Under the pieces are notes generated by a model. That model worked only from the letters and a program-made list of their open reading frames with translations. It searched no databases and was not told the DNA's origin. DNA of 64,000 bases from Sphingopyxis sp. Lineage in GTDB: Bacteria > Pseudomonadota > Alphaproteobacteria > Sphingomonadales > Sphingomonadaceae. Shown one piece after another: positions 1 through 64,000 of the stretch (position 1 is the first letter of the stretch; each line of letters starts with the position of its first letter). The stretch is from NCBI GenBank assembly GCA_016793775.1, contig JAEULK010000102.1, positions 27,647 to 91,646 on the forward strand, read 5' to 3'. Position numbers and translations under genes: made by a program.

Positions 1-187
1 ACCTCATGTGTTTTCCTCCACTCGCTTGATTTTGCCGAATCCGCGCATCCGGCGTAGGCATCAAATAACAAAAAATGGAAAATGTAAATATTGATGCTAT
101 GGTTGCGCATGCTGCGGAGTCGGTCGGCCGGAGTCACCGGGACTGCCCGCCGCGATAAGGTCCGGCGCGAAGCCGGCCGGGGGAAGG

Positions 188-814
188 GTGGAACAGGCAT
201 TGGACGGTCCGACACAAAAGGCGATGCCTGACATCGGCAAGACCGGCGCAAAGATCGTCGACGGCGCGCGGCGCTGTTTCGAACGTTACGGGATCGAAAA
301 GACGACGATCGAGGATATCGCCCGCGCGGCGGGGGTATCGCGCCCCACGGTCTATAAATTCTTCGGCGGCAAGATGGATATCGTCGACTACATCGGCTTT
401 GCCGAGCTCGACAAGATTCAGGAAGTCGTCCGTGCGCGCGTCAAGCATCATTCCAATTTTGCCGATATGACCACCGAGGCGGTCATCGCGTCCGTACAGG
501 TGGCGAGCGGCAATCCCTATATCCGCCGCTTCGTCGAGGATCTGGAGGTATCGGCGCAGAGCCAGCTCCCCACCAGCCCCTATCAGGAACAGGCACGGCA
601 TCGCTGGGAGTCGGTGATGCAGCGCGCGCAGGCGAGCGGCGAACTCGCCGCCGACCTCGACCCCGCCGACGTCGTCAACTGGCTGTCGCGCAACCAGGTC
701 ATGCTGCTCCGCGTGCTCGACCAATTCGGCGGCGACGAGGACAGGCTGCGCCACATGGTACGCCGTTTCGTCGTCGAGCCGCTGCTTGCCAATCGGTCAA
801 CACCGTCAAGCTGA
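188..814 (+). CDS. TetR/AcrR family transcriptional regulator
   Basis: One-component repressor-type regulator. The N-terminal helix-turn-helix (about residues 22-68) is clear, with TTIEDIARAAGVSRPTVYKF as the recognition region, followed by an alpha-helical ligand-binding half. The start taken is GTG behind a purine-rich GGGGAAGG; an ATG 12 codons downstream (224) is an alternative and would leave the HTH intact. It closely resembles the TetR encoded at 10960-11568 in the HTH (CFERYG/CFEQYG, SRPTVYK) and in the C-terminal RRFVVEPLL / RRFIVQPLL, so the two look like paralogues. It stands alone ahead of the TonB receptor gene and probably controls part of the neighbouring catabolic island. The ligand is unknown. 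Confidence 0.88.
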   Translation: MEQALDGPTQKAMPDIGKTGAKIVDGARRCFERYGIEKTTIEDIARAAGVSRPTVYKFFGGKMDIVDYIGFAELDKIQEVVRARVKHHSNFADMTTEAVIASVQVASGNPYIRRFVEDLEVSAQSQLPTSPYQEQARHRWESVMQRAQASGELAADLDPADVVNWLSRNQVMLLRVLDQFGGDEDRLRHMVRRFVVEPLLANRSTPSS

Positions 815-1158
815 TCGGGCTGATACCATCGCGGCCGATTCGCGACTCCCAATGACGCTCAAGCGATCGCAACGGGCGCAAAAAATTCCCCGATAAATTG
901 GCGGCGAGTGAAAGATTATCAAGCTTTTCCGCGCACTAAACTACATAGTATAGATTGTGCGCTGCAACAGGGATTCTCCTCCCGTTGACAGAGTTGACAT
1001 TTTATCGAATCTGTTGTCTGTAACTCGCGGGAGTGATGCACGGCAACAGGACCGGCCGCCACGATCTGCCCTGATCGTGCGAGCAGCGCGCCTCCCACAG
1101 TGATGGACTGCGCGGCACCGCCCCAACGACGGGCGGGCGCCGCATATGGGAGGATGCT
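815..1158. other. Long intergenic region upstream of the TonB receptor
   Basis: About 340 bases without a believable gene. It contains a family-B near-palindrome at 939-955 and two TTGACA hexamers nine bases apart (985-990 and 994-999) that could serve as -35 elements, although no good -10 is obvious. A GGGAGG ribosome-binding site lies just before the receptor ATG. The rest looks like an untranslated leader. Confidence 0.5.
939..955. promoter_or_regulatory. Family-B operator-like site (B1)
   Basis: Reads AACTACATAGTATAGAT, with a CTACA half followed after three bases by TATAGAT. It matches the sites near 6774, 27803 and 35804. It lies about 200 bases before the TonB receptor start. Binding is inferred from recurrence only. 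Confidence 0.45.
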
Positions 1159-3549
1159 ATGCGCTTTTCTTACAAGCTTGCCACCTGCACGCTGGCGATC
1201 GCGGTTTCGACGATCTCGACGGCGGCGCTGGCACAGGATACCGGGGACGCGATCGACGACAGCTCGGGCGCCAACGAGATCGTGGTGACCGCGCAGAAGC
1301 GCGACGAACGCCTGCAGGACGTGCCGATCGCGGTGACCGCCTTTACCCCCGATCAGCTGACGCAGAGCGGCATCTCCGATGTTCTGGAACTCGCCGCGGT
1401 CACCCCGTCGCTGCTGATCACCGAAGGGTCGAGCGCGGCGCAGCCCTACATCCGCGGCGTCGGCGGGCGGAACATCACGCCCGGCAACGAAGCGACGACC
1501 GCGGTCTATGTCGACGGCGTCTATCAGACCGACAAGACCGGCATCTTGCTGCAGGGCTTCCCCGACGTGCAGTCGGTGCAGGTGCTGCGCGGCCCGCAGG
1601 GCACGCTGTTCGGACGCAACGCGACGTCGGGCGCGATCCTCGTCACCACGCAGAAGCCCGACACCGAATTCGGCGCGATGCTCGAAGGCACTTACGGCAC
1701 CGACGAGGAGGGCGCGCGCGGCTTCGTGACCGGGGGGTTTTCGGACACGCTGGCGCTCAGCGTGAGCGGTTTCTATCGCAACGAGCGGTCTTATATCCGC
1801 AATCGCACTCAGGCGCTGAACGGCGCGGGCAAATATGTCGGCGGCGACAAGAGCTTCGGCTTTCGCGGCGCGCTGCAATGGGAAGCGACGCCCGATTTCA
1901 CCGCGACGCTGGCGGGCTATTATTCGAAGGGCGAAACCAACGCGGTGGTCGCGCTGCAGCCGATCCTGGGCGAGACCACGACCACCGGCCAGGTCGCGTC
2001 GGGCATCGATATCTCGCGGCCCGAACGCTCCTATTATGGCCAGATCGATCCCGAGGTCCGCTTCCAGGGCTATGGCGGCTCGCTGACGCTCGATGCCGAC
2101 GTCGGGCCGGTGAACATCAAGTCGATCACAGCCTATAGCCACAGCACTTCGGGGGTCGAATATGACCTCGACGGCTCGCCCGCGAGCGTCTTCTGGTTCG
2201 ATACCGCGCTCAAGGGGCGCAGCTATCAGCAGGAAATCGACATCACCTCGATGAACGACGGGCCGTTCCAGTGGATCCTCGGCGGCTTCTATCTCAATTA
2301 CCGCGACGGCTATGCCGGGCTCGACCAATATGTCGGACTGCCGGTCCCGTCGACGCTGCGTCCGAACACGATCCCGCAGGCGCTGCTCGATCGCTCGGCG
2401 GCGGGTGCGGGTCCGGCGTCGGGCCTCGCCTATATCGACCAGAGCGCCTTCGTGACGGTCAAGTCGCTCGGTATCTTCGGCGAAGTCTCCTACGCATTCA
2501 GCGATGCCGCGAAGTTGACGCTCGGCCTGCGCTACACCGACGAGAAGCACACGCTCGACAAGGACAATGCCGGCACCACCTATGTGCCCAACGGCACCGG
2601 CGGCGTCGTCGCGATTCCCAGCAACTCGGCGGCGATATGTGCCGCCAATCCGGACTGCGATGGCCTCAGCGCGCCCTTCTCGGAGCTGACCTATCGCGCG
2701 GTGTTCGATTACAAGTTCAGCGACGATGTCCTCGGCTATCTGAGCTACAACCGCGGCTTCAAGAGCGGCGTCTATAATATCTCGTCGATCCCGAACGTCA
2801 TCCCGACCGAGCCCGAGACGATCGACGCGTTCGAGGTGGGCCTCAAGACCAGCCTGTTCGACCGCAAGGTCACCTTCAACGCTGCGGCCTATTATTATAA
2901 GTATGACAATCTGCAGGTGCCGGTGGTCAACCCGGTGACCAACACGCAGCAGTCGATCAACGCGGCGAAGGCGACGATCTCGGGCCTCGAAATCGAGACC
3001 AGCTATCGCCCCGACGATCGCTTCTCGCTGTCGGCGGGCTTCTCGACCTTCTTCAAGTCGGAATATGACGAGTTCAAGAACTGCGTCATCTATCGTCGCC
3101 GCGCCTCGGGGCTCGCGATCCCGCCCAATGCCGATTGCTCGGGCTTCGACCTGCCCGCGACGCCCGACGTCACCGTCAGCCTCCAGGCCAGTTACGACAT
3201 CCCGCTGGCGAATGGCGGGAAATTCGAGCTGAGCGGCCTGTTCAGCTATGTCGACTCGTTCGACCATGCGACCTACGGCTATTACCCTGCGGGCGGCACG
3301 GGCGCGGGCGCCTATCCCGAGGGTATCGGCCGCGCGCCGGTGCAGAAAGCGACCGAAACGCTCAACCTGTCGGCGACCTTCCGCGCGCCCGACAACCGTT
3401 TCTATGTGTCGGTGTGGGGCAAGGACCTGTTCAACCAGAACGATATCTTCCGCAACGTGTCGACGACTTCGTTCGGCTATTATTCGGTGCTGTCGCGCGG
3501 GATCACCGGCGGCGTGACGATCGGGACGAAGTTCGGATCGCAGCGCTAA
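1159..3549 (+). CDS. TonB-dependent outer-membrane receptor
   Basis: Energy-coupled importer of a large or scarce substrate across the outer membrane. A signal peptide (about residues 1-26, ending AALAQ) is followed by the motif EIVVTAQKRDERLQDVPIAV that opens the plug domain. Further along come VQVLRGPQGTLFGRNATSGA, typical of the plug end, then a long beta-barrel ending in an aromatic-rich strand (VTIGTKFGSQR). The 796-residue length is normal for the family. The start ATG follows GGGAGG closely. A strong hairpin terminator follows, so the gene is probably transcribed alone. By position it most likely imports the compound degraded by the island. The substrate cannot be told from sequence. 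Confidence 0.95.
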   Translation: MRFSYKLATCTLAIAVSTISTAALAQDTGDAIDDSSGANEIVVTAQKRDERLQDVPIAVTAFTPDQLTQSGISDVLELAAVTPSLLITEGSSAAQPYIRGVGGRNITPGNEATTAVYVDGVYQTDKTGILLQGFPDVQSVQVLRGPQGTLFGRNATSGAILVTTQKPDTEFGAMLEGTYGTDEEGARGFVTGGFSDTLALSVSGFYRNERSYIRNRTQALNGAGKYVGGDKSFGFRGALQWEATPDFTATLAGYYSKGETNAVVALQPILGETTTTGQVASGIDISRPERSYYGQIDPEVRFQGYGGSLTLDADVGPVNIKSITAYSHSTSGVEYDLDGSPASVFWFDTALKGRSYQQEIDITSMNDGPFQWILGGFYLNYRDGYAGLDQYVGLPVPSTLRPNTIPQALLDRSAAGAGPASGLAYIDQSAFVTVKSLGIFGEVSYAFSDAAKLTLGLRYTDEKHTLDKDNAGTTYVPNGTGGVVAIPSNSAAICAANPDCDGLSAPFSELTYRAVFDYKFSDDVLGYLSYNRGFKSGVYNISSIPNVIPTEPETIDAFEVGLKTSLFDRKVTFNAAAYYYKYDNLQVPVVNPVTNTQQSINAAKATISGLEIETSYRPDDRFSLSAGFSTFFKSEYDEFKNCVIYRRRASGLAIPPNADCSGFDLPATPDVTVSLQASYDIPLANGGKFELSGLFSYVDSFDHATYGYYPAGGTGAGAYPEGIGRAPVQKATETLNLSATFRAPDNRFYVSVWGKDLFNQNDIFRNVSTTSFGYYSVLSRGITGGVTIGTKFGSQR

Positions 3550-3557
3550 AGGGGGAC

Positions 3558-3594
3558 GGCCGCCGGCCCGGGCACGGCCGGCGGCCGCATTTTT
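3558..3594 (+). terminator. Intrinsic terminator after the TonB receptor gene
   Basis: A perfect 11-bp GC stem (GGCCGCCGGCC / GGCCGGCGGCC) with a 7-base loop is followed by GCATTTTT. It ends only a few bases before the ribosome-binding site of the next gene, so it separates or attenuates expression of the hydrolase and CoA-transferase behind the receptor. Confidence 0.85.
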
Positions 3595-3609
3595 CGGCAG
3601 GAGGGCGAT

Positions 3610-4350
3610 GTGACGAGCTCCGCAGGTGCCGCCGGCGACATGCTGCCGCCCAGCCTGTCCGCGCATTGGTATAATGCCGCCGATTTCGCGCCCGGCGATC
3701 CGTGGCGGGGTTTCGATCCCGGTCGTACCGCGCTCGTCCTCGTTGACCTTATCAACTGGCAGGTCGATCCCGACGGCCCCTCGATCGGCGCGATGCGCGC
3801 GGCGGGGCACGACAAACGCGCGGATTATCTGCTGGGGCGCTTCGCCGATGTCATCGCGCCCAATCTGAAATTGCTGCTGCCTGCCGCGCGCCGCGCCGGG
3901 TTGCGTATCGTCCATGCGCGGCTCGCGAGCCGGCATCCGGATTATGCCGACATCGTTCCGGCGCTGCGCCCCTATGTGAAGGCAGCGGGTGCCCGCGACG
4001 GATCGCCCGCCGCGGCGCCGATCGCCGAGGTCGGCGACGAGCCGGGCGACCTGTCGCTGGTCAAATCGGGGTCGGGGGCGTTCGGCGGGACCGAACTCGA
4101 CTTTCTGCTGCGGCGCGCGGGGATCGATACGATCCTCTATGCCGGGGTGGTGACGACCGCCTGCGTATTGCTCAGCGTTGCGACGGGGTTCGACCTTGGA
4201 TACCGGCAATATCTGGTCGCCGATTGCACCGGCACGCTGTCGGCGCGCGACCAGCAGGACGCCGAACGGCTGATCGGCAATTATCTAGCCGAAATCGTGA
4301 CTGCCGCCGATGCCGCGGCGGCGATGGAGAATTTTAGCGATGCCCTATGA
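3610..4350 (+). CDS. Isochorismatase-like cysteine hydrolase
   Basis: Member of the isochorismatase/nicotinamidase hydrolase fold. The family's Asp-Lys-Cys triad is visible as D46 (LVLVDLINWQVD), K152 (LSLVKSGSGAF) and C185 (VVTTACVLLS). Family members cleave amides, N-carbamoyl groups or vinyl ethers. The start is a GTG with AGGAGG close upstream, just after the receptor terminator. The 3' end overlaps the CoA-transferase start by 11 bases, which indicates translational coupling. In this context it may hydrolyse an amide or conjugate of the catabolic substrate. The exact reaction is not predictable. Confidence 0.85.
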   Translation: MTSSAGAAGDMLPPSLSAHWYNAADFAPGDPWRGFDPGRTALVLVDLINWQVDPDGPSIGAMRAAGHDKRADYLLGRFADVIAPNLKLLLPAARRAGLRIVHARLASRHPDYADIVPALRPYVKAAGARDGSPAAAPIAEVGDEPGDLSLVKSGSGAFGGTELDFLLRRAGIDTILYAGVVTTACVLLSVATGFDLGYRQYLVADCTGTLSARDQQDAERLIGNYLAEIVTAADAAAAMENFSDAL

Positions 4351-5515
4351 TTTCCTGACCGACCTGCTGGTGCTCGAAGTGTCGCATTTCGGCCCCGACG
4401 CGCTCGGCGGCCGCCTTGCCGACATGGGCGCTCGGGTGATCAAGGTTGAGGACCCCGACGGCGGCGATCCGCTGCGCCGCGCCGGTCCTTGGTCGGTGGG
4501 CGACGAAACGGGCTTCTCCTACATGCATTTGCGCTGGAATCGCGGCAAGGAAAGCGTGATCATCGACCTGGCGAGCGAGGCGGGCCGGGCGGATTTCCTG
4601 ACGCTGGCGAAAAAGGCCGATGTCGTGATCGAAGGCATGCGCGCTGGCGTGATGGCGCGGCTGGGGCTCGGTTACGAGGTGCTGAAGGGGGTGAACCCCG
4701 CGATCATCTTCTGCTCGCTGTCGGGGCTGGGCGCGACCGGGCCCTATGCCAAGCTCGCCTCGCACGGGCCGTCGTTCGACGCCTATGGCGGGCTCGGCAC
4801 GCCGGTGGGGGACAGCATCTCGCGCTACAACGGGCCGCAGGCGCCGTCGATCGGCATGTATGCCTATGGGCTGGAGGCGGCGTTCGCCGTGGTCGCGGCG
4901 GTGCACCGCGCGCGGCGGACGGGCGAGGGCGCGGCGATCGAGGTCGCGGCGGCCGATTGTTCGGCGCACTGGCTGCCCGAGGCGCTCGATCCTCTGCTCA
5001 ATCCCGATACGACTTTCGCGCGGCCGGGGTTCTTCGATGCCAGCGGCAAGATGCGCTTGTGGGCGCGGATGGAAAATTACCGCTGCGCTGACGGCAAGCT
5101 GATCTTCCTGATGACCTTCACGCCCAAGAGTTGGCAGGCGTTGTTGGCGCTGGTCGGGCGCCCCGATCTCGAAACCATCTATATGCGCGAGCCGCAGACG
5201 GGGACCGAGGATGCAGAGGTCAACGCCGCGCTGATTCCGATCTTCGCGTCGCGCCCGCGCGCCGACTGGCTCGCCGATTTCGAGCGCGACAATGTGGCGG
5301 CGATGCCGGTGAACAGCTTCGAGGACGTCATCGCCGACGCGCATTTCCGCGCCCGCGACAACACCTATCGGGCGACTTTGCCTGATGGGCGCAAGCTGAC
5401 GTTGACCTCGACCGCGATCCACGTCGCGGGTCAGCATTTCGGCATGCCGCTGGCGCCCGAAGCCGGCGAGGACGACGCCGCGATCCGCGCCGAATTCGGC
5501 CTCGGCGGCGGCTGA
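4340..5515 (+). CDS. CaiB/BaiF family CoA-transferase-like protein
   Basis: Family III CoA-transferase fold: N-terminal Rossmann-like part with LADMGARVIKVEDPDGGDPL, then RRTGEGAAIEV and the C-terminal ADGKLIFLMTF. Such enzymes move CoA between carboxylic acids. The ATG chosen starts MPYDFLTDLLVLEVSH and overlaps the preceding hydrolase gene; an upstream in-frame ATG (4310) would only add non-conserved residues. Oddity: where the family normally has GD(Y/H)xxG with the catalytic Asp, this protein reads IGMYAYGLEA, so the Asp seems replaced by Met. It may be non-catalytic or mechanistically altered. That alignment was made by eye. Confidence 0.88.
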   Translation: MPYDFLTDLLVLEVSHFGPDALGGRLADMGARVIKVEDPDGGDPLRRAGPWSVGDETGFSYMHLRWNRGKESVIIDLASEAGRADFLTLAKKADVVIEGMRAGVMARLGLGYEVLKGVNPAIIFCSLSGLGATGPYAKLASHGPSFDAYGGLGTPVGDSISRYNGPQAPSIGMYAYGLEAAFAVVAAVHRARRTGEGAAIEVAAADCSAHWLPEALDPLLNPDTTFARPGFFDASGKMRLWARMENYRCADGKLIFLMTFTPKSWQALLALVGRPDLETIYMREPQTGTEDAEVNAALIPIFASRPRADWLADFERDNVAAMPVNSFEDVIADAHFRARDNTYRATLPDGRKLTLTSTAIHVAGQHFGMPLAPEAGEDDAAIRAEFGLGGG

Positions 5516-5518
5516 GCC

Positions 5519-6724
5519 TCAGCCTCGCGCCGCGCGCGCCGGCATCGGCACCACGTCGGCACCCGCCATCACCCGGTCGTAGCTGCGGTGAAACTGCTGG
5601 TTGATGACCTCGTTGTGCGCGAGCAGCATCGTGCCGGTGCCCGGCATGTTGGCCGAGCGCTGGATGCTGTCGCCGATCGGCACATCCTCGTTGAGGATCG
5701 CGGCCTCGGCGATGTCCCAATTCTTGGCGAGGATGCTCTGGCCCTTCGTGTCATAGTCGCCGGGCGCCTTCGGGGCGAGGAAGCGCAGGTGAACGCGCGA
5801 ACGGCCCGGGTTGTCGACGTCCTGGTACATCGTCCAAAATTCGGCGTGGTGCGGGTGCAGCTGGATGCTGACGTTCGGGAAGACCATATTGCCGTAGACC
5901 ACATAAGGATCGAGGTCGTGCTCGCCCGGTTCGCTGCCCAATATCTCGTCGATCTTGCGGCGCGGCGTGGTGGTCACCGCATGGTCGCCGGTGCCTTCGA
6001 CGCGCGCCATCATATTCATGTAGAAAAAGGGGCGGATCGTCGGGCCGTGGACCCATTGGACATGATAGCCGTCGGTCAGCCCGTCGACCATGATCTTCCA
6101 ATTCTGGTCGAAGGTGAAAAAGGCCTCGCGATAGAAATATTGGCGGTCGAGGCCGTAGTTCGCCAGCACGCCGTCCATCACCGGGCCGAGATGCGCGGCG
6201 ACGTCGATCGCGCCTTCGGGGTTTTCGACGATCCACACGAAACCGTGGCGCTCCTCGCACGGCAGCGCGATCAGGTTGCGCTCGCGGCACGGCAGGCTGA
6301 TCCCCAACGTCTGCTTGAAGGTCAGGCCGATCAATTCGCCCTCATTGGTATAGGTCCAGCCGTGATAGGGGCAGGAAAAGCGCCCCTGCTTGCCCTCGGT
6401 CTGCGTCACCAGCGTGGCGCCGCGGTGGCGGCACATGTTGAGGAAGGCACGGACCCGGCCGTCCTTGCCGCGCGTGACGAGCGCCTCGCTGCGGTTGAGC
6501 TTCACCGTGACATAGCTGCCCGATTCGGGAAGCTGGCTGCCGTGCAGCGCCATCATCGGATACTGTTCGAAGATCTTCGCGCGCTCGGCGACCGCGATGT
6601 CGGGGTCCGAATAGACCGACAACGGATATTCGTAGGTTTCCTCGATCATGTCGGTGCTGTTGTCGCGGATATGGCGGAACAGTTTTTCCGCGACCTGCCG
6701 GTTATGTTCGGGGCTCAGATACAT
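5519..6724 (-). CDS. Rieske non-heme iron oxygenase, alpha subunit
   Basis: Aromatic-ring-hydroxylating dioxygenase family, or a related Rieske monooxygenase/demethylase. The Rieske [2Fe-2S] ligands are C98-x-H100 and C118-x2-H121 (MCRHRG, SCPYHGWT). The mononuclear iron site is DGLTDGYHVQWVH with H221 and H226. At 401 residues the length is typical. The start chosen (MYLSPEHNRQ) has GGAGAG about six bases upstream; a longer reading would add 15 non-conserved residues. No beta subunit or reductase is adjacent, so it probably borrows an electron-transfer chain. It is transcribed divergently from the acyl-CoA ligase at 6883 across a shared promoter with family-B sites. Confidence 0.93.
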   Translation of the reverse strand: MYLSPEHNRQVAEKLFRHIRDNSTDMIEETYEYPLSVYSDPDIAVAERAKIFEQYPMMALHGSQLPESGSYVTVKLNRSEALVTRGKDGRVRAFLNMCRHRGATLVTQTEGKQGRFSCPYHGWTYTNEGELIGLTFKQTLGISLPCRERNLIALPCEERHGFVWIVENPEGAIDVAAHLGPVMDGVLANYGLDRQYFYREAFFTFDQNWKIMVDGLTDGYHVQWVHGPTIRPFFYMNMMARVEGTGDHAVTTTPRRKIDEILGSEPGEHDLDPYVVYGNMVFPNVSIQLHPHHAEFWTMYQDVDNPGRSRVHLRFLAPKAPGDYDTKGQSILAKNWDIAEAAILNEDVPIGDSIQRSANMPGTGTMLLAHNEVINQQFHRSYDRVMAGADVVPMPARAARG

Positions 6725-6773
6725 TCGACTCTCCGCTAGGGCGGTGCGGCCCCGGTGGGCCGGCGCCATTGCC

Positions 6774-6842
6774 TTTACACATATGTAGCATTGTAAATAG
6801 CAAAAACCTATATAAAAAGGGCTTTGTACAATATGTGACTTT
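6774..6842. promoter_or_regulatory. Divergent promoter region with family-B-like sites (B2)
   Basis: An AT-rich island between the Rieske and ligase genes contains TTTACACATATGTAGCA, which on the other strand reads GCTACATATGTGTAAA. It also contains GTACAATATGTGACTTTA near 6826. Both resemble the family-B sites, the first with one extra central base. The region probably carries both promoters and a shared operator. Confidence 0.45.
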
Positions 6843-6882
6843 ACGCACCGGTGCGCCGGAAAAGCGAAGCGCGGGGAGAGTT

Positions 6883-8490
6883 ATGGTCGATACGCTGAAT
6901 ATGCCGTCGGTCCCGGTGCTGATCCGCACCCGCGCGGCGCGCGATCCCGATGCGCCGTTCCTGACCGATGTAGCGGGCGGGACGATGACCGTCGGTGAAT
7001 TTCACGCGGCGGCGTTGCGCGTTGCCGACGCGACAGCGGCGATCGGGGTCGCGCCGGGCGAATGCGTCGCGACGATGCTCGATCCGTGCCTGACCGCCTA
7101 CACGGCATGGATTGGGCTCAGCTGGCGCGGCGCGCTCGAGGTACCGATCAACCCCGAATATAAGGGCAATCTGCTCGCCTATGCGCTGAACGATTGTCGC
7201 GCGCGGGTGCTGATCACCAGCAATGCGTGTGTGGAGCAGATCGATGCGATCCGTGACCGGCTGGAGATGCTCGAACGCATCGTCACGATCGACGATGATG
7301 TTTGCACCAGCGCCATCCCGGTCGCGACGCTCGCATCGGTCGAGGCGGCGGCGCCGCGGATTGACCATGCGGAGCCGACGCTCGCCGACACCAATGCCGT
7401 GATCTACACCTCGGGCACCACGGGGCCGTCGAAGGGGGTGCTGCAGGCGTGGGGTTCGATCCAGCAGGTGCAGCATAATTTCAGTGGCGAGGCGATCGAT
7501 CCGGGTCAGGTGCCGGTCTATTATTCGCCCTGGCCGACCTTTCATTCGTCGGGGCGCGTCGGCTTCGTTTTCGCGGCGGTGCGCGGCGGGCAGATGGTCT
7601 TTCGCAGCCGTTTTTCGGTGAGCCATTATTGGGGCGACGTGCGGGCGCATGGTTGTACGCATACCCAGCTGATGGGCATCGCGGGGTTCCTGATGAACGT
7701 CGAGCGGCGGTCCGACGACGCCGACAATCCACTGCAATGGGTGCTGATGAACCCGGTGCTGCCCGATTATCGCGAATTCGAGGCGCGCTTCGGGGTGAAG
7801 ATCTGTACCGGCTGGGGAATGACCGAGATCGGTTTTCCGCTCAATGCGTCGAACCTGCCCAATGCCCAGACCTGCGGCAAGCTATCGCCGCTTTACGAGG
7901 TGCGCATTGTCGACAGCGCGGGCCGCGACCTGCCCGACGGGGAAGCGGGCGAGCTGTGGATCCGCGGCAAGGCGCCCTTCCTGATCACCCAAGGCTATCT
8001 CAACAAGCCCGAGGCGAATGCGAAGGCGTGGCAGGACGGCTGGTACAAGACCGGCGACATCCTGCGCCGCGATGCTGACGGCTATTTCTACTTCCTCGAC
8101 CGCGCCCATGATTATCTGCGCGTGCGCGGCAACAATGTCTCGTCGCTCGAGCTCGAGGGCGAAGTGCGCGGACATCCGGCGGTCGCCGAGGCCGCGGCGA
8201 TCGCGGTCAAGGCCGCCGATGTCCCCGCGCTCCCCGGCAACGCGCGGGCGAGCGAGGACGAGATCAAGATCGCGGTGCAACTGAACGGCTCGGCGGTGCT
8301 GCGCGAAGGCGATCTCGTCGATTATCTCGCCGAACGGCTGCCGCGCTACATGGTCCCGCGCTTCGTCGAGTTCGTCGCCGAACTGCCGCGCACCCCGACG
8401 GGCAAGATTCGCAAGGCGGGGCTGCGCGAGGCGCCGGTCAACGACGCGACCTGGGACAGGCTCAGCCGATCCGCTCCCGCCGCAACCTGA
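6883..8490 (+). CDS. AMP-forming acyl-CoA synthetase/ligase
   Basis: Activates a carboxylic acid to its CoA thioester through an acyl-adenylate. The adenylation core motif YTSGTTGPSKGV, the mid-domain GWGMTEIGFPLN and the C-terminal TPTGKIRKAGLRE with the catalytic Lys are all present. The 535-residue length from the chosen ATG (MVDTLNMPSV, preceded by GGGGAGAG) is normal. A 38-residue upstream extension reads through the AT-rich promoter and is unlikely. Its 3' end overlaps the convergent ligase gene by 29 bases. It likely performs the first CoA activation of the imported acid or of a degradation intermediate; the acyl substrate is unknown. Confidence 0.93.
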   Translation: MVDTLNMPSVPVLIRTRAARDPDAPFLTDVAGGTMTVGEFHAAALRVADATAAIGVAPGECVATMLDPCLTAYTAWIGLSWRGALEVPINPEYKGNLLAYALNDCRARVLITSNACVEQIDAIRDRLEMLERIVTIDDDVCTSAIPVATLASVEAAAPRIDHAEPTLADTNAVIYTSGTTGPSKGVLQAWGSIQQVQHNFSGEAIDPGQVPVYYSPWPTFHSSGRVGFVFAAVRGGQMVFRSRFSVSHYWGDVRAHGCTHTQLMGIAGFLMNVERRSDDADNPLQWVLMNPVLPDYREFEARFGVKICTGWGMTEIGFPLNASNLPNAQTCGKLSPLYEVRIVDSAGRDLPDGEAGELWIRGKAPFLITQGYLNKPEANAKAWQDGWYKTGDILRRDADGYFYFLDRAHDYLRVRGNNVSSLELEGEVRGHPAVAEAAAIAVKAADVPALPGNARASEDEIKIAVQLNGSAVLREGDLVDYLAERLPRYMVPRFVEFVAELPRTPTGKIRKAGLREAPVNDATWDRLSRSAPAAT

Positions 8491-10063
8491 TCCCCGCCGC
8501 TTCGCGGTCCCAGGTATCGGCGGTCACGCCGTCGTCGCGCAGCGCATATTTCTGGATCTTCTGCGTCGGGGTGCGCGGCAGGTCGGGCATCAGGCGGAAA
8601 TAGCGCGGCACCATATAATGCGGCAGGCGCGTCGCGAGGAAGTCGGTGAGCGTCTTGAGGTCGATGTCGGCGCCACCGGCGGGCATGATGCACGCCATCA
8701 CCTCATCCTCGGTCTTGTCGCTCGCGACCCCGATCACCGCGGCGTCCTTGACCCCGTCGAAGGCGCGGATTTCCTGTTCGACCTCATAGGCCGAGATATT
8801 CTCGCCGCGGCGGCGGATCGCGTCCTTGCGGCGGTCGACGAAGAAATAATCGCCGTCGGCGTCGCGGCGCAGCAGGTCGCCGGTATGCAGCCAGCCGTTG
8901 CGCCACGTTTCGGCGGTCGCCTCGGGATTCTTGTAATATTCGGTGAACATCGTCCAGGGCTGGTCGCAGCGCAGTATCGCCTCGCCCACGTCGCCCTCGG
9001 GCACCTCGATATCATGCTCGTCGACCAGCCGGATGTGCTGCCCAGCGCGCAGCCGCCCGGCGACGCCGATCTTGTCGGGGTTGAGCGGGCTCTGCACCGG
9101 ATTGGCGAGTTCGGTCATGCTGTAGGCGGCAAAAGCGCCGACCCCGAAGCGGGCGGAAAAGGCCTTCACGTCGGCGGTATAGGGGACGGCGCTCACCGAT
9201 TTCAGGCTGTGATTAAGGTCGTCGTCCGACGGCGGCGTGCTCATCAGGAAAGGGATCATCGCGCCGATCAGCGTTGTGGTGCTGACCCCATGCTCGCGCA
9301 CGATCTGCCAGAACTGGTCGGTCTTGAAGGACTCGACGAGGACCACGGCGCCCGCGTTCGAGAGCTGGCCATACAGGCAGCCGAAGCCGCCAGAATGGAA
9401 AATCGGCAGATGCGCGAGCGTGCGAAACTCGCGTCCGATCAGCGCGGGCATCGCGGCGTGGTAGAAGGTCCACATATGCGCATAGGAACACATCACCGCC
9501 TTCGACGGGCCGGTGGTGCCCGAGGTGAAGATGATCGTCATATTGTCCCACGAGGCGAGCGGCTTGGCGAGGTCGCCGGCGTGCCCGGGCTGGGTCAGCA
9601 TATCCTCGCCGTGAAGCGTCAGCCCGTCAACGGGCCCAGCCTCGCCGCCGATGACGATAACCTGTTCGAGCATGAAGCGGTCGACGTCGGCGAGGCGTGG
9701 TATCAGGTCGCGGTGGACGAGGCCCACCTTGGCGTCGGCGAGCCACAGCACATGCTGGAGCAGGGCGCCGCGATAGGCTAGGTTCGCGGGCACGAAGACC
9801 GCGCCGAGCATATGCGTGCCGAGCCATGCGCGGACCGTCGCCTTGCCGTTGGGAAGCCAGTTGAAGACATGGTCGCCTTGGCCGACGCCGAGCTTCTTGA
9901 GCGCCGCCGCGGCGCGGTGCGCCTGGTCGAGCGCCTCGGAGAAGGTCCATTCGCTGCCGTCCTGGAAGCGCATATAGAGATCGCCCGGATGGTCGCGCGC
10001 CTGCTGTTCGAGCAGGTAGCGCGTCACGGCCTGGGCGGCGGTAGGAAAGGGCATGTCGGACAT
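8462..10063 (-). CDS. AMP-forming acyl-CoA synthetase (CaiC-like)
   Basis: Second acyl-adenylate-forming ligase. It shows IFTSGTTGPSKAVM, the hinge-region RRKDAIRRRGENISAYEVE and the C-terminal RTPTQKIQKYALRD. Its overall look is that of crotonobetaine/carnitine-CoA ligase relatives rather than long-chain FadD. It is 533 residues long and starts MSDMPFPTAAQ. It follows the DUF2889 gene by 12 bases, so the two form an operon controlled from the family-A site at 10897. Two distinct ligases in one island suggest that two different acids are activated, for example a side chain and a ring remnant. The substrate is not predictable. Confidence 0.92.
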   Translation of the reverse strand: MSDMPFPTAAQAVTRYLLEQQARDHPGDLYMRFQDGSEWTFSEALDQAHRAAAALKKLGVGQGDHVFNWLPNGKATVRAWLGTHMLGAVFVPANLAYRGALLQHVLWLADAKVGLVHRDLIPRLADVDRFMLEQVIVIGGEAGPVDGLTLHGEDMLTQPGHAGDLAKPLASWDNMTIIFTSGTTGPSKAVMCSYAHMWTFYHAAMPALIGREFRTLAHLPIFHSGGFGCLYGQLSNAGAVVLVESFKTDQFWQIVREHGVSTTTLIGAMIPFLMSTPPSDDDLNHSLKSVSAVPYTADVKAFSARFGVGAFAAYSMTELANPVQSPLNPDKIGVAGRLRAGQHIRLVDEHDIEVPEGDVGEAILRCDQPWTMFTEYYKNPEATAETWRNGWLHTGDLLRRDADGDYFFVDRRKDAIRRRGENISAYEVEQEIRAFDGVKDAAVIGVASDKTEDEVMACIMPAGGADIDLKTLTDFLATRLPHYMVPRYFRLMPDLPRTPTQKIQKYALRDDGVTADTWDREAAGIRLRRERIG

Positions 10064-10075
10064 CGGTTTTCCTGT

Positions 10076-10852
10076 TCAGGCGAAGCGAAAGCGTGCGGCA
10101 TCCTCGCGGCGGAGGCCGGGGCGGGCGTTGGGAAGGCGGAGCGAGGTCGCGTAGCGTTCGGGCTGCGAGCCGAAGCAGGTCGCGGGATCGGGGCCCGACA
10201 GCGCGCCGTCGCGGCCATAATATTGGGTGATGTCCATGCGCTGGCCGCGCCCGACGAAGGTGCCGCGCTGGATCAGGAACAGGCGCTCGAACTCTTCCGC
10301 CGACAGCCGTTCGGCTGCCCAGCGTGAGAAGCCATTCAGGAGTGGCGCGCCAGCATAGGCAGGCGGCGCGGTCATGCGGAAATGGCCGTCGATCTGGATT
10401 TCGAGGATGAGCGCGCCGTCCTGAAACAGCTGCGCCGGCTGGGCATTGTCGTCGGCGTCGGGCAGGACGACCTCGTAGCGCCGGTCTTCCCGCTGTTGGC
10501 CGATATGCAGCGCCGCGAGACGCAGCGTGTCGAACATATGCGTGCATTGCAGCGCGGGTTGGGCCTGCAGCCAGCGCGTCCGCAGGTCGTCGATCAGCGG
10601 CAGGCCGGCGAGAACCGGCAGGGCACCGCCCGCACCGGCACAGCTGGTCAGCGGATGGCGCTCCCAGCGCGCCTCGACCCTGGTCAGCCTGTGCTCGTCA
10701 TGATCGATCATCAGGGCGAGCGCGTGAAAGGTGTCTTCCATGATCGCTTCGACCCGATCGGGGCCGAGCCGGCGAAAGCGCGTCGTCCGGACGAAATAGC
10801 CGTCGCCATAAGCGGGGTTGGCGGCCATGGCGCGCGGCGCAGCGTCGGTCAT
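10076..10852 (-). CDS. DUF2889 domain-containing protein
   Basis: No enzymatic function is recognised. The 258-residue protein has the general pattern of DUF2889: an N-terminal beta-rich segment (RVEAIMEDTFHALALMIDHD), a central conserved LPLIDDLRTRWLQAQPALQC with a following CTHMFDTLRLAAL, then a segment resembling a hotdog or lipid-binding fold. The Cys-Thr-His is the only candidate functional motif. It is the first gene of a two-gene operon with the CaiC-like ligase, 45 bases downstream of a clear palindromic operator-like site. That placement ties it to acyl-CoA chemistry. The DUF assignment is by pattern and only moderately sure. Confidence 0.65.
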   Translation of the reverse strand: MTDAAPRAMAANPAYGDGYFVRTTRFRRLGPDRVEAIMEDTFHALALMIDHDEHRLTRVEARWERHPLTSCAGAGGALPVLAGLPLIDDLRTRWLQAQPALQCTHMFDTLRLAALHIGQQREDRRYEVVLPDADDNAQPAQLFQDGALILEIQIDGHFRMTAPPAYAGAPLLNGFSRWAAERLSAEEFERLFLIQRGTFVGRGQRMDITQYYGRDGALSGPDPATCFGSQPERYATSLRLPNARPGLRREDAARFRFA

Positions 10853-10896
10853 CGCTCGATGGGCCTCCCATGCTCCATCGCCGCCGGAGCGGCTAC

Positions 10897-10912
10897 TTAA
10901 TCGATTGATTAA
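10897..10912. promoter_or_regulatory. Family-A operator-like palindrome (A1)
   Basis: Reads TTAATCGATTGATTAA, a 16-bp palindrome with a single mismatched pair. It lies 45 bases before the DUF2889-ligase operon and near-identical sites precede at least four other operons of the island. Its form is that of a TetR-type operator. Confidence 0.6.
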
Positions 10913-10959
10913 ATGTCTGTGTCAGCTTGGGGGAGGGCCGTCAAGTCGGCGACTGGATA

Positions 10960-11568
10960 TTAGCGGATTTCGCTGCCCGCGAGCAGGGGCTGGACGATAA
11001 AGCGGCGGATGAAGCGGCGCTTTTCGGCATCGTCGATCTGCGGCGAGGCGACCTGCAGCATCAGCATCGATTGGGCGCGTCCCAGCCAATAGATCATCTC
11101 GTCGATCTCCAGGTCGGCCGCGATCTCGCCGCGCGCGCGCGCCTGTTCGAACATGTTGGACCACCAGGTGCGCTGCATCTGCTGCATCAGGCTGCTCGGC
11201 GAGATCACCGATTCCTGGAACTCGATGCTCTCGACCATGCGGCGGATATAGACATTCTCGTTCGCCAGCCGGATCACGAGCAAAAGGGTATTCGACAGGA
11301 AATCGGCGAAATCGTCCGAACGCACCAGCCGCCGCCGCACCTCGCTGTTGACCCGCCAGGTTTCGCGCACCGAAATCTCGTCGAGGATCGCGTCCTTGCT
11401 CGGATAATATTTATAGACGGTCGGGCGCGACACCTTGGCCCGGCTCGCTATATTCTCGATCGTCGTCTTGCCGATCCCATATTGTTCGAAACAATCATAG
11501 GCGGCGCGCAGAATACGCTCCTGCGTCGAATTGTCGTCCGTCCGGGCTGCCGCCGGGCCGCTGTCCAT
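10960..11568 (-). CDS. TetR/AcrR family transcriptional regulator
   Basis: The 202-residue regulator has its N-terminal HTH (YGIGKTTIENIASRAKVSRP, then TVYKYYPSKDAIL) intact and an all-helical C-terminal half. The start taken, MDSGPAAARTDD, has AGGAG a few bases upstream; a longer in-frame reading extends into the upstream gene and is not credible. It is the last gene of the leftward P450-ACAD-ACAD-molybdoenzyme run, 82 bases after the molybdoenzyme. It is a close relative of the TetR at 188-814. Best guess: it represses the family-A promoters, including its own operon at 17302. That is inference from position. Confidence 0.9.
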   Translation of the reverse strand: MDSGPAAARTDDNSTQERILRAAYDCFEQYGIGKTTIENIASRAKVSRPTVYKYYPSKDAILDEISVRETWRVNSEVRRRLVRSDDFADFLSNTLLLVIRLANENVYIRRMVESIEFQESVISPSSLMQQMQRTWWSNMFEQARARGEIAADLEIDEMIYWLGRAQSMLMLQVASPQIDDAEKRRFIRRFIVQPLLAGSEIR

Positions 11569-11650
11569 GCATTTGTCTCCTGCCCCGACCGGGGAATGCT
11601 GTATTCGACCGTCGTAGCAAGGCTGGCATCGCGAACAAGTCGCAAATTCG

Positions 11651-13771
11651 TCACGCGGCGGCGGCGATCTTGCGGATCGATACTTCCAGCCCGTCCATGA
11701 TCGTCGTGCCCGAGATCGCCTCGACCGCCGCTTCGCCGACCGGCAGCAGCCAGTTGATGTTGCTGCCGCCCTGCGCATTGGCGTGTTGCCAGCCGCCATG
11801 ATGGCCCCAGCCGTGCGGATAGCTGACGGTGCCGGGGCGCATATCCTCGGTGACCGCGATGCACACCGTGACGCTCGCGGGGCCGATCGACAGGTCGACC
11901 GCCTCGCCATCGGACAGCCCGAGCCGCGCGGCATCCCCGGGGTGCATCAGCAATTCGGGATGCTGGCTGCGGACGAGGCGCGGGACGTTATGAAGCCAGC
12001 TGTTGAGCGAGCGGATGTCGCGGTGGGTGATCAGGCGCAGCGTGTCGGCCGGGGTCGGCGTCAGGCGCGCGAATTCGTCGGCGATCATCGTGTGCCACAG
12101 CTTCGCGCGCCCGTCCGGCCAGGCGATGCGCGGCCAGGGATCATAGGGATCGGGCAGCTCGACCATCACGCCATGCGGCACTTCGCGCAGCGCGTCGAAG
12201 CTCCACCCCTCGCGCGCACCCATGTCGTCGCCGGCGGGGCCGAGGCGGAAGGCCTTATCGAGATCGTCCATCGGGCGCCCGTGTGTCGGCTGGCCCATAC
12301 GCACCAGCAGGCCGTTGAAAATCTCCCACTCCGACCGCGCCTCGCCGACCGGCGGGATGACCGCGTCGGTCACCTGCACGAAGGGGCGGATCATCGATCC
12401 AAGCCCCGCCATCGGATAATCGTCGCGCTCGAAAAAGGTCGGCACGGGCAGGATATAATCGGCGTAACGGTTGCTTTCGGTCTGGTAGAGGTCGAGCGCG
12501 ACGATCAGATCGAGCCGCGTCAGCGCGTCGATCAGCGTTTGGCCACCGGGCGCCGACATTACCATATTGCCGCCGGTCAGGATCATCGCGCGCACCTGGC
12601 CGGGGCCCGGTTCCAATATGTCCGCGGGCAGCATCGCCGAGGCGAGGAATTGCGCAACGCTGGGGAAGTCGCCGACGCGGCTGCGCGTGTCGCCATAGCC
12701 GCCGGTCAGCACCTTTTGCGATCCGCCCAGAATTTGGCGGCTGAAGATCGCGCCGCCCTTCCTGCCCAATTTGCCGCCGAGCAGGTTGAGTGCGATCAGC
12801 AGAAAATTTTCGAGCGTCGCATGCGGCCCGCGGCACACGCCCAGCCGGCCATAGGCCACCGCGCGCGGCGTCGCGGCGAAGCTGCGCGCGAGGTCGGTGA
12901 TGGTGTCGGCGTCGATGCCCGCGCGTTCGGCGCAGTCGGCGAGGTCATATTGTGCCACCGCAGCGGCGAGTTCCTCCAGCCCATCGGTATGGTCGGCGAC
13001 ATAGTCCGTATCGAACAGCCGTTCGTCGATCAGCACACTCAGCAGCCCGAGCAGCAGCCAGATATCGCCATTGGCGCGCACCGCGACATGCTGGTATCGG
13101 CGCGCGGTTTCGGTGCGGCGCGGGTCGACGACCACCACACGCCCGCGCTCGGAGATCGCGTCGAGATCGTGGCGCACGCGCGGCGCCCAGACCATCGATC
13201 CGTTGGAAACCAGCGGGTTGGCACCGAACATGAGCAACATGTCGGTATGCGGAAGGTCGGGAATCTCATAGGTCACCGCCGAACCGAAGGCGAGGTAGCA
13301 GGCGGTCAGCCGCGCATTTGTGTCCTGCGACCCCGCGCCATAATATTTGGTGATGCCCAGCGTCTTGAGGAAGGCCTTCAGACTGAACGACACGTCGATG
13401 CCGAAGGCGATCGGATTGCCTTTGTACGAGGCGACCGCGTCGGGGCCATGGGTGTCGATCACGCGGTCCAGCCGCGCCGCAATATCGTCGAGCGCTTCGT
13501 CCCAGTTTACGGGCGCGAACTCGCCCGGTCCGCCGGCGCGCTTCATCGGGGTGAGGATGCGGTCGGGGTCGTAGGTGACATTGTGGAAGGTGATGCCCTT
13601 CAGGCAGACATGGCCTTGGGAATGCGGGTTGGTCTTGTCGGGCTGGACGTCGGTGATGCGCCCGTTTTCGACCTTGGCGGTGAGGCCGCAATGCGCTTCG
13701 CAAAGGCGGCAGAAGGTGACATGCATCCCGTCCTCGCCGGGCTGAAGTCGTGTCGCGGGGGTCTCGGTCAT
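11651..13771 (-). CDS. Molybdopterin-dependent oxidoreductase (FdhF/BisC-like)
   Basis: Large-subunit type molybdoenzyme of the DMSO-reductase superfamily. The N-terminal [4Fe-4S] ligands are C21, C24, C28 and C56 (CRLCEAHCGL ... HVCLKG), followed by GANPLVS and VVVDPRRTETA for cofactor binding and a C-terminal cofactor-capping domain near VSYPHGWGHHGGWQ. The start MTETPATRLQ was chosen because an upstream extension lacks conservation. No electron-transfer or membrane subunit is adjacent. The position expected for the Mo ligand (DTNARLTACYLAFG) appears to be Thr156 instead of Cys/Sec/Ser. It has a paralogue at 17460-19595. It lies between a TetR and an acyl-CoA dehydrogenase pair, so oxidation or hydroxylation of a CoA-bound intermediate is plausible. 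Confidence 0.9.
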   Translation of the reverse strand: MTETPATRLQPGEDGMHVTFCRLCEAHCGLTAKVENGRITDVQPDKTNPHSQGHVCLKGITFHNVTYDPDRILTPMKRAGGPGEFAPVNWDEALDDIAARLDRVIDTHGPDAVASYKGNPIAFGIDVSFSLKAFLKTLGITKYYGAGSQDTNARLTACYLAFGSAVTYEIPDLPHTDMLLMFGANPLVSNGSMVWAPRVRHDLDAISERGRVVVVDPRRTETARRYQHVAVRANGDIWLLLGLLSVLIDERLFDTDYVADHTDGLEELAAAVAQYDLADCAERAGIDADTITDLARSFAATPRAVAYGRLGVCRGPHATLENFLLIALNLLGGKLGRKGGAIFSRQILGGSQKVLTGGYGDTRSRVGDFPSVAQFLASAMLPADILEPGPGQVRAMILTGGNMVMSAPGGQTLIDALTRLDLIVALDLYQTESNRYADYILPVPTFFERDDYPMAGLGSMIRPFVQVTDAVIPPVGEARSEWEIFNGLLVRMGQPTHGRPMDDLDKAFRLGPAGDDMGAREGWSFDALREVPHGVMVELPDPYDPWPRIAWPDGRAKLWHTMIADEFARLTPTPADTLRLITHRDIRSLNSWLHNVPRLVRSQHPELLMHPGDAARLGLSDGEAVDLSIGPASVTVCIAVTEDMRPGTVSYPHGWGHHGGWQHANAQGGSNINWLLPVGEAAVEAISGTTIMDGLEVSIRKIAAAA

Positions 13772-13784
13772 CGCGCGCCCGATT

Positions 13785-14801
13785 CTAAAGCCCGGCGATC
13801 CGGGCGAGGTGCCAGTCGCTATCGGCCCATGATACCTCGATCGCCATCGCGCGTTTGACATAATGACCGATGGGCAGCTCGTCGGTCATGCCCATGCCGC
13901 CGTGGAGCTGGATCGCTTCTTGCCCGACAAGGCGGCAGGCGCGCGCGATATTGACCATCGCGCTCGACACCGCGCGGGCGCGGGCGGCAGGTCGTTCGTC
14001 GAGTGCTTCCACCGCGAGCCACGCCGAGGAGCGCGCGAGTTCGCATTCGAGATACATGTCGACCATGCGGTGCTGAAGCGCCTGGAAGCCGGCGATCGGC
14101 TGGCCGAACTGGCGGCGCTGGCCGGTGTAGGCGATCGTCTGTTCGAGCAGGCTGTCGAGCAGGCCGACGGCTTCGGCGGCGAGCAATGCGAGCGCGCGGT
14201 CGCGCGCTTCCTCAAGCAGGTCGAGCGCGCCGCATTCGGGGCCGATCAGCGCGTCGTCGGGGAGGGCGTGATCTTCAAATATCAAGTCGGCAGCGGGATG
14301 GCCGTCGATCGTTCGGTAGGGCGAAAGGCGGAGGCCGTCGGTTCGGGCGGAGTCGATCCGGAAGAGCGACAGGCCGTCGCCTCCGGTGCGCGCGGCAACC
14401 AATAGGGCATCGGCCTCGGTCGCCCAGTCCACGACCGCCTTGGTTCCTTCAAGGCGCCAGCCATCGCCGTTCCGCCGTGCACGGGTTTCGATGCCGGCAA
14501 AATCGTAGCGCAGACCCGGCTCTGCCCAGGCGAGGGTCGCGATTGCCGTGGCGGGCGGGACAGGGGCGTTGCAGCGATCAAGCAGCCACGCGGCGGTTGC
14601 CACTTCGGCGAGCGGCAGATGGACCCGCGCCCGTCCGATTTCCTCGGCGATGATGGCGCCCTGCTGCGCGTCGAGTAGCGCGCGCCCGATGCCGAGCCGA
14701 TCGATGAAATCGAACCACCGAGGCGCATCATCCTTAGCCAGATAAGTCCGCACGGCATCGCGTAGCATCACCTGTTCGGCGTCGGACAGCGGGGCGGTCA
14801 T
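13785..14801 (-). CDS. Acyl-CoA dehydrogenase, short-type subunit
   Basis: FAD-dependent dehydrogenase introducing a 2,3-double bond in an acyl-CoA. The C-terminal helical domain shows RRQFGQPIAGFQALQHRMVD and IQLHGGMGMTDELPIGHY. At 338 residues it is shorter than usual because the N-terminal domain is abbreviated. Its start overlaps the end of the second dehydrogenase by four bases (ATGA), so the two are translated together. Adjacent unlike dehydrogenases of this kind are known to form heterotetramers in steroid side-chain degradation, where only one subunit carries the catalytic Glu. That assembly is inferred here. Confidence 0.9.
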   Translation of the reverse strand: MTAPLSDAEQVMLRDAVRTYLAKDDAPRWFDFIDRLGIGRALLDAQQGAIIAEEIGRARVHLPLAEVATAAWLLDRCNAPVPPATAIATLAWAEPGLRYDFAGIETRARRNGDGWRLEGTKAVVDWATEADALLVAARTGGDGLSLFRIDSARTDGLRLSPYRTIDGHPAADLIFEDHALPDDALIGPECGALDLLEEARDRALALLAAEAVGLLDSLLEQTIAYTGQRRQFGQPIAGFQALQHRMVDMYLECELARSSAWLAVEALDERPAARARAVSSAMVNIARACRLVGQEAIQLHGGMGMTDELPIGHYVKRAMAIEVSWADSDWHLARIAGL

Positions 14802-15988
14802 CGCGCCATCCCCGCCAGCGCGCGCCAGATGATATTCTTCTGCACCTCGGTCGATCCGCCATAGATCGTCTGCGCGCGCTCAAAGAGATAGGATTGCAAC
14901 GCGACCGGTCCGAAGGGCGCGACTGCCGGCGCTGCATCGGCCCAGTCCGCAACGCTCCGGTCGAGCATCGGCAGCCGGCTCCGCCCCGCCAGGTCGATGG
15001 CGAGCCCGGTGATCGCCTGCGCGCATTCGGTGCAGGCGATCTTGAGCGCCGCCGCGGTCGCCATCGAAATCTCGCCGCGCAGCGCGCGCAGGATCGACGC
15101 TTCTATCGCCGCGAGCCGCGCCTCGATCCGGGCGTGGGCGAAGCGGAAGGCCGGGTCGCGGTCCATCGTGCCGCTGCCGCGCGCGGGCAGCTTAGCGGCT
15201 TGGTCGAGCAGCGCCGCGAGGTCGCGCTTCTTCGACCCGATATGCGCATAAGACAGCCGCTCGGTCTTGAGCAGGACGTTGGCATAGTGCCACGCCTGTC
15301 CTTCGTCGCCGATGCGGTTGGTGATGGGTACGCGGACGTTGTCGAATTCGATGCGGGCGAGTTCGTCCGACCCGTCGATCAGACGGATCGGGTGGACGCG
15401 GATGCCGGGGAGGCCCAGCGGCGCGCAGATCAGCGAAATGCCCTGCTGCTTGCGCTCCTCGCGGCTGGTGCGCGCGAGGCAGAAGATCCAGTCGGCCCAG
15501 TGCGCGCCCGAGGTCCAGATCTTGGTGCCGTTCAATATATAATCGTCGCCGTCGCGCACCGCCGAGAAGCGGAGCGAGGCGAGGTCCGACCCCGCTTCGG
15601 GTTCCGAATAGCCCTGCGCCCAGAAGGAGCGCGATTCGAGGATAGCGGGCAACCATTCGGTCTTTTGTTGCTCCGATCCGAAGGCCGCGATGATCGGGCC
15701 GATATAAATGACCGCCATCGGGATGATGCCGGCGGCGTGGGCGAATTCCAGTTCTTCGTCGAAGATATAGCGCTCGATCGGCGTCCAGCCGGTGCCGCCG
15801 ACATCGCGCGGCCAGCCGACGCCCAGCCAGCCGCGCGCGTTCAGCGCCCGTTGCGCATCGATATGGTCCTGCTTCGTCAGCCGCTGCCCTGCCTTGTTCT
15901 TCGCGATAACGTGCGCGGGATAATCGCGCGCGAAAAACGCCCGCACCTCTTCCTGGAAGGCGACTTCTTCGGGGGTGAGCTTCAGCAC
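14798..15988 (-). CDS. Acyl-CoA dehydrogenase, long-type subunit
   Basis: A 396-residue acyl-CoA dehydrogenase with all three domains. The flavin/acyl motif region includes GYSEPEAGSDLASLRFSAVR, followed by the mid-domain NGTKIWTSGAHWADWIFCLA and the C-terminal YGGSTEVQKNIIWRALAG. It is the partner of the shorter dehydrogenase that follows with a four-base overlap, and it lies 46 bases behind the P450 gene in the same leftward operon. The combination P450, dehydrogenase pair and molybdoenzyme suggests sequential oxidation of one alkyl or terpenoid chain. The reducing-equivalent acceptor (ETF) is not in the window. Confidence 0.93.
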   Translation of the reverse strand: MLKLTPEEVAFQEEVRAFFARDYPAHVIAKNKAGQRLTKQDHIDAQRALNARGWLGVGWPRDVGGTGWTPIERYIFDEELEFAHAAGIIPMAVIYIGPIIAAFGSEQQKTEWLPAILESRSFWAQGYSEPEAGSDLASLRFSAVRDGDDYILNGTKIWTSGAHWADWIFCLARTSREERKQQGISLICAPLGLPGIRVHPIRLIDGSDELARIEFDNVRVPITNRIGDEGQAWHYANVLLKTERLSYAHIGSKKRDLAALLDQAAKLPARGSGTMDRDPAFRFAHARIEARLAAIEASILRALRGEISMATAAALKIACTECAQAITGLAIDLAGRSRLPMLDRSVADWADAAPAVAPFGPVALQSYLFERAQTIYGGSTEVQKNIIWRALAGMAR

Positions 15989-16034
15989 ATGATGATCCTG
16001 TCGACAGGGTGGGGGCCACCACCCTAGACCATGG

Positions 16035-17231
16035 TCAGGATGCGCGGAAGGTGACCGGCAGGGTCTTCAGCGTCCGTGCTTCCCCGACTGCGAAGACCGG
16101 CTGGAAATCGGAACGGATCCGGATATCGGGCAGGCGGTCGAAGATCGAGCGGATCATCATTTCGAGCAGCGCCTTGGCGAAATGCTGGCCGATACAGATA
16201 TGCGCGCCGCCGCCGAAGCCCAGATGGTCGTGCTCGGTGCGCACGTCGCGGTCGAAGCGGACTTCATTCGGATCGGCGAAACGGCCGGGATCGTGGTTCG
16301 CCGCGCCGTTCATCGCCATGATATAATCGCCGGCCTTCAGCGGGCAGCCCTCGAGCTCGGTGTCGCGCGTGACGGTGCGGCGCAGCCCCTGGATCGGCGA
16401 GGCGTAGCGCACGAATTCCTGCAGCGCGGTCGGGAAATCGATCTCGCCGTTCAACAGCTTCGTGCGCTCCGCAGGGTGTTCGATCAGATACCAGAGCGAC
16501 ATGCCCGCGACTGCGCTGGTCGTGTCGAGCCCGCCGAACAGCACCAGCGTGGCGATGCCGACGATTTCGTCGTCGGTCAGCTTCTCACCGCCGATTTCGG
16601 CATCGATCAGCGTCTGCATCAGATCGTCCTCGGGGGGCGACTGTCGGCGACGCGCAGCGAATTCATGGAGATACTGGCTGAGCTCGAGACCATATTGGCC
16701 GCAGGTTTCGGGATCCTCGACGCGCATGCGGGTCAGAAAATCGATCTTGTGTGCCAGCGTGTCCCAATCTTCGTGCGGCACGCCGAGGAAGGGCATGATC
16801 ACGGTGGCGAGCGTCGGGCGGACGAGTTGTTCCTGCAATTCGGCCTCGCCGGTGGGCGCGATCGCGTCGAGCAATTCGGTGATGATCGCCTGGAAGCGCG
16901 GGCGATATTTCTGGATCGCGTCGGGCAGGAAGATCGGGTTGAGCAATTTACGCATCCGCGTCTGCTGCGGCGGGTCGAGGTCGATCGGATAGAGCGGCAA
17001 GGGCTGCTTGGGCAGCGCGGTGCCGTCGGCCGAACTGAAGGTGCGAAAATCGTCATAGACGCGGCGCGTCGCGGCATAATTGGTGGTGTACCAGAAGCCG
17101 CCGAGCTGCTCCGAGCGCGCTACGGGGCAGCCGGTGTCACGGACCTTGTCGTAGAAGTCGTAGGGGCGCTGCATCAGATTGCTGTCGTGCTGGCTGAACT
17201 CTTCCACCGCATAGTCTTTGACGTCCGCCAT
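16035..17231 (-). CDS. Cytochrome P450
   Basis: Soluble bacterial class-I P450 of 398 residues. The I-helix oxygen-binding motif LFGGLDTTSAVAG lies at about 231-243, the K-helix ExxR is E272-R275 (EFVR), and the heme-binding loop HLGFGGGAHICIGQ carries the proximal ligand C346. No membrane anchor is present. The start MADVKDYAVE follows GAGAGG by about nine bases. It would need a [2Fe-2S] ferredoxin, and the gene at 20278-20598 supplies a suitable one; the reductase is not in the window. It leads a leftward operon behind a family-A site at 17302. It probably hydroxylates an unactivated carbon of the hydrophobic substrate. Confidence 0.95.
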   Translation of the reverse strand: MADVKDYAVEEFSQHDSNLMQRPYDFYDKVRDTGCPVARSEQLGGFWYTTNYAATRRVYDDFRTFSSADGTALPKQPLPLYPIDLDPPQQTRMRKLLNPIFLPDAIQKYRPRFQAIITELLDAIAPTGEAELQEQLVRPTLATVIMPFLGVPHEDWDTLAHKIDFLTRMRVEDPETCGQYGLELSQYLHEFAARRRQSPPEDDLMQTLIDAEIGGEKLTDDEIVGIATLVLFGGLDTTSAVAGMSLWYLIEHPAERTKLLNGEIDFPTALQEFVRYASPIQGLRRTVTRDTELEGCPLKAGDYIMAMNGAANHDPGRFADPNEVRFDRDVRTEHDHLGFGGGAHICIGQHFAKALLEMMIRSIFDRLPDIRIRSDFQPVFAVGEARTLKTLPVTFRAS

Positions 17232-17301
17232 CGATCGATCCTCTCGCTCTGCCGCCTTGCAGCCTCTTCGCGATGCAATTTCGATCAAATGACAAGACGT
17301 G

Positions 17302-17317
17302 TCAACCAAGCGATTAA
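17302..17317. promoter_or_regulatory. Family-A operator-like site (A5)
   Basis: On the minus strand it reads TTAATCGCTTGGTTGA, matching the left half of the family-A consensus well and the right half poorly. It lies 71 bases upstream of the P450 start. A separate inverted repeat, TGACA-agacg-TGTCA, abuts it at 17290-17304. Confidence 0.4.
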
Positions 17318-17426
17318 TTATTTCGTGCGCCGATTGTACAGGAAACGTTGGGTTACGAGGATTTTTGGCGATATCGACCGACTTTACATTTTGAAGAATC
17401 TGGACAGTCGGCGAAAAGAATGAAAG

Positions 17427-17458
17427 GCTCCAACCAAACGACTAACTGGAGCGACTCC
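17427..17458 (+). promoter_or_regulatory. Competing hairpins around the ribosome-binding site of the second molybdoenzyme gene
   Basis: GCTCCA (17427-17432) can pair with TGGAGC (17447-17452), and GGAG (17448-17451) can instead pair with CTCC (17455-17458). GGAG is the likely ribosome-binding site for the ATG at 17460, so either fold would hide it. The loop holds AAACGACTAAC, similar to the core of the family-A sites. A regulatory role is a hypothesis. Confidence 0.35.
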
Positions 17459-17459
17459 A

Positions 17460-19595
17460 ATGCGACCAGCCACGGGTGAGGACGGCGATCATATCACTTT
17501 CTGCCGCATCTGCACGGCGGTGTGCGGGCTGGTGGCGACGGTCGAGGACGGCAAGGTCGTGCGCGCCCGGCCCGACCCCGACAATCCGTCGTCGCAGGGG
17601 CAAGCGTGCGTCAAGGGCATCGCCTATCATGGCGTGACGCACGATCCCGACCGGGTGACGCGGCCGATGAAGCGCGTTGCGTCCGGCCGCTTCGAGCCGG
17701 TGAGTTGGGACGAGGCGCTGGACGATATCGCGGCGCGGCTGTCGGCGATCATCGCCGAGCATGGGCCCGATGCGGTGGCGAGCTATCAGGGCAATCCGCC
17801 GGCCTATGCGACCGACGGCATGACGGGGTTCCGCATGTTTCTGAAGGCGCTGGGCACGACCAAAATCTATGGTGCGGGGTCGCAGGACACCAATGCGCGC
17901 TTCACCGCCAACTGGCTCCTTTACGGCAGCCCGCTGACGATCGACGTGCCCGACGTCAACAATGCCGATTTCATGCTGATCTTCGGCGCCAACCCGTTGA
18001 TCTCGCACGGGTCGCTGATCTTCACCCCGCGCGTGCGGCAGCAACTGGATGCAGTGGCGGCGCGCGGCGACGTGGTGGTCGTCGATCCGCGGCGCAGCGA
18101 AACCGCAGCGCGCTACGACCATGTCGCGATCGAGCCCAACTCAGACTGCTGGCTGATGCTGGCGATGCTCAAGACGCTCGCCGACGAGGGGCTGGCCGAT
18201 GAGGCGTTCCTGGCGGAGCGTTGTGCAGGTTGGCCCGAATTGCGGGTCGCGCTCGCGGACATCGATTATGACGAAGCGGCGCGGCGCACGGGGATCGAGG
18301 TCGCTACGATCAGGGGGCTCGCGCACCGGCTCACCGCCAGTCCCAGGTCGGTCTGCTACGGCCGCGTCGGCATCTGCCGCGGGCCGCATGCGACGCTCGC
18401 CAACTTCCTGCTCTCGGCGCTCAATATGGTTGGCGGCACCTTCGGGCACGAGGGTGGCAGCACCTTCGCGACCCCGGTGCTCGCGGGCAGCGACCGGGCG
18501 ACGACGGGCGGCTATGACGAGGTGCGCAGCCGGGTCGGCAATTTCCCGAGCGTGACGCAATTCCTGCCCTCGGCGGTGATGCCCGACGATATCCTCGAAC
18601 CCGGCCCCGGCAAGGTCCGCGCGCTTCTGTCGCTCGGCGGCAATGTGCTGCTCGCGGCACCGGGCGGCGAGCGGCTGCGGCGCGGGCTCGAACAGCTTGA
18701 ACTGTCGGTCTCGTTCGACCTCTATATCAACGAGGCCGGGTCCTACGCCGATTATGTGCTGCCGGGGCTGACCTTCTACGAGCGCGCCGACCTGCCGATG
18801 GTGCCTTTCATGAGCATGGTGCAGCCTTTCCTGCAATATGCCGAGCCGGTGATCCCGCCGGTGGGCGAGGCGCGGAGCGAGTTCGACACATTCTGCGCGA
18901 TATTGGCGCGGATGGGGCTGCGCATGCCCGCCGCCTCGCCCGACGAGATCGCGGCGCAGGCGGCGGGGGGGCAGATGCGCCCGCTCGAGGTGCTCGACGG
19001 CGCGATAAGGCAAGGGCCGGCGGGGCTGCACGGCGACTGGTCGATCGACAAGTTGCGGCAGCATCCGCACGGGGTGATGCTCGACATCCCGATCCCCTGG
19101 GGCAATCAGGACAAGATCGCGCACGCCGATGGGAAAATCCATCTGTGGGACGACATGGTCGCCGCGGAGCTCGACCGGCTGGTCGCGACCGCGCCGATCG
19201 GGGGGCTGAAACTGCTGTCGCGGCGCGACATGCGCTCGCACAATGGCTGGCTGCACAATGTCGACCGGCTGATCCGCTCGCAGAAGCCGACCTTGCACAT
19301 CCACCCCGACGATGCCGCCGAGCGCGGGCTGGCGGACGGCGACCGCGCGACGCTGTCGAACCGCTTCGGCGCGATCGAGGTCGAGGTGGAGGTGAGCGCC
19401 GACCACCGGCGTGGCACCGTGTCCTATCCGCATTGCTTCGGGCACGACACGGGCGGCTGGCAGCGCGCGAACCGCGCCGGGGGCGCGAATGTCAACATCC
19501 TGCTTGGTCACGGCCCTGACGTCGTCGAGGCGGTGTCGGGGACGACGCTGATGGACGGGATCGCGGTCGAGGTGACCGCGCTACAGCCCGCGTGA
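17460..19595 (+). CDS. Molybdopterin-dependent oxidoreductase, paralogue of the 11651 enzyme
   Basis: DMSO-reductase-superfamily catalytic subunit of 711 residues. The [4Fe-4S] ligands are C15, C18, C22 and C50 (CRICTAVCGL ... QACVKG). Shared landmarks with the 11651 protein include AGSQDTNAR, IFGANPLIS, VVVDPRRSETAARYDH and VSYPHCFGHDTGGWQ. As in the paralogue, the residue at the usual Mo-ligand position appears to be Thr (T149 in DTNARFTANW). It is transcribed divergently from the P450 operon. No small subunit is adjacent, so electrons may go to the ferredoxin encoded nearby or to a soluble carrier. Two paralogues suggest two substrates or successive steps. Confidence 0.9.
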   Translation: MRPATGEDGDHITFCRICTAVCGLVATVEDGKVVRARPDPDNPSSQGQACVKGIAYHGVTHDPDRVTRPMKRVASGRFEPVSWDEALDDIAARLSAIIAEHGPDAVASYQGNPPAYATDGMTGFRMFLKALGTTKIYGAGSQDTNARFTANWLLYGSPLTIDVPDVNNADFMLIFGANPLISHGSLIFTPRVRQQLDAVAARGDVVVVDPRRSETAARYDHVAIEPNSDCWLMLAMLKTLADEGLADEAFLAERCAGWPELRVALADIDYDEAARRTGIEVATIRGLAHRLTASPRSVCYGRVGICRGPHATLANFLLSALNMVGGTFGHEGGSTFATPVLAGSDRATTGGYDEVRSRVGNFPSVTQFLPSAVMPDDILEPGPGKVRALLSLGGNVLLAAPGGERLRRGLEQLELSVSFDLYINEAGSYADYVLPGLTFYERADLPMVPFMSMVQPFLQYAEPVIPPVGEARSEFDTFCAILARMGLRMPAASPDEIAAQAAGGQMRPLEVLDGAIRQGPAGLHGDWSIDKLRQHPHGVMLDIPIPWGNQDKIAHADGKIHLWDDMVAAELDRLVATAPIGGLKLLSRRDMRSHNGWLHNVDRLIRSQKPTLHIHPDDAAERGLADGDRATLSNRFGAIEVEVEVSADHRRGTVSYPHCFGHDTGGWQRANRAGGANVNILLGHGPDVVEAVSGTTLMDGIAVEVTALQPA

Positions 19596-19606
19596 GCAGG
19601 GTGGGG

Positions 19607-20251
19607 TCAGGGGGCGAGGCCGCGCAGATAGATGTCGCAGACCATCTCGGCATATTTCTGCTTGATGCCGTCGTCGAGCTTCGCGACCCCCAAGGTCGAG
19701 GGCACCGAATAGCCGGCGTGGAAGATATGGTCGGCGGCGCCGACGAGGCAATAATAAAGCAGTCCGGGGTCGACGTCCTTGAGCACGCCCTCGTGCACCC
19801 CCTGTGCCACGATGTCGCGATAGACGTCGATCATCGGCTCGATGAAGATCTGCGCGACGCGCTTGCTCGCCGCGGGGCTGCCCGATTCGACCATATAATG
19901 GATCAGCCGGTTGATGTAGGGCGAGCGGTAATAGGCGTTGATGATGCCGTTGATGTGGATTTTCAGCTTCTTCTGCGCGGGAATATCCATCTCGCTCAGC
20001 GCCTTGAGCGCGGTCATCGCGGTCTCGGCATCGCGTTCGAGCACCGCGAGCAGCAGGCCTTCCTTGTTGCCGAAATAATATTTGATCATCGCGCTGTTCA
20101 CCGACGCGCGCTGCGAAATCTCGTTGAGCGACACGTCGATCGTCGTGGCCTCCGACAGCAGCTGCGCGGTCGCGTTCAAAAGCGCTTCGGCGGACGCCGA
20201 CCGCTCCTCGCGCCGGGCTGCCTTGATCGTCGAGCCGCTGTCATTGTCCAT
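19607..20251 (-). CDS. TetR/AcrR family transcriptional regulator
   Basis: A 214-residue regulator whose HTH includes VSLNEISQRASVNSAMIKYY and then FGNKEGLLLAVLE. This is the variant in which a tyrosine pair precedes the fourth helix. It is not especially close to the two paralogous TetRs of the island. The start MDNDSGSTIKAA was chosen because the upstream extension overlaps the ferredoxin gene; the ribosome-binding site is weak. It lies 26 bases behind the ferredoxin gene in the same direction and converges on the molybdoenzyme gene. It may regulate the ferredoxin/GMC divergent promoter, which carries two family-A sites. Confidence 0.88.
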   Translation of the reverse strand: MDNDSGSTIKAARREERSASAEALLNATAQLLSEATTIDVSLNEISQRASVNSAMIKYYFGNKEGLLLAVLERDAETAMTALKALSEMDIPAQKKLKIHINGIINAYYRSPYINRLIHYMVESGSPAASKRVAQIFIEPMIDVYRDIVAQGVHEGVLKDVDPGLLYYCLVGAADHIFHAGYSVPSTLGVAKLDDGIKQKYAEMVCDIYLRGLAP

Positions 20252-20277
20252 GTGGATGTCCGTTGTGTTCGCCCAGC

Positions 20278-20598
20278 CTATCGTTGGGACTCGGGAAGGA
20301 AGACTGTCAAGCCCTCCAGGTCGTCGGTCATCGCGATCTGGCACGACAGGCGGCTGTTTGGGCGCGGGTCGTTGGCGCAGTCGAGCATCTCGCTTTCGTC
20401 GGCGCCGGCGGGCCCCACGCGCTCGACCCATTCTGGGGCGACATAGATGTGGCAGGTCGCACAGGCGCAGACGCCGCCGCAATCGGCCTCGATGCCATCG
20501 ACCATAGCATCGCGCGCGCCGCGCATGACCGAGTCGCCGACCTCGATCTCGATCGTCTCGACGCTGCCGTCGGTTGCATGGAAATTGACGCTCGGCAT
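20278..20598 (-). CDS. [2Fe-2S] ferredoxin, adrenodoxin/putidaredoxin type
   Basis: A 106-residue electron carrier. The cluster ligands fit C-x5-C-x2-C with a distal Cys: C40, C46, C49 and C86 (DCGGVCACATCH and LSCQIAM). C44 is an additional cysteine inside the loop. This vertebrate-type spacing is the one that serves bacterial class-I P450s, and a P450 is encoded 3 kb away in the same island. Expression is from a promoter shared with the GMC oxidoreductase, with family-A sites at 20639 and 20701. It could also supply the Rieske oxygenase or the molybdoenzymes. No ferredoxin reductase is seen in the window. Confidence 0.94.
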   Translation of the reverse strand: MPSVNFHATDGSVETIEIEVGDSVMRGARDAMVDGIEADCGGVCACATCHIYVAPEWVERVGPAGADESEMLDCANDPRPNSRLSCQIAMTDDLEGLTVFLPESQR

Positions 20599-20638
20599 AT
20601 GCTTTTCCCCGTCCCGGCCACTGTGGATCGATCTACTT

Positions 20639-20654
20639 TCAATCGATCAATTAA
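20639..20654. promoter_or_regulatory. Family-A operator-like palindrome (A2)
   Basis: Reads TCAATCGATCAATTAA. It lies 41 bases before the ferredoxin start and aligns with the sites at 10897, 20701 and 30637 over the core AATCGA and the distal ATTAA. Confidence 0.6.
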
Positions 20655-20700
20655 TATTGCATGGTGACGGTGTCAACGAAGGCGCTTATGGAGCGTAAAA

Positions 20701-20716
20701 TTAATTAGTCGATTGA
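20701..20716. promoter_or_regulatory. Family-A operator-like palindrome (A3)
   Basis: On the minus strand it reads TCAATCGACTAATTAA, differing from A2 at two positions. It ends just before the GGAGAGG ribosome-binding site of the GMC oxidoreductase gene, so a bound repressor would block the transcription start or elongation. Confidence 0.6.
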
Positions 20717-20726
20717 TGGAGAGGTC

Positions 20727-22331
20727 ATGTCGGGCGAGGAAGCGGATTATATCGTCGTGGGCGGCGGCAGCGCCGGCTGCGTCCTCGCGGCGCGGCTGAG
20801 CGAGGATCCGGGCGTCCGCGTCGCGTTGGTCGAGGCGGGCGGCGAATCGACCGGGCTGATGGTCCAGATGCCGGTCGGCTTCGCCAAGATGCTCGTCGAC
20901 GACCGCTACGACTGGAAATATTGGCAGCTGCCCGACCCGTCGATCAACGGGCGTCGCTTCATCTGGTCGGGCGGGAGGATGCTCGGCGGCGGCAGCGCGA
21001 TCAACGGCCAGGTCTATATCCGCGGCACGCGCGCCGATTTCGACGCCTGGGAGCGGCTCGGTGCGACGGGGTGGAATTTCGACGGCGTCTTTCCCTATTT
21101 TCTGCGCAGCGAAAGCTGGGCCGGGGCGCCGAGCCAGAACCACGGGTCGCAGGGGCCGCTGTCGGTGTCACCGATGCGCGATCCACATCCCTTGTGCGAC
21201 CTGTTCCTGCGCGCGTGCGAGCAATATGGGCTGGCGCGGCTCGACGATTATAACGGCGGGCAGATGGAGGGTGCGTATCTCACCCAGGCGACGCAGCGCG
21301 ACGGCTGGCGGTGCAGCACCGAAAAAGCCTATCTGCGCGACGCCCGCAAGCGGCCCAATCTGATGACGATCACCGATGCGCATGTCGAAACGATCCTGAT
21401 CGAGCAGGGCGAAGCGGTCGGCATCCGCTATCGCCAGGGCGGCGATGCCAAGGTCCTGCGCGCGCGGCGCGAGGTGATCGTCTCGTCGGGATCGATGGGG
21501 TCGCCCGCTTTGCTGCTGCGTTCGGGGATCGGCGCCGGCGATTATCTGCAGTCGCGCGGCATCGCGGTCCAGGCCGACCGGCGCGAGGTCGGGCATAATC
21601 TGCAGGAACATCCCGGCATCACGCAGAACAAGTTCGTCAGCGTGCCGACGCTCAACAGCCAGGTCGGGCCGATCGACATGATCCGCCACCTGACCAAATT
21701 CTTCTGGAACAAGAGTGGCCCCATGGGCGCCCCCGCGGTGCAGGCGATGGGGCTCGCGCGCACGCGCGACGGGCTCGACGAACCCGATATCCAGCTCCAT
21801 TTCATGCCGCTCGCCTATAATGTCGAGCCCGAGACGGTGTCGTCGGCCGAGGCGGTGATGCCCAAGGAGCCGTGCATCAGCATCAATGTCTCGCTGACCC
21901 GCCCCAAGTCGCGCGGCCGCGTCGAGCTGGGCGAGGCGCTCGAACCGGTGATCAACCATCAATTGCTCGGCGAGCGTGCCGACGTCGATACGCTGATCGG
22001 CGCGATGAAGCTGGTCGACCGGCTGTTCGCGATGCCGGCGCTGAGCGCGATCACGCTCGGCGACCGCTCGCCCGATCCTGTGCCGACCGACGATGCCGGC
22101 TGGGAGGTCTATGTCCGCGCCAAGACGATGATCACTTACCACCCCGTCGGCAGCTGCCGCATGGGGTTGGATGCGGCGTCGGTGGTCGATCCGCAATGCC
22201 GGGTGCGCGGGGTCGGTCGGCTGCGCGTCGTCGACGCCTCGATCATGCCGCAGATCACCAGCGGCAACACCAATGCCGCCACGATCATGATCGGCGAAAA
22301 GGCCGCCGAGCTGATCCGCACCAGCGCATGA
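20727..22331 (+). CDS. GMC family oxidoreductase (choline/alcohol dehydrogenase-like)
   Basis: FAD-dependent alcohol oxidation. The N-terminal FAD-binding motif is VVGGGSAGCVLAARLSEDPG, the GMC signature region includes GGRMLGGGSAINGQVYIRGT, and the C-terminal catalytic region includes YHPVGSCRMG and ITSGNTNAATIMIGEKAA. The 534-residue length is standard. It is first gene of a five-gene rightward operon (GMC, crotonase, crotonase, aldehyde dehydrogenase, SDR) with a four-base overlap to the next gene. It could oxidise the alcohol made by the P450 to an aldehyde, which the downstream aldehyde dehydrogenase would convert to the acid. That order is inference. Confidence 0.94.
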   Translation: MSGEEADYIVVGGGSAGCVLAARLSEDPGVRVALVEAGGESTGLMVQMPVGFAKMLVDDRYDWKYWQLPDPSINGRRFIWSGGRMLGGGSAINGQVYIRGTRADFDAWERLGATGWNFDGVFPYFLRSESWAGAPSQNHGSQGPLSVSPMRDPHPLCDLFLRACEQYGLARLDDYNGGQMEGAYLTQATQRDGWRCSTEKAYLRDARKRPNLMTITDAHVETILIEQGEAVGIRYRQGGDAKVLRARREVIVSSGSMGSPALLLRSGIGAGDYLQSRGIAVQADRREVGHNLQEHPGITQNKFVSVPTLNSQVGPIDMIRHLTKFFWNKSGPMGAPAVQAMGLARTRDGLDEPDIQLHFMPLAYNVEPETVSSAEAVMPKEPCISINVSLTRPKSRGRVELGEALEPVINHQLLGERADVDTLIGAMKLVDRLFAMPALSAITLGDRSPDPVPTDDAGWEVYVRAKTMITYHPVGSCRMGLDAASVVDPQCRVRGVGRLRVVDASIMPQITSGNTNAATIMIGEKAAELIRTSA

Positions 22332-23101
22332 GCAGCGCCACCGCCTATGACTTCGAGCATATAGCGGTCGAGCGGTCGGCGCCGGGCATCGTCGTGCTGA
22401 CGCTGAACCGGCCCGAGCGGATGAACGCGACCAATGATAAGCTCCACTACGAACTCGTGCGCCTTCCCGCCGCTATCGACGCCGATCCCGAAGCGCGCGC
22501 GGCGGTGGTGACCGGGGCGGGGCGGGCCTTTTGCGTCGGCGGCGACTGGGCCGATATCGCGGGCGACGACAATGATTATGCCAACAAGATCCGAATGATG
22601 CGTGAGACGTCGCAGATCCTGACCGCGCTGGTCGAGATGCGCAAACCGCTGGTTTCGGCGATCAACGGACCCGCCGCAGGCATCGGCCTCGCGCTCGGGC
22701 TGCTCGCCGATATTTCGGTGGTGAACGAGGAAGCGAATTTGTCCGACGGGCATCTGCGCATCGGACTCGCGGCGGGCGATCATGCCGCGATGGTCTGGCC
22801 GTTGCTCTGTTCGATGGCGAAGGCGAAGCGCTACCTGCTGACCGGTGACAAGCTCAGCGGCCGCGAGGCCGAGCGCATCGGGCTGGTGTCGGACGCGGTG
22901 CCGCCCGCCGAGGTGCTGCCGCTCGCCTTGCGCTACGCCGCGACGCTCGCCGAACGCTCGCCGCTCGCGGTCGAACTCAGCAAGCGCGCGCTCAACCACT
23001 GGCTGCGCGGCGCGATGCCGATCTTCGAAGCGTCGCTGGGCTACGAGATGGTGACCGCCTTCGACCCCGACCAGGCGGCGCATATGCCGTCCAAGAACTG
23101 A
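22328..23101 (+). CDS. Enoyl-CoA hydratase/isomerase family protein
   Basis: Crotonase-fold enzyme of 257 residues acting on acyl-CoA thioesters. The oxyanion-hole segments are VTGAGRAFCVGGDWAD and NGPAAGIGLALGLLADISV. The usual catalytic-Glu segment reads LRIGLAAGDHAAMVWP, an AGDxxA variant, so it may be a hydratase of a non-standard enoyl-CoA or a retro-Claisen type enzyme. The true start is the ATG that overlaps the GMC stop codon (ATGA); a much longer in-frame reading runs inside the GMC gene and is not real. It is the second gene of the operon. Confidence 0.92.
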   Translation: MSSATAYDFEHIAVERSAPGIVVLTLNRPERMNATNDKLHYELVRLPAAIDADPEARAAVVTGAGRAFCVGGDWADIAGDDNDYANKIRMMRETSQILTALVEMRKPLVSAINGPAAGIGLALGLLADISVVNEEANLSDGHLRIGLAAGDHAAMVWPLLCSMAKAKRYLLTGDKLSGREAERIGLVSDAVPPAEVLPLALRYAATLAERSPLAVELSKRALNHWLRGAMPIFEASLGYEMVTAFDPDQAAHMPSKN

Positions 23102-23111
23102 GGAACTGCCG

Positions 23112-23888
23112 ATGACCACCGAACCGACGCTGATCGTCGAAACCCCCGCGCCGGGGGTGCTGCACCTGATCTTCAACCGGCCCGACGTGCATAATGCCTA
23201 TGACACGCCGACCTTCACGGCCTTTGCCGACCAACTCGACCGTGCCGCGATCGACCCCGATATCCGCGCGATCGTCATCAGCGCGCGCGGGGGCAGGGCG
23301 TTCAGCGCGGGCTTCGATATCCACGAGATGGCGGGCTTCGACGCCGACACGATGCGCCGCGCCTTCGAGACGCGCGATCCGGTGTTCGGCCGCGTCGCCG
23401 CGCATCCGCTGCCGGTCATCGCCGCGATCGAGGGCATCTGTTTCGGCGCCGGGGCGTTGCTCGCGCTCGCCTGCGACATGCGGATCGCGACCCCGGGTTT
23501 CCGCTTCAAGGTCACCGCCGTCGGTTATGGCTGCGCCAACGCGACCTGGTCGCTGCCGCGCGCGGTCGGTGCGCCGCGCGCCAAGGCGATCCTGATGACC
23601 GGGCAGGTCGTCGAAGCCGAGGAGGCCGAGCGCATCGGGCTGGTCAATGCGGTGGTCGACGCGTCCGAACTCGATGCGCGCGCCATTGCGCTGGCGTCGG
23701 CCATCGCGGCGCATCCGCCGCAGGGGATCAAGGGCATCAAGACGCTGGTCGACGGCAGCCTGACACGCGCGCCGATCGACGGCTGGCAGACCGAATATGA
23801 CTGGATGATCGCCAGCATGGCGGGCGCACCGGCGGGCGGCGAGACCTTCGGCAAATTCCTGTCCGAGCACGACGATCACAAACGCTGA
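23112..23888 (+). CDS. Enoyl-CoA hydratase/isomerase family protein
   Basis: Second crotonase of the operon, 258 residues. Oxyanion-hole elements are ISARGGRAFSAGFDIHEMAG and EGICFGAGALLALACDMRIA. The region that usually carries the catalytic acidic pair (FKVTAVGYGCANATWSLPRA) lacks the common PEVxxG pattern, so hydration may not be its reaction; isomerase, dehalogenase or C-C hydrolase activities are known in the superfamily. It starts ten bases after the previous gene. Together with its neighbour and the crotonase at 33058 it makes three unlike crotonases in the island, pointing to a multi-step route. Confidence 0.9.
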   Translation: MTTEPTLIVETPAPGVLHLIFNRPDVHNAYDTPTFTAFADQLDRAAIDPDIRAIVISARGGRAFSAGFDIHEMAGFDADTMRRAFETRDPVFGRVAAHPLPVIAAIEGICFGAGALLALACDMRIATPGFRFKVTAVGYGCANATWSLPRAVGAPRAKAILMTGQVVEAEEAERIGLVNAVVDASELDARAIALASAIAAHPPQGIKGIKTLVDGSLTRAPIDGWQTEYDWMIASMAGAPAGGETFGKFLSEHDDHKR

Positions 23889-23910
23889 ACAGATACATCA
23901 GGAGAAGACC

Positions 23911-25395
23911 ATGATCGGCCAAGCCCATGCGCAGGTCGCGCACCCCGACAAGCTGTTTATCGGCGGACGCTGGATTCCCGTCGAGGGCAGCGGGCGCTTC
24001 ATGGTGACCAACCCGGCGACCGAGGAGGTCTTCGGCGAAGTCGTCGCAGCGGGTGCGCCCGAAGTCGAGCGCGCCGTGGCGGCAGCGCGCAAGGCGTTCG
24101 ACGAGGGGCCGTGGCCGGGGATGACGGCGACCGAGCGCGCGACCTATATGCGTGCCTTGTCGCAGGCGCTGAAAAAGCGCGGCGCAGCACTCGACAGCGC
24201 GTGGATTTCGCAGGTCGGCGTGCCGATCTGGATGGCGCAGGGCTCGGGTGCGGGCACCGCGGGGCTGCTCGACTATTATGCCGAGCTCGCCGAATCCTAT
24301 CCCTTCGAGGATGCCCGTCCGTCGAACGGCATGATGTCGAAGGTCGCGGTGGTGGTGCGCGAGCCGGTGGGCGTCGTCGCCGCGATCGCGCCGTGGAACG
24401 GCCCGCTCGCCTCGCTGCTCATCAAGCTCGCCCCCGCGCTCGCGACGGGCTGCACCGTCATCCTGAAGCCCGCGCCCGAAACCCCGCTCGAGGCGTTCAT
24501 GCTCGCCGAGGCTGCCGAAGAAGCAGGCTTTCCCGAGGGGGTGATCAACCTGCTGCCCGCCGACCGCGAGGCATCCGATCTGCTCGTCCGCCATCCCGGC
24601 ATCGACAAAGTCGCCTTCACCGGCTCGACCGAGGTCGGGCTGCACATCGCGCAGGTCTGCGCTGGGCGCATGGCGCGCTTCACGATGGAGCTTGGCGGCA
24701 AGTCGGCGGCGATCGTGCTCGACGATTTCGAGCCCGAGGCGATGGGGCCGGCGCTCGCGCCGATGATCACGTTGCTCTGCGGGCAAGTGTGCATCAATTT
24801 CAGCCGCGTGCTCGTTCCGCGGGCGCGCAAGGACGCCTATGTCGAAAGCCTCGCCGCGGCGATGGCGGCGACCAGCATCGGCGACCCGCTGGATGCGAAT
24901 ACGATGATGGGTCCGCTCGCGATGGCGCGGCACCATGCGAAGGTGTCGAGCTGTTTCGACAAGGGCGTCGCCGAGGGGGCGCGCATCGCGACCGGCGGCC
25001 GCCGTCCGCCGTCGCTGAACAGCGGCTATTATGTCGAGCCGACGGTGTTCGCCGACGCGACCAACGACATGGCGATCGCGCAGGAGGAAATCTTCGGCCC
25101 CGTCACCGCAGTCATCCCCTATGACAGCGTCGAGGAGGCGATCGCGATCGCCAACGACAGCCAATTCGGCTTGTCGGGCGGCGTCTACACCCACGACACC
25201 GACCGCGCCTATGGCGTCGCGCGGCGCATCCGCACCGGCCATTTCACCCAGAACGGCCGCGATTTCGACCTGACCAATCCGTTCGGCGGCTTCAAGAAAT
25301 CGGGCGTCGGCCGCGAGGGCGGGCCCGAAGGCATCGAGCCCTTTACCGAGGTCAAGACCGTCTTCCTGCCGCAGGCGCCCGGCGCGCTCGCATGA
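23911..25395 (+). CDS. NAD(P)-dependent aldehyde dehydrogenase
   Basis: Oxidises an aldehyde to its acid. It has the catalytic Glu region MELGGKSAAIVLDDF, the catalytic Cys in CGQVCINFSR, and the C-terminal FGGFKKSGVGREGGPEGIEP. At 494 residues it is full length. An AGGAGAAG ribosome-binding site precedes the ATG. It overlaps the following SDR gene by four bases. Position between crotonases and an SDR, and behind a GMC alcohol oxidase, suggests it takes the aldehyde released by the GMC enzyme or by a retro-aldol step such as the one proposed for the 26178/27338 pair. The preferred aldehyde is unknown. Confidence 0.95.
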   Translation: MIGQAHAQVAHPDKLFIGGRWIPVEGSGRFMVTNPATEEVFGEVVAAGAPEVERAVAAARKAFDEGPWPGMTATERATYMRALSQALKKRGAALDSAWISQVGVPIWMAQGSGAGTAGLLDYYAELAESYPFEDARPSNGMMSKVAVVVREPVGVVAAIAPWNGPLASLLIKLAPALATGCTVILKPAPETPLEAFMLAEAAEEAGFPEGVINLLPADREASDLLVRHPGIDKVAFTGSTEVGLHIAQVCAGRMARFTMELGGKSAAIVLDDFEPEAMGPALAPMITLLCGQVCINFSRVLVPRARKDAYVESLAAAMAATSIGDPLDANTMMGPLAMARHHAKVSSCFDKGVAEGARIATGGRRPPSLNSGYYVEPTVFADATNDMAIAQEEIFGPVTAVIPYDSVEEAIAIANDSQFGLSGGVYTHDTDRAYGVARRIRTGHFTQNGRDFDLTNPFGGFKKSGVGREGGPEGIEPFTEVKTVFLPQAPGALA

Positions 25396-26177
25396 GCGCC
25401 GCCTACACCGCCGGCCTGTTCGACGTCGCCGGCAAGCGCGCGCTGGTGACGGGCGCGACGTCGGGAATCGGCCGGATGATCGCGCGTGGGCTGGCGCAGG
25501 CGGGGGTCGAGGTCTGGGTCGTCGCGCGCGGAGCAGGCGATGTCGATGCGATCGTCGCCGAACTCGGCGGGAATGCGCAAGGGGTCGCGGCGGACGTCGC
25601 GACCGACGAAGGCATCGCGCGTATCGCCGAGGCGCTCGGCGACCGGCCGCTCCATATCCTGGTCAACAATGCCGGAACCGACCGCCCGACGCCGCTCGAC
25701 GCCGAGGGGCGCGAAGATTTCGACGCCGTGCTGGGGCTCAACCTGACCGCGCCCTTCCTGCTGACGCGCAAATTGCTGCCGCAGCTCGAAGGCGCCGCGA
25801 CGCCGGGCGATCCGGCGCGGGTGATCAACATCGCCTCGATCGCCGCGCTCAACCCCGGCCATCTCGAGAATTTCGCCTATGCGTCGAGCAAGTCGGGCGT
25901 CGTGATGATGTCGCGCCACCTCGGCCGCCATCTCGCGAAGCGCAATATCAGCTGCAACGCGATCGCGCCGGGGCTCTTTCCCTCGCGGCTCACCGAGCAA
26001 TTTCTGGGCATGAGCGAGACCGACGCGGTGCCCAAGGCCTTCGTCTCGCCGCTCGGCGCGCGGGCAGGGGAGATGGACGATATCGCCGGCGCGGTGATCT
26101 ACCTTTCATCGCGTGCCGGGGCTTGGGTGACGGGCGTGCTGCTTCCCGTCAGTGGCGGCATTTCCACCGTCAGCTGA
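25392..26177 (+). CDS. Short-chain dehydrogenase/reductase
   Basis: Classical SDR of 261 residues. The cofactor motif is VTGATSGIGRMIARG, the structural motif is NNAG (LVNNAGTDRP), and the active site is YASSKSG with a preceding catalytic Ser in NIASIAALN. It probably works on a hydroxyacyl-CoA or a cyclic alcohol or ketone. It is the last gene of the GMC operon. Its stop codon abuts, with no spare base, the stop codon of the thiolase-like gene on the opposite strand, so the two operons end face to face and share any 3' signals. Confidence 0.93.
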   Translation: MSAAYTAGLFDVAGKRALVTGATSGIGRMIARGLAQAGVEVWVVARGAGDVDAIVAELGGNAQGVAADVATDEGIARIAEALGDRPLHILVNNAGTDRPTPLDAEGREDFDAVLGLNLTAPFLLTRKLLPQLEGAATPGDPARVINIASIAALNPGHLENFAYASSKSGVVMMSRHLGRHLAKRNISCNAIAPGLFPSRLTEQFLGMSETDAVPKAFVSPLGARAGEMDDIAGAVIYLSSRAGAWVTGVLLPVSGGISTVS

Positions 26178-27341
26178 TCAGTCGATCCCGAAGATCGCCG
26201 AACTGATCGTCGGCGCCCCCGGCCCGCCCGCAAGCAGGCACGTCCGCGCGCCCGCCACCGGGTTCGGGCTTTCGCCGCGCAGGCAGCGCACCGCCTCGAC
26301 CGCGGTGACGAAGCCGTGGACGAAACCATGCGCCAGATTGCCGCCCGAGGTGTTCACCGGCAGCTTGCCCGACGGCGCGATCAGATTTTCGAAGCGCACG
26401 ACCTCGGCGACATTCTCGTAACTGCAGAAGCCATGGTCGATCAGCGAAGCGATGCCCTGCGCGCTGAAATTCTCGTAGAGCTGGACGACGTCGATGTCGG
26501 CCGGCGTCAATCCCGCAGTACCGTACAGCCGCTCGCGGATCGCGCGGAAACCGGCGGTCGGATAGAGATCGGTCACATCATTCTCGAGCAGGTCGCCGTA
26601 CCCCGCCTCGGTCCCCTGCGCGACCGACAGCAGCTTGACCGGCTTCTTCTTGAGGTCGCGCGCCATTTCGGTCGAGACGAGCAGGATCGCGCCTGCGCCG
26701 TCATTCTCGCGGCTGCAATCAAAGAGGTGGAAGGGCTCGGCGATGATCCGCGAGCCGCGGTACTCGTCATGGTCGAAGTCCTTGCCATAGGCCACAGCCT
26801 CGGGATTGCGGCTGCCGTGATAATAGGACGCACGGACCAGTTCTTCGCACAGTTCGTAGGGCACGCCATGATATTCGAACATCCGCTGCGCGCGCATCGC
26901 GCAGACCTGCGCAGGGGCGAGGATGCCCGATGAGACCATATGGTCATTCAAATGATGCGCCATCACCGCTGCCGACAGCCGCCCGCTATTGCCCTCGACC
27001 AATGCGCGGAACACGACGACGGCGCGCGCCTGTCCGGTCAGGATCGCCGAGGCGGCGATGCCGAAGGCGCCCGCGATGCCGCCGCCGCCGCCGCCCCACA
27101 CCTGCGCCGACCAGTTGATCGCCCTAGTGCCGAGGTCGGGCATCAGCCGCACCGGCTCATTCTTGTCGTCGCCATAGGAGACGAAGCCGTCGACGTCGGC
27201 AGGGTCGAAGCCCGCGTCCTCGCACGCATCGACGATGGCGCGAACGAGCACGCCGCGTTCGGGGACGGGCGCGGTGCCGCGCTTGTACTGGCGATAACCG
27301 ACGCCGGCGGCGGCGACCAAGCCCGACAAATTGGGGTTCAT
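26178..27341 (-). CDS. Thiolase-like lipid-transfer protein (possible Ltp2-type aldolase)
   Basis: A 387-residue thiolase-superfamily protein of the SCP-x/Ltp thiolase-like group (LSGLVAAAGVGYRQYKRGTA at the start, VVQLYENFSAQGIASLIDHG in the middle, VNTSGGNLAHGFVHGF late). It is preceded, with a four-base overlap, by a DUF35 gene. In Actinobacteria, Ltp2-like proteins bound to a DUF35 partner cleave a steroid side chain by retro-aldol chemistry, using Tyr residues rather than the thiolase Cys. The YENFS segment may correspond to that Tyr region. An alternative is true thiolase or 3-ketoacyl-CoA cleavage. The start MNPNLSGLV was chosen by conservation and overlap. Confidence 0.85.
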   Translation of the reverse strand: MNPNLSGLVAAAGVGYRQYKRGTAPVPERGVLVRAIVDACEDAGFDPADVDGFVSYGDDKNEPVRLMPDLGTRAINWSAQVWGGGGGGIAGAFGIAASAILTGQARAVVVFRALVEGNSGRLSAAVMAHHLNDHMVSSGILAPAQVCAMRAQRMFEYHGVPYELCEELVRASYYHGSRNPEAVAYGKDFDHDEYRGSRIIAEPFHLFDCSRENDGAGAILLVSTEMARDLKKKPVKLLSVAQGTEAGYGDLLENDVTDLYPTAGFRAIRERLYGTAGLTPADIDVVQLYENFSAQGIASLIDHGFCSYENVAEVVRFENLIAPSGKLPVNTSGGNLAHGFVHGFVTAVEAVRCLRGESPNPVAGARTCLLAGGPGAPTISSAIFGID

Positions 27342-27748
27342 AAGAGCCTCCAGCGACTGGCGGGAATCTGCGCGTCGCCGAAGGCGGTACGCGCGATGGT
27401 GCCGGTGACGGGGGCGCCGATCCTGAGGCCCGTTTCGTCGCCTTCGAGCACGCCGACCAAGCGGACCGGCACCGTGTCGAGCGTGACGATCAGTGTCGCG
27501 AAAGGCTTGGCGAAGGCTTCGGTACCACCGAACGGATGGTGGGTGCGGGTGTAGGTGAATACGGTGCCGGCCAGTGACTGTTCCACCCATTCATGGTCCC
27601 AGCCGCCGCAACTGCCGCAGCGCCACACCGCGGGCCAATGCCATTGGCCGCATCCTTTGCAGCGCGGCAGTTCGAGCCGCCCTTCCAGAAGCGCGTCCCA
27701 ATAGCGCCCCTCGGCGCCGATCGGTCCCGTTGCCGAATGATAGGCCAT
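27338..27748 (-). CDS. Zn-ribbon/OB-fold protein (DUF35), partner of the thiolase-like protein
   Basis: A 136-residue protein with a rubredoxin-like zinc ribbon (C30, C33, C44, C47 in CKGCGQWHWPAVWRCGSCGG) followed by an OB-fold (TVFTYTRTHHPFGG). DUF35 proteins bind thiolase-like partners and can hold the CoA moiety. The four-base overlap with the downstream thiolase-like gene strongly suggests a complex. The divergent upstream region contains the clearest family-B site (27803-27819), 55 bases before the start, shared with the EthD-domain gene. Confidence 0.92.
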   Translation of the reverse strand: MAYHSATGPIGAEGRYWDALLEGRLELPRCKGCGQWHWPAVWRCGSCGGWDHEWVEQSLAGTVFTYTRTHHPFGGTEAFAKPFATLIVTLDTVPVRLVGVLEGDETGLRIGAPVTGTIARTAFGDAQIPASRWRLL

Positions 27749-27802
27749 TCGCCCCTGCCATCCTTTCCCGCCCGCGTTCGCTGCGAGCCATTGCCATCAT
27801 TT

Positions 27803-27819
27803 ATCTACACTATATAGAT
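27803..27819. promoter_or_regulatory. Family-B operator-like palindrome (B3)
   Basis: Reads ATCTACACTATATAGAT: ATCTA and TAGAT arms around seven bases. It sits between divergent starts at 27748 and 27888 and is the best palindrome of the family. Confidence 0.6.
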
Positions 27820-27887
27820 TCGATGTCGACGTGCAATGGTGAAGTGCGCGGGACGCGACAAGGTCCGCGCCGATGGGAGAGTTGACG

Positions 27888-28259
27888 ATGCTGCGAGTGA
27901 CCTTTTGCCTGAAGCGGCTGCCAGGGATGACGCGCGAGGAGTTTCAGGATTATTGGCGGAACCGCCATGCCCCGTTGGTCAGGGAGCATGCCGCGGCGCT
28001 GGGCATCCGTAAATATGTCCAGTCGCACAGCCTGAGCCTGCCCGGTGCCTTTCCGCTGGCCGAGGTTCGCGGCTCTGTCGGCCTCGATTTCGACGGCGTG
28101 GCGCAGCTGTGGTGGGACGATATGGCGAGCTTTGCCGCCGCGGGATCGACCGAGGCGGGGCGCGTCGCGGGCGCGTTGCTGCTCGCGGACGAGAGGAAAT
28201 TCATCGACCTGCCGAATTCGCCGATCTTCCTCTCGGAAGATTTTCAGGTCATCGATTAG
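27888..28259 (+). CDS. EthD domain-containing protein (dimeric alpha/beta barrel)
   Basis: A 123-residue ferredoxin-like-fold protein. The EthD hallmark LRVTFCLKRLPGMTREEFQD and the following YWRNRHAPLVREH are clear. EthD proteins accompany P450 and other oxidative degradation systems; some relatives are small decarboxylases or cyclases, but this protein's role is unknown. The ATG at 27888 has GGAGAG seven bases upstream and is preferred over an ATG five codons earlier. Its last bases overlap the convergent CoA-transferase stop codon. It is expressed from the family-B promoter region shared with the DUF35 gene. Confidence 0.85.
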   Translation: MLRVTFCLKRLPGMTREEFQDYWRNRHAPLVREHAAALGIRKYVQSHSLSLPGAFPLAEVRGSVGLDFDGVAQLWWDDMASFAAAGSTEAGRVAGALLLADERKFIDLPNSPIFLSEDFQVID

Positions 28260-30541
28260 CCCGTCGCGGTGACGGGGTGGGAGCTCGCCATATGCGCCTC
28301 GGCCTGCCGCCGCGTCGCCTCGGCGAGCGGTTCGAGTATGGCATCGATCTTCAATGCCGCAATGCCCGCCGCGTCGATGCCGAGCCAGTCGGCGATGACC
28401 TCTTCGCTCTGCTCGCCGCTGAGCGGCGCGGGGCGGAGCGGCGGGGCGGGCAGGTCGGCGGTGCGGACGACATAGGCGTCGCCGACGACCTTCTCCTGCA
28501 ACCAGGGATGATCCTCGATCCGGTAAAATCCGCGCGCGCGGAAATAGGGGAAGTCGGGAAGTTCGACGAGGCGCAGCATCGGCGCGGCGGCAATGCCCGC
28601 CGCCTGCAATGTCTCCGCCGTTTCATGCTGGTTGCGGCCGGTCGTCCAGGCTTCGATCGCCGCGTCGATTTCGCCCCGCGCGGCGAGGCGTTTGGCGGGG
28701 CTGTCGAAGACCGAACCTTCGTCATAGCCGATCGCCGTGCACAGCTTCGCCCAGTCGCCATCGCCCTCGATCGTGATAACGCACCATTCGTCGCTGCCGG
28801 CTGTGCGATACACGCCCCACGGCCAGTCCGTGGGCGCGCCGCCCGCGGGCGTGCCGCGCACGACATCGGCGGCGAAATGGCCGATCATCACCTCCGACTG
28901 CGCGACCTTGGCGACCCCGCCCAACCCGGTGCGCAGGCGGCGGATCAGCAGCGCCGCGACCCCGATCGCGCAGATGCGCCCCGCGACATGGTCGGGATAG
29001 ACGGTGATCGAATCGCTGAAGCTCAAAGGATCGTCGGGATAGCGCCAGGCGAGTGTCAGCCCGGTCGAGGCGCGCACCAGCGGGCCATAACCCATACGCC
29101 CGCTCCACGGCCCTGTGTCACCGAACGCCGAGCTTTCGGACACGACGAGGCGCGGGTTGACCCTGCGCAGCTCGGCTTCGCCGAGGCCCAGCTTTTCCAT
29201 CGTGCCCGGCTTGAAATTCGAACAGACGACGTCGGCCTGTCGCACCATGTCGAGGAACAGGTCGCGACCTGCGTCGCTGCGCAGGTTGATGCCCAGGCTG
29301 CGCTTGTTGCGATGGCCGGCGGCGAAGCTAACCGACATGCCATGCTCCAGATAGGATTGGCGGCTGCCGTCGGGAAAGGCGCCGCTCTCGATCTTGATCA
29401 CATCGGCGCCGAGGTCGCCGAGCAGCCGCGCGCCCTCGGCGCCGACCACGATCACGCCGAGGTCGAGGACCTTGAGGTCGCCGAACGGGGCGAGGGGGGC
29501 GGCGGTGGCGGCGGGAAAGCTCGCCGCTTCGGGCGCGGTCAGCGGTCCCATGCGCGCGCCGTCGATGGTCAGGAACCCATTGGGCAGCCGCGTGCCGTCG
29601 TCGAGCGTCGCCACCGCCTCGCGTGCTGCGGCATGGTCGCTGTCGAGAAACTCGCCGAGCGTCAGCACCGACGCGATCGGCACGCCGTGCCGCTGGCCCT
29701 CGCCCTCGAGGTCGATGCGACGCTTGTCGGCGAAAAATCCGGCGATGTAAGGGAGGAGTTCGGCCGATGCATAACGGTGCGAGGTGCGGTCGAAGTCGGG
29801 CGAGGCGAATTGTTCGGGTTCGCCCATCCACTGGAACATGCCGCGCCACTGGCGCTTGGCAAGCAGGCAGATGCGCACATAGCCGTCGGCGCAGCGCAGG
29901 ATCGGATATTGGAAGCCCGCGCGGGGGCGGTCGCGCATCAGCAGCCCGACGGGTTTGCCCATCGTCGCGCTGCCGTTGATGCCGAAACCCGGATCGAGCC
30001 CCTGCACCGCGCCGTCGAGCGCCGCGAAATCGAAATGCGCGCCTTCGCCGCCGCCGAGGCTCCGGTAGAGCGCTCCGAGCAAGGCGAACACCGCCTGCGG
30101 CGCCGCGCATTGATAGGCGAGCTCGCCGGGCGGCAGCAGCGGCTCGCGCCCGCGGATGCCCGAGCGCGACAGCACCGCCGACAGCGCGTGGAGCACCGGT
30201 CCGGTCGCGCGCCAGTCCGCCAGCGGACCGTCCGCGCCGAAATCGCTGACCGCCATTGTGACGAGGGCGGGGCGGGCCTTGCGGATTGCCGCGAGGTCGA
30301 TTCCCGATGCCGCGTCGGCGATCACGACATGCGCGCGATCGAGGACGGGCGAGGCCCTGTCCGGTCCTTTGGCATGCAGGCGCTTGCCCGCATGAACGAC
30401 GATCCACTCCGCGCTCTGGCTTCCGTCGGGCGCGAAGGCATCGACCTCTGCGCCCAGGTCGGCCAGATAACGCCCGATCATCGCCAGTGGACCGCGCACG
30501 CTTTCGACGACTCGAATGCCTGAAAGCGGGCGGTTGGACAT
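28256..30541 (-). CDS. Tandem CaiB/BaiF CoA-transferase (two fused domains)
   Basis: A 761-residue protein made of two CaiB-type halves. The first starts LSGIRVVESVRGPLAMIGRY and includes LADLGAEVDAFAPDG. The second starts near residue 355 with LKVLDLGVIVVGAEGARLLG and includes LGADVIKIESGAFPDGSRQ and SFAAGHRNKRSLGINLR. Family III CoA-transferases are normally one such domain. The second half keeps the expected Asp (VYPDHVAGRICAIGV); the first reads GELAYQCAAPQAVF at the same place and seems to lack it. So the second half is probably catalytic and the first structural. It is transcribed divergently from the dehydrogenase pair across the family-A site at 30637. Confidence 0.9.
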   Translation of the reverse strand: MSNRPLSGIRVVESVRGPLAMIGRYLADLGAEVDAFAPDGSQSAEWIVVHAGKRLHAKGPDRASPVLDRAHVVIADAASGIDLAAIRKARPALVTMAVSDFGADGPLADWRATGPVLHALSAVLSRSGIRGREPLLPPGELAYQCAAPQAVFALLGALYRSLGGGEGAHFDFAALDGAVQGLDPGFGINGSATMGKPVGLLMRDRPRAGFQYPILRCADGYVRICLLAKRQWRGMFQWMGEPEQFASPDFDRTSHRYASAELLPYIAGFFADKRRIDLEGEGQRHGVPIASVLTLGEFLDSDHAAAREAVATLDDGTRLPNGFLTIDGARMGPLTAPEAASFPAATAAPLAPFGDLKVLDLGVIVVGAEGARLLGDLGADVIKIESGAFPDGSRQSYLEHGMSVSFAAGHRNKRSLGINLRSDAGRDLFLDMVRQADVVCSNFKPGTMEKLGLGEAELRRVNPRLVVSESSAFGDTGPWSGRMGYGPLVRASTGLTLAWRYPDDPLSFSDSITVYPDHVAGRICAIGVAALLIRRLRTGLGGVAKVAQSEVMIGHFAADVVRGTPAGGAPTDWPWGVYRTAGSDEWCVITIEGDGDWAKLCTAIGYDEGSVFDSPAKRLAARGEIDAAIEAWTTGRNQHETAETLQAAGIAAAPMLRLVELPDFPYFRARGFYRIEDHPWLQEKVVGDAYVVRTADLPAPPLRPAPLSGEQSEEVIADWLGIDAAGIAALKIDAILEPLAEATRRQAEAHMASSHPVTATG

Positions 30542-30636
30542 GGGCTTACCCTTCTGTTTTGGCAGGCGACCGGGCCAAAATGCGGTCTCCCTCGATCGTC
30601 GGCGCTTGCCATATCCAGGATGCGAAGAAAAGTTAA

Positions 30637-30652
30637 TTAATCGACTAATTCG
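30637..30652. promoter_or_regulatory. Family-A operator-like site (A4)
   Basis: Reads TTAATCGACTAATTCG within the longer AT-rich TTAATTAATCGACTAATT. It lies between the tandem CoA-transferase (start 30541) and the dehydrogenase operon (start 30704) and could control both. Confidence 0.55.
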
Positions 30653-30703
30653 TTTTGCGACGACTGCCTTCTATGATAGCGGGCACGCCACGGAGAGCTG
30701 CCG

Positions 30704-31804
30704 ATGGACTTCATTTTCACCGACGATCAGCGCCAGTTGCGTGACGCGCTGCGCGGCTATCTGGCGCGCAACAACGGTTTTTCCGTTCGCACGGCAACGG
30801 CGCGTAGCGCCTCGGGCTGGAGCGACTCGCTATGGCGCGGGCTTGCGGGCGACTTGGGCATTTTGGGCCTGCTTGCGCCCGAAGCTGCGCGTGGCATCGG
30901 CGGCAATGCGACCGACATGATGGTCGTGATGGAAGAGCTTGGCGCCAATCTGCTCGTCGAACCCTATCTCGAAACCGCGGTTATCGGAGCGTCGGCGTTT
31001 GGGGCCGCGCACGCGGCGGAACTGGCGGGGATCGCAACCGGCGACCTGCGGATCGCCTTTGCCTGGGCCGAGGCGGGGACGCGTTTCGACCGTTTGCCGC
31101 GCGATACGATCGCGCTCCGCACGACGGTCGGATGGCGGCTCGACGGGGGCAAGATCGTGGTGACCGCGGCGCCGATGGCGACGCATTTCCTCGTCACCGC
31201 GCGCATCGGCGACGAGCCCGCGCTGTTCTTGGTCGAAGCCGGCGCGACCGGCATTTCGCAGCACGCCTTCCCGACCATCGACGGCCGCCGCGCCGCCGAC
31301 GTCACCCTGGACGCCGTGGCGGTGCCCGATGGCGCGCTCGTTGCGCGCGGCGGCGAAGCGATCGAGCGATTGTGCGACATCGCCACTGCGATGCTGGGCG
31401 CCGAGGCGCTCGGCGTGATGCGCGTGATGCTCGACGACACCATCGCCTTCACCAAGGAGCGCCGCCAGTTCGGACAGGCGATCGCGTCGTTCCAGGTGCT
31501 CCAGCACCGCATGGTCGATATGTATATGCAGCTCGAGCTTGCGACCTCGGCGGTCTACCGCGCGGTGCTCAGCCTCGACGCGGAGCCGGTCGAGCGCGCA
31601 CGCGCGGTGTCGGCGATGAAGGTGATGGTGGCGGCCGCGTGCCGCTTCATCGGCCAGAATGCGATCCAGCTCCACGGCGGCATGGGCATGACCGACGAAG
31701 TCGCGGTGACCCATTATTTCCGCCGCGCCACCGTCATCGAAAGCGAGTTCGGTTCGGCCGACTGGCACCGCCGCCGCTTCGCTGCCTTGTCGCGCGCGGC
31801 CTGA
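30704..31804 (+). CDS. Acyl-CoA dehydrogenase, first subunit of second pair
   Basis: A 366-residue flavoprotein with C-terminal landmarks KERRQFGQAIASFQVLQHRM and IQLHGGMGMTDEVAVTHYFR. Its N-terminus begins MDFIFTDDQRQLRDALRGYL. It closely parallels the short dehydrogenase at 13785 and is followed 12 bases later by a longer dehydrogenase, repeating the short/long arrangement in the opposite gene order. A heteromeric enzyme is likely by analogy with steroid-degrading systems. It leads the operon ACAD-ACAD-crotonase from a family-A promoter. Confidence 0.92.
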   Translation: MDFIFTDDQRQLRDALRGYLARNNGFSVRTATARSASGWSDSLWRGLAGDLGILGLLAPEAARGIGGNATDMMVVMEELGANLLVEPYLETAVIGASAFGAAHAAELAGIATGDLRIAFAWAEAGTRFDRLPRDTIALRTTVGWRLDGGKIVVTAAPMATHFLVTARIGDEPALFLVEAGATGISQHAFPTIDGRRAADVTLDAVAVPDGALVARGGEAIERLCDIATAMLGAEALGVMRVMLDDTIAFTKERRQFGQAIASFQVLQHRMVDMYMQLELATSAVYRAVLSLDAEPVERARAVSAMKVMVAAACRFIGQNAIQLHGGMGMTDEVAVTHYFRRATVIESEFGSADWHRRRFAALSRAA

Positions 31805-31816
31805 GGGAGGAAGCCG

Positions 31817-33040
31817 ATGGATATCGCCTGGAGCGCCGAAGAAGTCGCCTTTCAGGGCGAAGTACGCGCCTTTCTCGGCGACAAGCTGACCGACGATCTG
31901 CGCGCGAGCGGGGCGCATATGACTAGCGTTTATGCCGATCCGGGCCATGCCCGCGCGTGGCAGGCGATATTGCACGAAAAAGGCTGGGTCGCGCCGGCCT
32001 GGCCCGTCGAGCATGGCGGTACCGGCTGGAGCCTCGCGCAGCGTTATATCTGGCAGCGCGAACGCATCGCCGCGGGCGCGCCGCCGGTGTCGCCGATGGG
32101 CGTGCAGATGTGCGGCCCTGCGATTATCGGCCACGGCAGCGACGAACAAAAGGCCTTCTTCCTCCCGCGCATGCTGTCGGGCGAGCATTTCTGGTGTCAG
32201 GGCTATTCCGAGACCGGCTCGGGCTCCGACCTCGCCAGCCTGCAATGCCGCGCCGAGGAGGATGGCGACGATCTGATCGTGACCGGCCAGAAGCTGTGGA
32301 GTACGCACGCGCACGCGGCCAACTGGGGCTTCTTCCTCGTCCGCACCGCGACGCTCGACCGGCCGCAAAAGGGCATTACGTTCCTGCTGATCGACATGAC
32401 CAGCCCTGGGGTCACCGTCGTTCCCACGGTGTCGCCCGCCGGCGAGAATATCCAGAACGAGATTTTCCTCGACGCGGTGCGCGTGCCCAAGGCGAATGTC
32501 GTGGGCGCGATCGGTGATGGCTGGACCGTCGCCAAATATCTGCTCGAATTCGAGCGCGGCGGCGCGGCCTATGCGCCGGGGCTGCAGATCGATCTCGACG
32601 AGATCAAGCAGTTTGCCAGCGAAGTGCGCGGCGACGAGGGCGGGCGGCTGATCGACGACGCTGCTTTCGCCGATGCGATCGCACAGGCGCGGATCGACGT
32701 GATGGCGCTCGAAATATTCGAATTCCGCGCGATGAGCGATGCCGGAGCGGGGCGCTATCCGCACGCGATCCCGTCGCTGATGAAGATCCGCGGCACCGAA
32801 TTGCAGCAGCGGATAACGGAACTCCGCCTGCTCGCGGCGGGGCGATACGGCATGGCCTATCAGCCGCAGGCCGGGGTTTCGGCGGGACCGGTGCATTTTC
32901 CGCACGGCGAGGACGCTTTCGTCGGCCCGCGCGAGGCGGCGATCGCGCCGATGCGCTACGTCAGCGAGCGCGCCGCGTCGATCTATGCCGGCACCAACGA
33001 GATCCAGCGCAACATCATCGCCAAAATAATGGGCCTCTGA
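31817..33040 (+). CDS. Acyl-CoA dehydrogenase, second subunit of second pair
   Basis: A 407-residue acyl-CoA dehydrogenase. It shows the flavin-binding GYSETGSGSDLASLQCRAEE, the substrate-side TGQKLWSTHAHAANWGFFLV and the C-terminal YAGTNEIQRNIIAKIMGL. The start follows GGGAGGAAG. It is the counterpart of the long subunit at 14798-15988. Having two pairs in one island suggests two different dehydrogenation steps, for instance on acyl chains of different length or branching. Both would pass electrons to ETF, which is encoded elsewhere. Confidence 0.93.
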   Translation: MDIAWSAEEVAFQGEVRAFLGDKLTDDLRASGAHMTSVYADPGHARAWQAILHEKGWVAPAWPVEHGGTGWSLAQRYIWQRERIAAGAPPVSPMGVQMCGPAIIGHGSDEQKAFFLPRMLSGEHFWCQGYSETGSGSDLASLQCRAEEDGDDLIVTGQKLWSTHAHAANWGFFLVRTATLDRPQKGITFLLIDMTSPGVTVVPTVSPAGENIQNEIFLDAVRVPKANVVGAIGDGWTVAKYLLEFERGGAAYAPGLQIDLDEIKQFASEVRGDEGGRLIDDAAFADAIAQARIDVMALEIFEFRAMSDAGAGRYPHAIPSLMKIRGTELQQRITELRLLAAGRYGMAYQPQAGVSAGPVHFPHGEDAFVGPREAAIAPMRYVSERAASIYAGTNEIQRNIIAKIMGL

Positions 33041-33057
33041 AAACCGGAGTAGACAAG

Positions 33058-33855
33058 ATGACCGACACCCCCGCCGTGCTCGCCGAACGCCGCGGTCCTA
33101 TCCTGATCCTGACGATCAACCGCCCCGAGGCGCGCAACGCCGTCAACGCCGCGGTCCATGTCGGGCTGGGCGAGGGGCTCGAACAGGCCGAGGCCGATCC
33201 CGAAATCCGCGTCGTGATCGTCACCGGCGCGGGCGACCAGGCCTTTTGCGCAGGCGCCGATCTCAAAGCCCTGTCGCGCGGCGAGCGGCTCGAACCCGAG
33301 GACAGGGCGCAGCGCGCCTGGGGTTTCGCGGGCTTCGTCCGCCATCCGATCGGCAAGCCGATTATCGCCGCGGTCAACGGCTTTGCGCTCGGCGGCGGCA
33401 CCGAACTCGCGCTGGCCTCGGACCTGGTGATCGCCGCCGACCATGCGCAATTCGGGCTGCCCGAGGTCAAGCGCGGGATCATCGCCGCGGCGGGCGGCGC
33501 GTTTCGCATCGTCCAGCAATTGCCGCAAAAGGTCGCGATGCAGCTGCTGCTGACCGGCGAGCCGATCTCGGCGCAGCGTGCGCTCGATCTCGGCCTCGCG
33601 AACGAGGTGGTGCCGCTCGACAAGCTGATGGACACCGCGCTCGATTATGCCGAACGCATCGCGGTCAACGCCCCGCTCGCGGTGCAGGCGAGCAAGCGTA
33701 TCGCGATGGGCATCGCCGAAGGGCGTATCGCCAGCGACGACGATTATTGGGAAGCGAACAAGCGCGAAACGCGCGTCGTCTTCACCTCCGAAGACTCGCG
33801 CGAAGGCCCGCGCGCCTTCGCCGAAAAGCGCCAGCCTGTGTGGAAGGCGCGCTGA
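33058..33855 (+). CDS. Enoyl-CoA hydratase (crotonase family)
   Basis: Crotonase of 265 residues and the most canonical of the three here. It has VTGAGDQAFCAGADLKALSR and NGFALGGGTELALASDLVIA for the oxyanion hole, and FGLPEVKRGIIAAAGGAFRI, which keeps the usual PEV Glu. It probably hydrates the enoyl-CoA produced by the dehydrogenase pair that precedes it by 17 bases. An ordinary 2-enoyl-CoA hydratase role is the best reading. The TetR gene follows closely. Confidence 0.93.
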   Translation: MTDTPAVLAERRGPILILTINRPEARNAVNAAVHVGLGEGLEQAEADPEIRVVIVTGAGDQAFCAGADLKALSRGERLEPEDRAQRAWGFAGFVRHPIGKPIIAAVNGFALGGGTELALASDLVIAADHAQFGLPEVKRGIIAAAGGAFRIVQQLPQKVAMQLLLTGEPISAQRALDLGLANEVVPLDKLMDTALDYAERIAVNAPLAVQASKRIAMGIAEGRIASDDDYWEANKRETRVVFTSEDSREGPRAFAEKRQPVWKAR

Positions 33856-33941
33856 CGAAGATGCTCGCGATCCTCGCGGCTGGCCAATCGCGCTTCGTCA
33901 TGGCATCTGTCGGCCTAATGCCGATAGGGAAAGGGACAGCT

Positions 33942-34595
33942 TTGTCCGCCAGCCAAGCGAAGCGAAAAAAGGGGCCGGGACGCCCGCTCACCCCGCTGAT
34001 CACGCGTGAGACCGCGATTGAGGTTTCGATCGACCTGCTCGACCGCCAAGGGCTCGACGCGCTGACCGTGCAGGCGGTGGCGCGCGAATTGGGCGTGCAG
34101 GCACCCTCACTCTATTATCATTTCAAGAACCGCGACGAACTGCTCCAGATGATCGCGAAGACCCTGTTGTTCGAGGTGGGGCAAGGCGAACAGCCCGGCT
34201 CGTCTTGGGAGGAGCGGGTGGTCGACCTGGCCGTCGCGACCCGCCGCGTGATGCTGAGCCACGCGCATGCCGGTCCGCTGATGCTGCGCTTCTTCCCCCG
34301 CGAACTCATGCTCGGCGCCTATGAACGCGGATTGTCGGACTGCCCCTATCCGCCCGAACATCATCTCGCGGTACTCGAGGCGCTCGAGAAGCTGACTTAT
34401 GGCAAGTCGCTCTTCGACGCGGCCGCCAAGGCGCACGACCATGCCGCGATGCCACCTGTCGATGCGGCGCGCTATCCGCTACTCGCCGCGGCGCTCGCCA
34501 ACACGTCGGTGACCGACGAGGCCTTGTTCGTCGAGACGCTGCAGGTGCTGCTCGACGGTTTCAAATTTCGATACGGAAAGGGACGGGTGCAGTGA
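33942..34595 (+). CDS. TetR family transcriptional regulator
   Basis: The HTH is clear (LTVQAVARELGVQAPSLYYH then FKNRDELLQM), preceded by a basic KRKKGPGRP stretch, with a helical C-terminal domain. The start is uncertain. I chose a TTG at 33942 because AGGGAAAGGGA lies just upstream; in-frame ATGs at 33918, 33900 and 33861 lack a convincing ribosome-binding site. It overlaps the following GFA-family gene by four bases. It is the fourth TetR in the catabolic island, of the TetR-class type with LYYHFKN. Its target may be its own operon. Confidence 0.8.
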   Translation: MSASQAKRKKGPGRPLTPLITRETAIEVSIDLLDRQGLDALTVQAVARELGVQAPSLYYHFKNRDELLQMIAKTLLFEVGQGEQPGSSWEERVVDLAVATRRVMLSHAHAGPLMLRFFPRELMLGAYERGLSDCPYPPEHHLAVLEALEKLTYGKSLFDAAAKAHDHAAMPPVDAARYPLLAAALANTSVTDEALFVETLQVLLDGFKFRYGKGRVQ

Positions 34596-34993
34596 TCGAG
34601 GGCGGCTGCAATTGCGGGGCGATACGCTACCGCGCCCAGGGCGCCCCCGTGGTGGTCGCGCAATGCCATTGCAGCAATTGCCGCAAGCAGTCGGGCAGCG
34701 CCTTTTCGGTCAACCTGTTGTTCAAGAAGGACGTCGTGTCGCACGACGGCGACCTCACCGTCTATGAGGACACGGACACGCTGTCCGGCAACCCGGTACT
34801 CCGCAAATTCTGCGGTCGTTGCGGGTCGCCAATCTTTTCGGAGACGACCGACGGGCGGGGCATGCTGGTGGTGAAGGCCGGGACGCTTGACGACCCGGCG
34901 CCCTTCGCACCGACCGTCAGCATCTGGACCGCGACCGCGCTGCCGTGGGTGATCCTGCCCGAGGGGCAATATAAGATCGAGAAGAATGCTTGA
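34592..34993 (+). CDS. GFA/CENP-V family zinc-binding protein
   Basis: A 133-residue protein with the GFA (glutathione-dependent formaldehyde-activating) fold. Zinc-binding cysteines are visible as C6 and C8 (GGCNCGAIRYR), C25, C27 and C30 (QCHCSNCRKQSG), and a later pair in KFCGRCGSPIF. Most members have no proven activity, and formaldehyde activation should not be assumed. The GTG start overlaps the TetR stop, suggesting coupling. It may handle a thiol adduct or a reactive aldehyde, but there is no direct support. Confidence 0.88.
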   Translation: MIEGGCNCGAIRYRAQGAPVVVAQCHCSNCRKQSGSAFSVNLLFKKDVVSHDGDLTVYEDTDTLSGNPVLRKFCGRCGSPIFSETTDGRGMLVVKAGTLDDPAPFAPTVSIWTATALPWVILPEGQYKIEKNA

Positions 34994-35001
34994 GACGGGG
35001 C

Positions 35002-35745
35002 TCAGGCGGTATAGCCGCCATCGGCCACGATCTGCGTTCCCGTGACGAAGCCGCTTTCGTCGGATAGCAGATAGATCATCGCGCCCACGCTTTCCTCGGG
35101 CTGCGCTACGCGGCCGAGCGGGGTCAGTTGCGCGCCGCGGTCGAGCGCCGCGCTGCTTGCCGTCTCGGTCAACAGCCGCGTTGCGAAAAAGCCCGGGATG
35201 AAGACGTTGACGCGGATGCCCTGCGGTGCGAGCTCCTTGGCGGCGGCGCGCGACATGCCGATCACCGCCGCCTTAGCGGCCGAATAGGCGACCAGATTGG
35301 CATGGGCCTTGGTTCCGGCGGGCGAAGCGACGTTGACGATCGACCCGCGCGTTCCCGACGCCAGCATCGCGCGCGCACCCTCGCGCATGCCGAAAAACAC
35401 CCCATTCTGGTTGACCGCGACGATGCCGGCCCACTCCGCGTCGCTGATGTCGACCAACGGGCGCGTCGCGCCGACGCCGGCATTGTTCACCAGGCCGTCG
35501 ATCCGTCCGAATTTTCCCACCGCGAATGCGACCGCAGCCCTCCAGTCTTCGGCCTTGGTGACGTCGAGCGGAAGGAAGTGCGCGTTGCCGTCGAGCGAAT
35601 CCGCGATGGCGGTTCCCGCGGCGCGATCCCGGCCCCCGAAAATGACCTGCGCGCCCTCACGCGCCATGCCGCGGACTTGGGCTTCGCCCATCCCACGGGT
35701 CCCGCCCGACAGCAGAATGATCTTCCCCGACAACCGGCCTGCCAT
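35002..35745 (-). CDS. Short-chain dehydrogenase/reductase
   Basis: Classical SDR of 247 residues: cofactor motif LLSGGTRGMGEAQVRGMARE, NNAG (LVNNAGVGATRP), catalytic Ser in IVNVASPAGTKAH and YSAAKAA. It resembles bacterial 3-alpha/20-beta hydroxysteroid-dehydrogenase-like SDRs only at the general family level. It has its own promoter with a family-B site at 35804-35820, 59 bases upstream. This links it to the Rieske, ligase, DUF35-thiolase and TonB genes rather than to the adjacent TetR-GFA operon, with which it converges. Confidence 0.93.
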   Translation of the reverse strand: MAGRLSGKIILLSGGTRGMGEAQVRGMAREGAQVIFGGRDRAAGTAIADSLDGNAHFLPLDVTKAEDWRAAVAFAVGKFGRIDGLVNNAGVGATRPLVDISDAEWAGIVAVNQNGVFFGMREGARAMLASGTRGSIVNVASPAGTKAHANLVAYSAAKAAVIGMSRAAAKELAPQGIRVNVFIPGFFATRLLTETASSAALDRGAQLTPLGRVAQPEESVGAMIYLLSDESGFVTGTQIVADGGYTA

Positions 35746-35803
35746 CGAATGTCTCCCACATGATCAGCGCCACCGAATTGCGCCGAATCAAGCCGAGTTC
35801 AAT

Positions 35804-35820
35804 ATCTACAGTGTGTAAAT
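35804..35820. promoter_or_regulatory. Family-B operator-like site (B4)
   Basis: Reads ATCTACAGTGTGTAAAT. The CTACA half and the TGTAAAT half correspond to the sites at 27803 and 939. It lies 59 bases before the SDR start. Confidence 0.55.
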
Positions 35821-35861
35821 ATAAAAGGGGCCAATTATGGGAAGTTCGTGGGAGCGCCCGG

Positions 35862-37481
35862 CTAAAGTTCGTCGAGCATCGCCCCGATTTTCGCGACATA
35901 GGCGCTGGCATCGGCGTGGGTGGCTATCTTGCCGAAATCGGCGATGATCTCCTCGGGCGGGCGCCCGCCGCATTTTTGCGCCAGCTCTATTTCGGTCTTG
36001 AGCAGCACGTGCAGGAAACCCACCGCATTTCCCGACCGCGGCAGCGCGTCATTGTGGCGGTCGTCGGGAACAATTGTCTCATAATTCGGTCCGCGCGGCG
36101 GCAGCATCGGGTTGGGCAGGGTCGTGGGGCAATCGGCGCGTATCGTGTCGCCGAGCATCGCCCACAGATCGTTGGCCGCCGCGTCGCGCTTGGTCAGCGG
36201 GCCGATCCCGTGCTTGCGCTCCAGCGTTGCCAGCACCGAACTATGGTCGAATAGCGTGTGATCGACATGGCCCTTAGCGACCCAAGGCGACACGATCACC
36301 GCGGGGACGCGGACGCCGAGCATACTGAAATCGAAGCAATATTCGTTGAGCTTGCGTTCCGAATGGACATGATCGCCCGGCGGCACCGCAGGGGGTGGAA
36401 AGGCGCTGTCGTAAAATCCGCCATGTTCGTCATAGACTATGATCAGCATGCTGGTCTCCCAGACGGGCGAATTGCGGATCGTTTCATAGACGAATTTGAT
36501 CAGCCCCTCGCCGCCATAGCAATTGTCCTCGGGATGCTGTGAAGAGCCGCCGGTGTAGCGCGGACCCTTGCCGCCGCCGTCCGGCTGCGGCGAGAAGAAG
36601 CTGGCGCCGAAATTGGGTTCGATGAAGGTATAGGGATATTGGCGATAGGCGGGGTTGCCACCGGCATCCTGCGCGCTGATGTCGTCCTTGAACTTCCGCA
36701 GATTTTCAATGCGTTCGAGGCCGATATTGCGGATCGCCGCGACCTGCGAAATCCAGCCGCCCTGTTCCTTGGACGACGGCCGATCGCTGAAATCATTGTC
36801 CTTGTCCTGATACAGTTTGAACCCCAGTCCCTTGGCGGTCAGCGCGTCGTAGATCGACCCTTTCTCATATTCGAAGCCCAGTCCGCGCCACACTTCCCAC
36901 TCGGCCTCGTCGCCGAAGCCGGGGCTGATGTTCATGCCCGACGACGAGGCGCCATGGACGAAGAAACGATTGGGCCAAGTCGGCCCGGGCAGCGACGAAT
37001 GCCACGCGTCGCAGACCGCATATTGCTGCGCCAGCGTGTAGATGACCGGCAATTGCTCCTTCGTGTCGAAGCAGGCCATGATGTCGCCGATATGGGGGGC
37101 GTCGGGCGTCCCGGTATCCTCGCTGACCGAGGTGGCGTAGCTGCTCGCGAAACCCGACAAATCTGTCGGCGGATATGTGCAGCCCGCACACTCGATGAAG
37201 GTGCGCGCCTCCTTGCGGCATTTTTTCAAGAAAGTGGCGAGCGCGTCGGCCCCGCATAATTGCTGCAGCGCGTCGAGATATTCATGCCCCGGATCGGTCG
37301 TCATGCACCAGGGCGCCGGGCTTTTGACCTGATAATTCTGGCCATTGTAGCTGTTGCTCGCTCCCTCGGGCGCGACGCGCAGGCCGTCGATCTTCGACCG
37401 GCCGAGCATATTGTCGAACGAGTGGTTCTCCAGCATCAGGACGAAGATATTGGTGATCGCGGCCTTGGCGACATCGGACAT
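35862..37481 (-). CDS. Phosphoesterase family protein (phospholipase C / acid phosphatase-like)
   Basis: Alkaline-phosphatase-like metallo-phosphoesterase family that includes bacterial phospholipase C and AcpA. The hallmark N-terminal FVLMLENHSFDNMLG is at about residues 12-26, and the mid-protein IIVYDEHGGFYD is present. The length from MSDVAKAAITNI is 539 residues. The GGGGG ribosome-binding site nine bases upstream favours this start over an ATG two codons earlier. No signal peptide is evident, unusual for a family that is mostly secreted, so it may be cytosolic or leave by another route. It is divergent from the GPH transporter, which might import or export a related compound. The substrate is unknown. 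Confidence 0.88.
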   Translation of the reverse strand: MSDVAKAAITNIFVLMLENHSFDNMLGRSKIDGLRVAPEGASNSYNGQNYQVKSPAPWCMTTDPGHEYLDALQQLCGADALATFLKKCRKEARTFIECAGCTYPPTDLSGFASSYATSVSEDTGTPDAPHIGDIMACFDTKEQLPVIYTLAQQYAVCDAWHSSLPGPTWPNRFFVHGASSSGMNISPGFGDEAEWEVWRGLGFEYEKGSIYDALTAKGLGFKLYQDKDNDFSDRPSSKEQGGWISQVAAIRNIGLERIENLRKFKDDISAQDAGGNPAYRQYPYTFIEPNFGASFFSPQPDGGGKGPRYTGGSSQHPEDNCYGGEGLIKFVYETIRNSPVWETSMLIIVYDEHGGFYDSAFPPPAVPPGDHVHSERKLNEYCFDFSMLGVRVPAVIVSPWVAKGHVDHTLFDHSSVLATLERKHGIGPLTKRDAAANDLWAMLGDTIRADCPTTLPNPMLPPRGPNYETIVPDDRHNDALPRSGNAVGFLHVLLKTEIELAQKCGGRPPEEIIADFGKIATHADASAYVAKIGAMLDEL

Positions 37482-37630
37482 GGTCATATTCCCCCAGGAT
37501 GGAACACATGCGCCCTTGTTCTGGCACTTGTGTGGACGGGCGCGCGGCGCGCGGCAACGAAAATCGCGCCGCGCTGTTGACATGATTGTCAATTGCTGGG
37601 AGCGTTGGTCCGGGACTGGAGAGAGGCGAC

Positions 37631-38962
37631 GTGGCAGAGCAGCAGGCTTCGACGGCGCCGTCCGCCCCCATGCCCGCCGAGCGCCCGCGCCCGCGTACCA
37701 TCGCCGCCTATGCCGCGACCGCGGGACCGACCGCGATCCTCAGCCTACCGTTCAGCGTCTATCTGCCGCCCTACATCGCCGAAGGCGGCGTGATCGCGGT
37801 CGGGCTGGTCGGGCTGCTGTTTTCGCTGACGACCATCTGGGACGGGGTGGTCGATCCGCTGATCGGGACGATGATCGACCGGGTGCGCACCGGGCTCGGG
37901 GCGCACCGGCGCTGGATGCTGATGGCGCTGGTGCCGCTGGCCTTGCTCCTTCTCGTCATCGTGACGATCGGCGACATGCTGCCTTTCGCTGCGCTCTTCC
38001 TCGTCATGATCTTCTTCTATTCGAGCTACAGCCTCTATGAAGTCGCGCAATTGTCGTGGGGCGCGGCGCTGGTGCGCACCCCGGCGGACAGCGCCTTGCT
38101 CTATGGCATGCGTGACTGGTTCGCGAAGATCGCGCTGATCGCCGCCTTCGCCGCGCCGGCGGCGGCGCAACTGCTGATCCCCGGGATCAGCCTGCAGGGC
38201 CGCATCCTCGCCTATGCCAGCCTGTTCATCGTCATGGTCCCCCTCGCGCTTTTCGCAATGCGGCTGGTTCCGTTGCGCAGCGTGGTCGCCGAACCCGGCA
38301 TCGGCTGGCGCAACGAGATTCGGGCCTCGCTGGGATTTCCGCCCTTGATGCTGCTGCTCGGGGTGACCTTCCTCAACAGCTTTGCATTCGGCTCTTTGAC
38401 CTCGCTCTTCGTCTTCTTCGCCGCCGCAGTGCTCGACCTTGATGCGCAGAGTGCGGTCCTGCTTTTCGCCAGCTTCATCGGGGGCGCTATAGCCTCGCCG
38501 CTGTGGACGCTCGCCGCGCGCCGCTTCGGCAAGCCGCGCGGCATGATCGCCATGGCGCTGCTCGTCATCGCGCTGCTGCTCGGTACGCTGGCGCAGGAGC
38601 CGCGCGGCCTTGCGCAGGCCGCGGGCTTTTCGCTGATGCTCGGCACCGGCTTCGTGGGTCTGCTGTTCATCTATTCGATGCTCGCCGATCTTGTCCCGCG
38701 CGACGCGGAACGCTGCGGTCGCAGCCGCTCGGCCTTCCTGTTCGCGCTCTTGAACCTGATGCAGAAATTCGGCGTGGCGGCGGCGATCGCGGTCAGTTAC
38801 GCGCTGCTCGGCCTCGTCGGTTTCGATCCGCAGGACGGCAAGGCCGCGGCACGCGAACTACATCTGCTGTTCGTGCTCCAGCCGGCGATCAGCTGGACGA
38901 TCATGATCGGCCTGCTGCTCGTCATGCGCAGTCACATGCCGCACCGCGCCGCCAGCCTTTGA
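37631..38962 (+). CDS. GPH/MFS-type transporter
   Basis: Integral membrane transporter of the glycoside-pentoside-hexuronide:cation symporter type within the MFS. About twelve hydrophobic segments are present. The loop DGVVDPLIGTMIDRVRTGLG with GAHRRWMLM is typical of GPH proteins (DPxxGxxxDRTxxxxGrrrP). The start is a GTG preceded by GAGAGG. It is about 443 residues. The substrate may be a glycoside or, as in many environmental bacteria, an unrelated organic anion. It sits alone between the phosphoesterase and the secE cluster. Confidence 0.88.
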   Translation: MAEQQASTAPSAPMPAERPRPRTIAAYAATAGPTAILSLPFSVYLPPYIAEGGVIAVGLVGLLFSLTTIWDGVVDPLIGTMIDRVRTGLGAHRRWMLMALVPLALLLLVIVTIGDMLPFAALFLVMIFFYSSYSLYEVAQLSWGAALVRTPADSALLYGMRDWFAKIALIAAFAAPAAAQLLIPGISLQGRILAYASLFIVMVPLALFAMRLVPLRSVVAEPGIGWRNEIRASLGFPPLMLLLGVTFLNSFAFGSLTSLFVFFAAAVLDLDAQSAVLLFASFIGGAIASPLWTLAARRFGKPRGMIAMALLVIALLLGTLAQEPRGLAQAAGFSLMLGTGFVGLLFIYSMLADLVPRDAERCGRSRSAFLFALLNLMQKFGVAAAIAVSYALLGLVGFDPQDGKAAARELHLLFVLQPAISWTIMIGLLLVMRSHMPHRAASL

Positions 38963-39149
38963 CTTGCAATCGCTCCCGCGCCCAAGTAAAGGCCGCTCCA
39001 TTCGGACAGATGCGCCGTTTTCCTTCCGCCTTTCGCCGACATGCTCGGGGAGGGTGGGCGGACTATTGCCCAAAGCATGGTTGACGCTTGGGGCATGGCA
39101 ACCCATCTGGCCCGATATCATTGACGCTTACGAGGACAGGACGATCAAC

Positions 39150-39347
39150 ATGGCCAAGACCAGCCCCGGTGAATTCATTCGTCAGGTGCGTGCCGAAGCC
39201 GGCAAGATCGTCTGGCCGACCAGCCGCGAGACTGTGCAGACGACGATCCTGGTGCTGATCATGACCACGATCCTGTCGTTCTTCTTCCTCGGCGTCGACA
39301 CGGTTTTCAACGCGATCGTCAGCTGGCTGACGTCGCTCGCGCGCTGA
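39150..39347 (+). CDS. secE: Preprotein translocase subunit SecE
   Basis: A 65-residue single-span form of SecE, the small essential subunit of the SecYEG channel. The cytoplasmic amphipathic helix (GEFIRQVRAEAGKIVWPTSR) leads into one transmembrane helix (TTILVLIMTTILSFFFLGVD). This short form is normal in Alphaproteobacteria. Position directly before nusG confirms it. The ATG is preceded by GAGGACAGG. A longer in-frame reading upstream is not conserved. No tRNA-Trp gene is found upstream. Confidence 0.97.
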   Translation: MAKTSPGEFIRQVRAEAGKIVWPTSRETVQTTILVLIMTTILSFFFLGVDTVFNAIVSWLTSLAR

Positions 39348-39377
39348 TCGGCGCGGGTTTACAGGGACGATAGATAC

Positions 39378-39914
39378 ATGGCGCGCTGGTACATCATTCA
39401 CGCCTATTCGGGTTTCGAGAACAAGGTCCGCGATTCGGTGATCGCCGAGGCCGAACGCATGGGCCTGACCCAGCTCGTCGAATCGGTCGAAGTGCCGGTC
39501 GAGACGGTGACCGAGGTCAAGCGCGGCAAGAAGGTGCAGGCCGAGCGGAAGTTCTTCCCCGGTTATGTGCTTGCCAAGCTGACGATGACCGACGACGTCT
39601 ATCACCTCGTCAAGAACACCCCGAAGGTCACGGGCTTCCTGGGTTCGATGGGCAAGCCGCAGGCGATCAGCGAAGCCGAAGCCGCGCGCATCCTGAACAG
39701 CAAGGAAGAGGCAGCGGCCCGCCCGAAACAGGAAATCCGCGTCGATTACGAAATCGGCGATCAGGTCAAGGTGCTCGACGGCCCCTTCGCCAGCTTCAAC
39801 GGGCTGGTCGAAGAGCTCGATTTCGAAAAGGCGCGCGTCAAGGTCAGCGTGTCGATCTTTGGTCGCGCGACCCCGGTCGAGCTGGACTTCGAGCAGGTCG
39901 AGCGGATGAAGTGA
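39378..39914 (+). CDS. nusG: Transcription termination/antitermination protein NusG
   Basis: A 178-residue NusG with an N-terminal NGN domain ([20 protein letters not shown]) and a C-terminal KOW domain ([20 protein letters not shown]). It binds RNA polymerase, promotes processivity and links to Rho or ribosomal S10. It follows secE by 30 bases. An inverted repeat, TGACGGC-CCGC-GCCGTCA, overlaps its stop codon (39912-39929), possibly a weak attenuator before the thioesterase gene. Confidence 0.98.
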
Positions 39915-39954
39915 CGGCCCGCGCCGTCATTGTCCTCCAAGAACGGATAAGACC

Positions 39955-40881
39955 ATGAGCCTGAGTCCCGAGCAGATTCAGGCCCGCATGGAACGCGCCC
40001 GCGAAATCAACGCCAGTGTCGATGCCGGCCCGGTGGTTGCCGCGGTGGCGCGCCTCTTCGATCTCGAACCTGCGGGCGAACCCGACGAATTCACCTTTCC
40101 CGCGCTGGTGACAACCGCGCGCGAGCGCATCTTTGGCGGTCAGGTGATCGCGCAGGCGATGGTCGCCGCGGCGCGCACCGTCGATCCGGGCAAACAGGTC
40201 CATTCGCTCCACGCTTATTTCCTGCGCGGCGGCGACGAGACCAAGCCGCTGCATTTTCGTGTCCACCGCGATTTCGACGGGCGCAGCTTCGCCAACCGCC
40301 GCGTCGTCGTGCGGCAGGATGGCAAGGTGATCTTCAACCTGACCGCCTCGTTCCAGCTGCCGACCCCCGGCCTCGCGCACCAGGTACCGATGCCCGGCCT
40401 GTTGCCGCCCGAGGAATGCCGCGATTTCCTCGAGACGATCGCCGCCGATCCGAACGTGTCCGAAGAGACCTTCTTCCATATGGCGCGGCGCCGCCCGTTC
40501 GAGCTGCGCAACCATCGCCCGCCGGCGTCCGCGAAGGCGACCCAGCATTACCAATGGTTCCGCGTCGCGGCGCCGATCGGCGACGATCCGCTCGTCCACC
40601 GCGGTTTCTTGGCCTTCGCGTCCGACATGGGGCTGCTGTCGTCGGCGATGCTGCCGCACGGGCTCAATTTCATGACCCCCGGGCTGTTCTCGACCAGCCT
40701 CGACCATGCGATGTGGTTCCACGACGATATCCGCGTCGACGAATGGTTCGTCTATGTGATGGACAGCGACTGGACCGGCGGCAGCCGCGGTATCAACCGC
40801 GGCTCGATCTATCGCCAGGACGGCACGCTGATCGCCTCGGCGGTGCAGGAAGGCCTGCTGCGACTGGCACCGCAGGGCTGA
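39955..40881 (+). CDS. tesB: Acyl-CoA thioesterase II
   Basis: Double-hotdog acyl-CoA thioesterase of 308 residues. It has [20 protein letters not shown] and [20 protein letters not shown] in the first half and [20 protein letters not shown] with [20 protein letters not shown] in the second. Hydrolyses medium- and long-chain acyl-CoA to free acid and CoA. It is inserted between nusG and rplK, which are adjacent in most bacteria, with a 40-base gap to nusG. It may be cotranscribed with nusG. It could also serve the CoA-based island upstream, though the distance makes that uncertain. Confidence 0.94.
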
Positions 40882-41039
40882 GAAGCCTTGCTTTCGCGTG
40901 CATTTGGAGCTAACGGCGCCGCTTCGCGTCAGATACGGGCGTGATTCCGCGCGGGAGGAGGGGGTGATGCCCTTCTGTTCGACCGCTTATTTTGAGGTTC
41001 GCCGCTCGCGACGGACCGACAGAAAGAAAGGAGGCCATC

Positions 41040-41471
41040 ATGGCCAAGAAGATTAGCGGCTATATCAAGCTGCAGGTACCGGCAGGGACCGCAAACCCCT
41101 CGCCGCCGCTCGGGCCGGCGCTCGGCCAACGCGGTGTCAACATCATGGAATTCTGCAAGGCGTTTAACGCCGCCACCGATTCCATGGAAAAGGGCACCCC
41201 GACCCCGACCATCATCACCGTCTTTGCCGACAAGAGCTTCAGCTTCGTCACCAAGACGCCCCCGGCGACATATCTGATAAAGAAGGCTGCGAACCTCAAG
41301 TCGGGTTCCAAGGAGCCCGGCAAGATCAGCGGCGGCAAGATCGCCCGCTCGAAGCTGACCGAAATCGCCGAGATCAAGATGAAGGATCTCAACGCGAACG
41401 ACCTGGAACAGGCAACGAAGATCATCGAGGGCAGCGCGCGCTCGATGGGCCTCGAAGTGACGGAGGGTTGA
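41040..41471 (+). CDS. rplK: 50S ribosomal protein L11
   Basis: A 143-residue L11, of normal length. It binds the GTPase-associated region of 23S rRNA. The N-terminal [20 protein letters not shown] and the following [19 protein letters not shown] are diagnostic. The start ATG is preceded by AAGGAGG; an upstream extension is not conserved. It is followed four bases later by rplA. Confidence 0.98.
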
Positions 41472-41475
41472 TCCG

Positions 41476-42174
41476 ATGGCAAAGCTGACCAAGAAGCAGA
41501 AGGCCCTTGAGGGCAAGGTTGATGCGCTGAAGCTGCACACCGTCGACGAAGCGCTGAAGACCGTGCGCGAACTGGCCTCGGCCAAGTTCGACGAAACGCT
41601 CGAAATCGCGATGAACCTGGGCGTCGACCCGCGTCACGCCGACCAGATGGTCCGCGGCGTCGTGACGCTCCCCGCCGGTACCGGCAAGGACGTGAAAGTC
41701 GCGGTATTCGCACGCGGTGACAATGCCGATAAGGCGCTCGCTGCCGGTGCCGACAAGGTCGGTGCCGAAGACCTGATGGAAGACATGCTCGCGGGCAACC
41801 TCGACTATGGCCGCGTCATCGCGACGCCGGACATGATGGGCATCGTCGGCCGCCTCGGCAAGACGCTGGGTCCGAAGGGCCTGATGCCGAACCCGAAACT
41901 GGGCACCGTGACCCCGAACGTCGCCGAAGCCGTGAAGGCCGCCAAGGGCGGTCAGATCGAATTTCGCGTCGAAAAGGTCGGCATCATCCATGCCGGCCTC
42001 GGCAAGCTGTCGTTCGGCGAGGAAAAGCTCCGCCAGAACTTCGACGCCTTCGTCGATGCGATCGTCAAGGCCAAGCCGGCCGGCGCGAAGGGCAAATATG
42101 TCCGCAAGATCGCGCTGTCGTCGTCGATGGGCCCGGGCGTGAAGGTCGACACCGCCGACGTCACCGGCGCCTGA
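41476..42174 (+). CDS. rplA: 50S ribosomal protein L1
   Basis: A 232-residue L1, the L1-stalk protein of the large subunit and a translational autoregulator of its operon in many bacteria. The conserved segments [20 protein letters not shown] and [19 protein letters not shown] are intact. It is cotranscribed with rplK and followed by an intrinsic terminator, so rplKA is a closed unit here instead of continuing into rplJL. Confidence 0.98.
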
Positions 42175-42201
42175 TTTCAGGCATCGCCATGATTTAGGGA
42201 A

Positions 42202-42229
42202 GGGCCGGGGGAAACTCCGGTCCTTTTCT
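42202..42229 (+). terminator. Intrinsic terminator of rplKA
   Basis: GGGCCGG pairs with CCGGTCC (one G-U) around GGGAAACT and is followed by TTTTCTT. Confidence 0.8.
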
Positions 42230-42277
42230 TATGAGAAAAGAGCGGCCTTGGGGTGATTTCCAAAAGACTCTCCATTT

Positions 42278-42357
42278 CCGTTCGTGTCGAGCGAAGTCGA
42301 GACAGCTATGGGGAGCGCGTGCCTTCAGGGTGTCTCGACTTCGCTCGACACGAACGG
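42278..42357. repeat. 27-bp perfect inverted repeat, REP-like
   Basis: Arms 42278-42304 and 42331-42357 are exact reverse complements (the first begins CCGTTCGTGTCGAGCGAAG) around 26 bases. Each arm is itself nearly palindromic at TCGAGCGAAGTCGA. This looks like an extragenic palindromic element dispersed in sphingomonad genomes, judged from memory of similar elements. Confidence 0.75.
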
Positions 42358-42497
42358 GATTTACAGGTCGGTTCGTCTGCAACCGCCGACCCGCCAAAAA
42401 CCGCTTTCCTAATTTATTCCGCCATGATCTATCCTGCGGGATGAGAGCGTCGCCTGCCCCGCCGAACCCAGCAGAATCGTCGGTTCGGCATCATTCG

Positions 42498-42556
42498 CTT
42501 AAAGCCGCAAAGGACATATTTTCGACCCCCATGTGCGGGGCTTTTGTGGCTTTAAG
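42498..42556. repeat. Long two-part hairpin near the ccmB 3' end
   Basis: CTTAAAGCCGCAAA pairs with the distal TTTGTGGCTTTAAG (one G-U), and inside it CCCC pairs with GGGG around ATGTGC, followed by CTTTT on the plus strand. It may be a bidirectional terminator for convergent transcription or a small structured RNA. Confidence 0.55.
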
Positions 42557-42595
42557 GCCGAATTCGGTGCCGGTATCAGCTTCAATCGGCGGTCG

Positions 42596-43243
42596 TCATT
42601 CCCGCAGTCCGCGCAGCGCGGCCCCTGCCGCAAAGGGTCCGATCGCCGTCAGCAAAAGGCTCACCGCCGCCAGCAGCTTGACCGCCCCGCGCCCCGATGG
42701 ATCGAGCATTCCGGCACCGAAGATCAACAGCGGCACCGCAAGCGGGAGCACGAGAAGCCCGCCGATCGCATTGCCACCTTTGAGGCCCGCCGTTAGCGCC
42801 GCGCTCAGCACAGCGAGCGAGGCCAGCGCGGGGATGGCGATCGCAAGGCCGGTGGCGAGGGTCTCGACGCGGCCCGCATCCTGCGCCAGCAGCGCCGCCG
42901 CCGGGAACAGCGCGATCAGCAGGGGCAGGCCGAAACCGATCGCATGGGCGAGGATCTTGACCGCCGCGATCACCTCGTCGGCGACTCCGCGCACCGCGAG
43001 CTGGTCGAGCACCCCGGCATCGCGGTCGGGCCGCACCAGCCGGTCGATCGGCAACAAAGCCGCGAGCAAAGCCGCGACCCACACCATCCCGCCGCCTGTC
43101 CGCGCCAGCACCGGCGCATCGGGACCGACCGCGAAAGGAAAGGCGGTCGCGACGAGCAGGAAGAACAGCACCGGCAGCCACAAAGCCCCGCTGCCCCACG
43201 CCCGTCGCAGGTCGCGCCAGAACAAGGCGATCAGCATCGTCAC
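42596..43243 (-). CDS. ccmB: Heme ABC exporter permease CcmB
   Basis: A 215-residue inner-membrane protein with about six hydrophobic helices. It starts MTMLIALFWRDLRRAWGSGA and includes LARTGGGMVWVAALLAALLP and DGVLDQLAVRGV-like sequence (RDAGVLDQLAVRG), typical of CcmB. It forms with CcmA the ABC component of cytochrome c maturation system I, which releases holo-CcmE. It overlaps ccmA by four bases. ccmC-ccmH are not in the window. Confidence 0.93.
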   Translation of the reverse strand: MTMLIALFWRDLRRAWGSGALWLPVLFFLLVATAFPFAVGPDAPVLARTGGGMVWVAALLAALLPIDRLVRPDRDAGVLDQLAVRGVADEVIAAVKILAHAIGFGLPLLIALFPAAALLAQDAGRVETLATGLAIAIPALASLAVLSAALTAGLKGGNAIGGLLVLPLAVPLLIFGAGMLDPSGRGAVKLLAAVSLLLTAIGPFAAGAALRGLRE

Positions 43244-43818
43244 GCCAGCGCGCCCATATCGCGTTCAACCAGATCGGGCACGCCCAGCGCGAAATGCGAC
43301 GCCAGCAGCACCGCGCCGCCGTTCGCGCGGTGCGTCGTCACTGCCGCGACCAGCCGCGCCTGCGCCGCATCGTCCATGCCGTTGGCGGGTTCGTCGAGCA
43401 GCCAGATCGGCGCCCCGCTGGCGATTACCCGTACCATCGCGGCGCGCTTGCGCTGCCCGGTCGACAGCATCGTCACCGGCACCTCGGCGAGCGGATGCAG
43501 CCCCATCGCCGCCATCGCGCGGTCGACCGTATGGCCGTCGACGGTGTCGACGCGCGCCCAGAAATCGAGCGCGCGGCGCAGCGGCAATTCGGCGTCGAGC
43601 GCCGCCGCCTCGTCGATCAGCGCGACGCGGCCGAAGCGTTCGACCGTCCCCGCGGCGGCGCGCAGCAGCCCCGCCGCGACGCGGATCAGGCTCGACTTGC
43701 CCGCCCCGTTCGGGCCGCGCAGCCACAGCGCTTCGCCCGGTGCCAACGACAGAGACAGGTCTTCGAACAGCAGCCGATCGCCGCGAATGCACGCCACCCT
43801 GTCGAGCCGCAGCAACAT
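43240..43818 (-). CDS. ccmA: Heme ABC exporter ATP-binding protein CcmA
   Basis: A 192-residue ABC ATPase. Walker A is GPNGAGKSSL, the signature is LSTGQRKRAAMVR, and Walker B is IWLLDEPANGMDD. Its small size and its pairing with the CcmB permease identify it. The start MLLRLDRVAC lies two bases beyond the stop of the zincin gene; a longer upstream reading is not conserved. ATP hydrolysis by CcmA drives release of heme-loaded CcmE. Confidence 0.93.
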   Translation of the reverse strand: MLLRLDRVACIRGDRLLFEDLSLSLAPGEALWLRGPNGAGKSSLIRVAAGLLRAAAGTVERFGRVALIDEAAALDAELPLRRALDFWARVDTVDGHTVDRAMAAMGLHPLAEVPVTMLSTGQRKRAAMVRVIASGAPIWLLDEPANGMDDAAQARLVAAVTTHRANGGAVLLASHFALGVPDLVERDMGALA

Positions 43819-43820
43819 GC

Positions 43821-44249
43821 TCACGCCATATCTTCCAGCGCGTGCATATCGTCGTCGGAGAAGCCGAAATGATGCCCGATCTCGTGGATCAGCACATGGC
43901 GTACCAGCCAGTCGAGCCTTTCGCCGCCCTCGATCCATTCGACCAGGATCGGGATGCGATACAGCGTCACGCGGTCGGGCATGCCGCCGCTGGCATCGAT
44001 GCTGCGCTCGGTCAGCGGGCGGCCCTCGTACAGGCCGGTGAGGTCATAAGGATGCTCGATATCGAGCGACTTCAGCATCTCTTCGTCTGCGAATTCTTCG
44101 ATCGCGACTACGACGTCCCGGATATGCGGCGCGAACACTGCGGGCAGGCTGTCGAGCGCCGCCTCGGCCATCGCGAACAGCGCATCGGCATCGGGGGCCA
44201 TGCCGGTCCAGCCGGCGGGAAGTGAGGAAAGGGCGGTCTTGTCGCTCAT
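43821..44249 (-). CDS. Metallopeptidase family protein (zincin-like)
   Basis: A 142-residue protein with a zinc-protease motif [13 protein letters not shown], the HExxH at residues 122-126, close to the C-terminus. The family is small, cytosolic and mostly uncharacterised, and is frequently encoded beside ccmAB in Alphaproteobacteria by my recollection. No signal peptide is present. The start [11 protein letters not shown] was chosen on conservation. It is the first gene of the zincin-ccmA-ccmB run and is divergent from the pterin dehydratase gene. Confidence 0.88.
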
Positions 44250-44301
44250 CGCGCCCTTCCTTATGGCGGGCGTGGCAGCTTGGCCAGCGGGAGAAGAAGA
44301 G

Positions 44302-44589
44302 ATGGTCCAGAAACTCGACGACGCGGCGCGCGACGCCCTGCTGGCTCGCTTCCCCGACTGGACGCACGAGCCGCAGCGCGACGCGATCAGGCGCCGCTTC
44401 CAATTCGACGATTTCGCGCAGGCCTTCGGCTTCATGGCCAGCGTCGCGATCATCGCCGAGAAGATGGATCATCACCCCGAATGGTCGAACGTGTATAACC
44501 GCGTCGATATATTGCTGACCACGCACGACGCTGACGGGCTGTCGGACCGGGACGCGAAGCTGGCCGAGGCGATCGAAGGGTTGCTGTAG
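44302..44589 (+). CDS. phhB: 4a-hydroxytetrahydrobiopterin dehydratase
   Basis: A 95-residue pterin-4a-carbinolamine dehydratase. The signature [20 protein letters not shown] with the His pair and the following [12 protein letters not shown] are diagnostic. It regenerates the pterin cofactor of aromatic amino-acid hydroxylases. The short ATG start ([11 protein letters not shown]) gives the normal length; a longer reading overlaps the divergent zincin gene. No phenylalanine hydroxylase gene is adjacent, so a role with another pterin enzyme, or the moonlighting role known for the family, is open. Confidence 0.93.
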
Positions 44590-44679
44590 CCTCCTTCGTG
44601 GGCGACGGGCGTTGTTGTTTTCTTGCGCTGTGCCGTATCACCCTTACAAGCAGCCGAAAGCATAAGGGGAGCCCATCGC

Positions 44680-46077
44680 ATGTCGAACAGCCTGCTGCGC
44701 CGCAAAGCTATCGTTCCCGAAAAGCAGGAGGGGCAGGGGCTGACGCGCACGCTCGGCTGGCCGCATCTGGTGGCCTTGGGCGTCGGCGCGATCGTCGGCA
44801 CCGGCATTTTGACGCTGATCGGCGTCGGCGCCGACAAGGCGGGGCCAGCGGTCATCCTGTCCTTTGCCGTCGCGGGCCTGATCTGTGCCTGCGCCGCGCT
44901 CGCCTATGCCGAAATGGCGACGATGGTCCCCGCCTCGGGCAGCGCCTATACCTACTCCTATGTCGTGATCGGCGAACTCATCGCGTGGATCGTCGGGTGG
45001 AGCCTGATCCTCGAATATTCGCTGGTGGTCAGTGCGGTCGCGGTCGGCTGGTCGGGTTATGCGGCGCCCTTGCTCGAGGCGTCCGTCGGCGTGCCGATGG
45101 CCTTGATGCAGGGACCCGAGCTGGGCGGCATCGTCAACCTGCCCGCCATCGCGATCATCGCGATCGTCGCGGGCATGCTGCTGTTCGGCACGCGCGAAAG
45201 CGCGACGGTCAATGCGGTCCTGGTGGTCGTCAAGATCATCGCGCTCACGGTGTTCGTCGCGGTGGCGCTGCCCGCCTTCGACGCGGCGAACCTCGAACCC
45301 TTCAGCCCCTTCGGTTTCGCCAAGCATATCGGTCCCGACGGCGTCGAGCGCGGAGTGATGGCCGCGGCGGCTATCATCTTTTTCGCCTTTTACGGCTTCG
45401 ACGCCATTGCCACCGCGGCCGAGGAAACGAAGAACCCCGACCGCGATCTCAAGATCGGGATCGTCGGATCGATGCTCGTCTGCGTGCTGATCTATATTGC
45501 CGTCGCGGTCGCGGCGGTCGGCGCGATTTCGTACAGCAAATTCGCCAATAGCCCCGAACCGCTGGCGCTGATCCTGCGCGATCTCGGCAGCCCGAACGCA
45601 GCCTATTATCTCGGCGTCTCGGCGGTGATCGCGCTGCCGACGGTGATTCTGGCGTTTTTCTATGGCCAGAGCCGTATCTTCTTCACCATGGCGCGCGACG
45701 GTTTGCTGCCCAAGGGGCTTGCCAAGCTGTCGTCGCGCGGGTCGCCGGTCCGCATCACCATCTTCACCGCGATCATCGTCGCGGTGCTGGCGGGCTTCAT
45801 TCCGCTCGACGAACTCGCGGCACTCGCCAATGCGGGTACGCTCGCGGCCTTCACTGCGGTGTCGATCTGCATGCTGATCATGCGCGTGCGCGCGCCCGAT
45901 GCACCGCGCACCTTCCGCGCGCCGCTGCCCTGGGTGGTCGGCGGAATCGCGGTGCTGGGGTGCCTCTATCTGTTCATCAGCCTGCCGGCGCAGACGCAGA
46001 TCTGGTTCTTCATCTGGAATATCGCCGGGCTTGGGGTTTATTTCCTCTATGCCCGGCGAAATGCCATCGTCGGCTGA
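44680..46077 (+). CDS. APC-superfamily amino-acid permease (cationic amino-acid transporter type)
   Basis: About 465 residues with about twelve membrane segments. The N-terminal LVALGVGAIVGTGILTLIGV is the APC substrate-binding helix with the GxGIxT motif. Other typical segments are AALAYAEMATMVPASGSAYT and AIIFFAFYGFDAIATAAEET. It resembles YfnA/CAT-type transporters for branched or cationic amino acids. AAGGGGA precedes the ATG. Its stop codon is only a few bases from the convergent zinc-ribbon gene. Confidence 0.92.
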   Translation: MSNSLLRRKAIVPEKQEGQGLTRTLGWPHLVALGVGAIVGTGILTLIGVGADKAGPAVILSFAVAGLICACAALAYAEMATMVPASGSAYTYSYVVIGELIAWIVGWSLILEYSLVVSAVAVGWSGYAAPLLEASVGVPMALMQGPELGGIVNLPAIAIIAIVAGMLLFGTRESATVNAVLVVVKIIALTVFVAVALPAFDAANLEPFSPFGFAKHIGPDGVERGVMAAAAIIFFAFYGFDAIATAAEETKNPDRDLKIGIVGSMLVCVLIYIAVAVAAVGAISYSKFANSPEPLALILRDLGSPNAAYYLGVSAVIALPTVILAFFYGQSRIFFTMARDGLLPKGLAKLSSRGSPVRITIFTAIIVAVLAGFIPLDELAALANAGTLAAFTAVSICMLIMRVRAPDAPRTFRAPLPWVVGGIAVLGCLYLFISLPAQTQIWFFIWNIAGLGVYFLYARRNAIVG

Positions 46078-46080
46078 GCG

Positions 46081-46410
46081 TCAGTCGAACAATTCGCTGA
46101 GGAAGCTCTTCTTGTAATTCTTCTTGTACGGCTTGCCATGATGGCGGTCGTCATAGCCTCGCTCGCCGCCGCGATAATCCTGTTCACGATATTGCGGCTG
46201 CTGCGGGGGCGGGGGTGCGGCCTGCGGCGCGGGCGTGCTCGCCCCCTCGCTGCGTTCGATGATCTTGTCGAGTTCGCCGCGGTCGAGCCAGACGCCGCGG
46301 CATTGCGGGCAATAATCGATCTCGATTCCCTGCCGTTCGGACATCGTCAGATTCACGCGGCAGGTCGGGCAAAGCAGCCCTTGGGCGTCGGTCACAGTGG
46401 TTCCTTTCAT
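46081..46410 (-). CDS. Zinc-ribbon (zf-TFIIB type) protein
   Basis: A 109-residue protein. The N-terminal ribbon has C14, C17, C34 and C37 (LLCPTCRVNL ... DYCPQCRGVWLDRGELDKI), the standard zf-TFIIB pattern in bacteria. It is followed by a low-complexity Pro/Gln/Tyr/Arg/Gly stretch and a basic tail, HGKPYKKNYKKSFLSELFD. The function of this family is unknown. The start MKGTTVTDAQ was chosen because the upstream reading is not conserved. Confidence 0.88.
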   Translation of the reverse strand: MKGTTVTDAQGLLCPTCRVNLTMSERQGIEIDYCPQCRGVWLDRGELDKIIERSEGASTPAPQAAPPPPQQPQYREQDYRGGERGYDDRHHGKPYKKNYKKSFLSELFD

Positions 46411-46532
46411 ACGAAGGGCGGCCAGAACGACCGCCACCTCATCTGAACGTCGATCGTCGATTTGCGTTCCCCGAACAGGAAAGGCTCCGCCGCCGCCCAC
46501 GGGAGCGGGGTCAGTGGGGTGCAGCGCTGTCT

Positions 46533-46742
46533 TCAGCGTTCGGTTTCAAAGGCGAGCAGGTCGCCGGGCTGACAATCCAGTTCCATGCAGATCGCCTCCA
46601 GCGTCGAAAAGCGCATTGCCTTGGCCTTGCCGGTCTTCAGGATCGACAGATTGGCCAGGGTGATGCCGATGCGATCGGACAGGTCGGTCAGGGTCATCCG
46701 CCTGGCGTGGAGCAGCTCGTCCAGTTTCACGACGATCGCCAT
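46533..46742 (-). CDS. XRE/Cro-type helix-turn-helix regulator
   Basis: A 69-residue DNA-binding domain (MTLTDLSDRIGITLANLSIL then KTGKAKAMRFSTLEAICMEL) of the short YozG/Cro type without an effector domain. It begins at the last base of the DUF2975 membrane-protein gene, a coupling commonly seen for this pair. It probably autoregulates through the TATCG boxes at 47291-47357. The membrane partner may modulate it. Confidence 0.93.
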   Translation of the reverse strand: MAIVVKLDELLHARRMTLTDLSDRIGITLANLSILKTGKAKAMRFSTLEAICMELDCQPGDLLAFETER

Positions 46743-47269
46743 CAGACGGTCCCTTCCAGCTCGTCGCGCATCGCCGCGCCCTGTTCAAACACCGCCGCGA
46801 GGACGAAGGCGAGCAGGATCGCGAGAATGTTGGTGAGGTCGATGCCGCCCATATTGGCGAATTCGCTGTGTCCCGCGGCGACACTGCTCGCGATCATGTG
46901 CAACGGGATCGCCAGCAATTGCGCCGCGACGAGGCTCCAGCCGGTGCGGCGGAGGCGCCGCGCGTTCGCCGGGATGAAGGGATCGCCGGTTGCGGCGCTC
47001 GCGACCATCGCCTGCAACTGGCGCAGCACGAAGGCGGCGACCCCGAGGATCGCCGCCAGTACGGCCATCATCCAGAGCAGTCGCGGCTGGATGATCCCGG
47101 GGTCGATGAAGATCTTGCTGTTCTTGAGTTCGACCATGATGTCGGGCCAGGCGGCAACCAGCCCTACGCTGACGGCCAGCACGAGCAGCGCCGCCGCCGC
47201 GACTAGCCCGAGCATCAGCCAGAGGAGACCGCGCGTGACGCCAAGCAGGGTGGAATGTTGAGCAGGCAT
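46742..47269 (-). CDS. DUF2975 domain membrane protein
   Basis: A 175-residue protein with four predicted transmembrane helices (GLLWLMLGLVAAAALLVLAV, then WMMAVLAAILGVAAFVL, LVAAQLLAIPLHMIASSVAA and NILAILLAFVLAAVFEQGAA). This is the usual shape of DUF2975, found next to small XRE regulators. Function unknown. It overlaps the regulator gene by one base. Upstream lies a cluster of repeated TATCG boxes. Confidence 0.88.
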   Translation of the reverse strand: MPAQHSTLLGVTRGLLWLMLGLVAAAALLVLAVSVGLVAAWPDIMVELKNSKIFIDPGIIQPRLLWMMAVLAAILGVAAFVLRQLQAMVASAATGDPFIPANARRLRRTGWSLVAAQLLAIPLHMIASSVAAGHSEFANMGGIDLTNILAILLAFVLAAVFEQGAAMRDELEGTV

Positions 47270-47290
47270 ATCGTTCTCCGATAGGTTTCT

Positions 47291-47357
47291 TATCGAAGAA
47301 CAATATATCGATTCGCCCTTATCGTCAATCGATATTATCGAAAAACGATATTTATCG
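47291..47357. promoter_or_regulatory. Cluster of TATCG boxes upstream of the DUF2975/XRE operon
   Basis: TATCG or its complement occurs at 47291, 47306, 47320, 47336, 47346 and 47353, including the perfect inverted repeat TATCGAAAAACGATA (47336-47350). It fills the gap between the convergently placed DUF2218 stop and the DUF2975 start. It is likely the operator of the XRE regulator. Confidence 0.6.
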
Positions 47358-47359
47358 CG

Positions 47360-47680
47360 TCAAGCTGCCCGCCAGTCGAAGCTCAGCGGCGCCTCGCGGA
47401 AGGCGAACCGGTCGATGTGGCGCGCCACCGCGCCCTGTAATCCCTCGAGCTGTCCGGCCACGCTGGCGTCGATGCGTACCTCCAACGCGTCGGCCTTGGC
47501 ATCGAAGGTGACGAGCCCGTCGCCCGGCCAGTCGGCGCCGCGCGCATCGCGGGGGAAGGTCACGGTGCCATGGTCGGCGGTGAATTGGACGCTCAGATTA
47601 TGCTGCCAATGCTTGCACAGCTGTTGCAGATATTTGCTGGCGTGCGCGGTGGGCACGCTGGCGGTCGCCGATATCGTCAT
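47360..47680 (-). CDS. DUF2218 domain-containing protein
   Basis: A 106-residue protein recognisable as DUF2218 by YLQQLCKHWQHNLSVQFTAD and RIDASVAGQLEGLQGAVARH with the following FAFREAPLSFDW. The domain is found alone or fused to siderophore-interacting ferric reductases, so a role in iron metabolism is likely but not defined. It lies 12 bases behind the YqjI-like PadR regulator gene and is presumably controlled by it. Confidence 0.9.
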   Translation of the reverse strand: MTISATASVPTAHASKYLQQLCKHWQHNLSVQFTADHGTVTFPRDARGADWPGDGLVTFDAKADALEVRIDASVAGQLEGLQGAVARHIDRFAFREAPLSFDWRAA

Positions 47681-47692
47681 GCGCGATGCTCC

Positions 47693-48289
47693 TTACAGCC
47701 GTTCGATTTTCTGCGCCGCTTCGTCGATCAGTGCGACGACCTGGTGCAGCGTCGCTTCGTCGATGTCGCGGTCGCCGAGGCGGTTGACCAGCACATTGCG
47801 CAGATTGCCCATGGCGCGGCGGACCGAACCGCTGTCGGTGCGCTGGCGCTCTTCGCCGACCGCAGTGAGCCGGGCGATCAGCGCCTCGACCAGATTCTGG
47901 TTGGCGTCGAGTTCGGCCCGACCCTCCGGCGTGATCGCGAACAATTTTTTGACGCCGTCGCTGTCCTGCGCCGCGATCTGTCCCATGTCGCCCAGCAGGG
48001 TGAGAGTGGGGTAGATCACGCCGGGGCTCGGCGCATAGGCGCCGCCGGTCAGCTCCTCGATGCGGCGGATCAGGTCGTAACCGTGCCGCGGTTCGTCGGC
48101 GATAAGCTTCAGCAGGACCAGCCGCAGTTCGCCGCTGTCGAACATCCGGCGGCGCGAGCCGCGCTCGCCATCGTCGCTGCGGCCATGCCGACCGCCGAAA
48201 CCGCGTCCGTGACCGAAATGGCGACCGCCGCGGTGCATCGCATGGCGGTGACCGCAGCCGCGCCCGCCCATCGTTCCATAAAATATCAT
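47693..48289 (-). CDS. PadR-family regulator, YqjI-like
   Basis: A 198-residue regulator with a His/Gly/Arg-rich N-terminal tail (about residues 9-40) and a PadR winged helix with GELRLVLLKLIADEPRHGYD and the following TGGAYAPSPGVIYPTLTLL. Architecture and sequence match E. coli YqjI, a nickel-responsive repressor of the ferric reductase gene yqjH, whose N-terminal tail also carries metal-binding residues. Here the partner gene is DUF2218, a domain found fused to YqjH-like reductases. A metal-sensing iron-homeostasis role is therefore inferred. A perfect TAAGATATATCTTA palindrome lies 36 bases upstream. Confidence 0.9.
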   Translation of the reverse strand: MIFYGTMGGRGCGHRHAMHRGGRHFGHGRGFGGRHGRSDDGERGSRRRMFDSGELRLVLLKLIADEPRHGYDLIRRIEELTGGAYAPSPGVIYPTLTLLGDMGQIAAQDSDGVKKLFAITPEGRAELDANQNLVEALIARLTAVGEERQRTDSGSVRRAMGNLRNVLVNRLGDRDIDEATLHQVVALIDEAAQKIERL

Positions 48290-48324
48290 AATCTTATATT
48301 CCTTAGATTGATTCTAGATAGCTC

Positions 48325-48338
48325 TAAGATATATCTTA
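48325..48338. promoter_or_regulatory. Palindromic operator upstream of the YqjI-like gene
   Basis: TAAGATATATCTTA is a perfect 14-bp palindrome in a strongly AT-rich stretch that contrasts with its surroundings. A second imperfect one, AATAT-N9-ATATT, overlaps the start region (48282-48300). These are probably autoregulatory binding sites. Confidence 0.6.
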
Positions 48339-48464
48339 TTGCGAAATACACAAGGGGTTGCATGGAATTTTTGATCGCGGCGGATGACGAATAGCGGATA
48401 GCAGGCGTGGCGCCTCGGCGCCTGGCGATAGCGGGATTCCATTGCCGATGCTGGGAAGGGCCGG

Positions 48465-48668
48465 CTAGATATTGTCTTCGTTGGCGAGCGTCAGCAAGCG
48501 CTGCCAATGGCGGCGATCACGACCGTTCAGCCCGCGATCGCCGGCGCGGCGCTCGAGTTCCGTGCGTGTCTTATCGCCATGCTTCAACTGCATCTGCTGC
48601 AGCGCATCGAGGTCGTCTGCAAGGCGCCGCGCGGCCTTTCGACCGCCGAACATTTCCGAAAAACCCAA
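48465..48668 (-). CDS. Small hypothetical protein
   Basis: A 67-residue, highly charged, probably helical cytosolic protein (GFSEMFGGRKAARRLADDL, then ALQQMQLKHGDKTRTELERR). It has no recognised family and no membrane segment. The start is a TTG, supported by an excellent AGGAGGG about five bases upstream. This ribosome-binding site is the main reason to accept the gene. Oddly, no ATG lies near that site. Function unknown. Confidence 0.65.
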   Translation of the reverse strand: MGFSEMFGGRKAARRLADDLDALQQMQLKHGDKTRTELERRAGDRGLNGRDRRHWQRLLTLANEDNI

Positions 48669-49131
48669 TGATCCCTCCTATTTGTCCCCGCAGGATGCAA
48701 AGGGGGGAAATGCATCCAATCCTGATAATCTATCAGATTCGCCGCCGCCTGTCATGCCTCGTTGCACGTTTTATGATGTCGTGACGGCACCAAATCCGGC
48801 CTTTTCCCTTGCATTGCGGCTTGACTTCCCCGGCCGCACCGCTATTGGCGGCCCCGCATTGCCAAGGCTCCGGAGCGATTTGGAGCGGCGGCAATTCCGT
48901 CCGAGACAGTTGGTGAAGGGAATATGCCCTTCTTAATTTCCAGCCGAGACGGGGAACAGTCTTTTTCGGTCGCCCGCCTGCTTGTCAGGTGACGCGGCTT
49001 GACCGACCCCATCGGACATCGCCAGCGCAAAGGACAGGCGGGCCCCGGCTCGCGTCTGGCTTTTGCGTGTTTTAGCCGCCCGGCGGCGCGCGTTTCGGCG
49101 TGCGCATTCGGGCACAGAGTGGAGTATAGGC
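48669..49131. other. Intergenic region with the rplJ promoter and leader
   Basis: About 460 bases without a convincing gene. A TTGACT hexamer (48821-48826) is followed at about 16 bases by TATTGG, a plausible promoter. The 280 or so bases between it and rplJ form a GC-rich leader that may hold the L10-binding autoregulatory structure known in other bacteria. I could not assign the fold by eye. Confidence 0.5.
48821..48848 (+). promoter_or_regulatory. Probable rplJL promoter
   Basis: TTGACT and TATTGG are spaced about 16 bases apart. It is the only good housekeeping-type pair upstream of rplJ. Confidence 0.45.
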
Positions 49132-49647
49132 ATGGATCGTACGGAAAAGGCCGAAGCCGTATCCTCGCTGAACGCTACCCTGTCGTCAGCTGCCTCGGTT
49201 GTGGTCGTCCGCAACCTGGGCATGACCGTCGCTCAGTCGACGGTGCTGCGTCAGCAAATGCGCGATGCCGGGGCCGACTTTCGCGTCACGAAGAACCGTC
49301 TTGCCAAAATCGCGCTCGACGGCACGTCCTACACCGGTCTCGGCGATCTGCTGACCGGTCCCACCGCGCTTGCGACCTCGACCGATCCGGTCGCGGCTGC
49401 CAAGATCGCGGTGGATTTTGCCAAGACCAACCCCAAGCTGGAAATCGTTGGTGGTGGCATGGGTGACGTGGTGCTCGACGTGGCCGGTGTTACCGCACTG
49501 GCTTCGCTTCCCTCGCTCGACGAGCTGCGTGCCAAGATCATCGGTCTGGTGCAGGCTCCGGCCACCAAGGTTGCGCAGATCGTCGCAGCTCCGGCCGGCC
49601 AGTTGGCGCGGGTTTTTGGCGCATATGCCGCCAAAGACGCAGCGTGA
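49132..49647 (+). CDS. rplJ: 50S ribosomal protein L10
   Basis: A 171-residue L10, base of the L7/L12 stalk. The N-terminal MDRTEKAEAVSSLNATLSSA and FRVTKNRLAKIALDGTSY are typical. The ATG follows GGAG; an upstream reading from 49063 is not conserved. It pairs with rplL downstream. It is separated here from rplKA by about 7 kb. Confidence 0.98.
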   Translation: MDRTEKAEAVSSLNATLSSAASVVVVRNLGMTVAQSTVLRQQMRDAGADFRVTKNRLAKIALDGTSYTGLGDLLTGPTALATSTDPVAAAKIAVDFAKTNPKLEIVGGGMGDVVLDVAGVTALASLPSLDELRAKIIGLVQAPATKVAQIVAAPAGQLARVFGAYAAKDAA

Positions 49648-49705
49648 TTTTGAATTAACCCTTGAAACTACCACCGGGATTTCCCGGTTCTGATGGAGAA
49701 TGAAC

Positions 49706-50077
49706 ATGGCTGATCTTGCAAAGATCGTTGAAGAACTATCGACCCTGACCGTCCTGGAAGCGGCTGACCTGTCGAAGATGCTCGAAGAAAAGTGGGGCGT
49801 TTCGGCCGCCGCTGCCGTTGCTGCCGCTCCGGTTGCTGCCGCTGCCGGCCCGGCTGCCGAAGAGCAGACCGAATTCGACGTCATCCTGACCGGTGACGGC
49901 GGCAACAAGATCAACGCGATCAAGGAAGTTCGCGCGATCACCGGCTTGGGTCTCGGCGAAGCCAAGGCGCTCGTCGAAAGCGCCCCGAAGGCGATCAAGG
50001 AAGGCGTCAGCAAAGCCGAAGCCGAGGAGCTCAAGAAGCGCCTCGAAGGCGCCGGCGCGACCGTCGAACTCAAATAA
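49706..50077 (+). CDS. rplL: 50S ribosomal protein L7/L12
   Basis: A 123-residue L7/L12, multicopy stalk protein recruiting translation factors. The N-terminal dimerisation part ([20 protein letters not shown]), the Ala-rich hinge and the C-terminal [20 protein letters not shown] with [15 protein letters not shown] are intact. The second of two nearby ATGs is taken, since GGAGA is correctly spaced for it and family members start MADL. A strong terminator follows instead of read-through into rpoB. Confidence 0.98.
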
Positions 50078-50120
50078 TTCTTCGTCCCGGCTTCTTCGGG
50101 AGCCGGAACAGGGCAATAGG

Positions 50121-50152
50121 AAAAGGGCGGTGCCACAAGGCACCGCCCTTTT
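50121..50152 (+). terminator. Intrinsic terminator of rplJL
   Basis: A perfect 14-bp inverted repeat, AAAAGGGCGGTGCC and GGCACCGCCCTTTT, with an ACAA loop. It is symmetric, so it could act on both strands, including for the membrane-protein gene that ends at 50180. Confidence 0.92.
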
Positions 50153-50179
50153 CTGTTTCCGGATATCGCAGGTGGCTAA

Positions 50180-51202
50180 TCAGCTGCCGGCGAACCCGGG
50201 ACGAAGCCGACCGGGAAAGAGCGGCGCCTGATCGGGGCGGCGCGTCGTCTGTTTGGCAAGCACGGGTTCGGGGCGGTTGGCAATGTCCCATGCACTCGCC
50301 GGCTGGCGGGCGACCTGCGGCTGATCCATCAGGCCGTCATATTCGCTCCGTTCCTTGCGGTCATAGAAACGCGCGCGCTTCAGCCGCTTCTTGAGGGTGA
50401 GGAACGGGTTTTCGGCGGTCGGGCCGACCAGCGCCATCGCTTCGTGGCGCCCCATGCTGCCGCTGGGCGCGGCGGCGAAGGCAGGCGTCGAACGCTGCAT
50501 CGGGGCGGCGGGCGCTGCGAAGACCCGATCTTCGCGAAGGGCATGGGCGGGCTGCGCCGGGGCGACCGGCTCGGGTTCGCGCGCGACCACTGGGGTTGCT
50601 GCGACCGGGGCGACGGGCACGCTTTCATATTCGACCTCGTCCCATTGCTCGCGCGAGCGGCGACGACGGGCGAAGGCCAGACCAGCCCCGCCGACGATCA
50701 GCAGCGCGGCAGCGCCACCGGCGAGTTCCCAAGGGAAGCTATCGCTCGACGCGGCGGTCTGGGTAACCGGCGCGGGTGCCGGATCAACTACGGGCGCGAT
50801 CGGGGTCAGGTTTTCTTCGGGCGATGCGCTGGCGGCGACGGCGGCGACCGCCTCAGCAGGAGCGGCGGCAACGGGCACCGCTGCGACCGGCGCAGCGGTG
50901 CGGGCCACGGCGGCGGGGCGCGATGCGGCTTTCGTTGCCGCGCGCGGCGTCACCTGGGCGACCGGCGCGGGCGCCGGTTCAATATCGACGGGCACGCGGA
51001 TCACCGGTGCGGGCTGCGCGGGGGCTGCGACGGGCGCCGGGGCGACCGTGGGGGCGACTGTCGGCGGCGTCACCGTCGGCACGGTGGCCGGGGGCGCCAC
51101 GGGGGTCGCGGTTTCCTGCGCGAATGCGCTGGTGCTGGACAGGACCAGGAACGCGGCAATCGCGCTCGTGGCGGGGCGGGAGAGGGGGATTTTCTTCGTC
51201 AT
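50180..51202 (-). CDS. Ala/Pro-rich single-pass membrane protein with signal peptide
   Basis: A 340-residue protein with no recognised family. An N-terminal signal peptide (about 1-28, ending SAFAQ) is followed by a low-complexity Pro/Val/Ala/Thr region, then a transmembrane helix (WELAGGAAALLIVGGAGLAF) and a basic stop, ARRRRSR, at about residues 165-190. The cytoplasmic part is again low-complexity and ends with a more ordered segment, PFLTLKKRLKRARFYDRKER. The layout resembles cell-surface anchored proteins but there is no LPxTG-type motif. The start MTKKIPLSRP was chosen because of the signal peptide. Function unknown. Confidence 0.72.
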   Translation of the reverse strand: MTKKIPLSRPATSAIAAFLVLSSTSAFAQETATPVAPPATVPTVTPPTVAPTVAPAPVAAPAQPAPVIRVPVDIEPAPAPVAQVTPRAATKAASRPAAVARTAAPVAAVPVAAAPAEAVAAVAASASPEENLTPIAPVVDPAPAPVTQTAASSDSFPWELAGGAAALLIVGGAGLAFARRRRSREQWDEVEYESVPVAPVAATPVVAREPEPVAPAQPAHALREDRVFAAPAAPMQRSTPAFAAAPSGSMGRHEAMALVGPTAENPFLTLKKRLKRARFYDRKERSEYDGLMDQPQVARQPASAWDIANRPEPVLAKQTTRRPDQAPLFPGRLRPGFAGS

Positions 51203-51333
51203 AGTGAAGGGCCAACGAGCGGCCCGCGAAAAATGCTGCGAAATGAAGCCGATTTTCGCGACGAACCGTGTCCGCTGGACGGCGCGGCGAAGATTCGGAC
51301 TCGTTTCGGCGTGCTGCTGCGTCGGAAATCGGG

Positions 51334-52848
51334 TCAGGCGTGCTGGGTCGGGCGGGGCGAGTCCATCGCCACCGCCGCCGCCGAAATCGCGGCGCCGACG
51401 AGCCCCATATCGCGGTCGAGCCGAGCGTCGAGCGCGGCATCGTCGAGCCCCGCCATCTCGACCATCACCGGCATCGAAAGCGACAGGCGCAGCGTTCCGG
51501 CGGCGCGGCCGTCGGCCAGACAGTGGGTGCGCACCGGCTGGCCGAGCCGGATTTCCTGGCCCAGCCACTGGCGCGACTGACGCGCGATCTGGCGATGGAT
51601 GGCGCGCGCCGCGTCGAAATCGCAATTCGCCCAGCGGCCCGAAAGATCGAGCGTCCGCAGCGTCGTGGCGGCGAGGCAGGGGGCGGTGCCGTCGGTGCCA
51701 GGGATGTCGCGCAGTTCGAGCCGCGCGACCATCCGGTCGACATGATGGCCGAAGCGCCCGGCGATATGATCGACCTGTGGCGCCGGCAGCGCGGCAAAGC
51801 GTTCGATCTCGATCATCGCCGCCTGCAAGCGCAGCAGCAGGCCATAATTGCCCAATGCCGGCAGCGTGTCGGCACCCGGCCAGTCGGCGGGCCATTCGGC
51901 GCGCGTCGCCACGCGGCGGAAGCCGTCGGGCAGCGGGAGAGCCTTGGCGCGGACCGCGCCGGGGACAAGGGCAAAGCCGCTGAACGGCGGCCCGCCGGCG
52001 AATTTCGATCCGGTCATCAGCACCGTGCAGCCGAGCGCCAGATAGCGGCGGATGGCGGCGGGCGCGACGCGCAGCTGACAGGCATCGACGACGATGCTCA
52101 AAGAATCGCCAAACGCGCTCACGAGCCGTTCGACATCGGCGAGTACCGGCAGCGTGAGTCCCGATTTCGAGCCATGAACGACATGGACGACGGGACGACG
52201 GTCGCGCGCGATCGCGGTCTGGGCGGCTGCGGCAAGCTCGTCGGTGACGGCGGTCGATGCGCGGGGGCGGCCCGCTGCGTCGCGCACCGCGACATCGATG
52301 AGTTCGGTTCCGGCAAAGGCCGGATCGATCGCGGTCTGGGTGACGACGCGCGCGCCGGTGGCCGTCTCGTCGGCGAAGAAGCGGCCTGCGGCGCTATGGA
52401 CGCAGCCGCTGCCGACTTCGTCACGGCCGAGCAGAACGGCGGTGATCGGTCGTCCGTCGTGCGCGGCGGCGAGGCCGACATATTCCAGGTCGGTTCCCGA
52501 TGCGGCAAAGACCACCGCCGTGTCGGGCGTGCCGAACGCGTCGGTCAGTTGGAAGCGCAGGATCGCCAGCGCCGCGGCATAATCGCCCGCCGCAACCGGA
52601 CGGTCGAGCCCGTGATGCCAGCGATCGAGCAGCGTGTTGAAGGCGTGGTCCGAAATGCTGCTGATCGTCGATGAGCCATAGGCAAGGGCATCCGACGGCA
52701 GCACGCCGGCATGATATTGATTGCGGCCATCGGCATCGGGACGTATCCGCGCATCGCCGCCGCTGGTGAGGACGGTCGCCAGCCGCGCCGCATAGTGCTT
52801 CGCCGGTGGAAGGCGGGGTTCGTCGGCGGCAATCGCGTTGAGCAGCAT
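51334..52848 (-). CDS. PLP-dependent enzyme, class-V aminotransferase/cysteine-desulfurase fold
   Basis: A 504-residue fold-type-I PLP enzyme. The PLP-binding Lys is in TVLMTGSKFAGGPPFSGFAL, preceded by VVDACQLRVAPAAI with the cofactor-contacting Asp. The N-terminal GSSTISSISDHAFNTLLDRW is unusual for NifS-type desulfurases, and the protein is about 100 residues longer than those, so a true desulfurase role is doubtful. It is divergent from an ATP-grasp/nucleotidyltransferase operon, which suggests that it provides an amino-acid-like building block. The exact substrate is unknown. Confidence 0.8.
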   Translation of the reverse strand: MLLNAIAADEPRLPPAKHYAARLATVLTSGGDARIRPDADGRNQYHAGVLPSDALAYGSSTISSISDHAFNTLLDRWHHGLDRPVAAGDYAAALAILRFQLTDAFGTPDTAVVFAASGTDLEYVGLAAAHDGRPITAVLLGRDEVGSGCVHSAAGRFFADETATGARVVTQTAIDPAFAGTELIDVAVRDAAGRPRASTAVTDELAAAAQTAIARDRRPVVHVVHGSKSGLTLPVLADVERLVSAFGDSLSIVVDACQLRVAPAAIRRYLALGCTVLMTGSKFAGGPPFSGFALVPGAVRAKALPLPDGFRRVATRAEWPADWPGADTLPALGNYGLLLRLQAAMIEIERFAALPAPQVDHIAGRFGHHVDRMVARLELRDIPGTDGTAPCLAATTLRTLDLSGRWANCDFDAARAIHRQIARQSRQWLGQEIRLGQPVRTHCLADGRAAGTLRLSLSMPVMVEMAGLDDAALDARLDRDMGLVGAAISAAAVAMDSPRPTQHA

Positions 52849-52981
52849 CGGGGGCGCGGTCCTTGGTGGGAGGGGAAGGCCCGCATCTACCGGCCGAAAA
52901 TGACAGTCTTCGGGCGTTTTGGTTTCAGCCCCGTCACCAAAGGGTCATGCCGCTGCAACCTCGGCGTGGTCAAACCGACTT

Positions 52982-54010
52982 ATGCGAACGACCTCTCTCG
53001 AGCCGACACGGCTATCCGACGCCATCCGCGATCAGCGGCTGCTCTTCATCGCCAAACATGCGCGCTGGACTGGCGCGCTGCACCCCGAAGACGGCAATCA
53101 CGCGCTCTATCACCGCGAGATCCGCGAGATATTGGAGGGGCTGGAGCTGCCGCTGTTGATCGCTGACAGCTATGATGTCCTGTTCGACCGGCCCGTGGCC
53201 GATTTCGTCTTTCCTCTGCTCAACCGCGGGGGCTTCTTCAATTCAGAGATGCTGCTGCCTTTGCTCTGCAACCGCATGGGGCTGCCCTATGTCGGCGCCT
53301 CGCCGATCGTGCGCGGGCTGTCCGACGACAAGCATCTGACCAAGCTCGAGGCCGCCGCGCGCGATATCCCGACCGCACCCTGGGCCTTGTTCCGCCGCGG
53401 CGCGCCGATCAACGTGTCGCGCTGCCCGCCCGCCGCGCGCTGGGTGATCAAGCCGAACAACAGCTCGGCCTCCTGGGGCATCCGCGACGCCCACGACCGC
53501 GTCGAGCTGGCGCAGGCGGTTGCCGAAATCCACGCGCTCGACCATGACGCAATCGTCGAACCCTTCCTTGCGGGCAGCGACGTCGAGGTGCCGGTGATCA
53601 CGATCGATGGCGCGCCCGCGATGCTGCCGATGATGATCTTCGAACAGGCCGATCCGACGCACCTGCGCAACTATCAGGAAAAGCGCGATCTGGTCGACCG
53701 CAGCGCCAAATACAGCCTCAAATTGCTAGACGCGCCCGGGATCGGCGAACGCATCGCCGCGATGACGACACAGATGGCCGAAATCTTTCGCCCCTTCGAC
53801 TTCGGCCGCTTCGAATTCCGCGTCGATTTCGAGACCGGCGACGTGCGGCTGCTCGAGGTCAATCTCAATTGCAACCTGTGGTCCGAAAAGGTCTTCGGTC
53901 GCGCGGCGGTCGCGGCGGGGTTCAGCCAGGCCGACCTGATCGAGACGATCGTCGCGGAAAGCATGCTGCGCCAATTGGCGCCGGCGGCAGCGCGGAAGGA
54001 TGCGGCATGA
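52982..54010 (+). CDS. ATP-grasp ligase (D-Ala-D-Ala ligase-like)
   Basis: A 342-residue ATP-grasp enzyme. Nucleotide-binding elements include WVIKPNNSSASWGI and DHDAIVEPFLAGSDVEVPVI. The metal/catalytic C-terminal region is FEFRVDFETGDVRLLEVNLN followed by CNLWSEKVFGRAA. It resembles D-alanine-D-alanine ligase but is unlikely to be the cell-wall enzyme because of its neighbours. ATP-grasp ligases join a carboxylate to an amine, alcohol or thiol. It overlaps the nucleotidyltransferase gene by four bases and starts about 130 bases from the divergent PLP-enzyme gene. The three probably make one product. Confidence 0.85.
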   Translation: MRTTSLEPTRLSDAIRDQRLLFIAKHARWTGALHPEDGNHALYHREIREILEGLELPLLIADSYDVLFDRPVADFVFPLLNRGGFFNSEMLLPLLCNRMGLPYVGASPIVRGLSDDKHLTKLEAAARDIPTAPWALFRRGAPINVSRCPPAARWVIKPNNSSASWGIRDAHDRVELAQAVAEIHALDHDAIVEPFLAGSDVEVPVITIDGAPAMLPMMIFEQADPTHLRNYQEKRDLVDRSAKYSLKLLDAPGIGERIAAMTTQMAEIFRPFDFGRFEFRVDFETGDVRLLEVNLNCNLWSEKVFGRAAVAAGFSQADLIETIVAESMLRQLAPAAARKDAA

Positions 54011-54870
54011 GCCTGGGTTCCATCCTGATCCTTGCTGGGCGCCGTCCGGGCGCGGTCGATGCTCTCGCCGAGGCGCATGGTGTCGCGGACAAATGTCTGG
54101 TGCCGGTCGCCGGTCGGCCGATGCTCGCCCATATCCTCGCCAGCGCAGCGGCCACCGATGCCGCGCAAATCTTCGTGTCGAGCCATCATGAGGGGCTGGC
54201 CGACGATCTGGGCGATATCGTCGTCGACCGCCTTGGCGAGCGGCTGGTTTTTGTGGCCGCCACCGACAACCTCACCGACTCGGTGCTGACGGTTGCTGAC
54301 CAAGCCGCCTATCCGCTGCTGATCACCACCGCCGACAATTGCCTGCTGACCCCCGAGACGATTGCCGAGATCGGCGCCGAAGCGGCGCGGCTGGGTGCCG
54401 AGGCGGGGGTTGCGCTCGCCCGGCGCGAGGACGTGCGGGCGGTGCATCCCGAGGGCCAGCGGCGCTTCTATGAGTTTTCGGACGTCGCGGTGTCGAACTG
54501 CAACGCCTATTGGATGGGTCATCGCGGCGCGCTTAAAGCCGCCGAGGCGTTTCGCGGCGGCGGCCAGTTCGTCAAGAAGCCGGTGCGCGTGATGCAGGCG
54601 TTCGGGCTGATCAACCTGCTGCGCTTCCGCTTCGGCCTTGGCCCGATCCACCATATTTTCCGGCGCATTTCGCGCCACCTGAAAGTCGAAGTCGCCCCGC
54701 TGCTGGTGAGCAACGGGGCGACGGCGATCGATGTCGACAATGAGCGGTCGCTGCGGGTGACCGAGGCGCTGATGGCGCGCCTCGCGATCGTCAGTCCGCA
54801 ACCCAATTGCCGTGAAATCCCGGGGGAACCCGATGCGGCAAATGAACGACAGCTTGCGGTGACCCGGTAA
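54007..54870 (+). CDS. MobA-like nucleotidyltransferase
   Basis: A 287-residue NTP-transferase fold. The phosphate-binding start reads SILILAGRRPGAVDALAEAH and leads to DKCLVPVAGRPMLAHIL, a slightly altered version of the LAGGxGxR...K...PV.GkPm pattern. LITTADNCLLTPETI holds the metal-binding Asp. Such enzymes transfer a nucleotide to a phosphosugar, phospho-alcohol or cofactor precursor. It is coupled to the ATP-grasp ligase. Its last 80 bases overlap the end of the carotenoid-oxygenase gene on the other strand. Confidence 0.85.
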   Translation: MSLGSILILAGRRPGAVDALAEAHGVADKCLVPVAGRPMLAHILASAAATDAAQIFVSSHHEGLADDLGDIVVDRLGERLVFVAATDNLTDSVLTVADQAAYPLLITTADNCLLTPETIAEIGAEAARLGAEAGVALARREDVRAVHPEGQRRFYEFSDVAVSNCNAYWMGHRGALKAAEAFRGGGQFVKKPVRVMQAFGLINLLRFRFGLGPIHHIFRRISRHLKVEVAPLLVSNGATAIDVDNERSLRVTEALMARLAIVSPQPNCREIPGEPDAANERQLAVTR

Positions 54871-56233
54871 AGTCATCGGCGTTGAGGATGACGAGATCGG
54901 TGGTCTCGTCGTTCATGTCGACCACCAGCCCGATCAGCCAGCCGTCGTCTTCGGCGCCGTTTTCAGTGCGCGGAACGAAGACGAACTCGCCGGGGTGGCG
55001 CCCGGCGCCGAATTCGTGCGCGACCGAAGTGCCGGCGTCTAGGTCGTGGCGGAACAGCTTGGTTTCGGCCATCGCCCATTCGGCCGATTTTCCGTCGGGC
55101 AAGGCAACACTGTAAACATAGCGATAGGGCCTGGTCGTCAGCCGCTCGTCATAGCGCGGGAATTCCTGCGCATGGTCGTGGATGACGGTGCGGGTCGTGG
55201 TGCTGGCGGCGGGATCGATCGTCCAGCGTTCGAGGCGCGACCGTTCGCTGTCGGGGCCGCGTTTCGAGCTGGCGAACATCGTTTCGTGCGCGACGACATC
55301 GACGATCACTTTGCCGTCCGCGGTCTCGAACGCGTTGGCGGGGTGGAATACATAGCAGGGTTCGACGGGAACCCAGATGATGTCCTCGGCGGCGCCTTTC
55401 CTGGGGAGGAGGCCCACACGCGCCTGATGCTTGTCGTTCCACGCATAGGGAAAGCTGTAGCCCGCGAGCAGCAGTTTCATCGAGAAGGTGACCGGCAGGT
55501 CGAGGATCAGCACATGGTTTTCGGTGATCGCGCAGTCGTGGATCGAGGGACCGTCGCTGACCGGGATCGCGAGTTCGCGGGTGACCTGCGCATCTTTGTC
55601 GAGCACGACGTGCCACACCTTGTTCGGCTCGTCGCCGCGATAGGTGATGGCGTGCATTTCGTCGGTGGCGGGGTCATGATGCGGGTGCGCCGTGAAGCTG
55701 CCGACCAAGGTGCCGTCGAACGGGTTGTGCGCGATGGTGTCGAGCTCATAGCCGAGTTCGACGGGCTTGCCGCCGGCTTCGACGATCGCGAAGGTGCGGC
55801 CGGCCATGCCGACGACATTGGTGTTCGGCGCGTCATTGTTCGCATGGCGCGGGCCGGGGGGCAGGTCTTCGCCGAGCACGTCACAGGCTTCGCTGCCGCG
55901 GACCCAGCGGTTGCGGTACCAGTCGGCCTTGCCGCCCTCGATGCGGATGCCGTGCACCATGCCGGCACCGGTGAACCAGTGATAGCTGGCGGGGTCGGGG
56001 GCTTCGGCCGGGTTGGGGCCGTTGCGCAGGTAGCGGCCAGTCAGTGCGGCGGGGATTTCGCCGTCGACGCGCAGTTCCTCCAGCGTCACCTCTTCGGTCA
56101 TCGGCTTGTGGATGCCGGTCAGGAAGGGATGGGCGTCGGTGGGGCGGGGGAGCCGCTTGCGGTTGAAATCGGCGACTTTGCCGATGGTCTTGACGACGGC
56201 GCCGCGGATGAGGGTTTCGACATTGCTGGCCAT
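54791..56233 (-). CDS. Carotenoid oxygenase family protein
   Basis: A 480-residue seven-bladed propeller enzyme that cleaves C=C bonds in carotenoids or stilbenes (lignostilbene dioxygenase group) using a four-His iron centre. Typical segments are GRYLRNGPNPAEAPDPASYH, FTGAGMVHGIRI, SFTAHPHHDPATDEMHAITY and the conserved C-terminal VVHLPHRVPPGFHGNWV. In sphingomonads such enzymes often act on lignin-derived stilbenes, but the substrate here is not decided by sequence. It is divergent from a TetR gene that likely controls it. The C-terminus is conserved, so the overlap with the nucleotidyltransferase gene is real. Confidence 0.93.
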   Translation of the reverse strand: MASNVETLIRGAVVKTIGKVADFNRKRLPRPTDAHPFLTGIHKPMTEEVTLEELRVDGEIPAALTGRYLRNGPNPAEAPDPASYHWFTGAGMVHGIRIEGGKADWYRNRWVRGSEACDVLGEDLPPGPRHANNDAPNTNVVGMAGRTFAIVEAGGKPVELGYELDTIAHNPFDGTLVGSFTAHPHHDPATDEMHAITYRGDEPNKVWHVVLDKDAQVTRELAIPVSDGPSIHDCAITENHVLILDLPVTFSMKLLLAGYSFPYAWNDKHQARVGLLPRKGAAEDIIWVPVEPCYVFHPANAFETADGKVIVDVVAHETMFASSKRGPDSERSRLERWTIDPAASTTTRTVIHDHAQEFPRYDERLTTRPYRYVYSVALPDGKSAEWAMAETKLFRHDLDAGTSVAHEFGAGRHPGEFVFVPRTENGAEDDGWLIGLVVDMNDETTDLVILNADDFTGSPQAVVHLPHRVPPGFHGNWVAD

Positions 56234-56302
56234 GAATTTGCTCCTTACGGAAGTTTGCGAAAGTGTCGCGTAGCGTGGGGTTGCGCAACCGAATCGGTAT
56301 GT

Positions 56303-56347
56303 TTACAGTGGCAACATTATGGCGATCGAAGATAACAGTGTCAACAT
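56303..56347. promoter_or_regulatory. Direct repeat spanning the TetR start codon
   Basis: TTACAGTGGCAACAT (56303-56317) and TAACAGTGTCAACAT (56333-56347) are 13 of 15 identical and spaced 30 bases apart, three helical turns. One copy precedes the ATG at 56319 and the other lies within the first codons. Likely operator for this TetR and the divergent carotenoid oxygenase. Confidence 0.55.
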
Positions 56348-56927
56348 AAAAAGCGACGGCGCCAAAGCGGCGGGCGCTTATCATCATGGCGACCTGCGCG
56401 CGGCGGTGATCGCGGCGGGGCTGAAGCGGCTGGCCGCGGGCGACGACGGCGAGCTGGGGCTGCGCGCGCTGGCGCGCGACGTGGGGGTCAGCGCGACCGC
56501 GCTTTACCGCCATTTTCCCGACAAGGAAGCGCTGCTCGACGCGCTGGCGGACGAGGGGCTGCGGCGGCTCGGCGCGCTCCAGGCGCAGGCGTGGCTGAAG
56601 GCGGGCGGCAAGGTGGGGGGGTTCAAGGCGATCGGCGCCGCTTATGTGCGCTTCGCCCATGACGAGCCGGCGCTGTTCCGGCTGAGCTTCACCCGCCAGA
56701 TGCCCGACCGCAAGGACGAGGAGGATGGCGGCGAAGTTGCCTATAATTTGCTCCGCGCCGGAATCGGCGAGGCGCTGCCGGGCGTGACCGAGCCCGATGC
56801 TGCCGCGCTCCACGCCTGGGCGCTGGTCCATGGCCTGGCGATGCTGATCCTCGACCGGCGTATCGACTGGGACGAGGCGCTGGTCGACAAGGTCGTCGGG
56901 CTGACTTTCGGCGGGCTGGCCAGATAG
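56319..56927 (+). CDS. TetR/AcrR family transcriptional regulator
   Basis: A 202-residue regulator with HTH region AYHHGDLRAAVIAAGLKRLA and LRALARDVGVSATALYRHFP followed by DKEALLDALAD. The C-terminal part resembles the WHG-type TetR ligand domain (FAHDEPALFRLSFTRQMPDR and later ALHAWALVHGLAMLIL). No ribosome-binding site precedes the ATG and no in-frame alternative exists before the HTH, so the message may be leaderless. It probably represses the divergent carotenoid-oxygenase gene. Confidence 0.9.
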   Translation: MAIEDNSVNIKSDGAKAAGAYHHGDLRAAVIAAGLKRLAAGDDGELGLRALARDVGVSATALYRHFPDKEALLDALADEGLRRLGALQAQAWLKAGGKVGGFKAIGAAYVRFAHDEPALFRLSFTRQMPDRKDEEDGGEVAYNLLRAGIGEALPGVTEPDAAALHAWALVHGLAMLILDRRIDWDEALVDKVVGLTFGGLAR

Positions 56928-56971
56928 CGGGGCCCGGCGTGCCGTAGCGCCATCGGCATCGACCGCGGCTT

Positions 56972-58801
56972 ATGTTAGCGGTTTCTTTGCCATTATCGGC
57001 GATCCTGCCCGGCATGAAGCGGCCGCTACCCCCCAAGGTCGAGACGCTCTTCTGGTCCCTTTTGACGGCGCTGGGCTATTTCCTGCTCGCCAGCCTGTCT
57101 CTCTATGCGACCAAGGGCGCCGACAATATCGCCGCGGTATGGCCCCCGAGCGGCTATCTGCTCGCCATGCTGCTGCTGATGCCCGCGCGCGCGCGCGCCG
57201 GGGGCATGGGCGGCATGGCGGCGGCCAGCCTCGGCGCCAATCTGCTCGCCGAGACGCCGCTGTGGCCGTCGATCGCCTTTACCATCGCCAATGTCTGCGA
57301 GGGCCTGCTCGCGCTGTGGCTGGTCAATCGCCACGAACGCGCGGTCCCGACCTTCATGGCGACGCGCTCGGTCGTCAATTTCTGTTTCGCCGCCCTCGCC
57401 GCCAGCATCGCCAGCGCCGGCGTCGCGGCGCTGCTGACCGGCGGCAGTTTTGAGTTTTTCCGCTCGTGGATGACCACCGTCGCACTCGGCATGCTGATCA
57501 TCGCGCCGCCGGTGGTGATGCTCGCGCGGCTGGCCGAATCGGGGCTGCTACGCCACACCAACCGCGCGACGATCGTCGAATCGGTGGTGATGCTGACGAT
57601 CACCGCCGCGGTGACCGCCGCCTGCTTCTCGCAGTCGGGCTATCCTGTCACCTTCATCCCCTGCGTCGCGGTGGTCGCCTGTTCCTATCGCCTTGGCCCG
57701 TTCGGGGCGGCGGGGAGCGTGCTGATCGTCGCGATCATCACATCCTGGGCGACCGGGCGCGGGCTGGGTCCGATCGCGGGCATGGAGGCGCGGCCCGAGG
57801 TCATCATATTGTTCCTGCAATTCTATCTGCTGACCCTGCTCGGCAGCGCGCTGCCGCTCGCGGCGCTGCTAGTCGGGCGCCAGCGGCTCGCGAAACGGCT
57901 CGAACAGAGCAACCGCTGGCTGCTGCAGGCCGAAGCGGCGGCGCTCGTCGGCCATTGGCGCGTCGATCTGATCCGCTGGACGATCCAATGGTCCGACCAG
58001 GCCTATCGCATCCACGGCGTCGAACCCGGCACGGCGATGACGGTGCAGAGCAGCCTCGACCTTTATATCCCCGCGGATGCGGCGCGGATGCGCGCGACGC
58101 TGGAACAGGCGGTCGTCACCGGGGCGCCGTTCGAATATCAGGGCCAGATCATCCGCGCCGACGACGAAGTGCGCGACATCGTTTCGCACGGGTCGATCGA
58201 ATATAGCCGCGGCGGCAAGCCGATCGGCATCTTCGGCACGATCCAGGATGTGACCGAGAGCGTCGAAAACGCGCGGATGCTGGAGGCCGCGCGGAGCGAC
58301 GCCGAGGCGGCGGCGAACACCGACGCGCTGACCGGGCTGCCCAACCGCCGGCACACGCTGGCCTTCCTCGAACGCGCGCTGATCGGCGCGCGCGAAAATG
58401 GCGCGCCGTTGGCGGTCGCGGTCTTCGACATCGATCATTTCAAGCGGATCAACGACGTGCATGGCCACGGCGTCGGCGACGAGGTGATCCGCCGCGTCGC
58501 GCACCGCGCCAAGGCGTCGCTGCGCGAAGAGGATATGGTCGGGCGTTTCGGCGGCGAAGAGTTCGTCTGCATCCTCCGGCGGTCGAGCGCGCAGGCCGCC
58601 GAACTGGTCGCCGAACGGGTGCGGCAGGCGATCGAGGGCGGTCACGGCCGCGCCGACGACGCGGGTCCGCCGGCGACGGTGAGCATCGGGGTCGCGGTGT
58701 TTGCCGGCGAAACGAGCGCCGAGGCGCTGCTGCAGCGGGCGGACGAGGCGCTGTATGTGGCGAAGCGCGAGGGGCGGAACCGGCTGCGGATGGCGGCTTA
58801 G
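56972..58801 (+). CDS. MASE1-PAS-GGDEF diguanylate cyclase
   Basis: A 609-residue membrane-bound c-di-GMP synthase. An N-terminal MASE1-type integral membrane sensor (about residues 25-300, with ADNIAAVWPPSGYLLAMLLL) is followed by a PAS-like region (DQAYRIHGVEPGTAMTVQSS) and a C-terminal GGDEF domain (about 445-605, DALTGLPNRRHTLAFLERAL). The active-site signature is GRFGGEEFVCILRR. REED, placed five residues before it, is an inhibitory RxxD site, so product inhibition is expected. The start is uncertain; MKRPLPPKVE, 14 codons later, is possible. No EAL domain is present. Confidence 0.93.
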   Translation: MLAVSLPLSAILPGMKRPLPPKVETLFWSLLTALGYFLLASLSLYATKGADNIAAVWPPSGYLLAMLLLMPARARAGGMGGMAAASLGANLLAETPLWPSIAFTIANVCEGLLALWLVNRHERAVPTFMATRSVVNFCFAALAASIASAGVAALLTGGSFEFFRSWMTTVALGMLIIAPPVVMLARLAESGLLRHTNRATIVESVVMLTITAAVTAACFSQSGYPVTFIPCVAVVACSYRLGPFGAAGSVLIVAIITSWATGRGLGPIAGMEARPEVIILFLQFYLLTLLGSALPLAALLVGRQRLAKRLEQSNRWLLQAEAAALVGHWRVDLIRWTIQWSDQAYRIHGVEPGTAMTVQSSLDLYIPADAARMRATLEQAVVTGAPFEYQGQIIRADDEVRDIVSHGSIEYSRGGKPIGIFGTIQDVTESVENARMLEAARSDAEAAANTDALTGLPNRRHTLAFLERALIGARENGAPLAVAVFDIDHFKRINDVHGHGVGDEVIRRVAHRAKASLREEDMVGRFGGEEFVCILRRSSAQAAELVAERVRQAIEGGHGRADDAGPPATVSIGVAVFAGETSAEALLQRADEALYVAKREGRNRLRMAA

Positions 58802-58835
58802 GGCGGGTTTGGGGCTAAACGCGACATCTATATCA

Positions 58836-58940
58836 TCGTCATCCTGAACTTGTTTCAGGATCCATGGTCTGCCTTTTCCCTCCGCGCAGCGTCACATGCG
58901 AGCTCAGGCCATGGATGCTGAAACAAGTTCAGCATGACGA
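58836..58940. repeat. REP-like pair of 32-bp inverted arms
   Basis: Arms 58836-58867 and 58909-58940 are reverse complements with two mismatches (TCGTCATCCTGAACTTG against TCGTCATGCTGAACTTG at the outer ends), around a 41-base centre. Each arm contains its own small palindrome around CTGAA/TTCAG. It lies between convergent genes. It is of the dispersed intergenic type. Confidence 0.75.
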
Positions 58941-58977
58941 GAATTGAGAGACGGGCTTGTACCTAAACCGACTGTCG

Positions 58978-59862
58978 CTACCGCAGTTCCCGCTCCACCA
59001 GCAGCTCCGTCGCGGGTTTGCGCCGCAGCGCCACGATCAGCACGCCGAGCATCGCGAGCGCGCCGCCCAGCGCCATGCGCAGGTCGAAATGGTCGTGGGT
59101 GATCAGCACGCCGAGGCCGATCGTGGCGAGCGGGGTCATCAGGGTCAGCGGCGCGAGCAGGTTCGCCTCGTAACGCTGGATCAGATGATAATAGACCGAG
59201 TGCGCGCCGACCGACACGATCAGCGCGGTGAACAGCACCGCGGCGGCGAAGGGCCAGCCGGCGGACGTGGCCGCGGCCCATTGTCCGGTTTCAAAGCCCG
59301 CCGACGCGAGGCCGAGCGCGATCAGCGAGACCAGTCCGACCCACGCCTGGAACCGGAAGGGGGTGACGCCATCGACCTGCTTCATCAGCACCGCGCCCGC
59401 GGCGCCCGAAAAGGCCGAGGCCGCGACCAGCCATAGTCCGGTCGACAGCGCGAAACCGGGGCGCCAGGTGACGATCAGCACCCCGGCGAGGGTCAGTGCG
59501 ATGCCGAGGCCGCGCCGCCAGTGGACTCGTTCGCCGAGGACCAGCACCGAGAGCAGCATGGTGAAGGGCACGCCGAGTTGCAGCACGATCGCCGCCGCCG
59601 AGGGCGAGGTCGTCTTTAACCCCATGAACAGCAAGGCGAAGCTGCCTCCGCCGAGGCACAGCGCGATCGCGACGATGCGCCAGGCCGGGCGCGGCATCGG
59701 CAGCAGCCAGGGCAACATGACCAGCGCGACGACCGCGAAACGCAGCGTGACATAGAAAAGCGGCGGAACGCCCCAGGTGCTGACGATGATCTTGCTCAGC
59801 ACATTGTTGAAGGCCCAGATCAGGCACACCGCAACGAGGAGGAGGAAATCGCGGACGCGCAC
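58978..59862 (-). CDS. EamA/DMT-family transporter
   Basis: A 294-residue inner-membrane protein with ten hydrophobic helices in two EamA repeats. It starts LLLVAVCLIWAFNNVLSKII; the second half includes LTLMTPLATIGLGVLITHDH. Drug/metabolite transporters of this family export amino acids, metabolites or drugs. No partner gene gives a hint of the substrate. It is transcribed leftward behind the TonB receptor, after a hairpin. Confidence 0.92.
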   Translation of the reverse strand: MRVRDFLLLVAVCLIWAFNNVLSKIIVSTWGVPPLFYVTLRFAVVALVMLPWLLPMPRPAWRIVAIALCLGGGSFALLFMGLKTTSPSAAAIVLQLGVPFTMLLSVLVLGERVHWRRGLGIALTLAGVLIVTWRPGFALSTGLWLVAASAFSGAAGAVLMKQVDGVTPFRFQAWVGLVSLIALGLASAGFETGQWAAATSAGWPFAAAVLFTALIVSVGAHSVYYHLIQRYEANLLAPLTLMTPLATIGLGVLITHDHFDLRMALGGALAMLGVLIVALRRKPATELLVERELR

Positions 59863-59974
59863 AGTCTTTTCCCGCTGGCGGACGTCCGATCGCCCGCGTT
59901 CGGGGACGCGTTAGCAGATAGGGCGGGGGAGGGAAGGCGCCGCGCCACCTGTCGGCGAAATTACCCGAATAAGA

Positions 59975-60003
59975 TCCGGAGCCGCCGGTTTGGCGGCTCC
60001 GGA
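59975..60003 (-). terminator. Hairpin after the second TonB receptor gene
   Basis: A perfect 12-bp stem, TCCGGAGCCGCC and GGCGGCTCCGGA, with a 5-base loop. On the minus strand it is followed by TCTTATT, a modest T-run. It probably terminates the receptor message. Confidence 0.6.
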
Positions 60004-60049
60004 GGCAAGTTTACGATGTTAATTTTGGCGGTTTACTAATGGTTGGATT

Positions 60050-62404
60050 TCACTCGCCGCCGAAGCGGGTCGTCAGCTGCACGCCGATCACCCGCGGCTC
60101 GCCGGCGTAGAGGCTGTTGAAACCCAGGCTGTTGTCGAACTGCACCGCCGACACCGCGTAGCGCTTGTTGGTGAGGTTGGTCGCGAAGATCGCTACCTCG
60201 CTGCCGATGCTTTCGATGTCGAGCGACAGGCGCGCGCCGAGCAGGCCATAGGCGGGCTGGTTCAGGCTGTCGCGGTAGATGGCAGAACCGACGAGCTGGG
60301 TCTTGCTGCGCCAGGTCCAGTCGACCGCGAGCCGCAATTCGCCGAAATCGAGCGGCGCCGCGTACGTCGCGCCGAGGCGATAGCTGTATTTGGGGAATTG
60401 GAAGGGTTCGTTCGAGCGGTCGCCGGTGACGTCGGTGAAGTCGAGATATTTGGCGTCGTTCACGCCGACGCTGCCCGACAGGGTCAGGCCCTCGACCGGG
60501 ATCGCGGTGACTTCGAGTTCGCCGCCGCGGATGCGCGCGCGCGCCGCGTTGGTGACCAGGCTGACGATCGCGCCGCCGGGCGCGGCCTGGACGATGGTGC
60601 GCTGGATATCGCTGTAATTGGCCTGGAAGATCGCGGCGTTGATGCGCAGGCGGCGACCCAGCAGGTCGAGCTTGGTGCCGACTTCATAATCGGTGACGGT
60701 TTCGGGCGCGAAGGCCGCGAAGCTGTCGGCACTGCCGGTGCCGCGCAGATTCTGACCGCCACCCTTGAAGCTGCGCGCGGTGCGGGCATAGAAAAGCAGG
60801 CCGGTCCGCGGCGTCCAGTCGACGCTGGCGAGATAGGAATAATCCGAGAAACCGTCGCGGAACACCGCCTGGCAGGTGCCGCCGAGTTGCAGCGCGGGCG
60901 GGATGTTGCAGACCGCGCCGCCGGGGGTCGAGCGGTTGAACGAGCGCAATTGCTTGCTCTCCTCGGTCCAGCGCAGGCCGCCCGTGAAGCGCAAAGTGTC
61001 GGTGAGGTCGTAATTGAACTGGCCGAACACCGCCCAGCTGCTGTTCTTGACGAAGCCGTCGGTGAAATTGGGGTTGGCGGGGTTGATGGTGCCGAGCGCG
61101 ACGGCGCGCGAGGTGTCGCGGCCGGTCTCCTCGTTGAAATAGGCGCCGACGATCCAGTCGAGCCGTTCGCCGAAATTGCCCGCGAACTGGAATTCCTGGC
61201 TGAGATTCTTCGCGCGGCTGGCGAGGCTCGCCTCGAGCAGCGTATAGGGCGAGCTGTCGAGATCGACGTCGAGCCAGCGTTTGAGCCAGCGCGCGCCCGA
61301 GATCGAGCGGAAGGACAAATCTGGCGTCAGCTCGACCGCCAGGTTCGAGCTGACGCCATAGGTTCGGGCGTAAACGCCCTGGAGGCCGGTCGCATCATTG
61401 TCGTAAAAGCCGCGCCGGTCGACGAGGCTGGCGAACAGCGCCTGTGCCCGCGCCAGTGCGGCGCCGATCGCGGGGCCGTTGGCGACCGGATCGGCGAGCA
61501 GGGCGGGATTGAGGATGCCCTGGCGGATCGCGATGTCGACCAGCGCCGGGGCGGGGTTGGGGGTGCCGGGCAGCAGGCTGGGGAAGGGGCTGACGAAGGC
61601 GAGCTTGCTGACCGGGCCGTCGCCCTTGGTGCGCGTATAATCGGCCGAGATCGCCCAACTGACGCTGTCGTTGGGGGTGAACAGCGTATTGGCGCGGAAG
61701 GCGATCTGGTCGCGCCCGCCGATGCCGTTGCCGAGGCCGTTGACGCCCAGCGAACCATAATCGGTCCAGCGCCCGACGAAGCGCAGGCCGAGCGTGTCGG
61801 TGACGACGGGCAGGTTGAACACCGCGCCCACGGCGTAGCGGTCGTGCGTCGCGCCGCTCGCCTGCACATAGCCGCCGATCGCGGTCAGGTCGGGCTGGCG
61901 CGTGGTGATGTTGATCGCGCCGCCGGTGGTGTTCTTGCCGAACAGGGTGCCTTGGGGCCCGCGCAGCACCTCGACGCGCTCGGTGTCGAACAGCGCGCTT
62001 TCGAGGTTCGACGAACGGATATAGTTCACACCGTCAACATAGACGCCGATGGGCGACTCGATGGTCAGGATCGAATCCTGCTGCGACTGGCCGCGGATGG
62101 TGAGCAGCACGCCGGTGGGGTCGGCGCTCGACGTCTGGACGAAGAAATTGGGGGTCTGTTTGGCGATGTCGGCGATGCCCACGACATTGGCGTCGGCGAG
62201 TTGCTGGGCGCCGAAGGCGGTGATCGCGATGGGAATGGTCTGCGCGGCCTCGCTGGTGCGGCGCGCGGTGACGACGATATCCTCGATGCCGCCCTGCGCG
62301 GTGTCGGCTTCTGTCGGGGCGGGGGCAGGGGTTTCCTGCGCGGCGGCGGTGGTTGTGGTCGCCAGGCCGGCGGCGGTCAGCAGCAGATATAGTCTGGTCT
62401 TCAT
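60050..62404 (-). CDS. TonB-dependent outer-membrane receptor
   Basis: A 784-residue receptor. A signal peptide (about 1-24, ending TAAAQ) is followed by GIEDIVVTARRTSEAAQTIP for the TonB-interacting and plug start, VEVLRGPQGTLFGKNTTGGA for the plug, and a barrel ending GVQLTTRFGGE. Its plug start is similar to the receptor at 1159, so both belong to the large sphingomonad receptor group. The start MKTRLYLLLTAAG has GGGAGAG upstream. It is divergent from a TetR gene, with a palindrome between them, and is probably induced by its own substrate, which is unknown. Confidence 0.95.
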   Translation of the reverse strand: MKTRLYLLLTAAGLATTTTAAAQETPAPAPTEADTAQGGIEDIVVTARRTSEAAQTIPIAITAFGAQQLADANVVGIADIAKQTPNFFVQTSSADPTGVLLTIRGQSQQDSILTIESPIGVYVDGVNYIRSSNLESALFDTERVEVLRGPQGTLFGKNTTGGAINITTRQPDLTAIGGYVQASGATHDRYAVGAVFNLPVVTDTLGLRFVGRWTDYGSLGVNGLGNGIGGRDQIAFRANTLFTPNDSVSWAISADYTRTKGDGPVSKLAFVSPFPSLLPGTPNPAPALVDIAIRQGILNPALLADPVANGPAIGAALARAQALFASLVDRRGFYDNDATGLQGVYARTYGVSSNLAVELTPDLSFRSISGARWLKRWLDVDLDSSPYTLLEASLASRAKNLSQEFQFAGNFGERLDWIVGAYFNEETGRDTSRAVALGTINPANPNFTDGFVKNSSWAVFGQFNYDLTDTLRFTGGLRWTEESKQLRSFNRSTPGGAVCNIPPALQLGGTCQAVFRDGFSDYSYLASVDWTPRTGLLFYARTARSFKGGGQNLRGTGSADSFAAFAPETVTDYEVGTKLDLLGRRLRINAAIFQANYSDIQRTIVQAAPGGAIVSLVTNAARARIRGGELEVTAIPVEGLTLSGSVGVNDAKYLDFTDVTGDRSNEPFQFPKYSYRLGATYAAPLDFGELRLAVDWTWRSKTQLVGSAIYRDSLNQPAYGLLGARLSLDIESIGSEVAIFATNLTNKRYAVSAVQFDNSLGFNSLYAGEPRVIGVQLTTRFGGE

Positions 62405-62475
62405 TTCTCTCTCCCTCAGCCGCGCGCCGCCGGCTCGGGCCGGGCTCTGGTTCGCGAGACATTGAGGGCGACTTA

Positions 62476-62490
62476 TCACACTAAGTGAGA
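62476..62490. promoter_or_regulatory. Palindromic operator between TonB receptor and TetR genes
   Basis: Reads TCACACTAAGTGAGA: TC-w-CACT-A-AGTG-w-GA, near-perfect over 15 bases. It sits 72 bases before the receptor start and about 67 before the TetR start. Probable TetR binding site. Confidence 0.55.
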
Positions 62491-62556
62491 CAAGCGCAAG
62501 CATTTGCCTCACAGGATGCGATATGATAGCCGGGCCGTCTCGGCAGGGAGGCATAT

Positions 62557-63228
62557 ATCGCCACAATCGCTCCTATTCCGCGGCCCGCGGGCGGCGACGC
62601 GGCCAAGGCGGCGGTACTCGACGCGACGATCGACGTCGTGACGCGGGTCGGTTTCCACGACACCACGATCGACCATGTGGTGCGCGAGTCGGGGGTGTCG
62701 CGCGCGACGCTCTATCGCTGGTTCGGCAATCGCGACGGGCTGATGCTGGCGCTGCTCCGGCATATGGCGGGGCCTTATCTGGAGCGCAGCGGCAAGATCG
62801 CGGTCGGGCTGGGGCCGATCGAGGACCGGCTGGAACAGGTGATCGCGGGCGGGATCGAGAGCATCTGCAACACGCCGTGGATCCACAAGGTCGCCAAGGA
62901 TGGGCTGCTCCACGACGATTTCTCGATCTTCCTCGCCGCGCACAAGTCGATCACCGGGGCGGTGGTGGGCCGGATGCTGGAGGGCGCGATGGCCTCGGGC
63001 GAATGGACGCCGCCCGACGACCTCGACCGGCTGACCGAATGGCTGCTGCATCAGATGCTGGTGCTGGGCGGCGAGGATTATGACGACCCGCTGGAAATCC
63101 GGCGCCGCGTCGCCATCTATGTGATGCCGGTGCTGGGCCTGCCCGGCATGGGTGGCGGCGGCGGGCCGGGCGATGTCGCGGCGCGGCTGGAGCGGATCGA
63201 ACGCAAGATCGATGGGCTGGGAGGCTGA
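62557..63228 (+). CDS. TetR/AcrR family regulator with no standard start codon in place
   Basis: The HTH (AAVLDATIDVVTRVGFHDTT, then IDHVVRESGVSRATLYRWFG) and a Gly-rich C-terminal tail are clear. The first standard in-frame start, GTG at 62638, would cut away the first HTH helix, which a functional TetR needs. Upstream in frame back to a stop at 62527 there is no ATG, GTG or TTG. An ATC at 62557, five bases behind AGGGAGG, is the best placed candidate and is used here as the start. A frameshift relative to the ATG at 62523 is the other explanation. It is divergent from the TonB receptor it probably controls. Confidence 0.75.
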   Translation: MATIAPIPRPAGGDAAKAAVLDATIDVVTRVGFHDTTIDHVVRESGVSRATLYRWFGNRDGLMLALLRHMAGPYLERSGKIAVGLGPIEDRLEQVIAGGIESICNTPWIHKVAKDGLLHDDFSIFLAAHKSITGAVVGRMLEGAMASGEWTPPDDLDRLTEWLLHQMLVLGGEDYDDPLEIRRRVAIYVMPVLGLPGMGGGGGPGDVAARLERIERKIDGLGG

Positions 63229-63247
63229 GATTTCGGCGGGGGCCGCG

Positions 63248-63276
63248 TTGACAAAAGTGGAGGCGAAACCTATATC
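63248..63276 (+). promoter_or_regulatory. Strong housekeeping promoter for rpoB
   Basis: TTGACA and TATATC with an exact 17-base spacer, about 180 bases before the rpoB ATG. This gives rpoBC its own promoter, independent of rplJL. Confidence 0.7.
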
Positions 63277-63454
63277 GCCGTCACACCCCATCGTTCGAGA
63301 TAGAGCCTGACTTTGCGCATCGGGCTGTACGGATAGGTCGGCGGGGATTTCGACAGGCGTTGGAAAGCTGCGGTAAACCGGCAACGGTTGCCTGCGGCTT
63401 TTTTCGCGTCGATGCGCTCGCGAGACGGTTTTTTACAAGGCGAGACAATCACTT

Positions 63455-64000
63455 ATGGCGACCAAGGCGAAGTCGGTGGGCAAGGCCCTCGAAGCAACCG
63501 CGACCAAGCGAATCCGCAAGCTGTTCGGTAATATCCACGAAGCGGTGGAAATGCCCAACCTCATCGAGGTGCAGCGCGAATCCTATGAACAATTCCTGCG
63601 GTCGGATCCGTCCGTGGGTTATGTCTCGGGCCTCGAAAAGACGCTGCGCAGCGTTTTCCCGATCCGCGATTTCGCCGGTACCGCCGAGCTCGACTTCGTC
63701 CATTACGAACTCGAAGCGCCGAAATACGACGTCGACGAATGCCGCCAGCGCGGCATCACCTATGCGGCGCCGATGAAGGTCACGCTGCGCCTGATCGTCT
63801 TCGAGGTCGACAGCGAAACCGACACCCGCTCGGTCCTCGATATCAAGGAGCAGGACGTCTACATGGGCGACATGCCGCTCATGACCGAGAACGGCACCTT
63901 CTTCGTCAACGGCACCGAGCGCGTCATCGTGTCGCAGATGCACCGTTCGCCGGGTGTGCTGTTCGACCATGACCGCGGCAAGACCCACTCGTCGGGCAAG
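63455..64000 (+). CDS. rpoB: DNA-directed RNA polymerase subunit beta (5' part)
   Basis: The first 182 codons of RpoB; the gene continues past the window. Recognised by [30 protein letters not shown] and the late [20 protein letters not shown]. The start [10 protein letters not shown] is conserved in alphaproteobacteria. In most bacteria rpoB follows rplL directly; here about 13 kb separates them, and a separate TTGACA-17-TATATC promoter sits upstream. Confidence 0.98.

Follow-up and report, generated by a model that had tools for sequence, protein, structure and literature searches.

TetR regulons are a known kind of control system. RutR, the regulator of pyrimidine catabolism in E. coli, binds a palindrome of about 16 bp and represses its own gene as well as the rut operon (PMC10891134). 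FadP, PsrA, and LiuQ head TetR regulons for the breakdown of fatty acids and branched-chain amino acids, and FadP and LiuQ are described as unique to betaproteobacteria (PMC5343134). The regulon predicted here is a newly described instance of this kind. It lies in a stretch of 64,000 nucleotides from a Sphingopyxis sp. (the window), in which six similar short palindromes, five clear and one weak, front the operons of a Sphingopyxis-type catabolic island. The likeness to FadP, PsrA, and LiuQ lies in the proposed use of a TetR-family protein that governs genes for acyl-CoA degradation from sites spread over several operons, whereas FadP and LiuQ are betaproteobacterial and the island is from Sphingopyxis.

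The genes behind the sites carry the Pfam names P450, ACAD, ECH, ALDH, GMC, CoA-transferase, and Mo oxidoreductase, a chemistry different from that of the rut pyrimidine-degradation genes. The RutR box is TTGACCAnnTGGTCAA; the dyads of the window share its length and its outer TT/AA, but their half-site is TYAATYRA. RutR (TIGR03613) was also the best-scoring curated family for the candidate regulator TetR_19607 (E 3e-12). Because the scores were far below the RutR cut-offs (46.8 bits versus 368 for TIGR03613 and 46.2 versus 230 for NF011584), an identification as RutR was rejected, and TetR_19607 is related to RutR only distantly. Its closest solved relative is PDB 2QTQ/2RHA ("Transcriptional regulator, TetR family"), which we take to be from Novosphingobium aromaticivorans; the match covers residues 16 to 212 of 214 (E 5e-38), and both proteins are of the TetR_C_9 type. 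No function or operator of 2QTQ was found among the matches listed in the open-licence literature, nor in the part of PMC13176608 considered. The open-licence papers among the matches listed likewise held none on this operator or regulator; PMC13273656, in the part considered, deals with an IclR repressor.

Palindromes in the gaps of the catabolic island

The window palindromes have the 16-bp dyad TYAATYRA|TYRATTRA in common and are given here as predicted operators without strand. S1 (TTAATCGATTGATTAA, 10897 to 10912) is located 45 to 60 bp upstream of the minus-strand genes for a DUF2889 protein (10076 to 10852) and an acyl-CoA ligase (8462 to 10063). S2 (TCAACCAAGCGATTAA, 17302 to 17317) lies upstream of the minus-strand genes P450 (16035 to 17231), ACAD, ACAD, Mo oxidoreductase, and TetR, the last being TetR_10960 (10960 to 11568). 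S3 (TCAATCGATCAATTAA, 20639 to 20654) precedes the minus-strand 2Fe-2S ferredoxin gene (20278 to 20598), which is 26 bp upstream of the gene for TetR_19607 (19607 to 20251, minus strand). S4 (TTAATTAGTCGATTGA, 20701 to 20716) ends 10 bp before the ATG of the plus-strand GMC oxidoreductase gene (20727 to 22331), which is followed by two ECH genes, ALDH, and SDR. S5 (TTAATTAATCGACTAA, 30633 to 30648) sits between divergent operons, with the CoA-transferase family III gene (28256 to 30541) on the minus strand and, on the plus strand, an acyl-CoA dehydrogenase gene (30704 to 31804) followed by ACAD and ECH.

The original prediction had named five palindromes, and all five strings were found at the coordinates and strands it gave. 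The S5 copy had been placed at 30637, and a register 4 bp further upstream fits the common dyad better. A weak sixth copy was added, S6 (CCAACCAAACGACTAA, 17430 to 17445), which scores 9.8 bits with the five-site matrix and lies 14 bp before the plus-strand molybdopterin oxidoreductase gene (17460 to 19595). The placement of the five original sites in intergenic gaps before the named operons also held; for S2 this requires the P450 to start at its first ATG, at 17231, as the listed reading frame starts with a TTG upstream of the site.

Chance occurrence is unlikely, as had been claimed. With up to 3 mismatches, TTAATCGATTGATTAA gave 8 strand-hits in the window versus 0.14 expected, a number reached by 0 of 100 shuffles. 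The matrix gave 5 matches of at least 14 bits versus a mean of 0.42 and a maximum of 2 in 50 dinucleotide shuffles, a count that is in-sample since the matrix was built from those same five sites. In the genome itself (3.93 Mb, 106 contigs), TYAATYRATYRATTRA with up to 1 mismatch occurred at four places, which are S1, S3, S4, and S5, so that the best matches were confined to island sites. With up to 2 mismatches and overlapping registers merged, it occurred at seven places, five of them in the island (9 forward strand-hits versus 3 for the reversed control). The laxer one-sided pattern TTAATCGNNYRATTAA, again with up to 2 mismatches, returned the same five sites and seven places elsewhere (16 strand-hits versus 5 for the control). 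In all these counts, the pattern is defined from the very sites whose rarity it measures. One place outside the island, C39:51216-51235, is flanked by two reading frames that we take to be AraC-like and, judging by its start, cysD-like, and we regard this place as independent of the regulon; another is at C4:40925.

The sites are also conserved in orthologous clusters, where 85 of 96 site columns were invariant versus 193 of 526 gap columns outside the sites; 0 of 20000 random placements were equally conserved. In this and the other comparisons across genomes, related genomes are not independent of one another. S1 is kept in all six relatives, G337 and G332 each carrying a single substitution. 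S2 reads TCAACCAATCGATTAA in the relatives, all 16 columns of S5 are identical between the window and the five relatives reaching that far, and S6 is better formed in G337 (CTAATCGATCAATTAA).

TetR_19607 as the candidate regulator

Taken together, genome rarity, conservation in orthologues, and the association of the palindromes with the homologues of one TetR support the proposal that they are operators of a single TetR-type repressor. We consider it highly probable that this protein is TetR_19607, acting as a repressor of the island operons, and among the four TetR genes of the window the one at 19607 to 20251 is the likely regulator. Its 214 residues combine a TetR_N helix-turn-helix (PF00440, 8.2e-08, 32.3 bits, cut-off 24) with a TetR-type C-terminal domain (PF14514, TetR_C_9, 9e-26, 91 bits, cut-off 25.3). 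As in other members of the family, palindromes precede both the putative targets (S1 to S6) and its own operon (S3, before ferredoxin-TetR_19607).

DNA at or beside TetR_19607 homologues, taken in stretches of at most 20 kb, contained 86 matrix matches of at least 14 bits in 868 kb (33 of 44 partly redundant stretches), versus 4 in 398 kb of control stretches (3 of 20), which were chosen arbitrarily and are not other catabolic clusters. These 20-kb regions are thus about tenfold richer in the palindrome than the controls. After removal of four redundant pieces, 66 matches remained in 40 stretches, 51 of these matches being in gaps, which account for 11% of the DNA. The exact motif TTAAYCGnnCGRTTAA was present in 33 of 47 genomes with a TetR_19607 homologue and in 1 of 251 without; by genus, the numbers were 9 of 18 and 1 of 78. 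It occurred 182 times versus 8 for the reversed control, and was absent from 14 of the 47 homologue-bearing genomes, among them the genome under study. No close homologue (88 to 99%) was seen outside this island, which is why the assignment depends mainly on proteins with about 31 to 55% identity to TetR_19607.

In the proposed mechanism, a TetR_19607 dimer would bind each dyad in the promoter gaps and block RNA polymerase, acting as a repressor rather than an activator. Six to seven units, with putative extents, would be held off in this way: DUF2889-ligase; P450-ACAD-ACAD-Mo-TetR; the second Mo enzyme; ferredoxin-TetR_19607; GMC-ECH-ECH-ALDH-SDR; CoA-transferase; and ACAD-ACAD-ECH. The repressor would be released by a compound of the pathway, which may be an acid or an acyl-CoA intermediate, and S3 predicts autoregulation. 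The P450, GMC, ALDH, ligase, ACAD, ECH, SDR, and CoA-transferase genes point to the oxidation of an alkyl or alicyclic substrate together with beta-oxidation; among the NCBIfam matches listed for ten proteins (the best 25 for three of them), none reached its cut-off. The coherent regulon originally envisaged is supported for these units and does not extend to the whole island, as a scan of the window with the matrix at 8 bits or more left several genes without an upstream match: those for the TonB receptor and the thiolase, the Rieske gene, and the genes located between 4310 and 8490. The uncharacterised catabolic genes of the island would thereby be assigned to a defined regulon under a specific candidate regulator, and one operator-reporter inducer screen could show what the pathway degrades.

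Reading of the sites by TetR_10960, or by its paralogue TetR_188, instead of TetR_19607 is unlikely. TetR_10960 was found with the island in all six orthologous clusters read, as was TetR_19607, and S2 heads its operon. However, a search of 298 family genomes at E ≤ 1e-20 returned only the copies in the genome under study (TetR_10960 and, at 39%, TetR_188) and, in G185, a 32% match interrupted by an in-frame stop, too few homologues for a comparison of stretches like that made for TetR_19607. The loci of two TetR_10960 matches (L131 and L132) have no site, their best scores being 8.8 and 4.6 bits, whereas four loci (L042, L043, L044, and L063) have sites without a match to TetR_10960 or the other two TetRs (cut-offs 1e-15 and 1e-25). 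A two-input switch, in which TetR_19607 and TetR_10960 share or compete for the same palindromes, is more improbable still; the predicted regulon includes both genes, and each was found in all six orthologous islands read, but their recognition helices differ (NSAMIKYYF versus RPTVYKYY).

It is likewise improbable that the palindromes serve as promoter or terminator elements or are bound by an unrelated global factor. They are AT-rich and near starts, the alignments show conserved TTGACA- or CTGACA-like blocks beside S1, S2, and S3, and a terminator-like stem (17452 to 17427) overlaps S6. Against this, the palindromes are rare in the genome, dyad-symmetric, and tied to one TetR subfamily, and terminator-like sites were no commoner in the region than in shuffles (5 versus 10.2). 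At none of the sites did a consensus scan place a sigma-70 promoter (2 were found in the region versus 2.9 expected), so an overlap of S1 to S3 with promoter boxes can only be inferred. S6 may still belong to a terminator, a reading kept because the substitutions that its stem arms show among relatives could retain G-U pairing. Least probable of all is TetR_33942, encoded behind the ACAD-ACAD-ECH operon downstream of S5 and kept in the five orthologous islands read that far: its C-terminal domain is different (TetR_C_1), and in 3.6-kb loci right around the genes a match of at least 14 bits occurred in 2 of its 24 homologue loci (at 14.8 and 15.2; the 24 include six orthologues from this island) versus 10 of 41 for TetR_19607, a weak contrast (p = 0.10).

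Half-site and recognition helix in relatives

A 20-bp frame centred on TC|GA (TTAATNARTCGAYTNATTAA) was also considered and dropped. The 20-bp and 16-bp frames describe the window sites about equally well, with 4 to 7 of 10 exact dyad matches versus 4 to 7 of 8 and purine/pyrimidine symmetry at 7 to 9 of 10 versus 7 to 8 of 8. Two observations decided for the shorter frame: it is the one followed by the homologues' sites, TTAATCGnnCGATTAA and TTAAATGnnCATTTAA, and the S1 and S3 variants of relatives are more symmetric in it (up from 7 to 8 and from 6 to 7 of 8, respectively). With up to 2 mismatches, the 20-bp pattern was found in 8 of 298 family genomes, three times in the genome under study and once in each of seven others (four with a TetR_19607 homologue and three without), which outside the genome under study is about the control rate (five control hits).

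The operator and the recognition helix vary jointly among the homologues. Helices of the NSA-[LM]-[VI]-K type go with TTAA(T/C)CG-like sites, NVALVS with TTAAATG, and NH-type helices mostly with neither. In 41 de-duplicated stretches, window included, from which the classes themselves were drawn, TYAAYYRnnYRRTTRA-like sites accompanied 19 of 21 NSA..K types versus 10 of 20 others (p = 0.005), and TTAAATGnnCATTTAA-like sites accompanied 6 of 8 NVALVS/NIALVS types versus 1 of 33 others (p = 4e-5). The relatives thus suggest how the DNA preference of the TetR_19607 family shifts with its recognition helix. We somewhat favor a model in which the sphingomonad 2QTQ-like TetR family reads one 16-bp frame, TTAAnnr-nn-ynnTTAA, and a few helix positions (S53 and K57 of TetR_19607) set the inner bases: S..K would give TTAA(T/C)CG-like sites, V..S would give TTAAATG, and the H-type would leave the frame. 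K52 of RutR aligns with S53. The helix of 2QTQ (NSALVKYYFGNK) is of the same class as that of TetR_19607 and predicts TTAAYCGnnCGRTTAA rather than the looser TYAATYRA half-site of the window, and this orphan crystal structure thereby gains a predicted operator that can be tested.

The homologues could also serve as a natural series of helix and operator variants for studies of shifts in TetR specificity and of the separation between paralogous regulons. Under the same model, paralogues within one genome would be insulated by their half-sites, TYAATYRA in the island and TTAAATG on contig C49, where a paralogue has TTAAATG palindromes 46 and 68 bp upstream.

Six palindromes in the intergenic gaps of the island

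The five palindromes of the original prediction were all found in the window where it had placed them, and their alignment gave a common 16-bp dyad, TYAATYRA|TYRATTRA, whose half-sites show purine/pyrimidine symmetry for the most part. The palindrome reported at 30637 was present, but its frame was off by 4 bp relative to the common dyad; overlapping frames resemble each other because the sites consist of TYRA-like tetrads. The predicted operators are S1 (10897-10912, DUF2889-ligase), S2 (17302-17317, P450 operon), S3 (20639-20654, ferredoxin-TetR_19607), S4 (20701-20716, GMC), and S5 (30633-30648, CoA-transferase/acyl-CoA dehydrogenase), with a weak sixth copy, S6 (17430-17445, 9.8 bits), ahead of the Mo oxidoreductase gene at 17460. 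S4 and S6 end 10 and 14 bp before their start codons, respectively, and start codons lie ~48 to 100 bp downstream of the centres of S1, S2, S3, and S5.

A matrix of the five sites gave 5 matches of at least 14 bits in the window versus 0.42 per shuffle. This count and those in the own genome indicate rarity and are not independent proof, since the search pattern was derived from the sites themselves. In the 3.93-Mb own genome, TYAATYRATYRATTRA with up to one mismatch occurred at four places (S1, S3, S4, and S5), and with up to two mismatches additionally at S2, C4:40925, and C39:51220, overlapping registers aside (9 forward strand-matches versus 3 for the reversed control); the laxer TTAATCGNNYRATTAA with up to two mismatches added seven places outside the island; and the 20-bp frame with up to three mismatches was found at four places, three of them in the window. 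An operator-like palindrome at G000:C39:51216-51235 (L004) lies close to a contig end, flanked by AraC-like and cysD-like reading frames.

The gene of the proposed repressor, TetR_19607 (19607-20251, minus strand), was present at 88 to 99% identity in six genomes besides the own genome among 80 searched in the genus. In a scan of named genomes, Sphingopyxis sp. HIX, Sphingomonadaceae bacterium 3R27C6, and Sphingopyxis sp. GW247-27LB had it at this level, whereas the copy of Sphingobium fluviale was 55% identical. The island gene order is mostly preserved in the six relatives. S1 to S4 and S6 were present in all six and S5 in all five whose sequence extends to it; the HIX island piece stops short of S5. 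Invariant gap columns made up 85/96 inside the sites versus 193/526 outside (Fisher p 3e-22), and none of 20,000 random placements of six blocks was as conserved as the real sites. Conservation was lowest in the gap with S2 and S6 (24/32 site columns invariant). Two conserved gap blocks outside the operators, 17380-17420 (around GACTTTACA) and 30603-30615 (around CGCTTGCCATATC), may be parts of promoters or be bound by other factors. Five of the six orthologous islands (L091/L092, L093, L095, L097/L098, and L099) carry an extra aldehyde dehydrogenase gene, not seen in the HIX island, between the second acyl-CoA dehydrogenase and Mo oxidoreductase genes, where these two ORFs overlap in the window. 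In G332 (L099 12954-15356), a TonB receptor gene, 64% like that of the window, is inserted between an acyl-CoA dehydrogenase gene and the P450 gene.

Association of the sites with TetR_19607 homologues

Four TetR genes lie in the island or adjoin it. TetR_19607 follows the ferredoxin gene at a distance of 26 bp and is therefore also behind S3; for TetR_10960, almost no homologues were found beyond the island. Homologues of TetR_19607 (E <= 1e-20) occurred in 47/298 family genomes and 25/80 genomes of the genus. At or next to them, 86 matches of at least 14 bits were found in 868 kb (33/44 stretches, of which L042, L110, L111, and L112 are one cluster and L043 overlaps L119) versus 4 in 398 kb of control (3/20). 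Without L110-L112 and L119, 66 matches remained in 40 stretches, 51 of them in gaps, which form 11% of the sequence according to a crude gene caller. The signal was weaker in the immediate surroundings of the homologues than in longer stretches, and in many relatives the sites precede other operons of the cluster. In ~3.6-kb loci, a match of at least 14 bits occurred in 10/41 for TetR_19607 homologues versus 2/24 for those of TetR_33942, another of the four (p = 0.10). Three palindromes at 12-bp steps with overlapping TTAA ends were seen at L105 6062-6101 and L106 14097-14136, a spacing which suggests that dimers could bind side by side.

Across the family, exact TTAAYCGnnCGRTTAA occurred 182 times in 34/298 genomes versus 8 reversed-control matches, and 181 of these sites were in genomes having a TetR_19607 homologue. 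It was present in 33/47 genomes with the homologue versus 1/251 without (9/18 versus 1/78 genera), and absent from 14 of the 47, own genome included. Positive genomes contained 1 to 18 copies, widely spaced where places were listed, with up to 18 per genome in several sister genera. Of 30 fetched loci (L182-L211), 18 matched an island enzyme family at the protein level (a count without control), so the homologue in several sister genera may control acyl-CoA metabolism across the genome.

Proposed regulation and recognition helix

An ordinary TetR protein sits on its dyad as a dimer until a ligand binds. On this model, a TetR_19607 dimer would occupy the dyads and silence six to seven units, including its own, until a pathway compound bound the C-terminal domain. 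TetR_19607 is a TetR-family member with a distant likeness to RutR, the E. coli pyrimidine-catabolism regulator (score far under the RutR cut-off); its nearest solved structure is 2QTQ. S53 of TetR_19607 aligned to RutR K52 by manual count. The passage on RutR in PMC10891134 places K52 within the helix-turn-helix and states that its acetylation abolishes binding. This correspondence fits a recognition role of this TetR_19607 helix.

Helices and operators were compared in 41 de-duplicated stretches, on which both the helix and site classes were defined. TYAAYYRnnYRRTTRA-like sites (up to one mismatch) accompanied 19/21 helices of the form N[SA]x[LM][VI]K versus 10/20 other TetRs; they accompanied 4/8 NVALVS or NIALVS helices and 2/7 NH helices. 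TTAAATGnnCATTTAA-like sites accompanied 6/8 NVALVS or NIALVS helices versus 1/33 others. Control stretches contained the two types in 3/20 and 0/20, respectively. Judged from these sequences, recognition helix and operator co-vary across TetR_19607 homologues. Exact TTAAATGnnCATTTAA occurred 13 times in 6/80 genomes of the genus, in each case no more than 5.5 kb from a TetR_19607 homologue, and its reversed control gave no match in the 80 genomes; all 13 sites fall within stretches already fetched, so the new information is the absence elsewhere. Exact TTAAATGnnCATTTAA was not found for the NVALVS/NIALVS-class members in G343 and G340.

TetR operators in catabolic islands are of a well-known kind; the less ordinary feature is a natural series in which helix and operator change in pairs, which would make the TetR_19607 family useful for testing TetR specificity. 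The own genome also encodes a paralogue of TetR_19607 (G000:C49:39528-40228, L048; 34% identical, helix NVALVSYYF), with a pair of TTAAATGnnCATTTAA palindromes upstream of it, at 46 and 68 bp, and, nearby, a Mo oxidoreductase 49% identical to that of the window.
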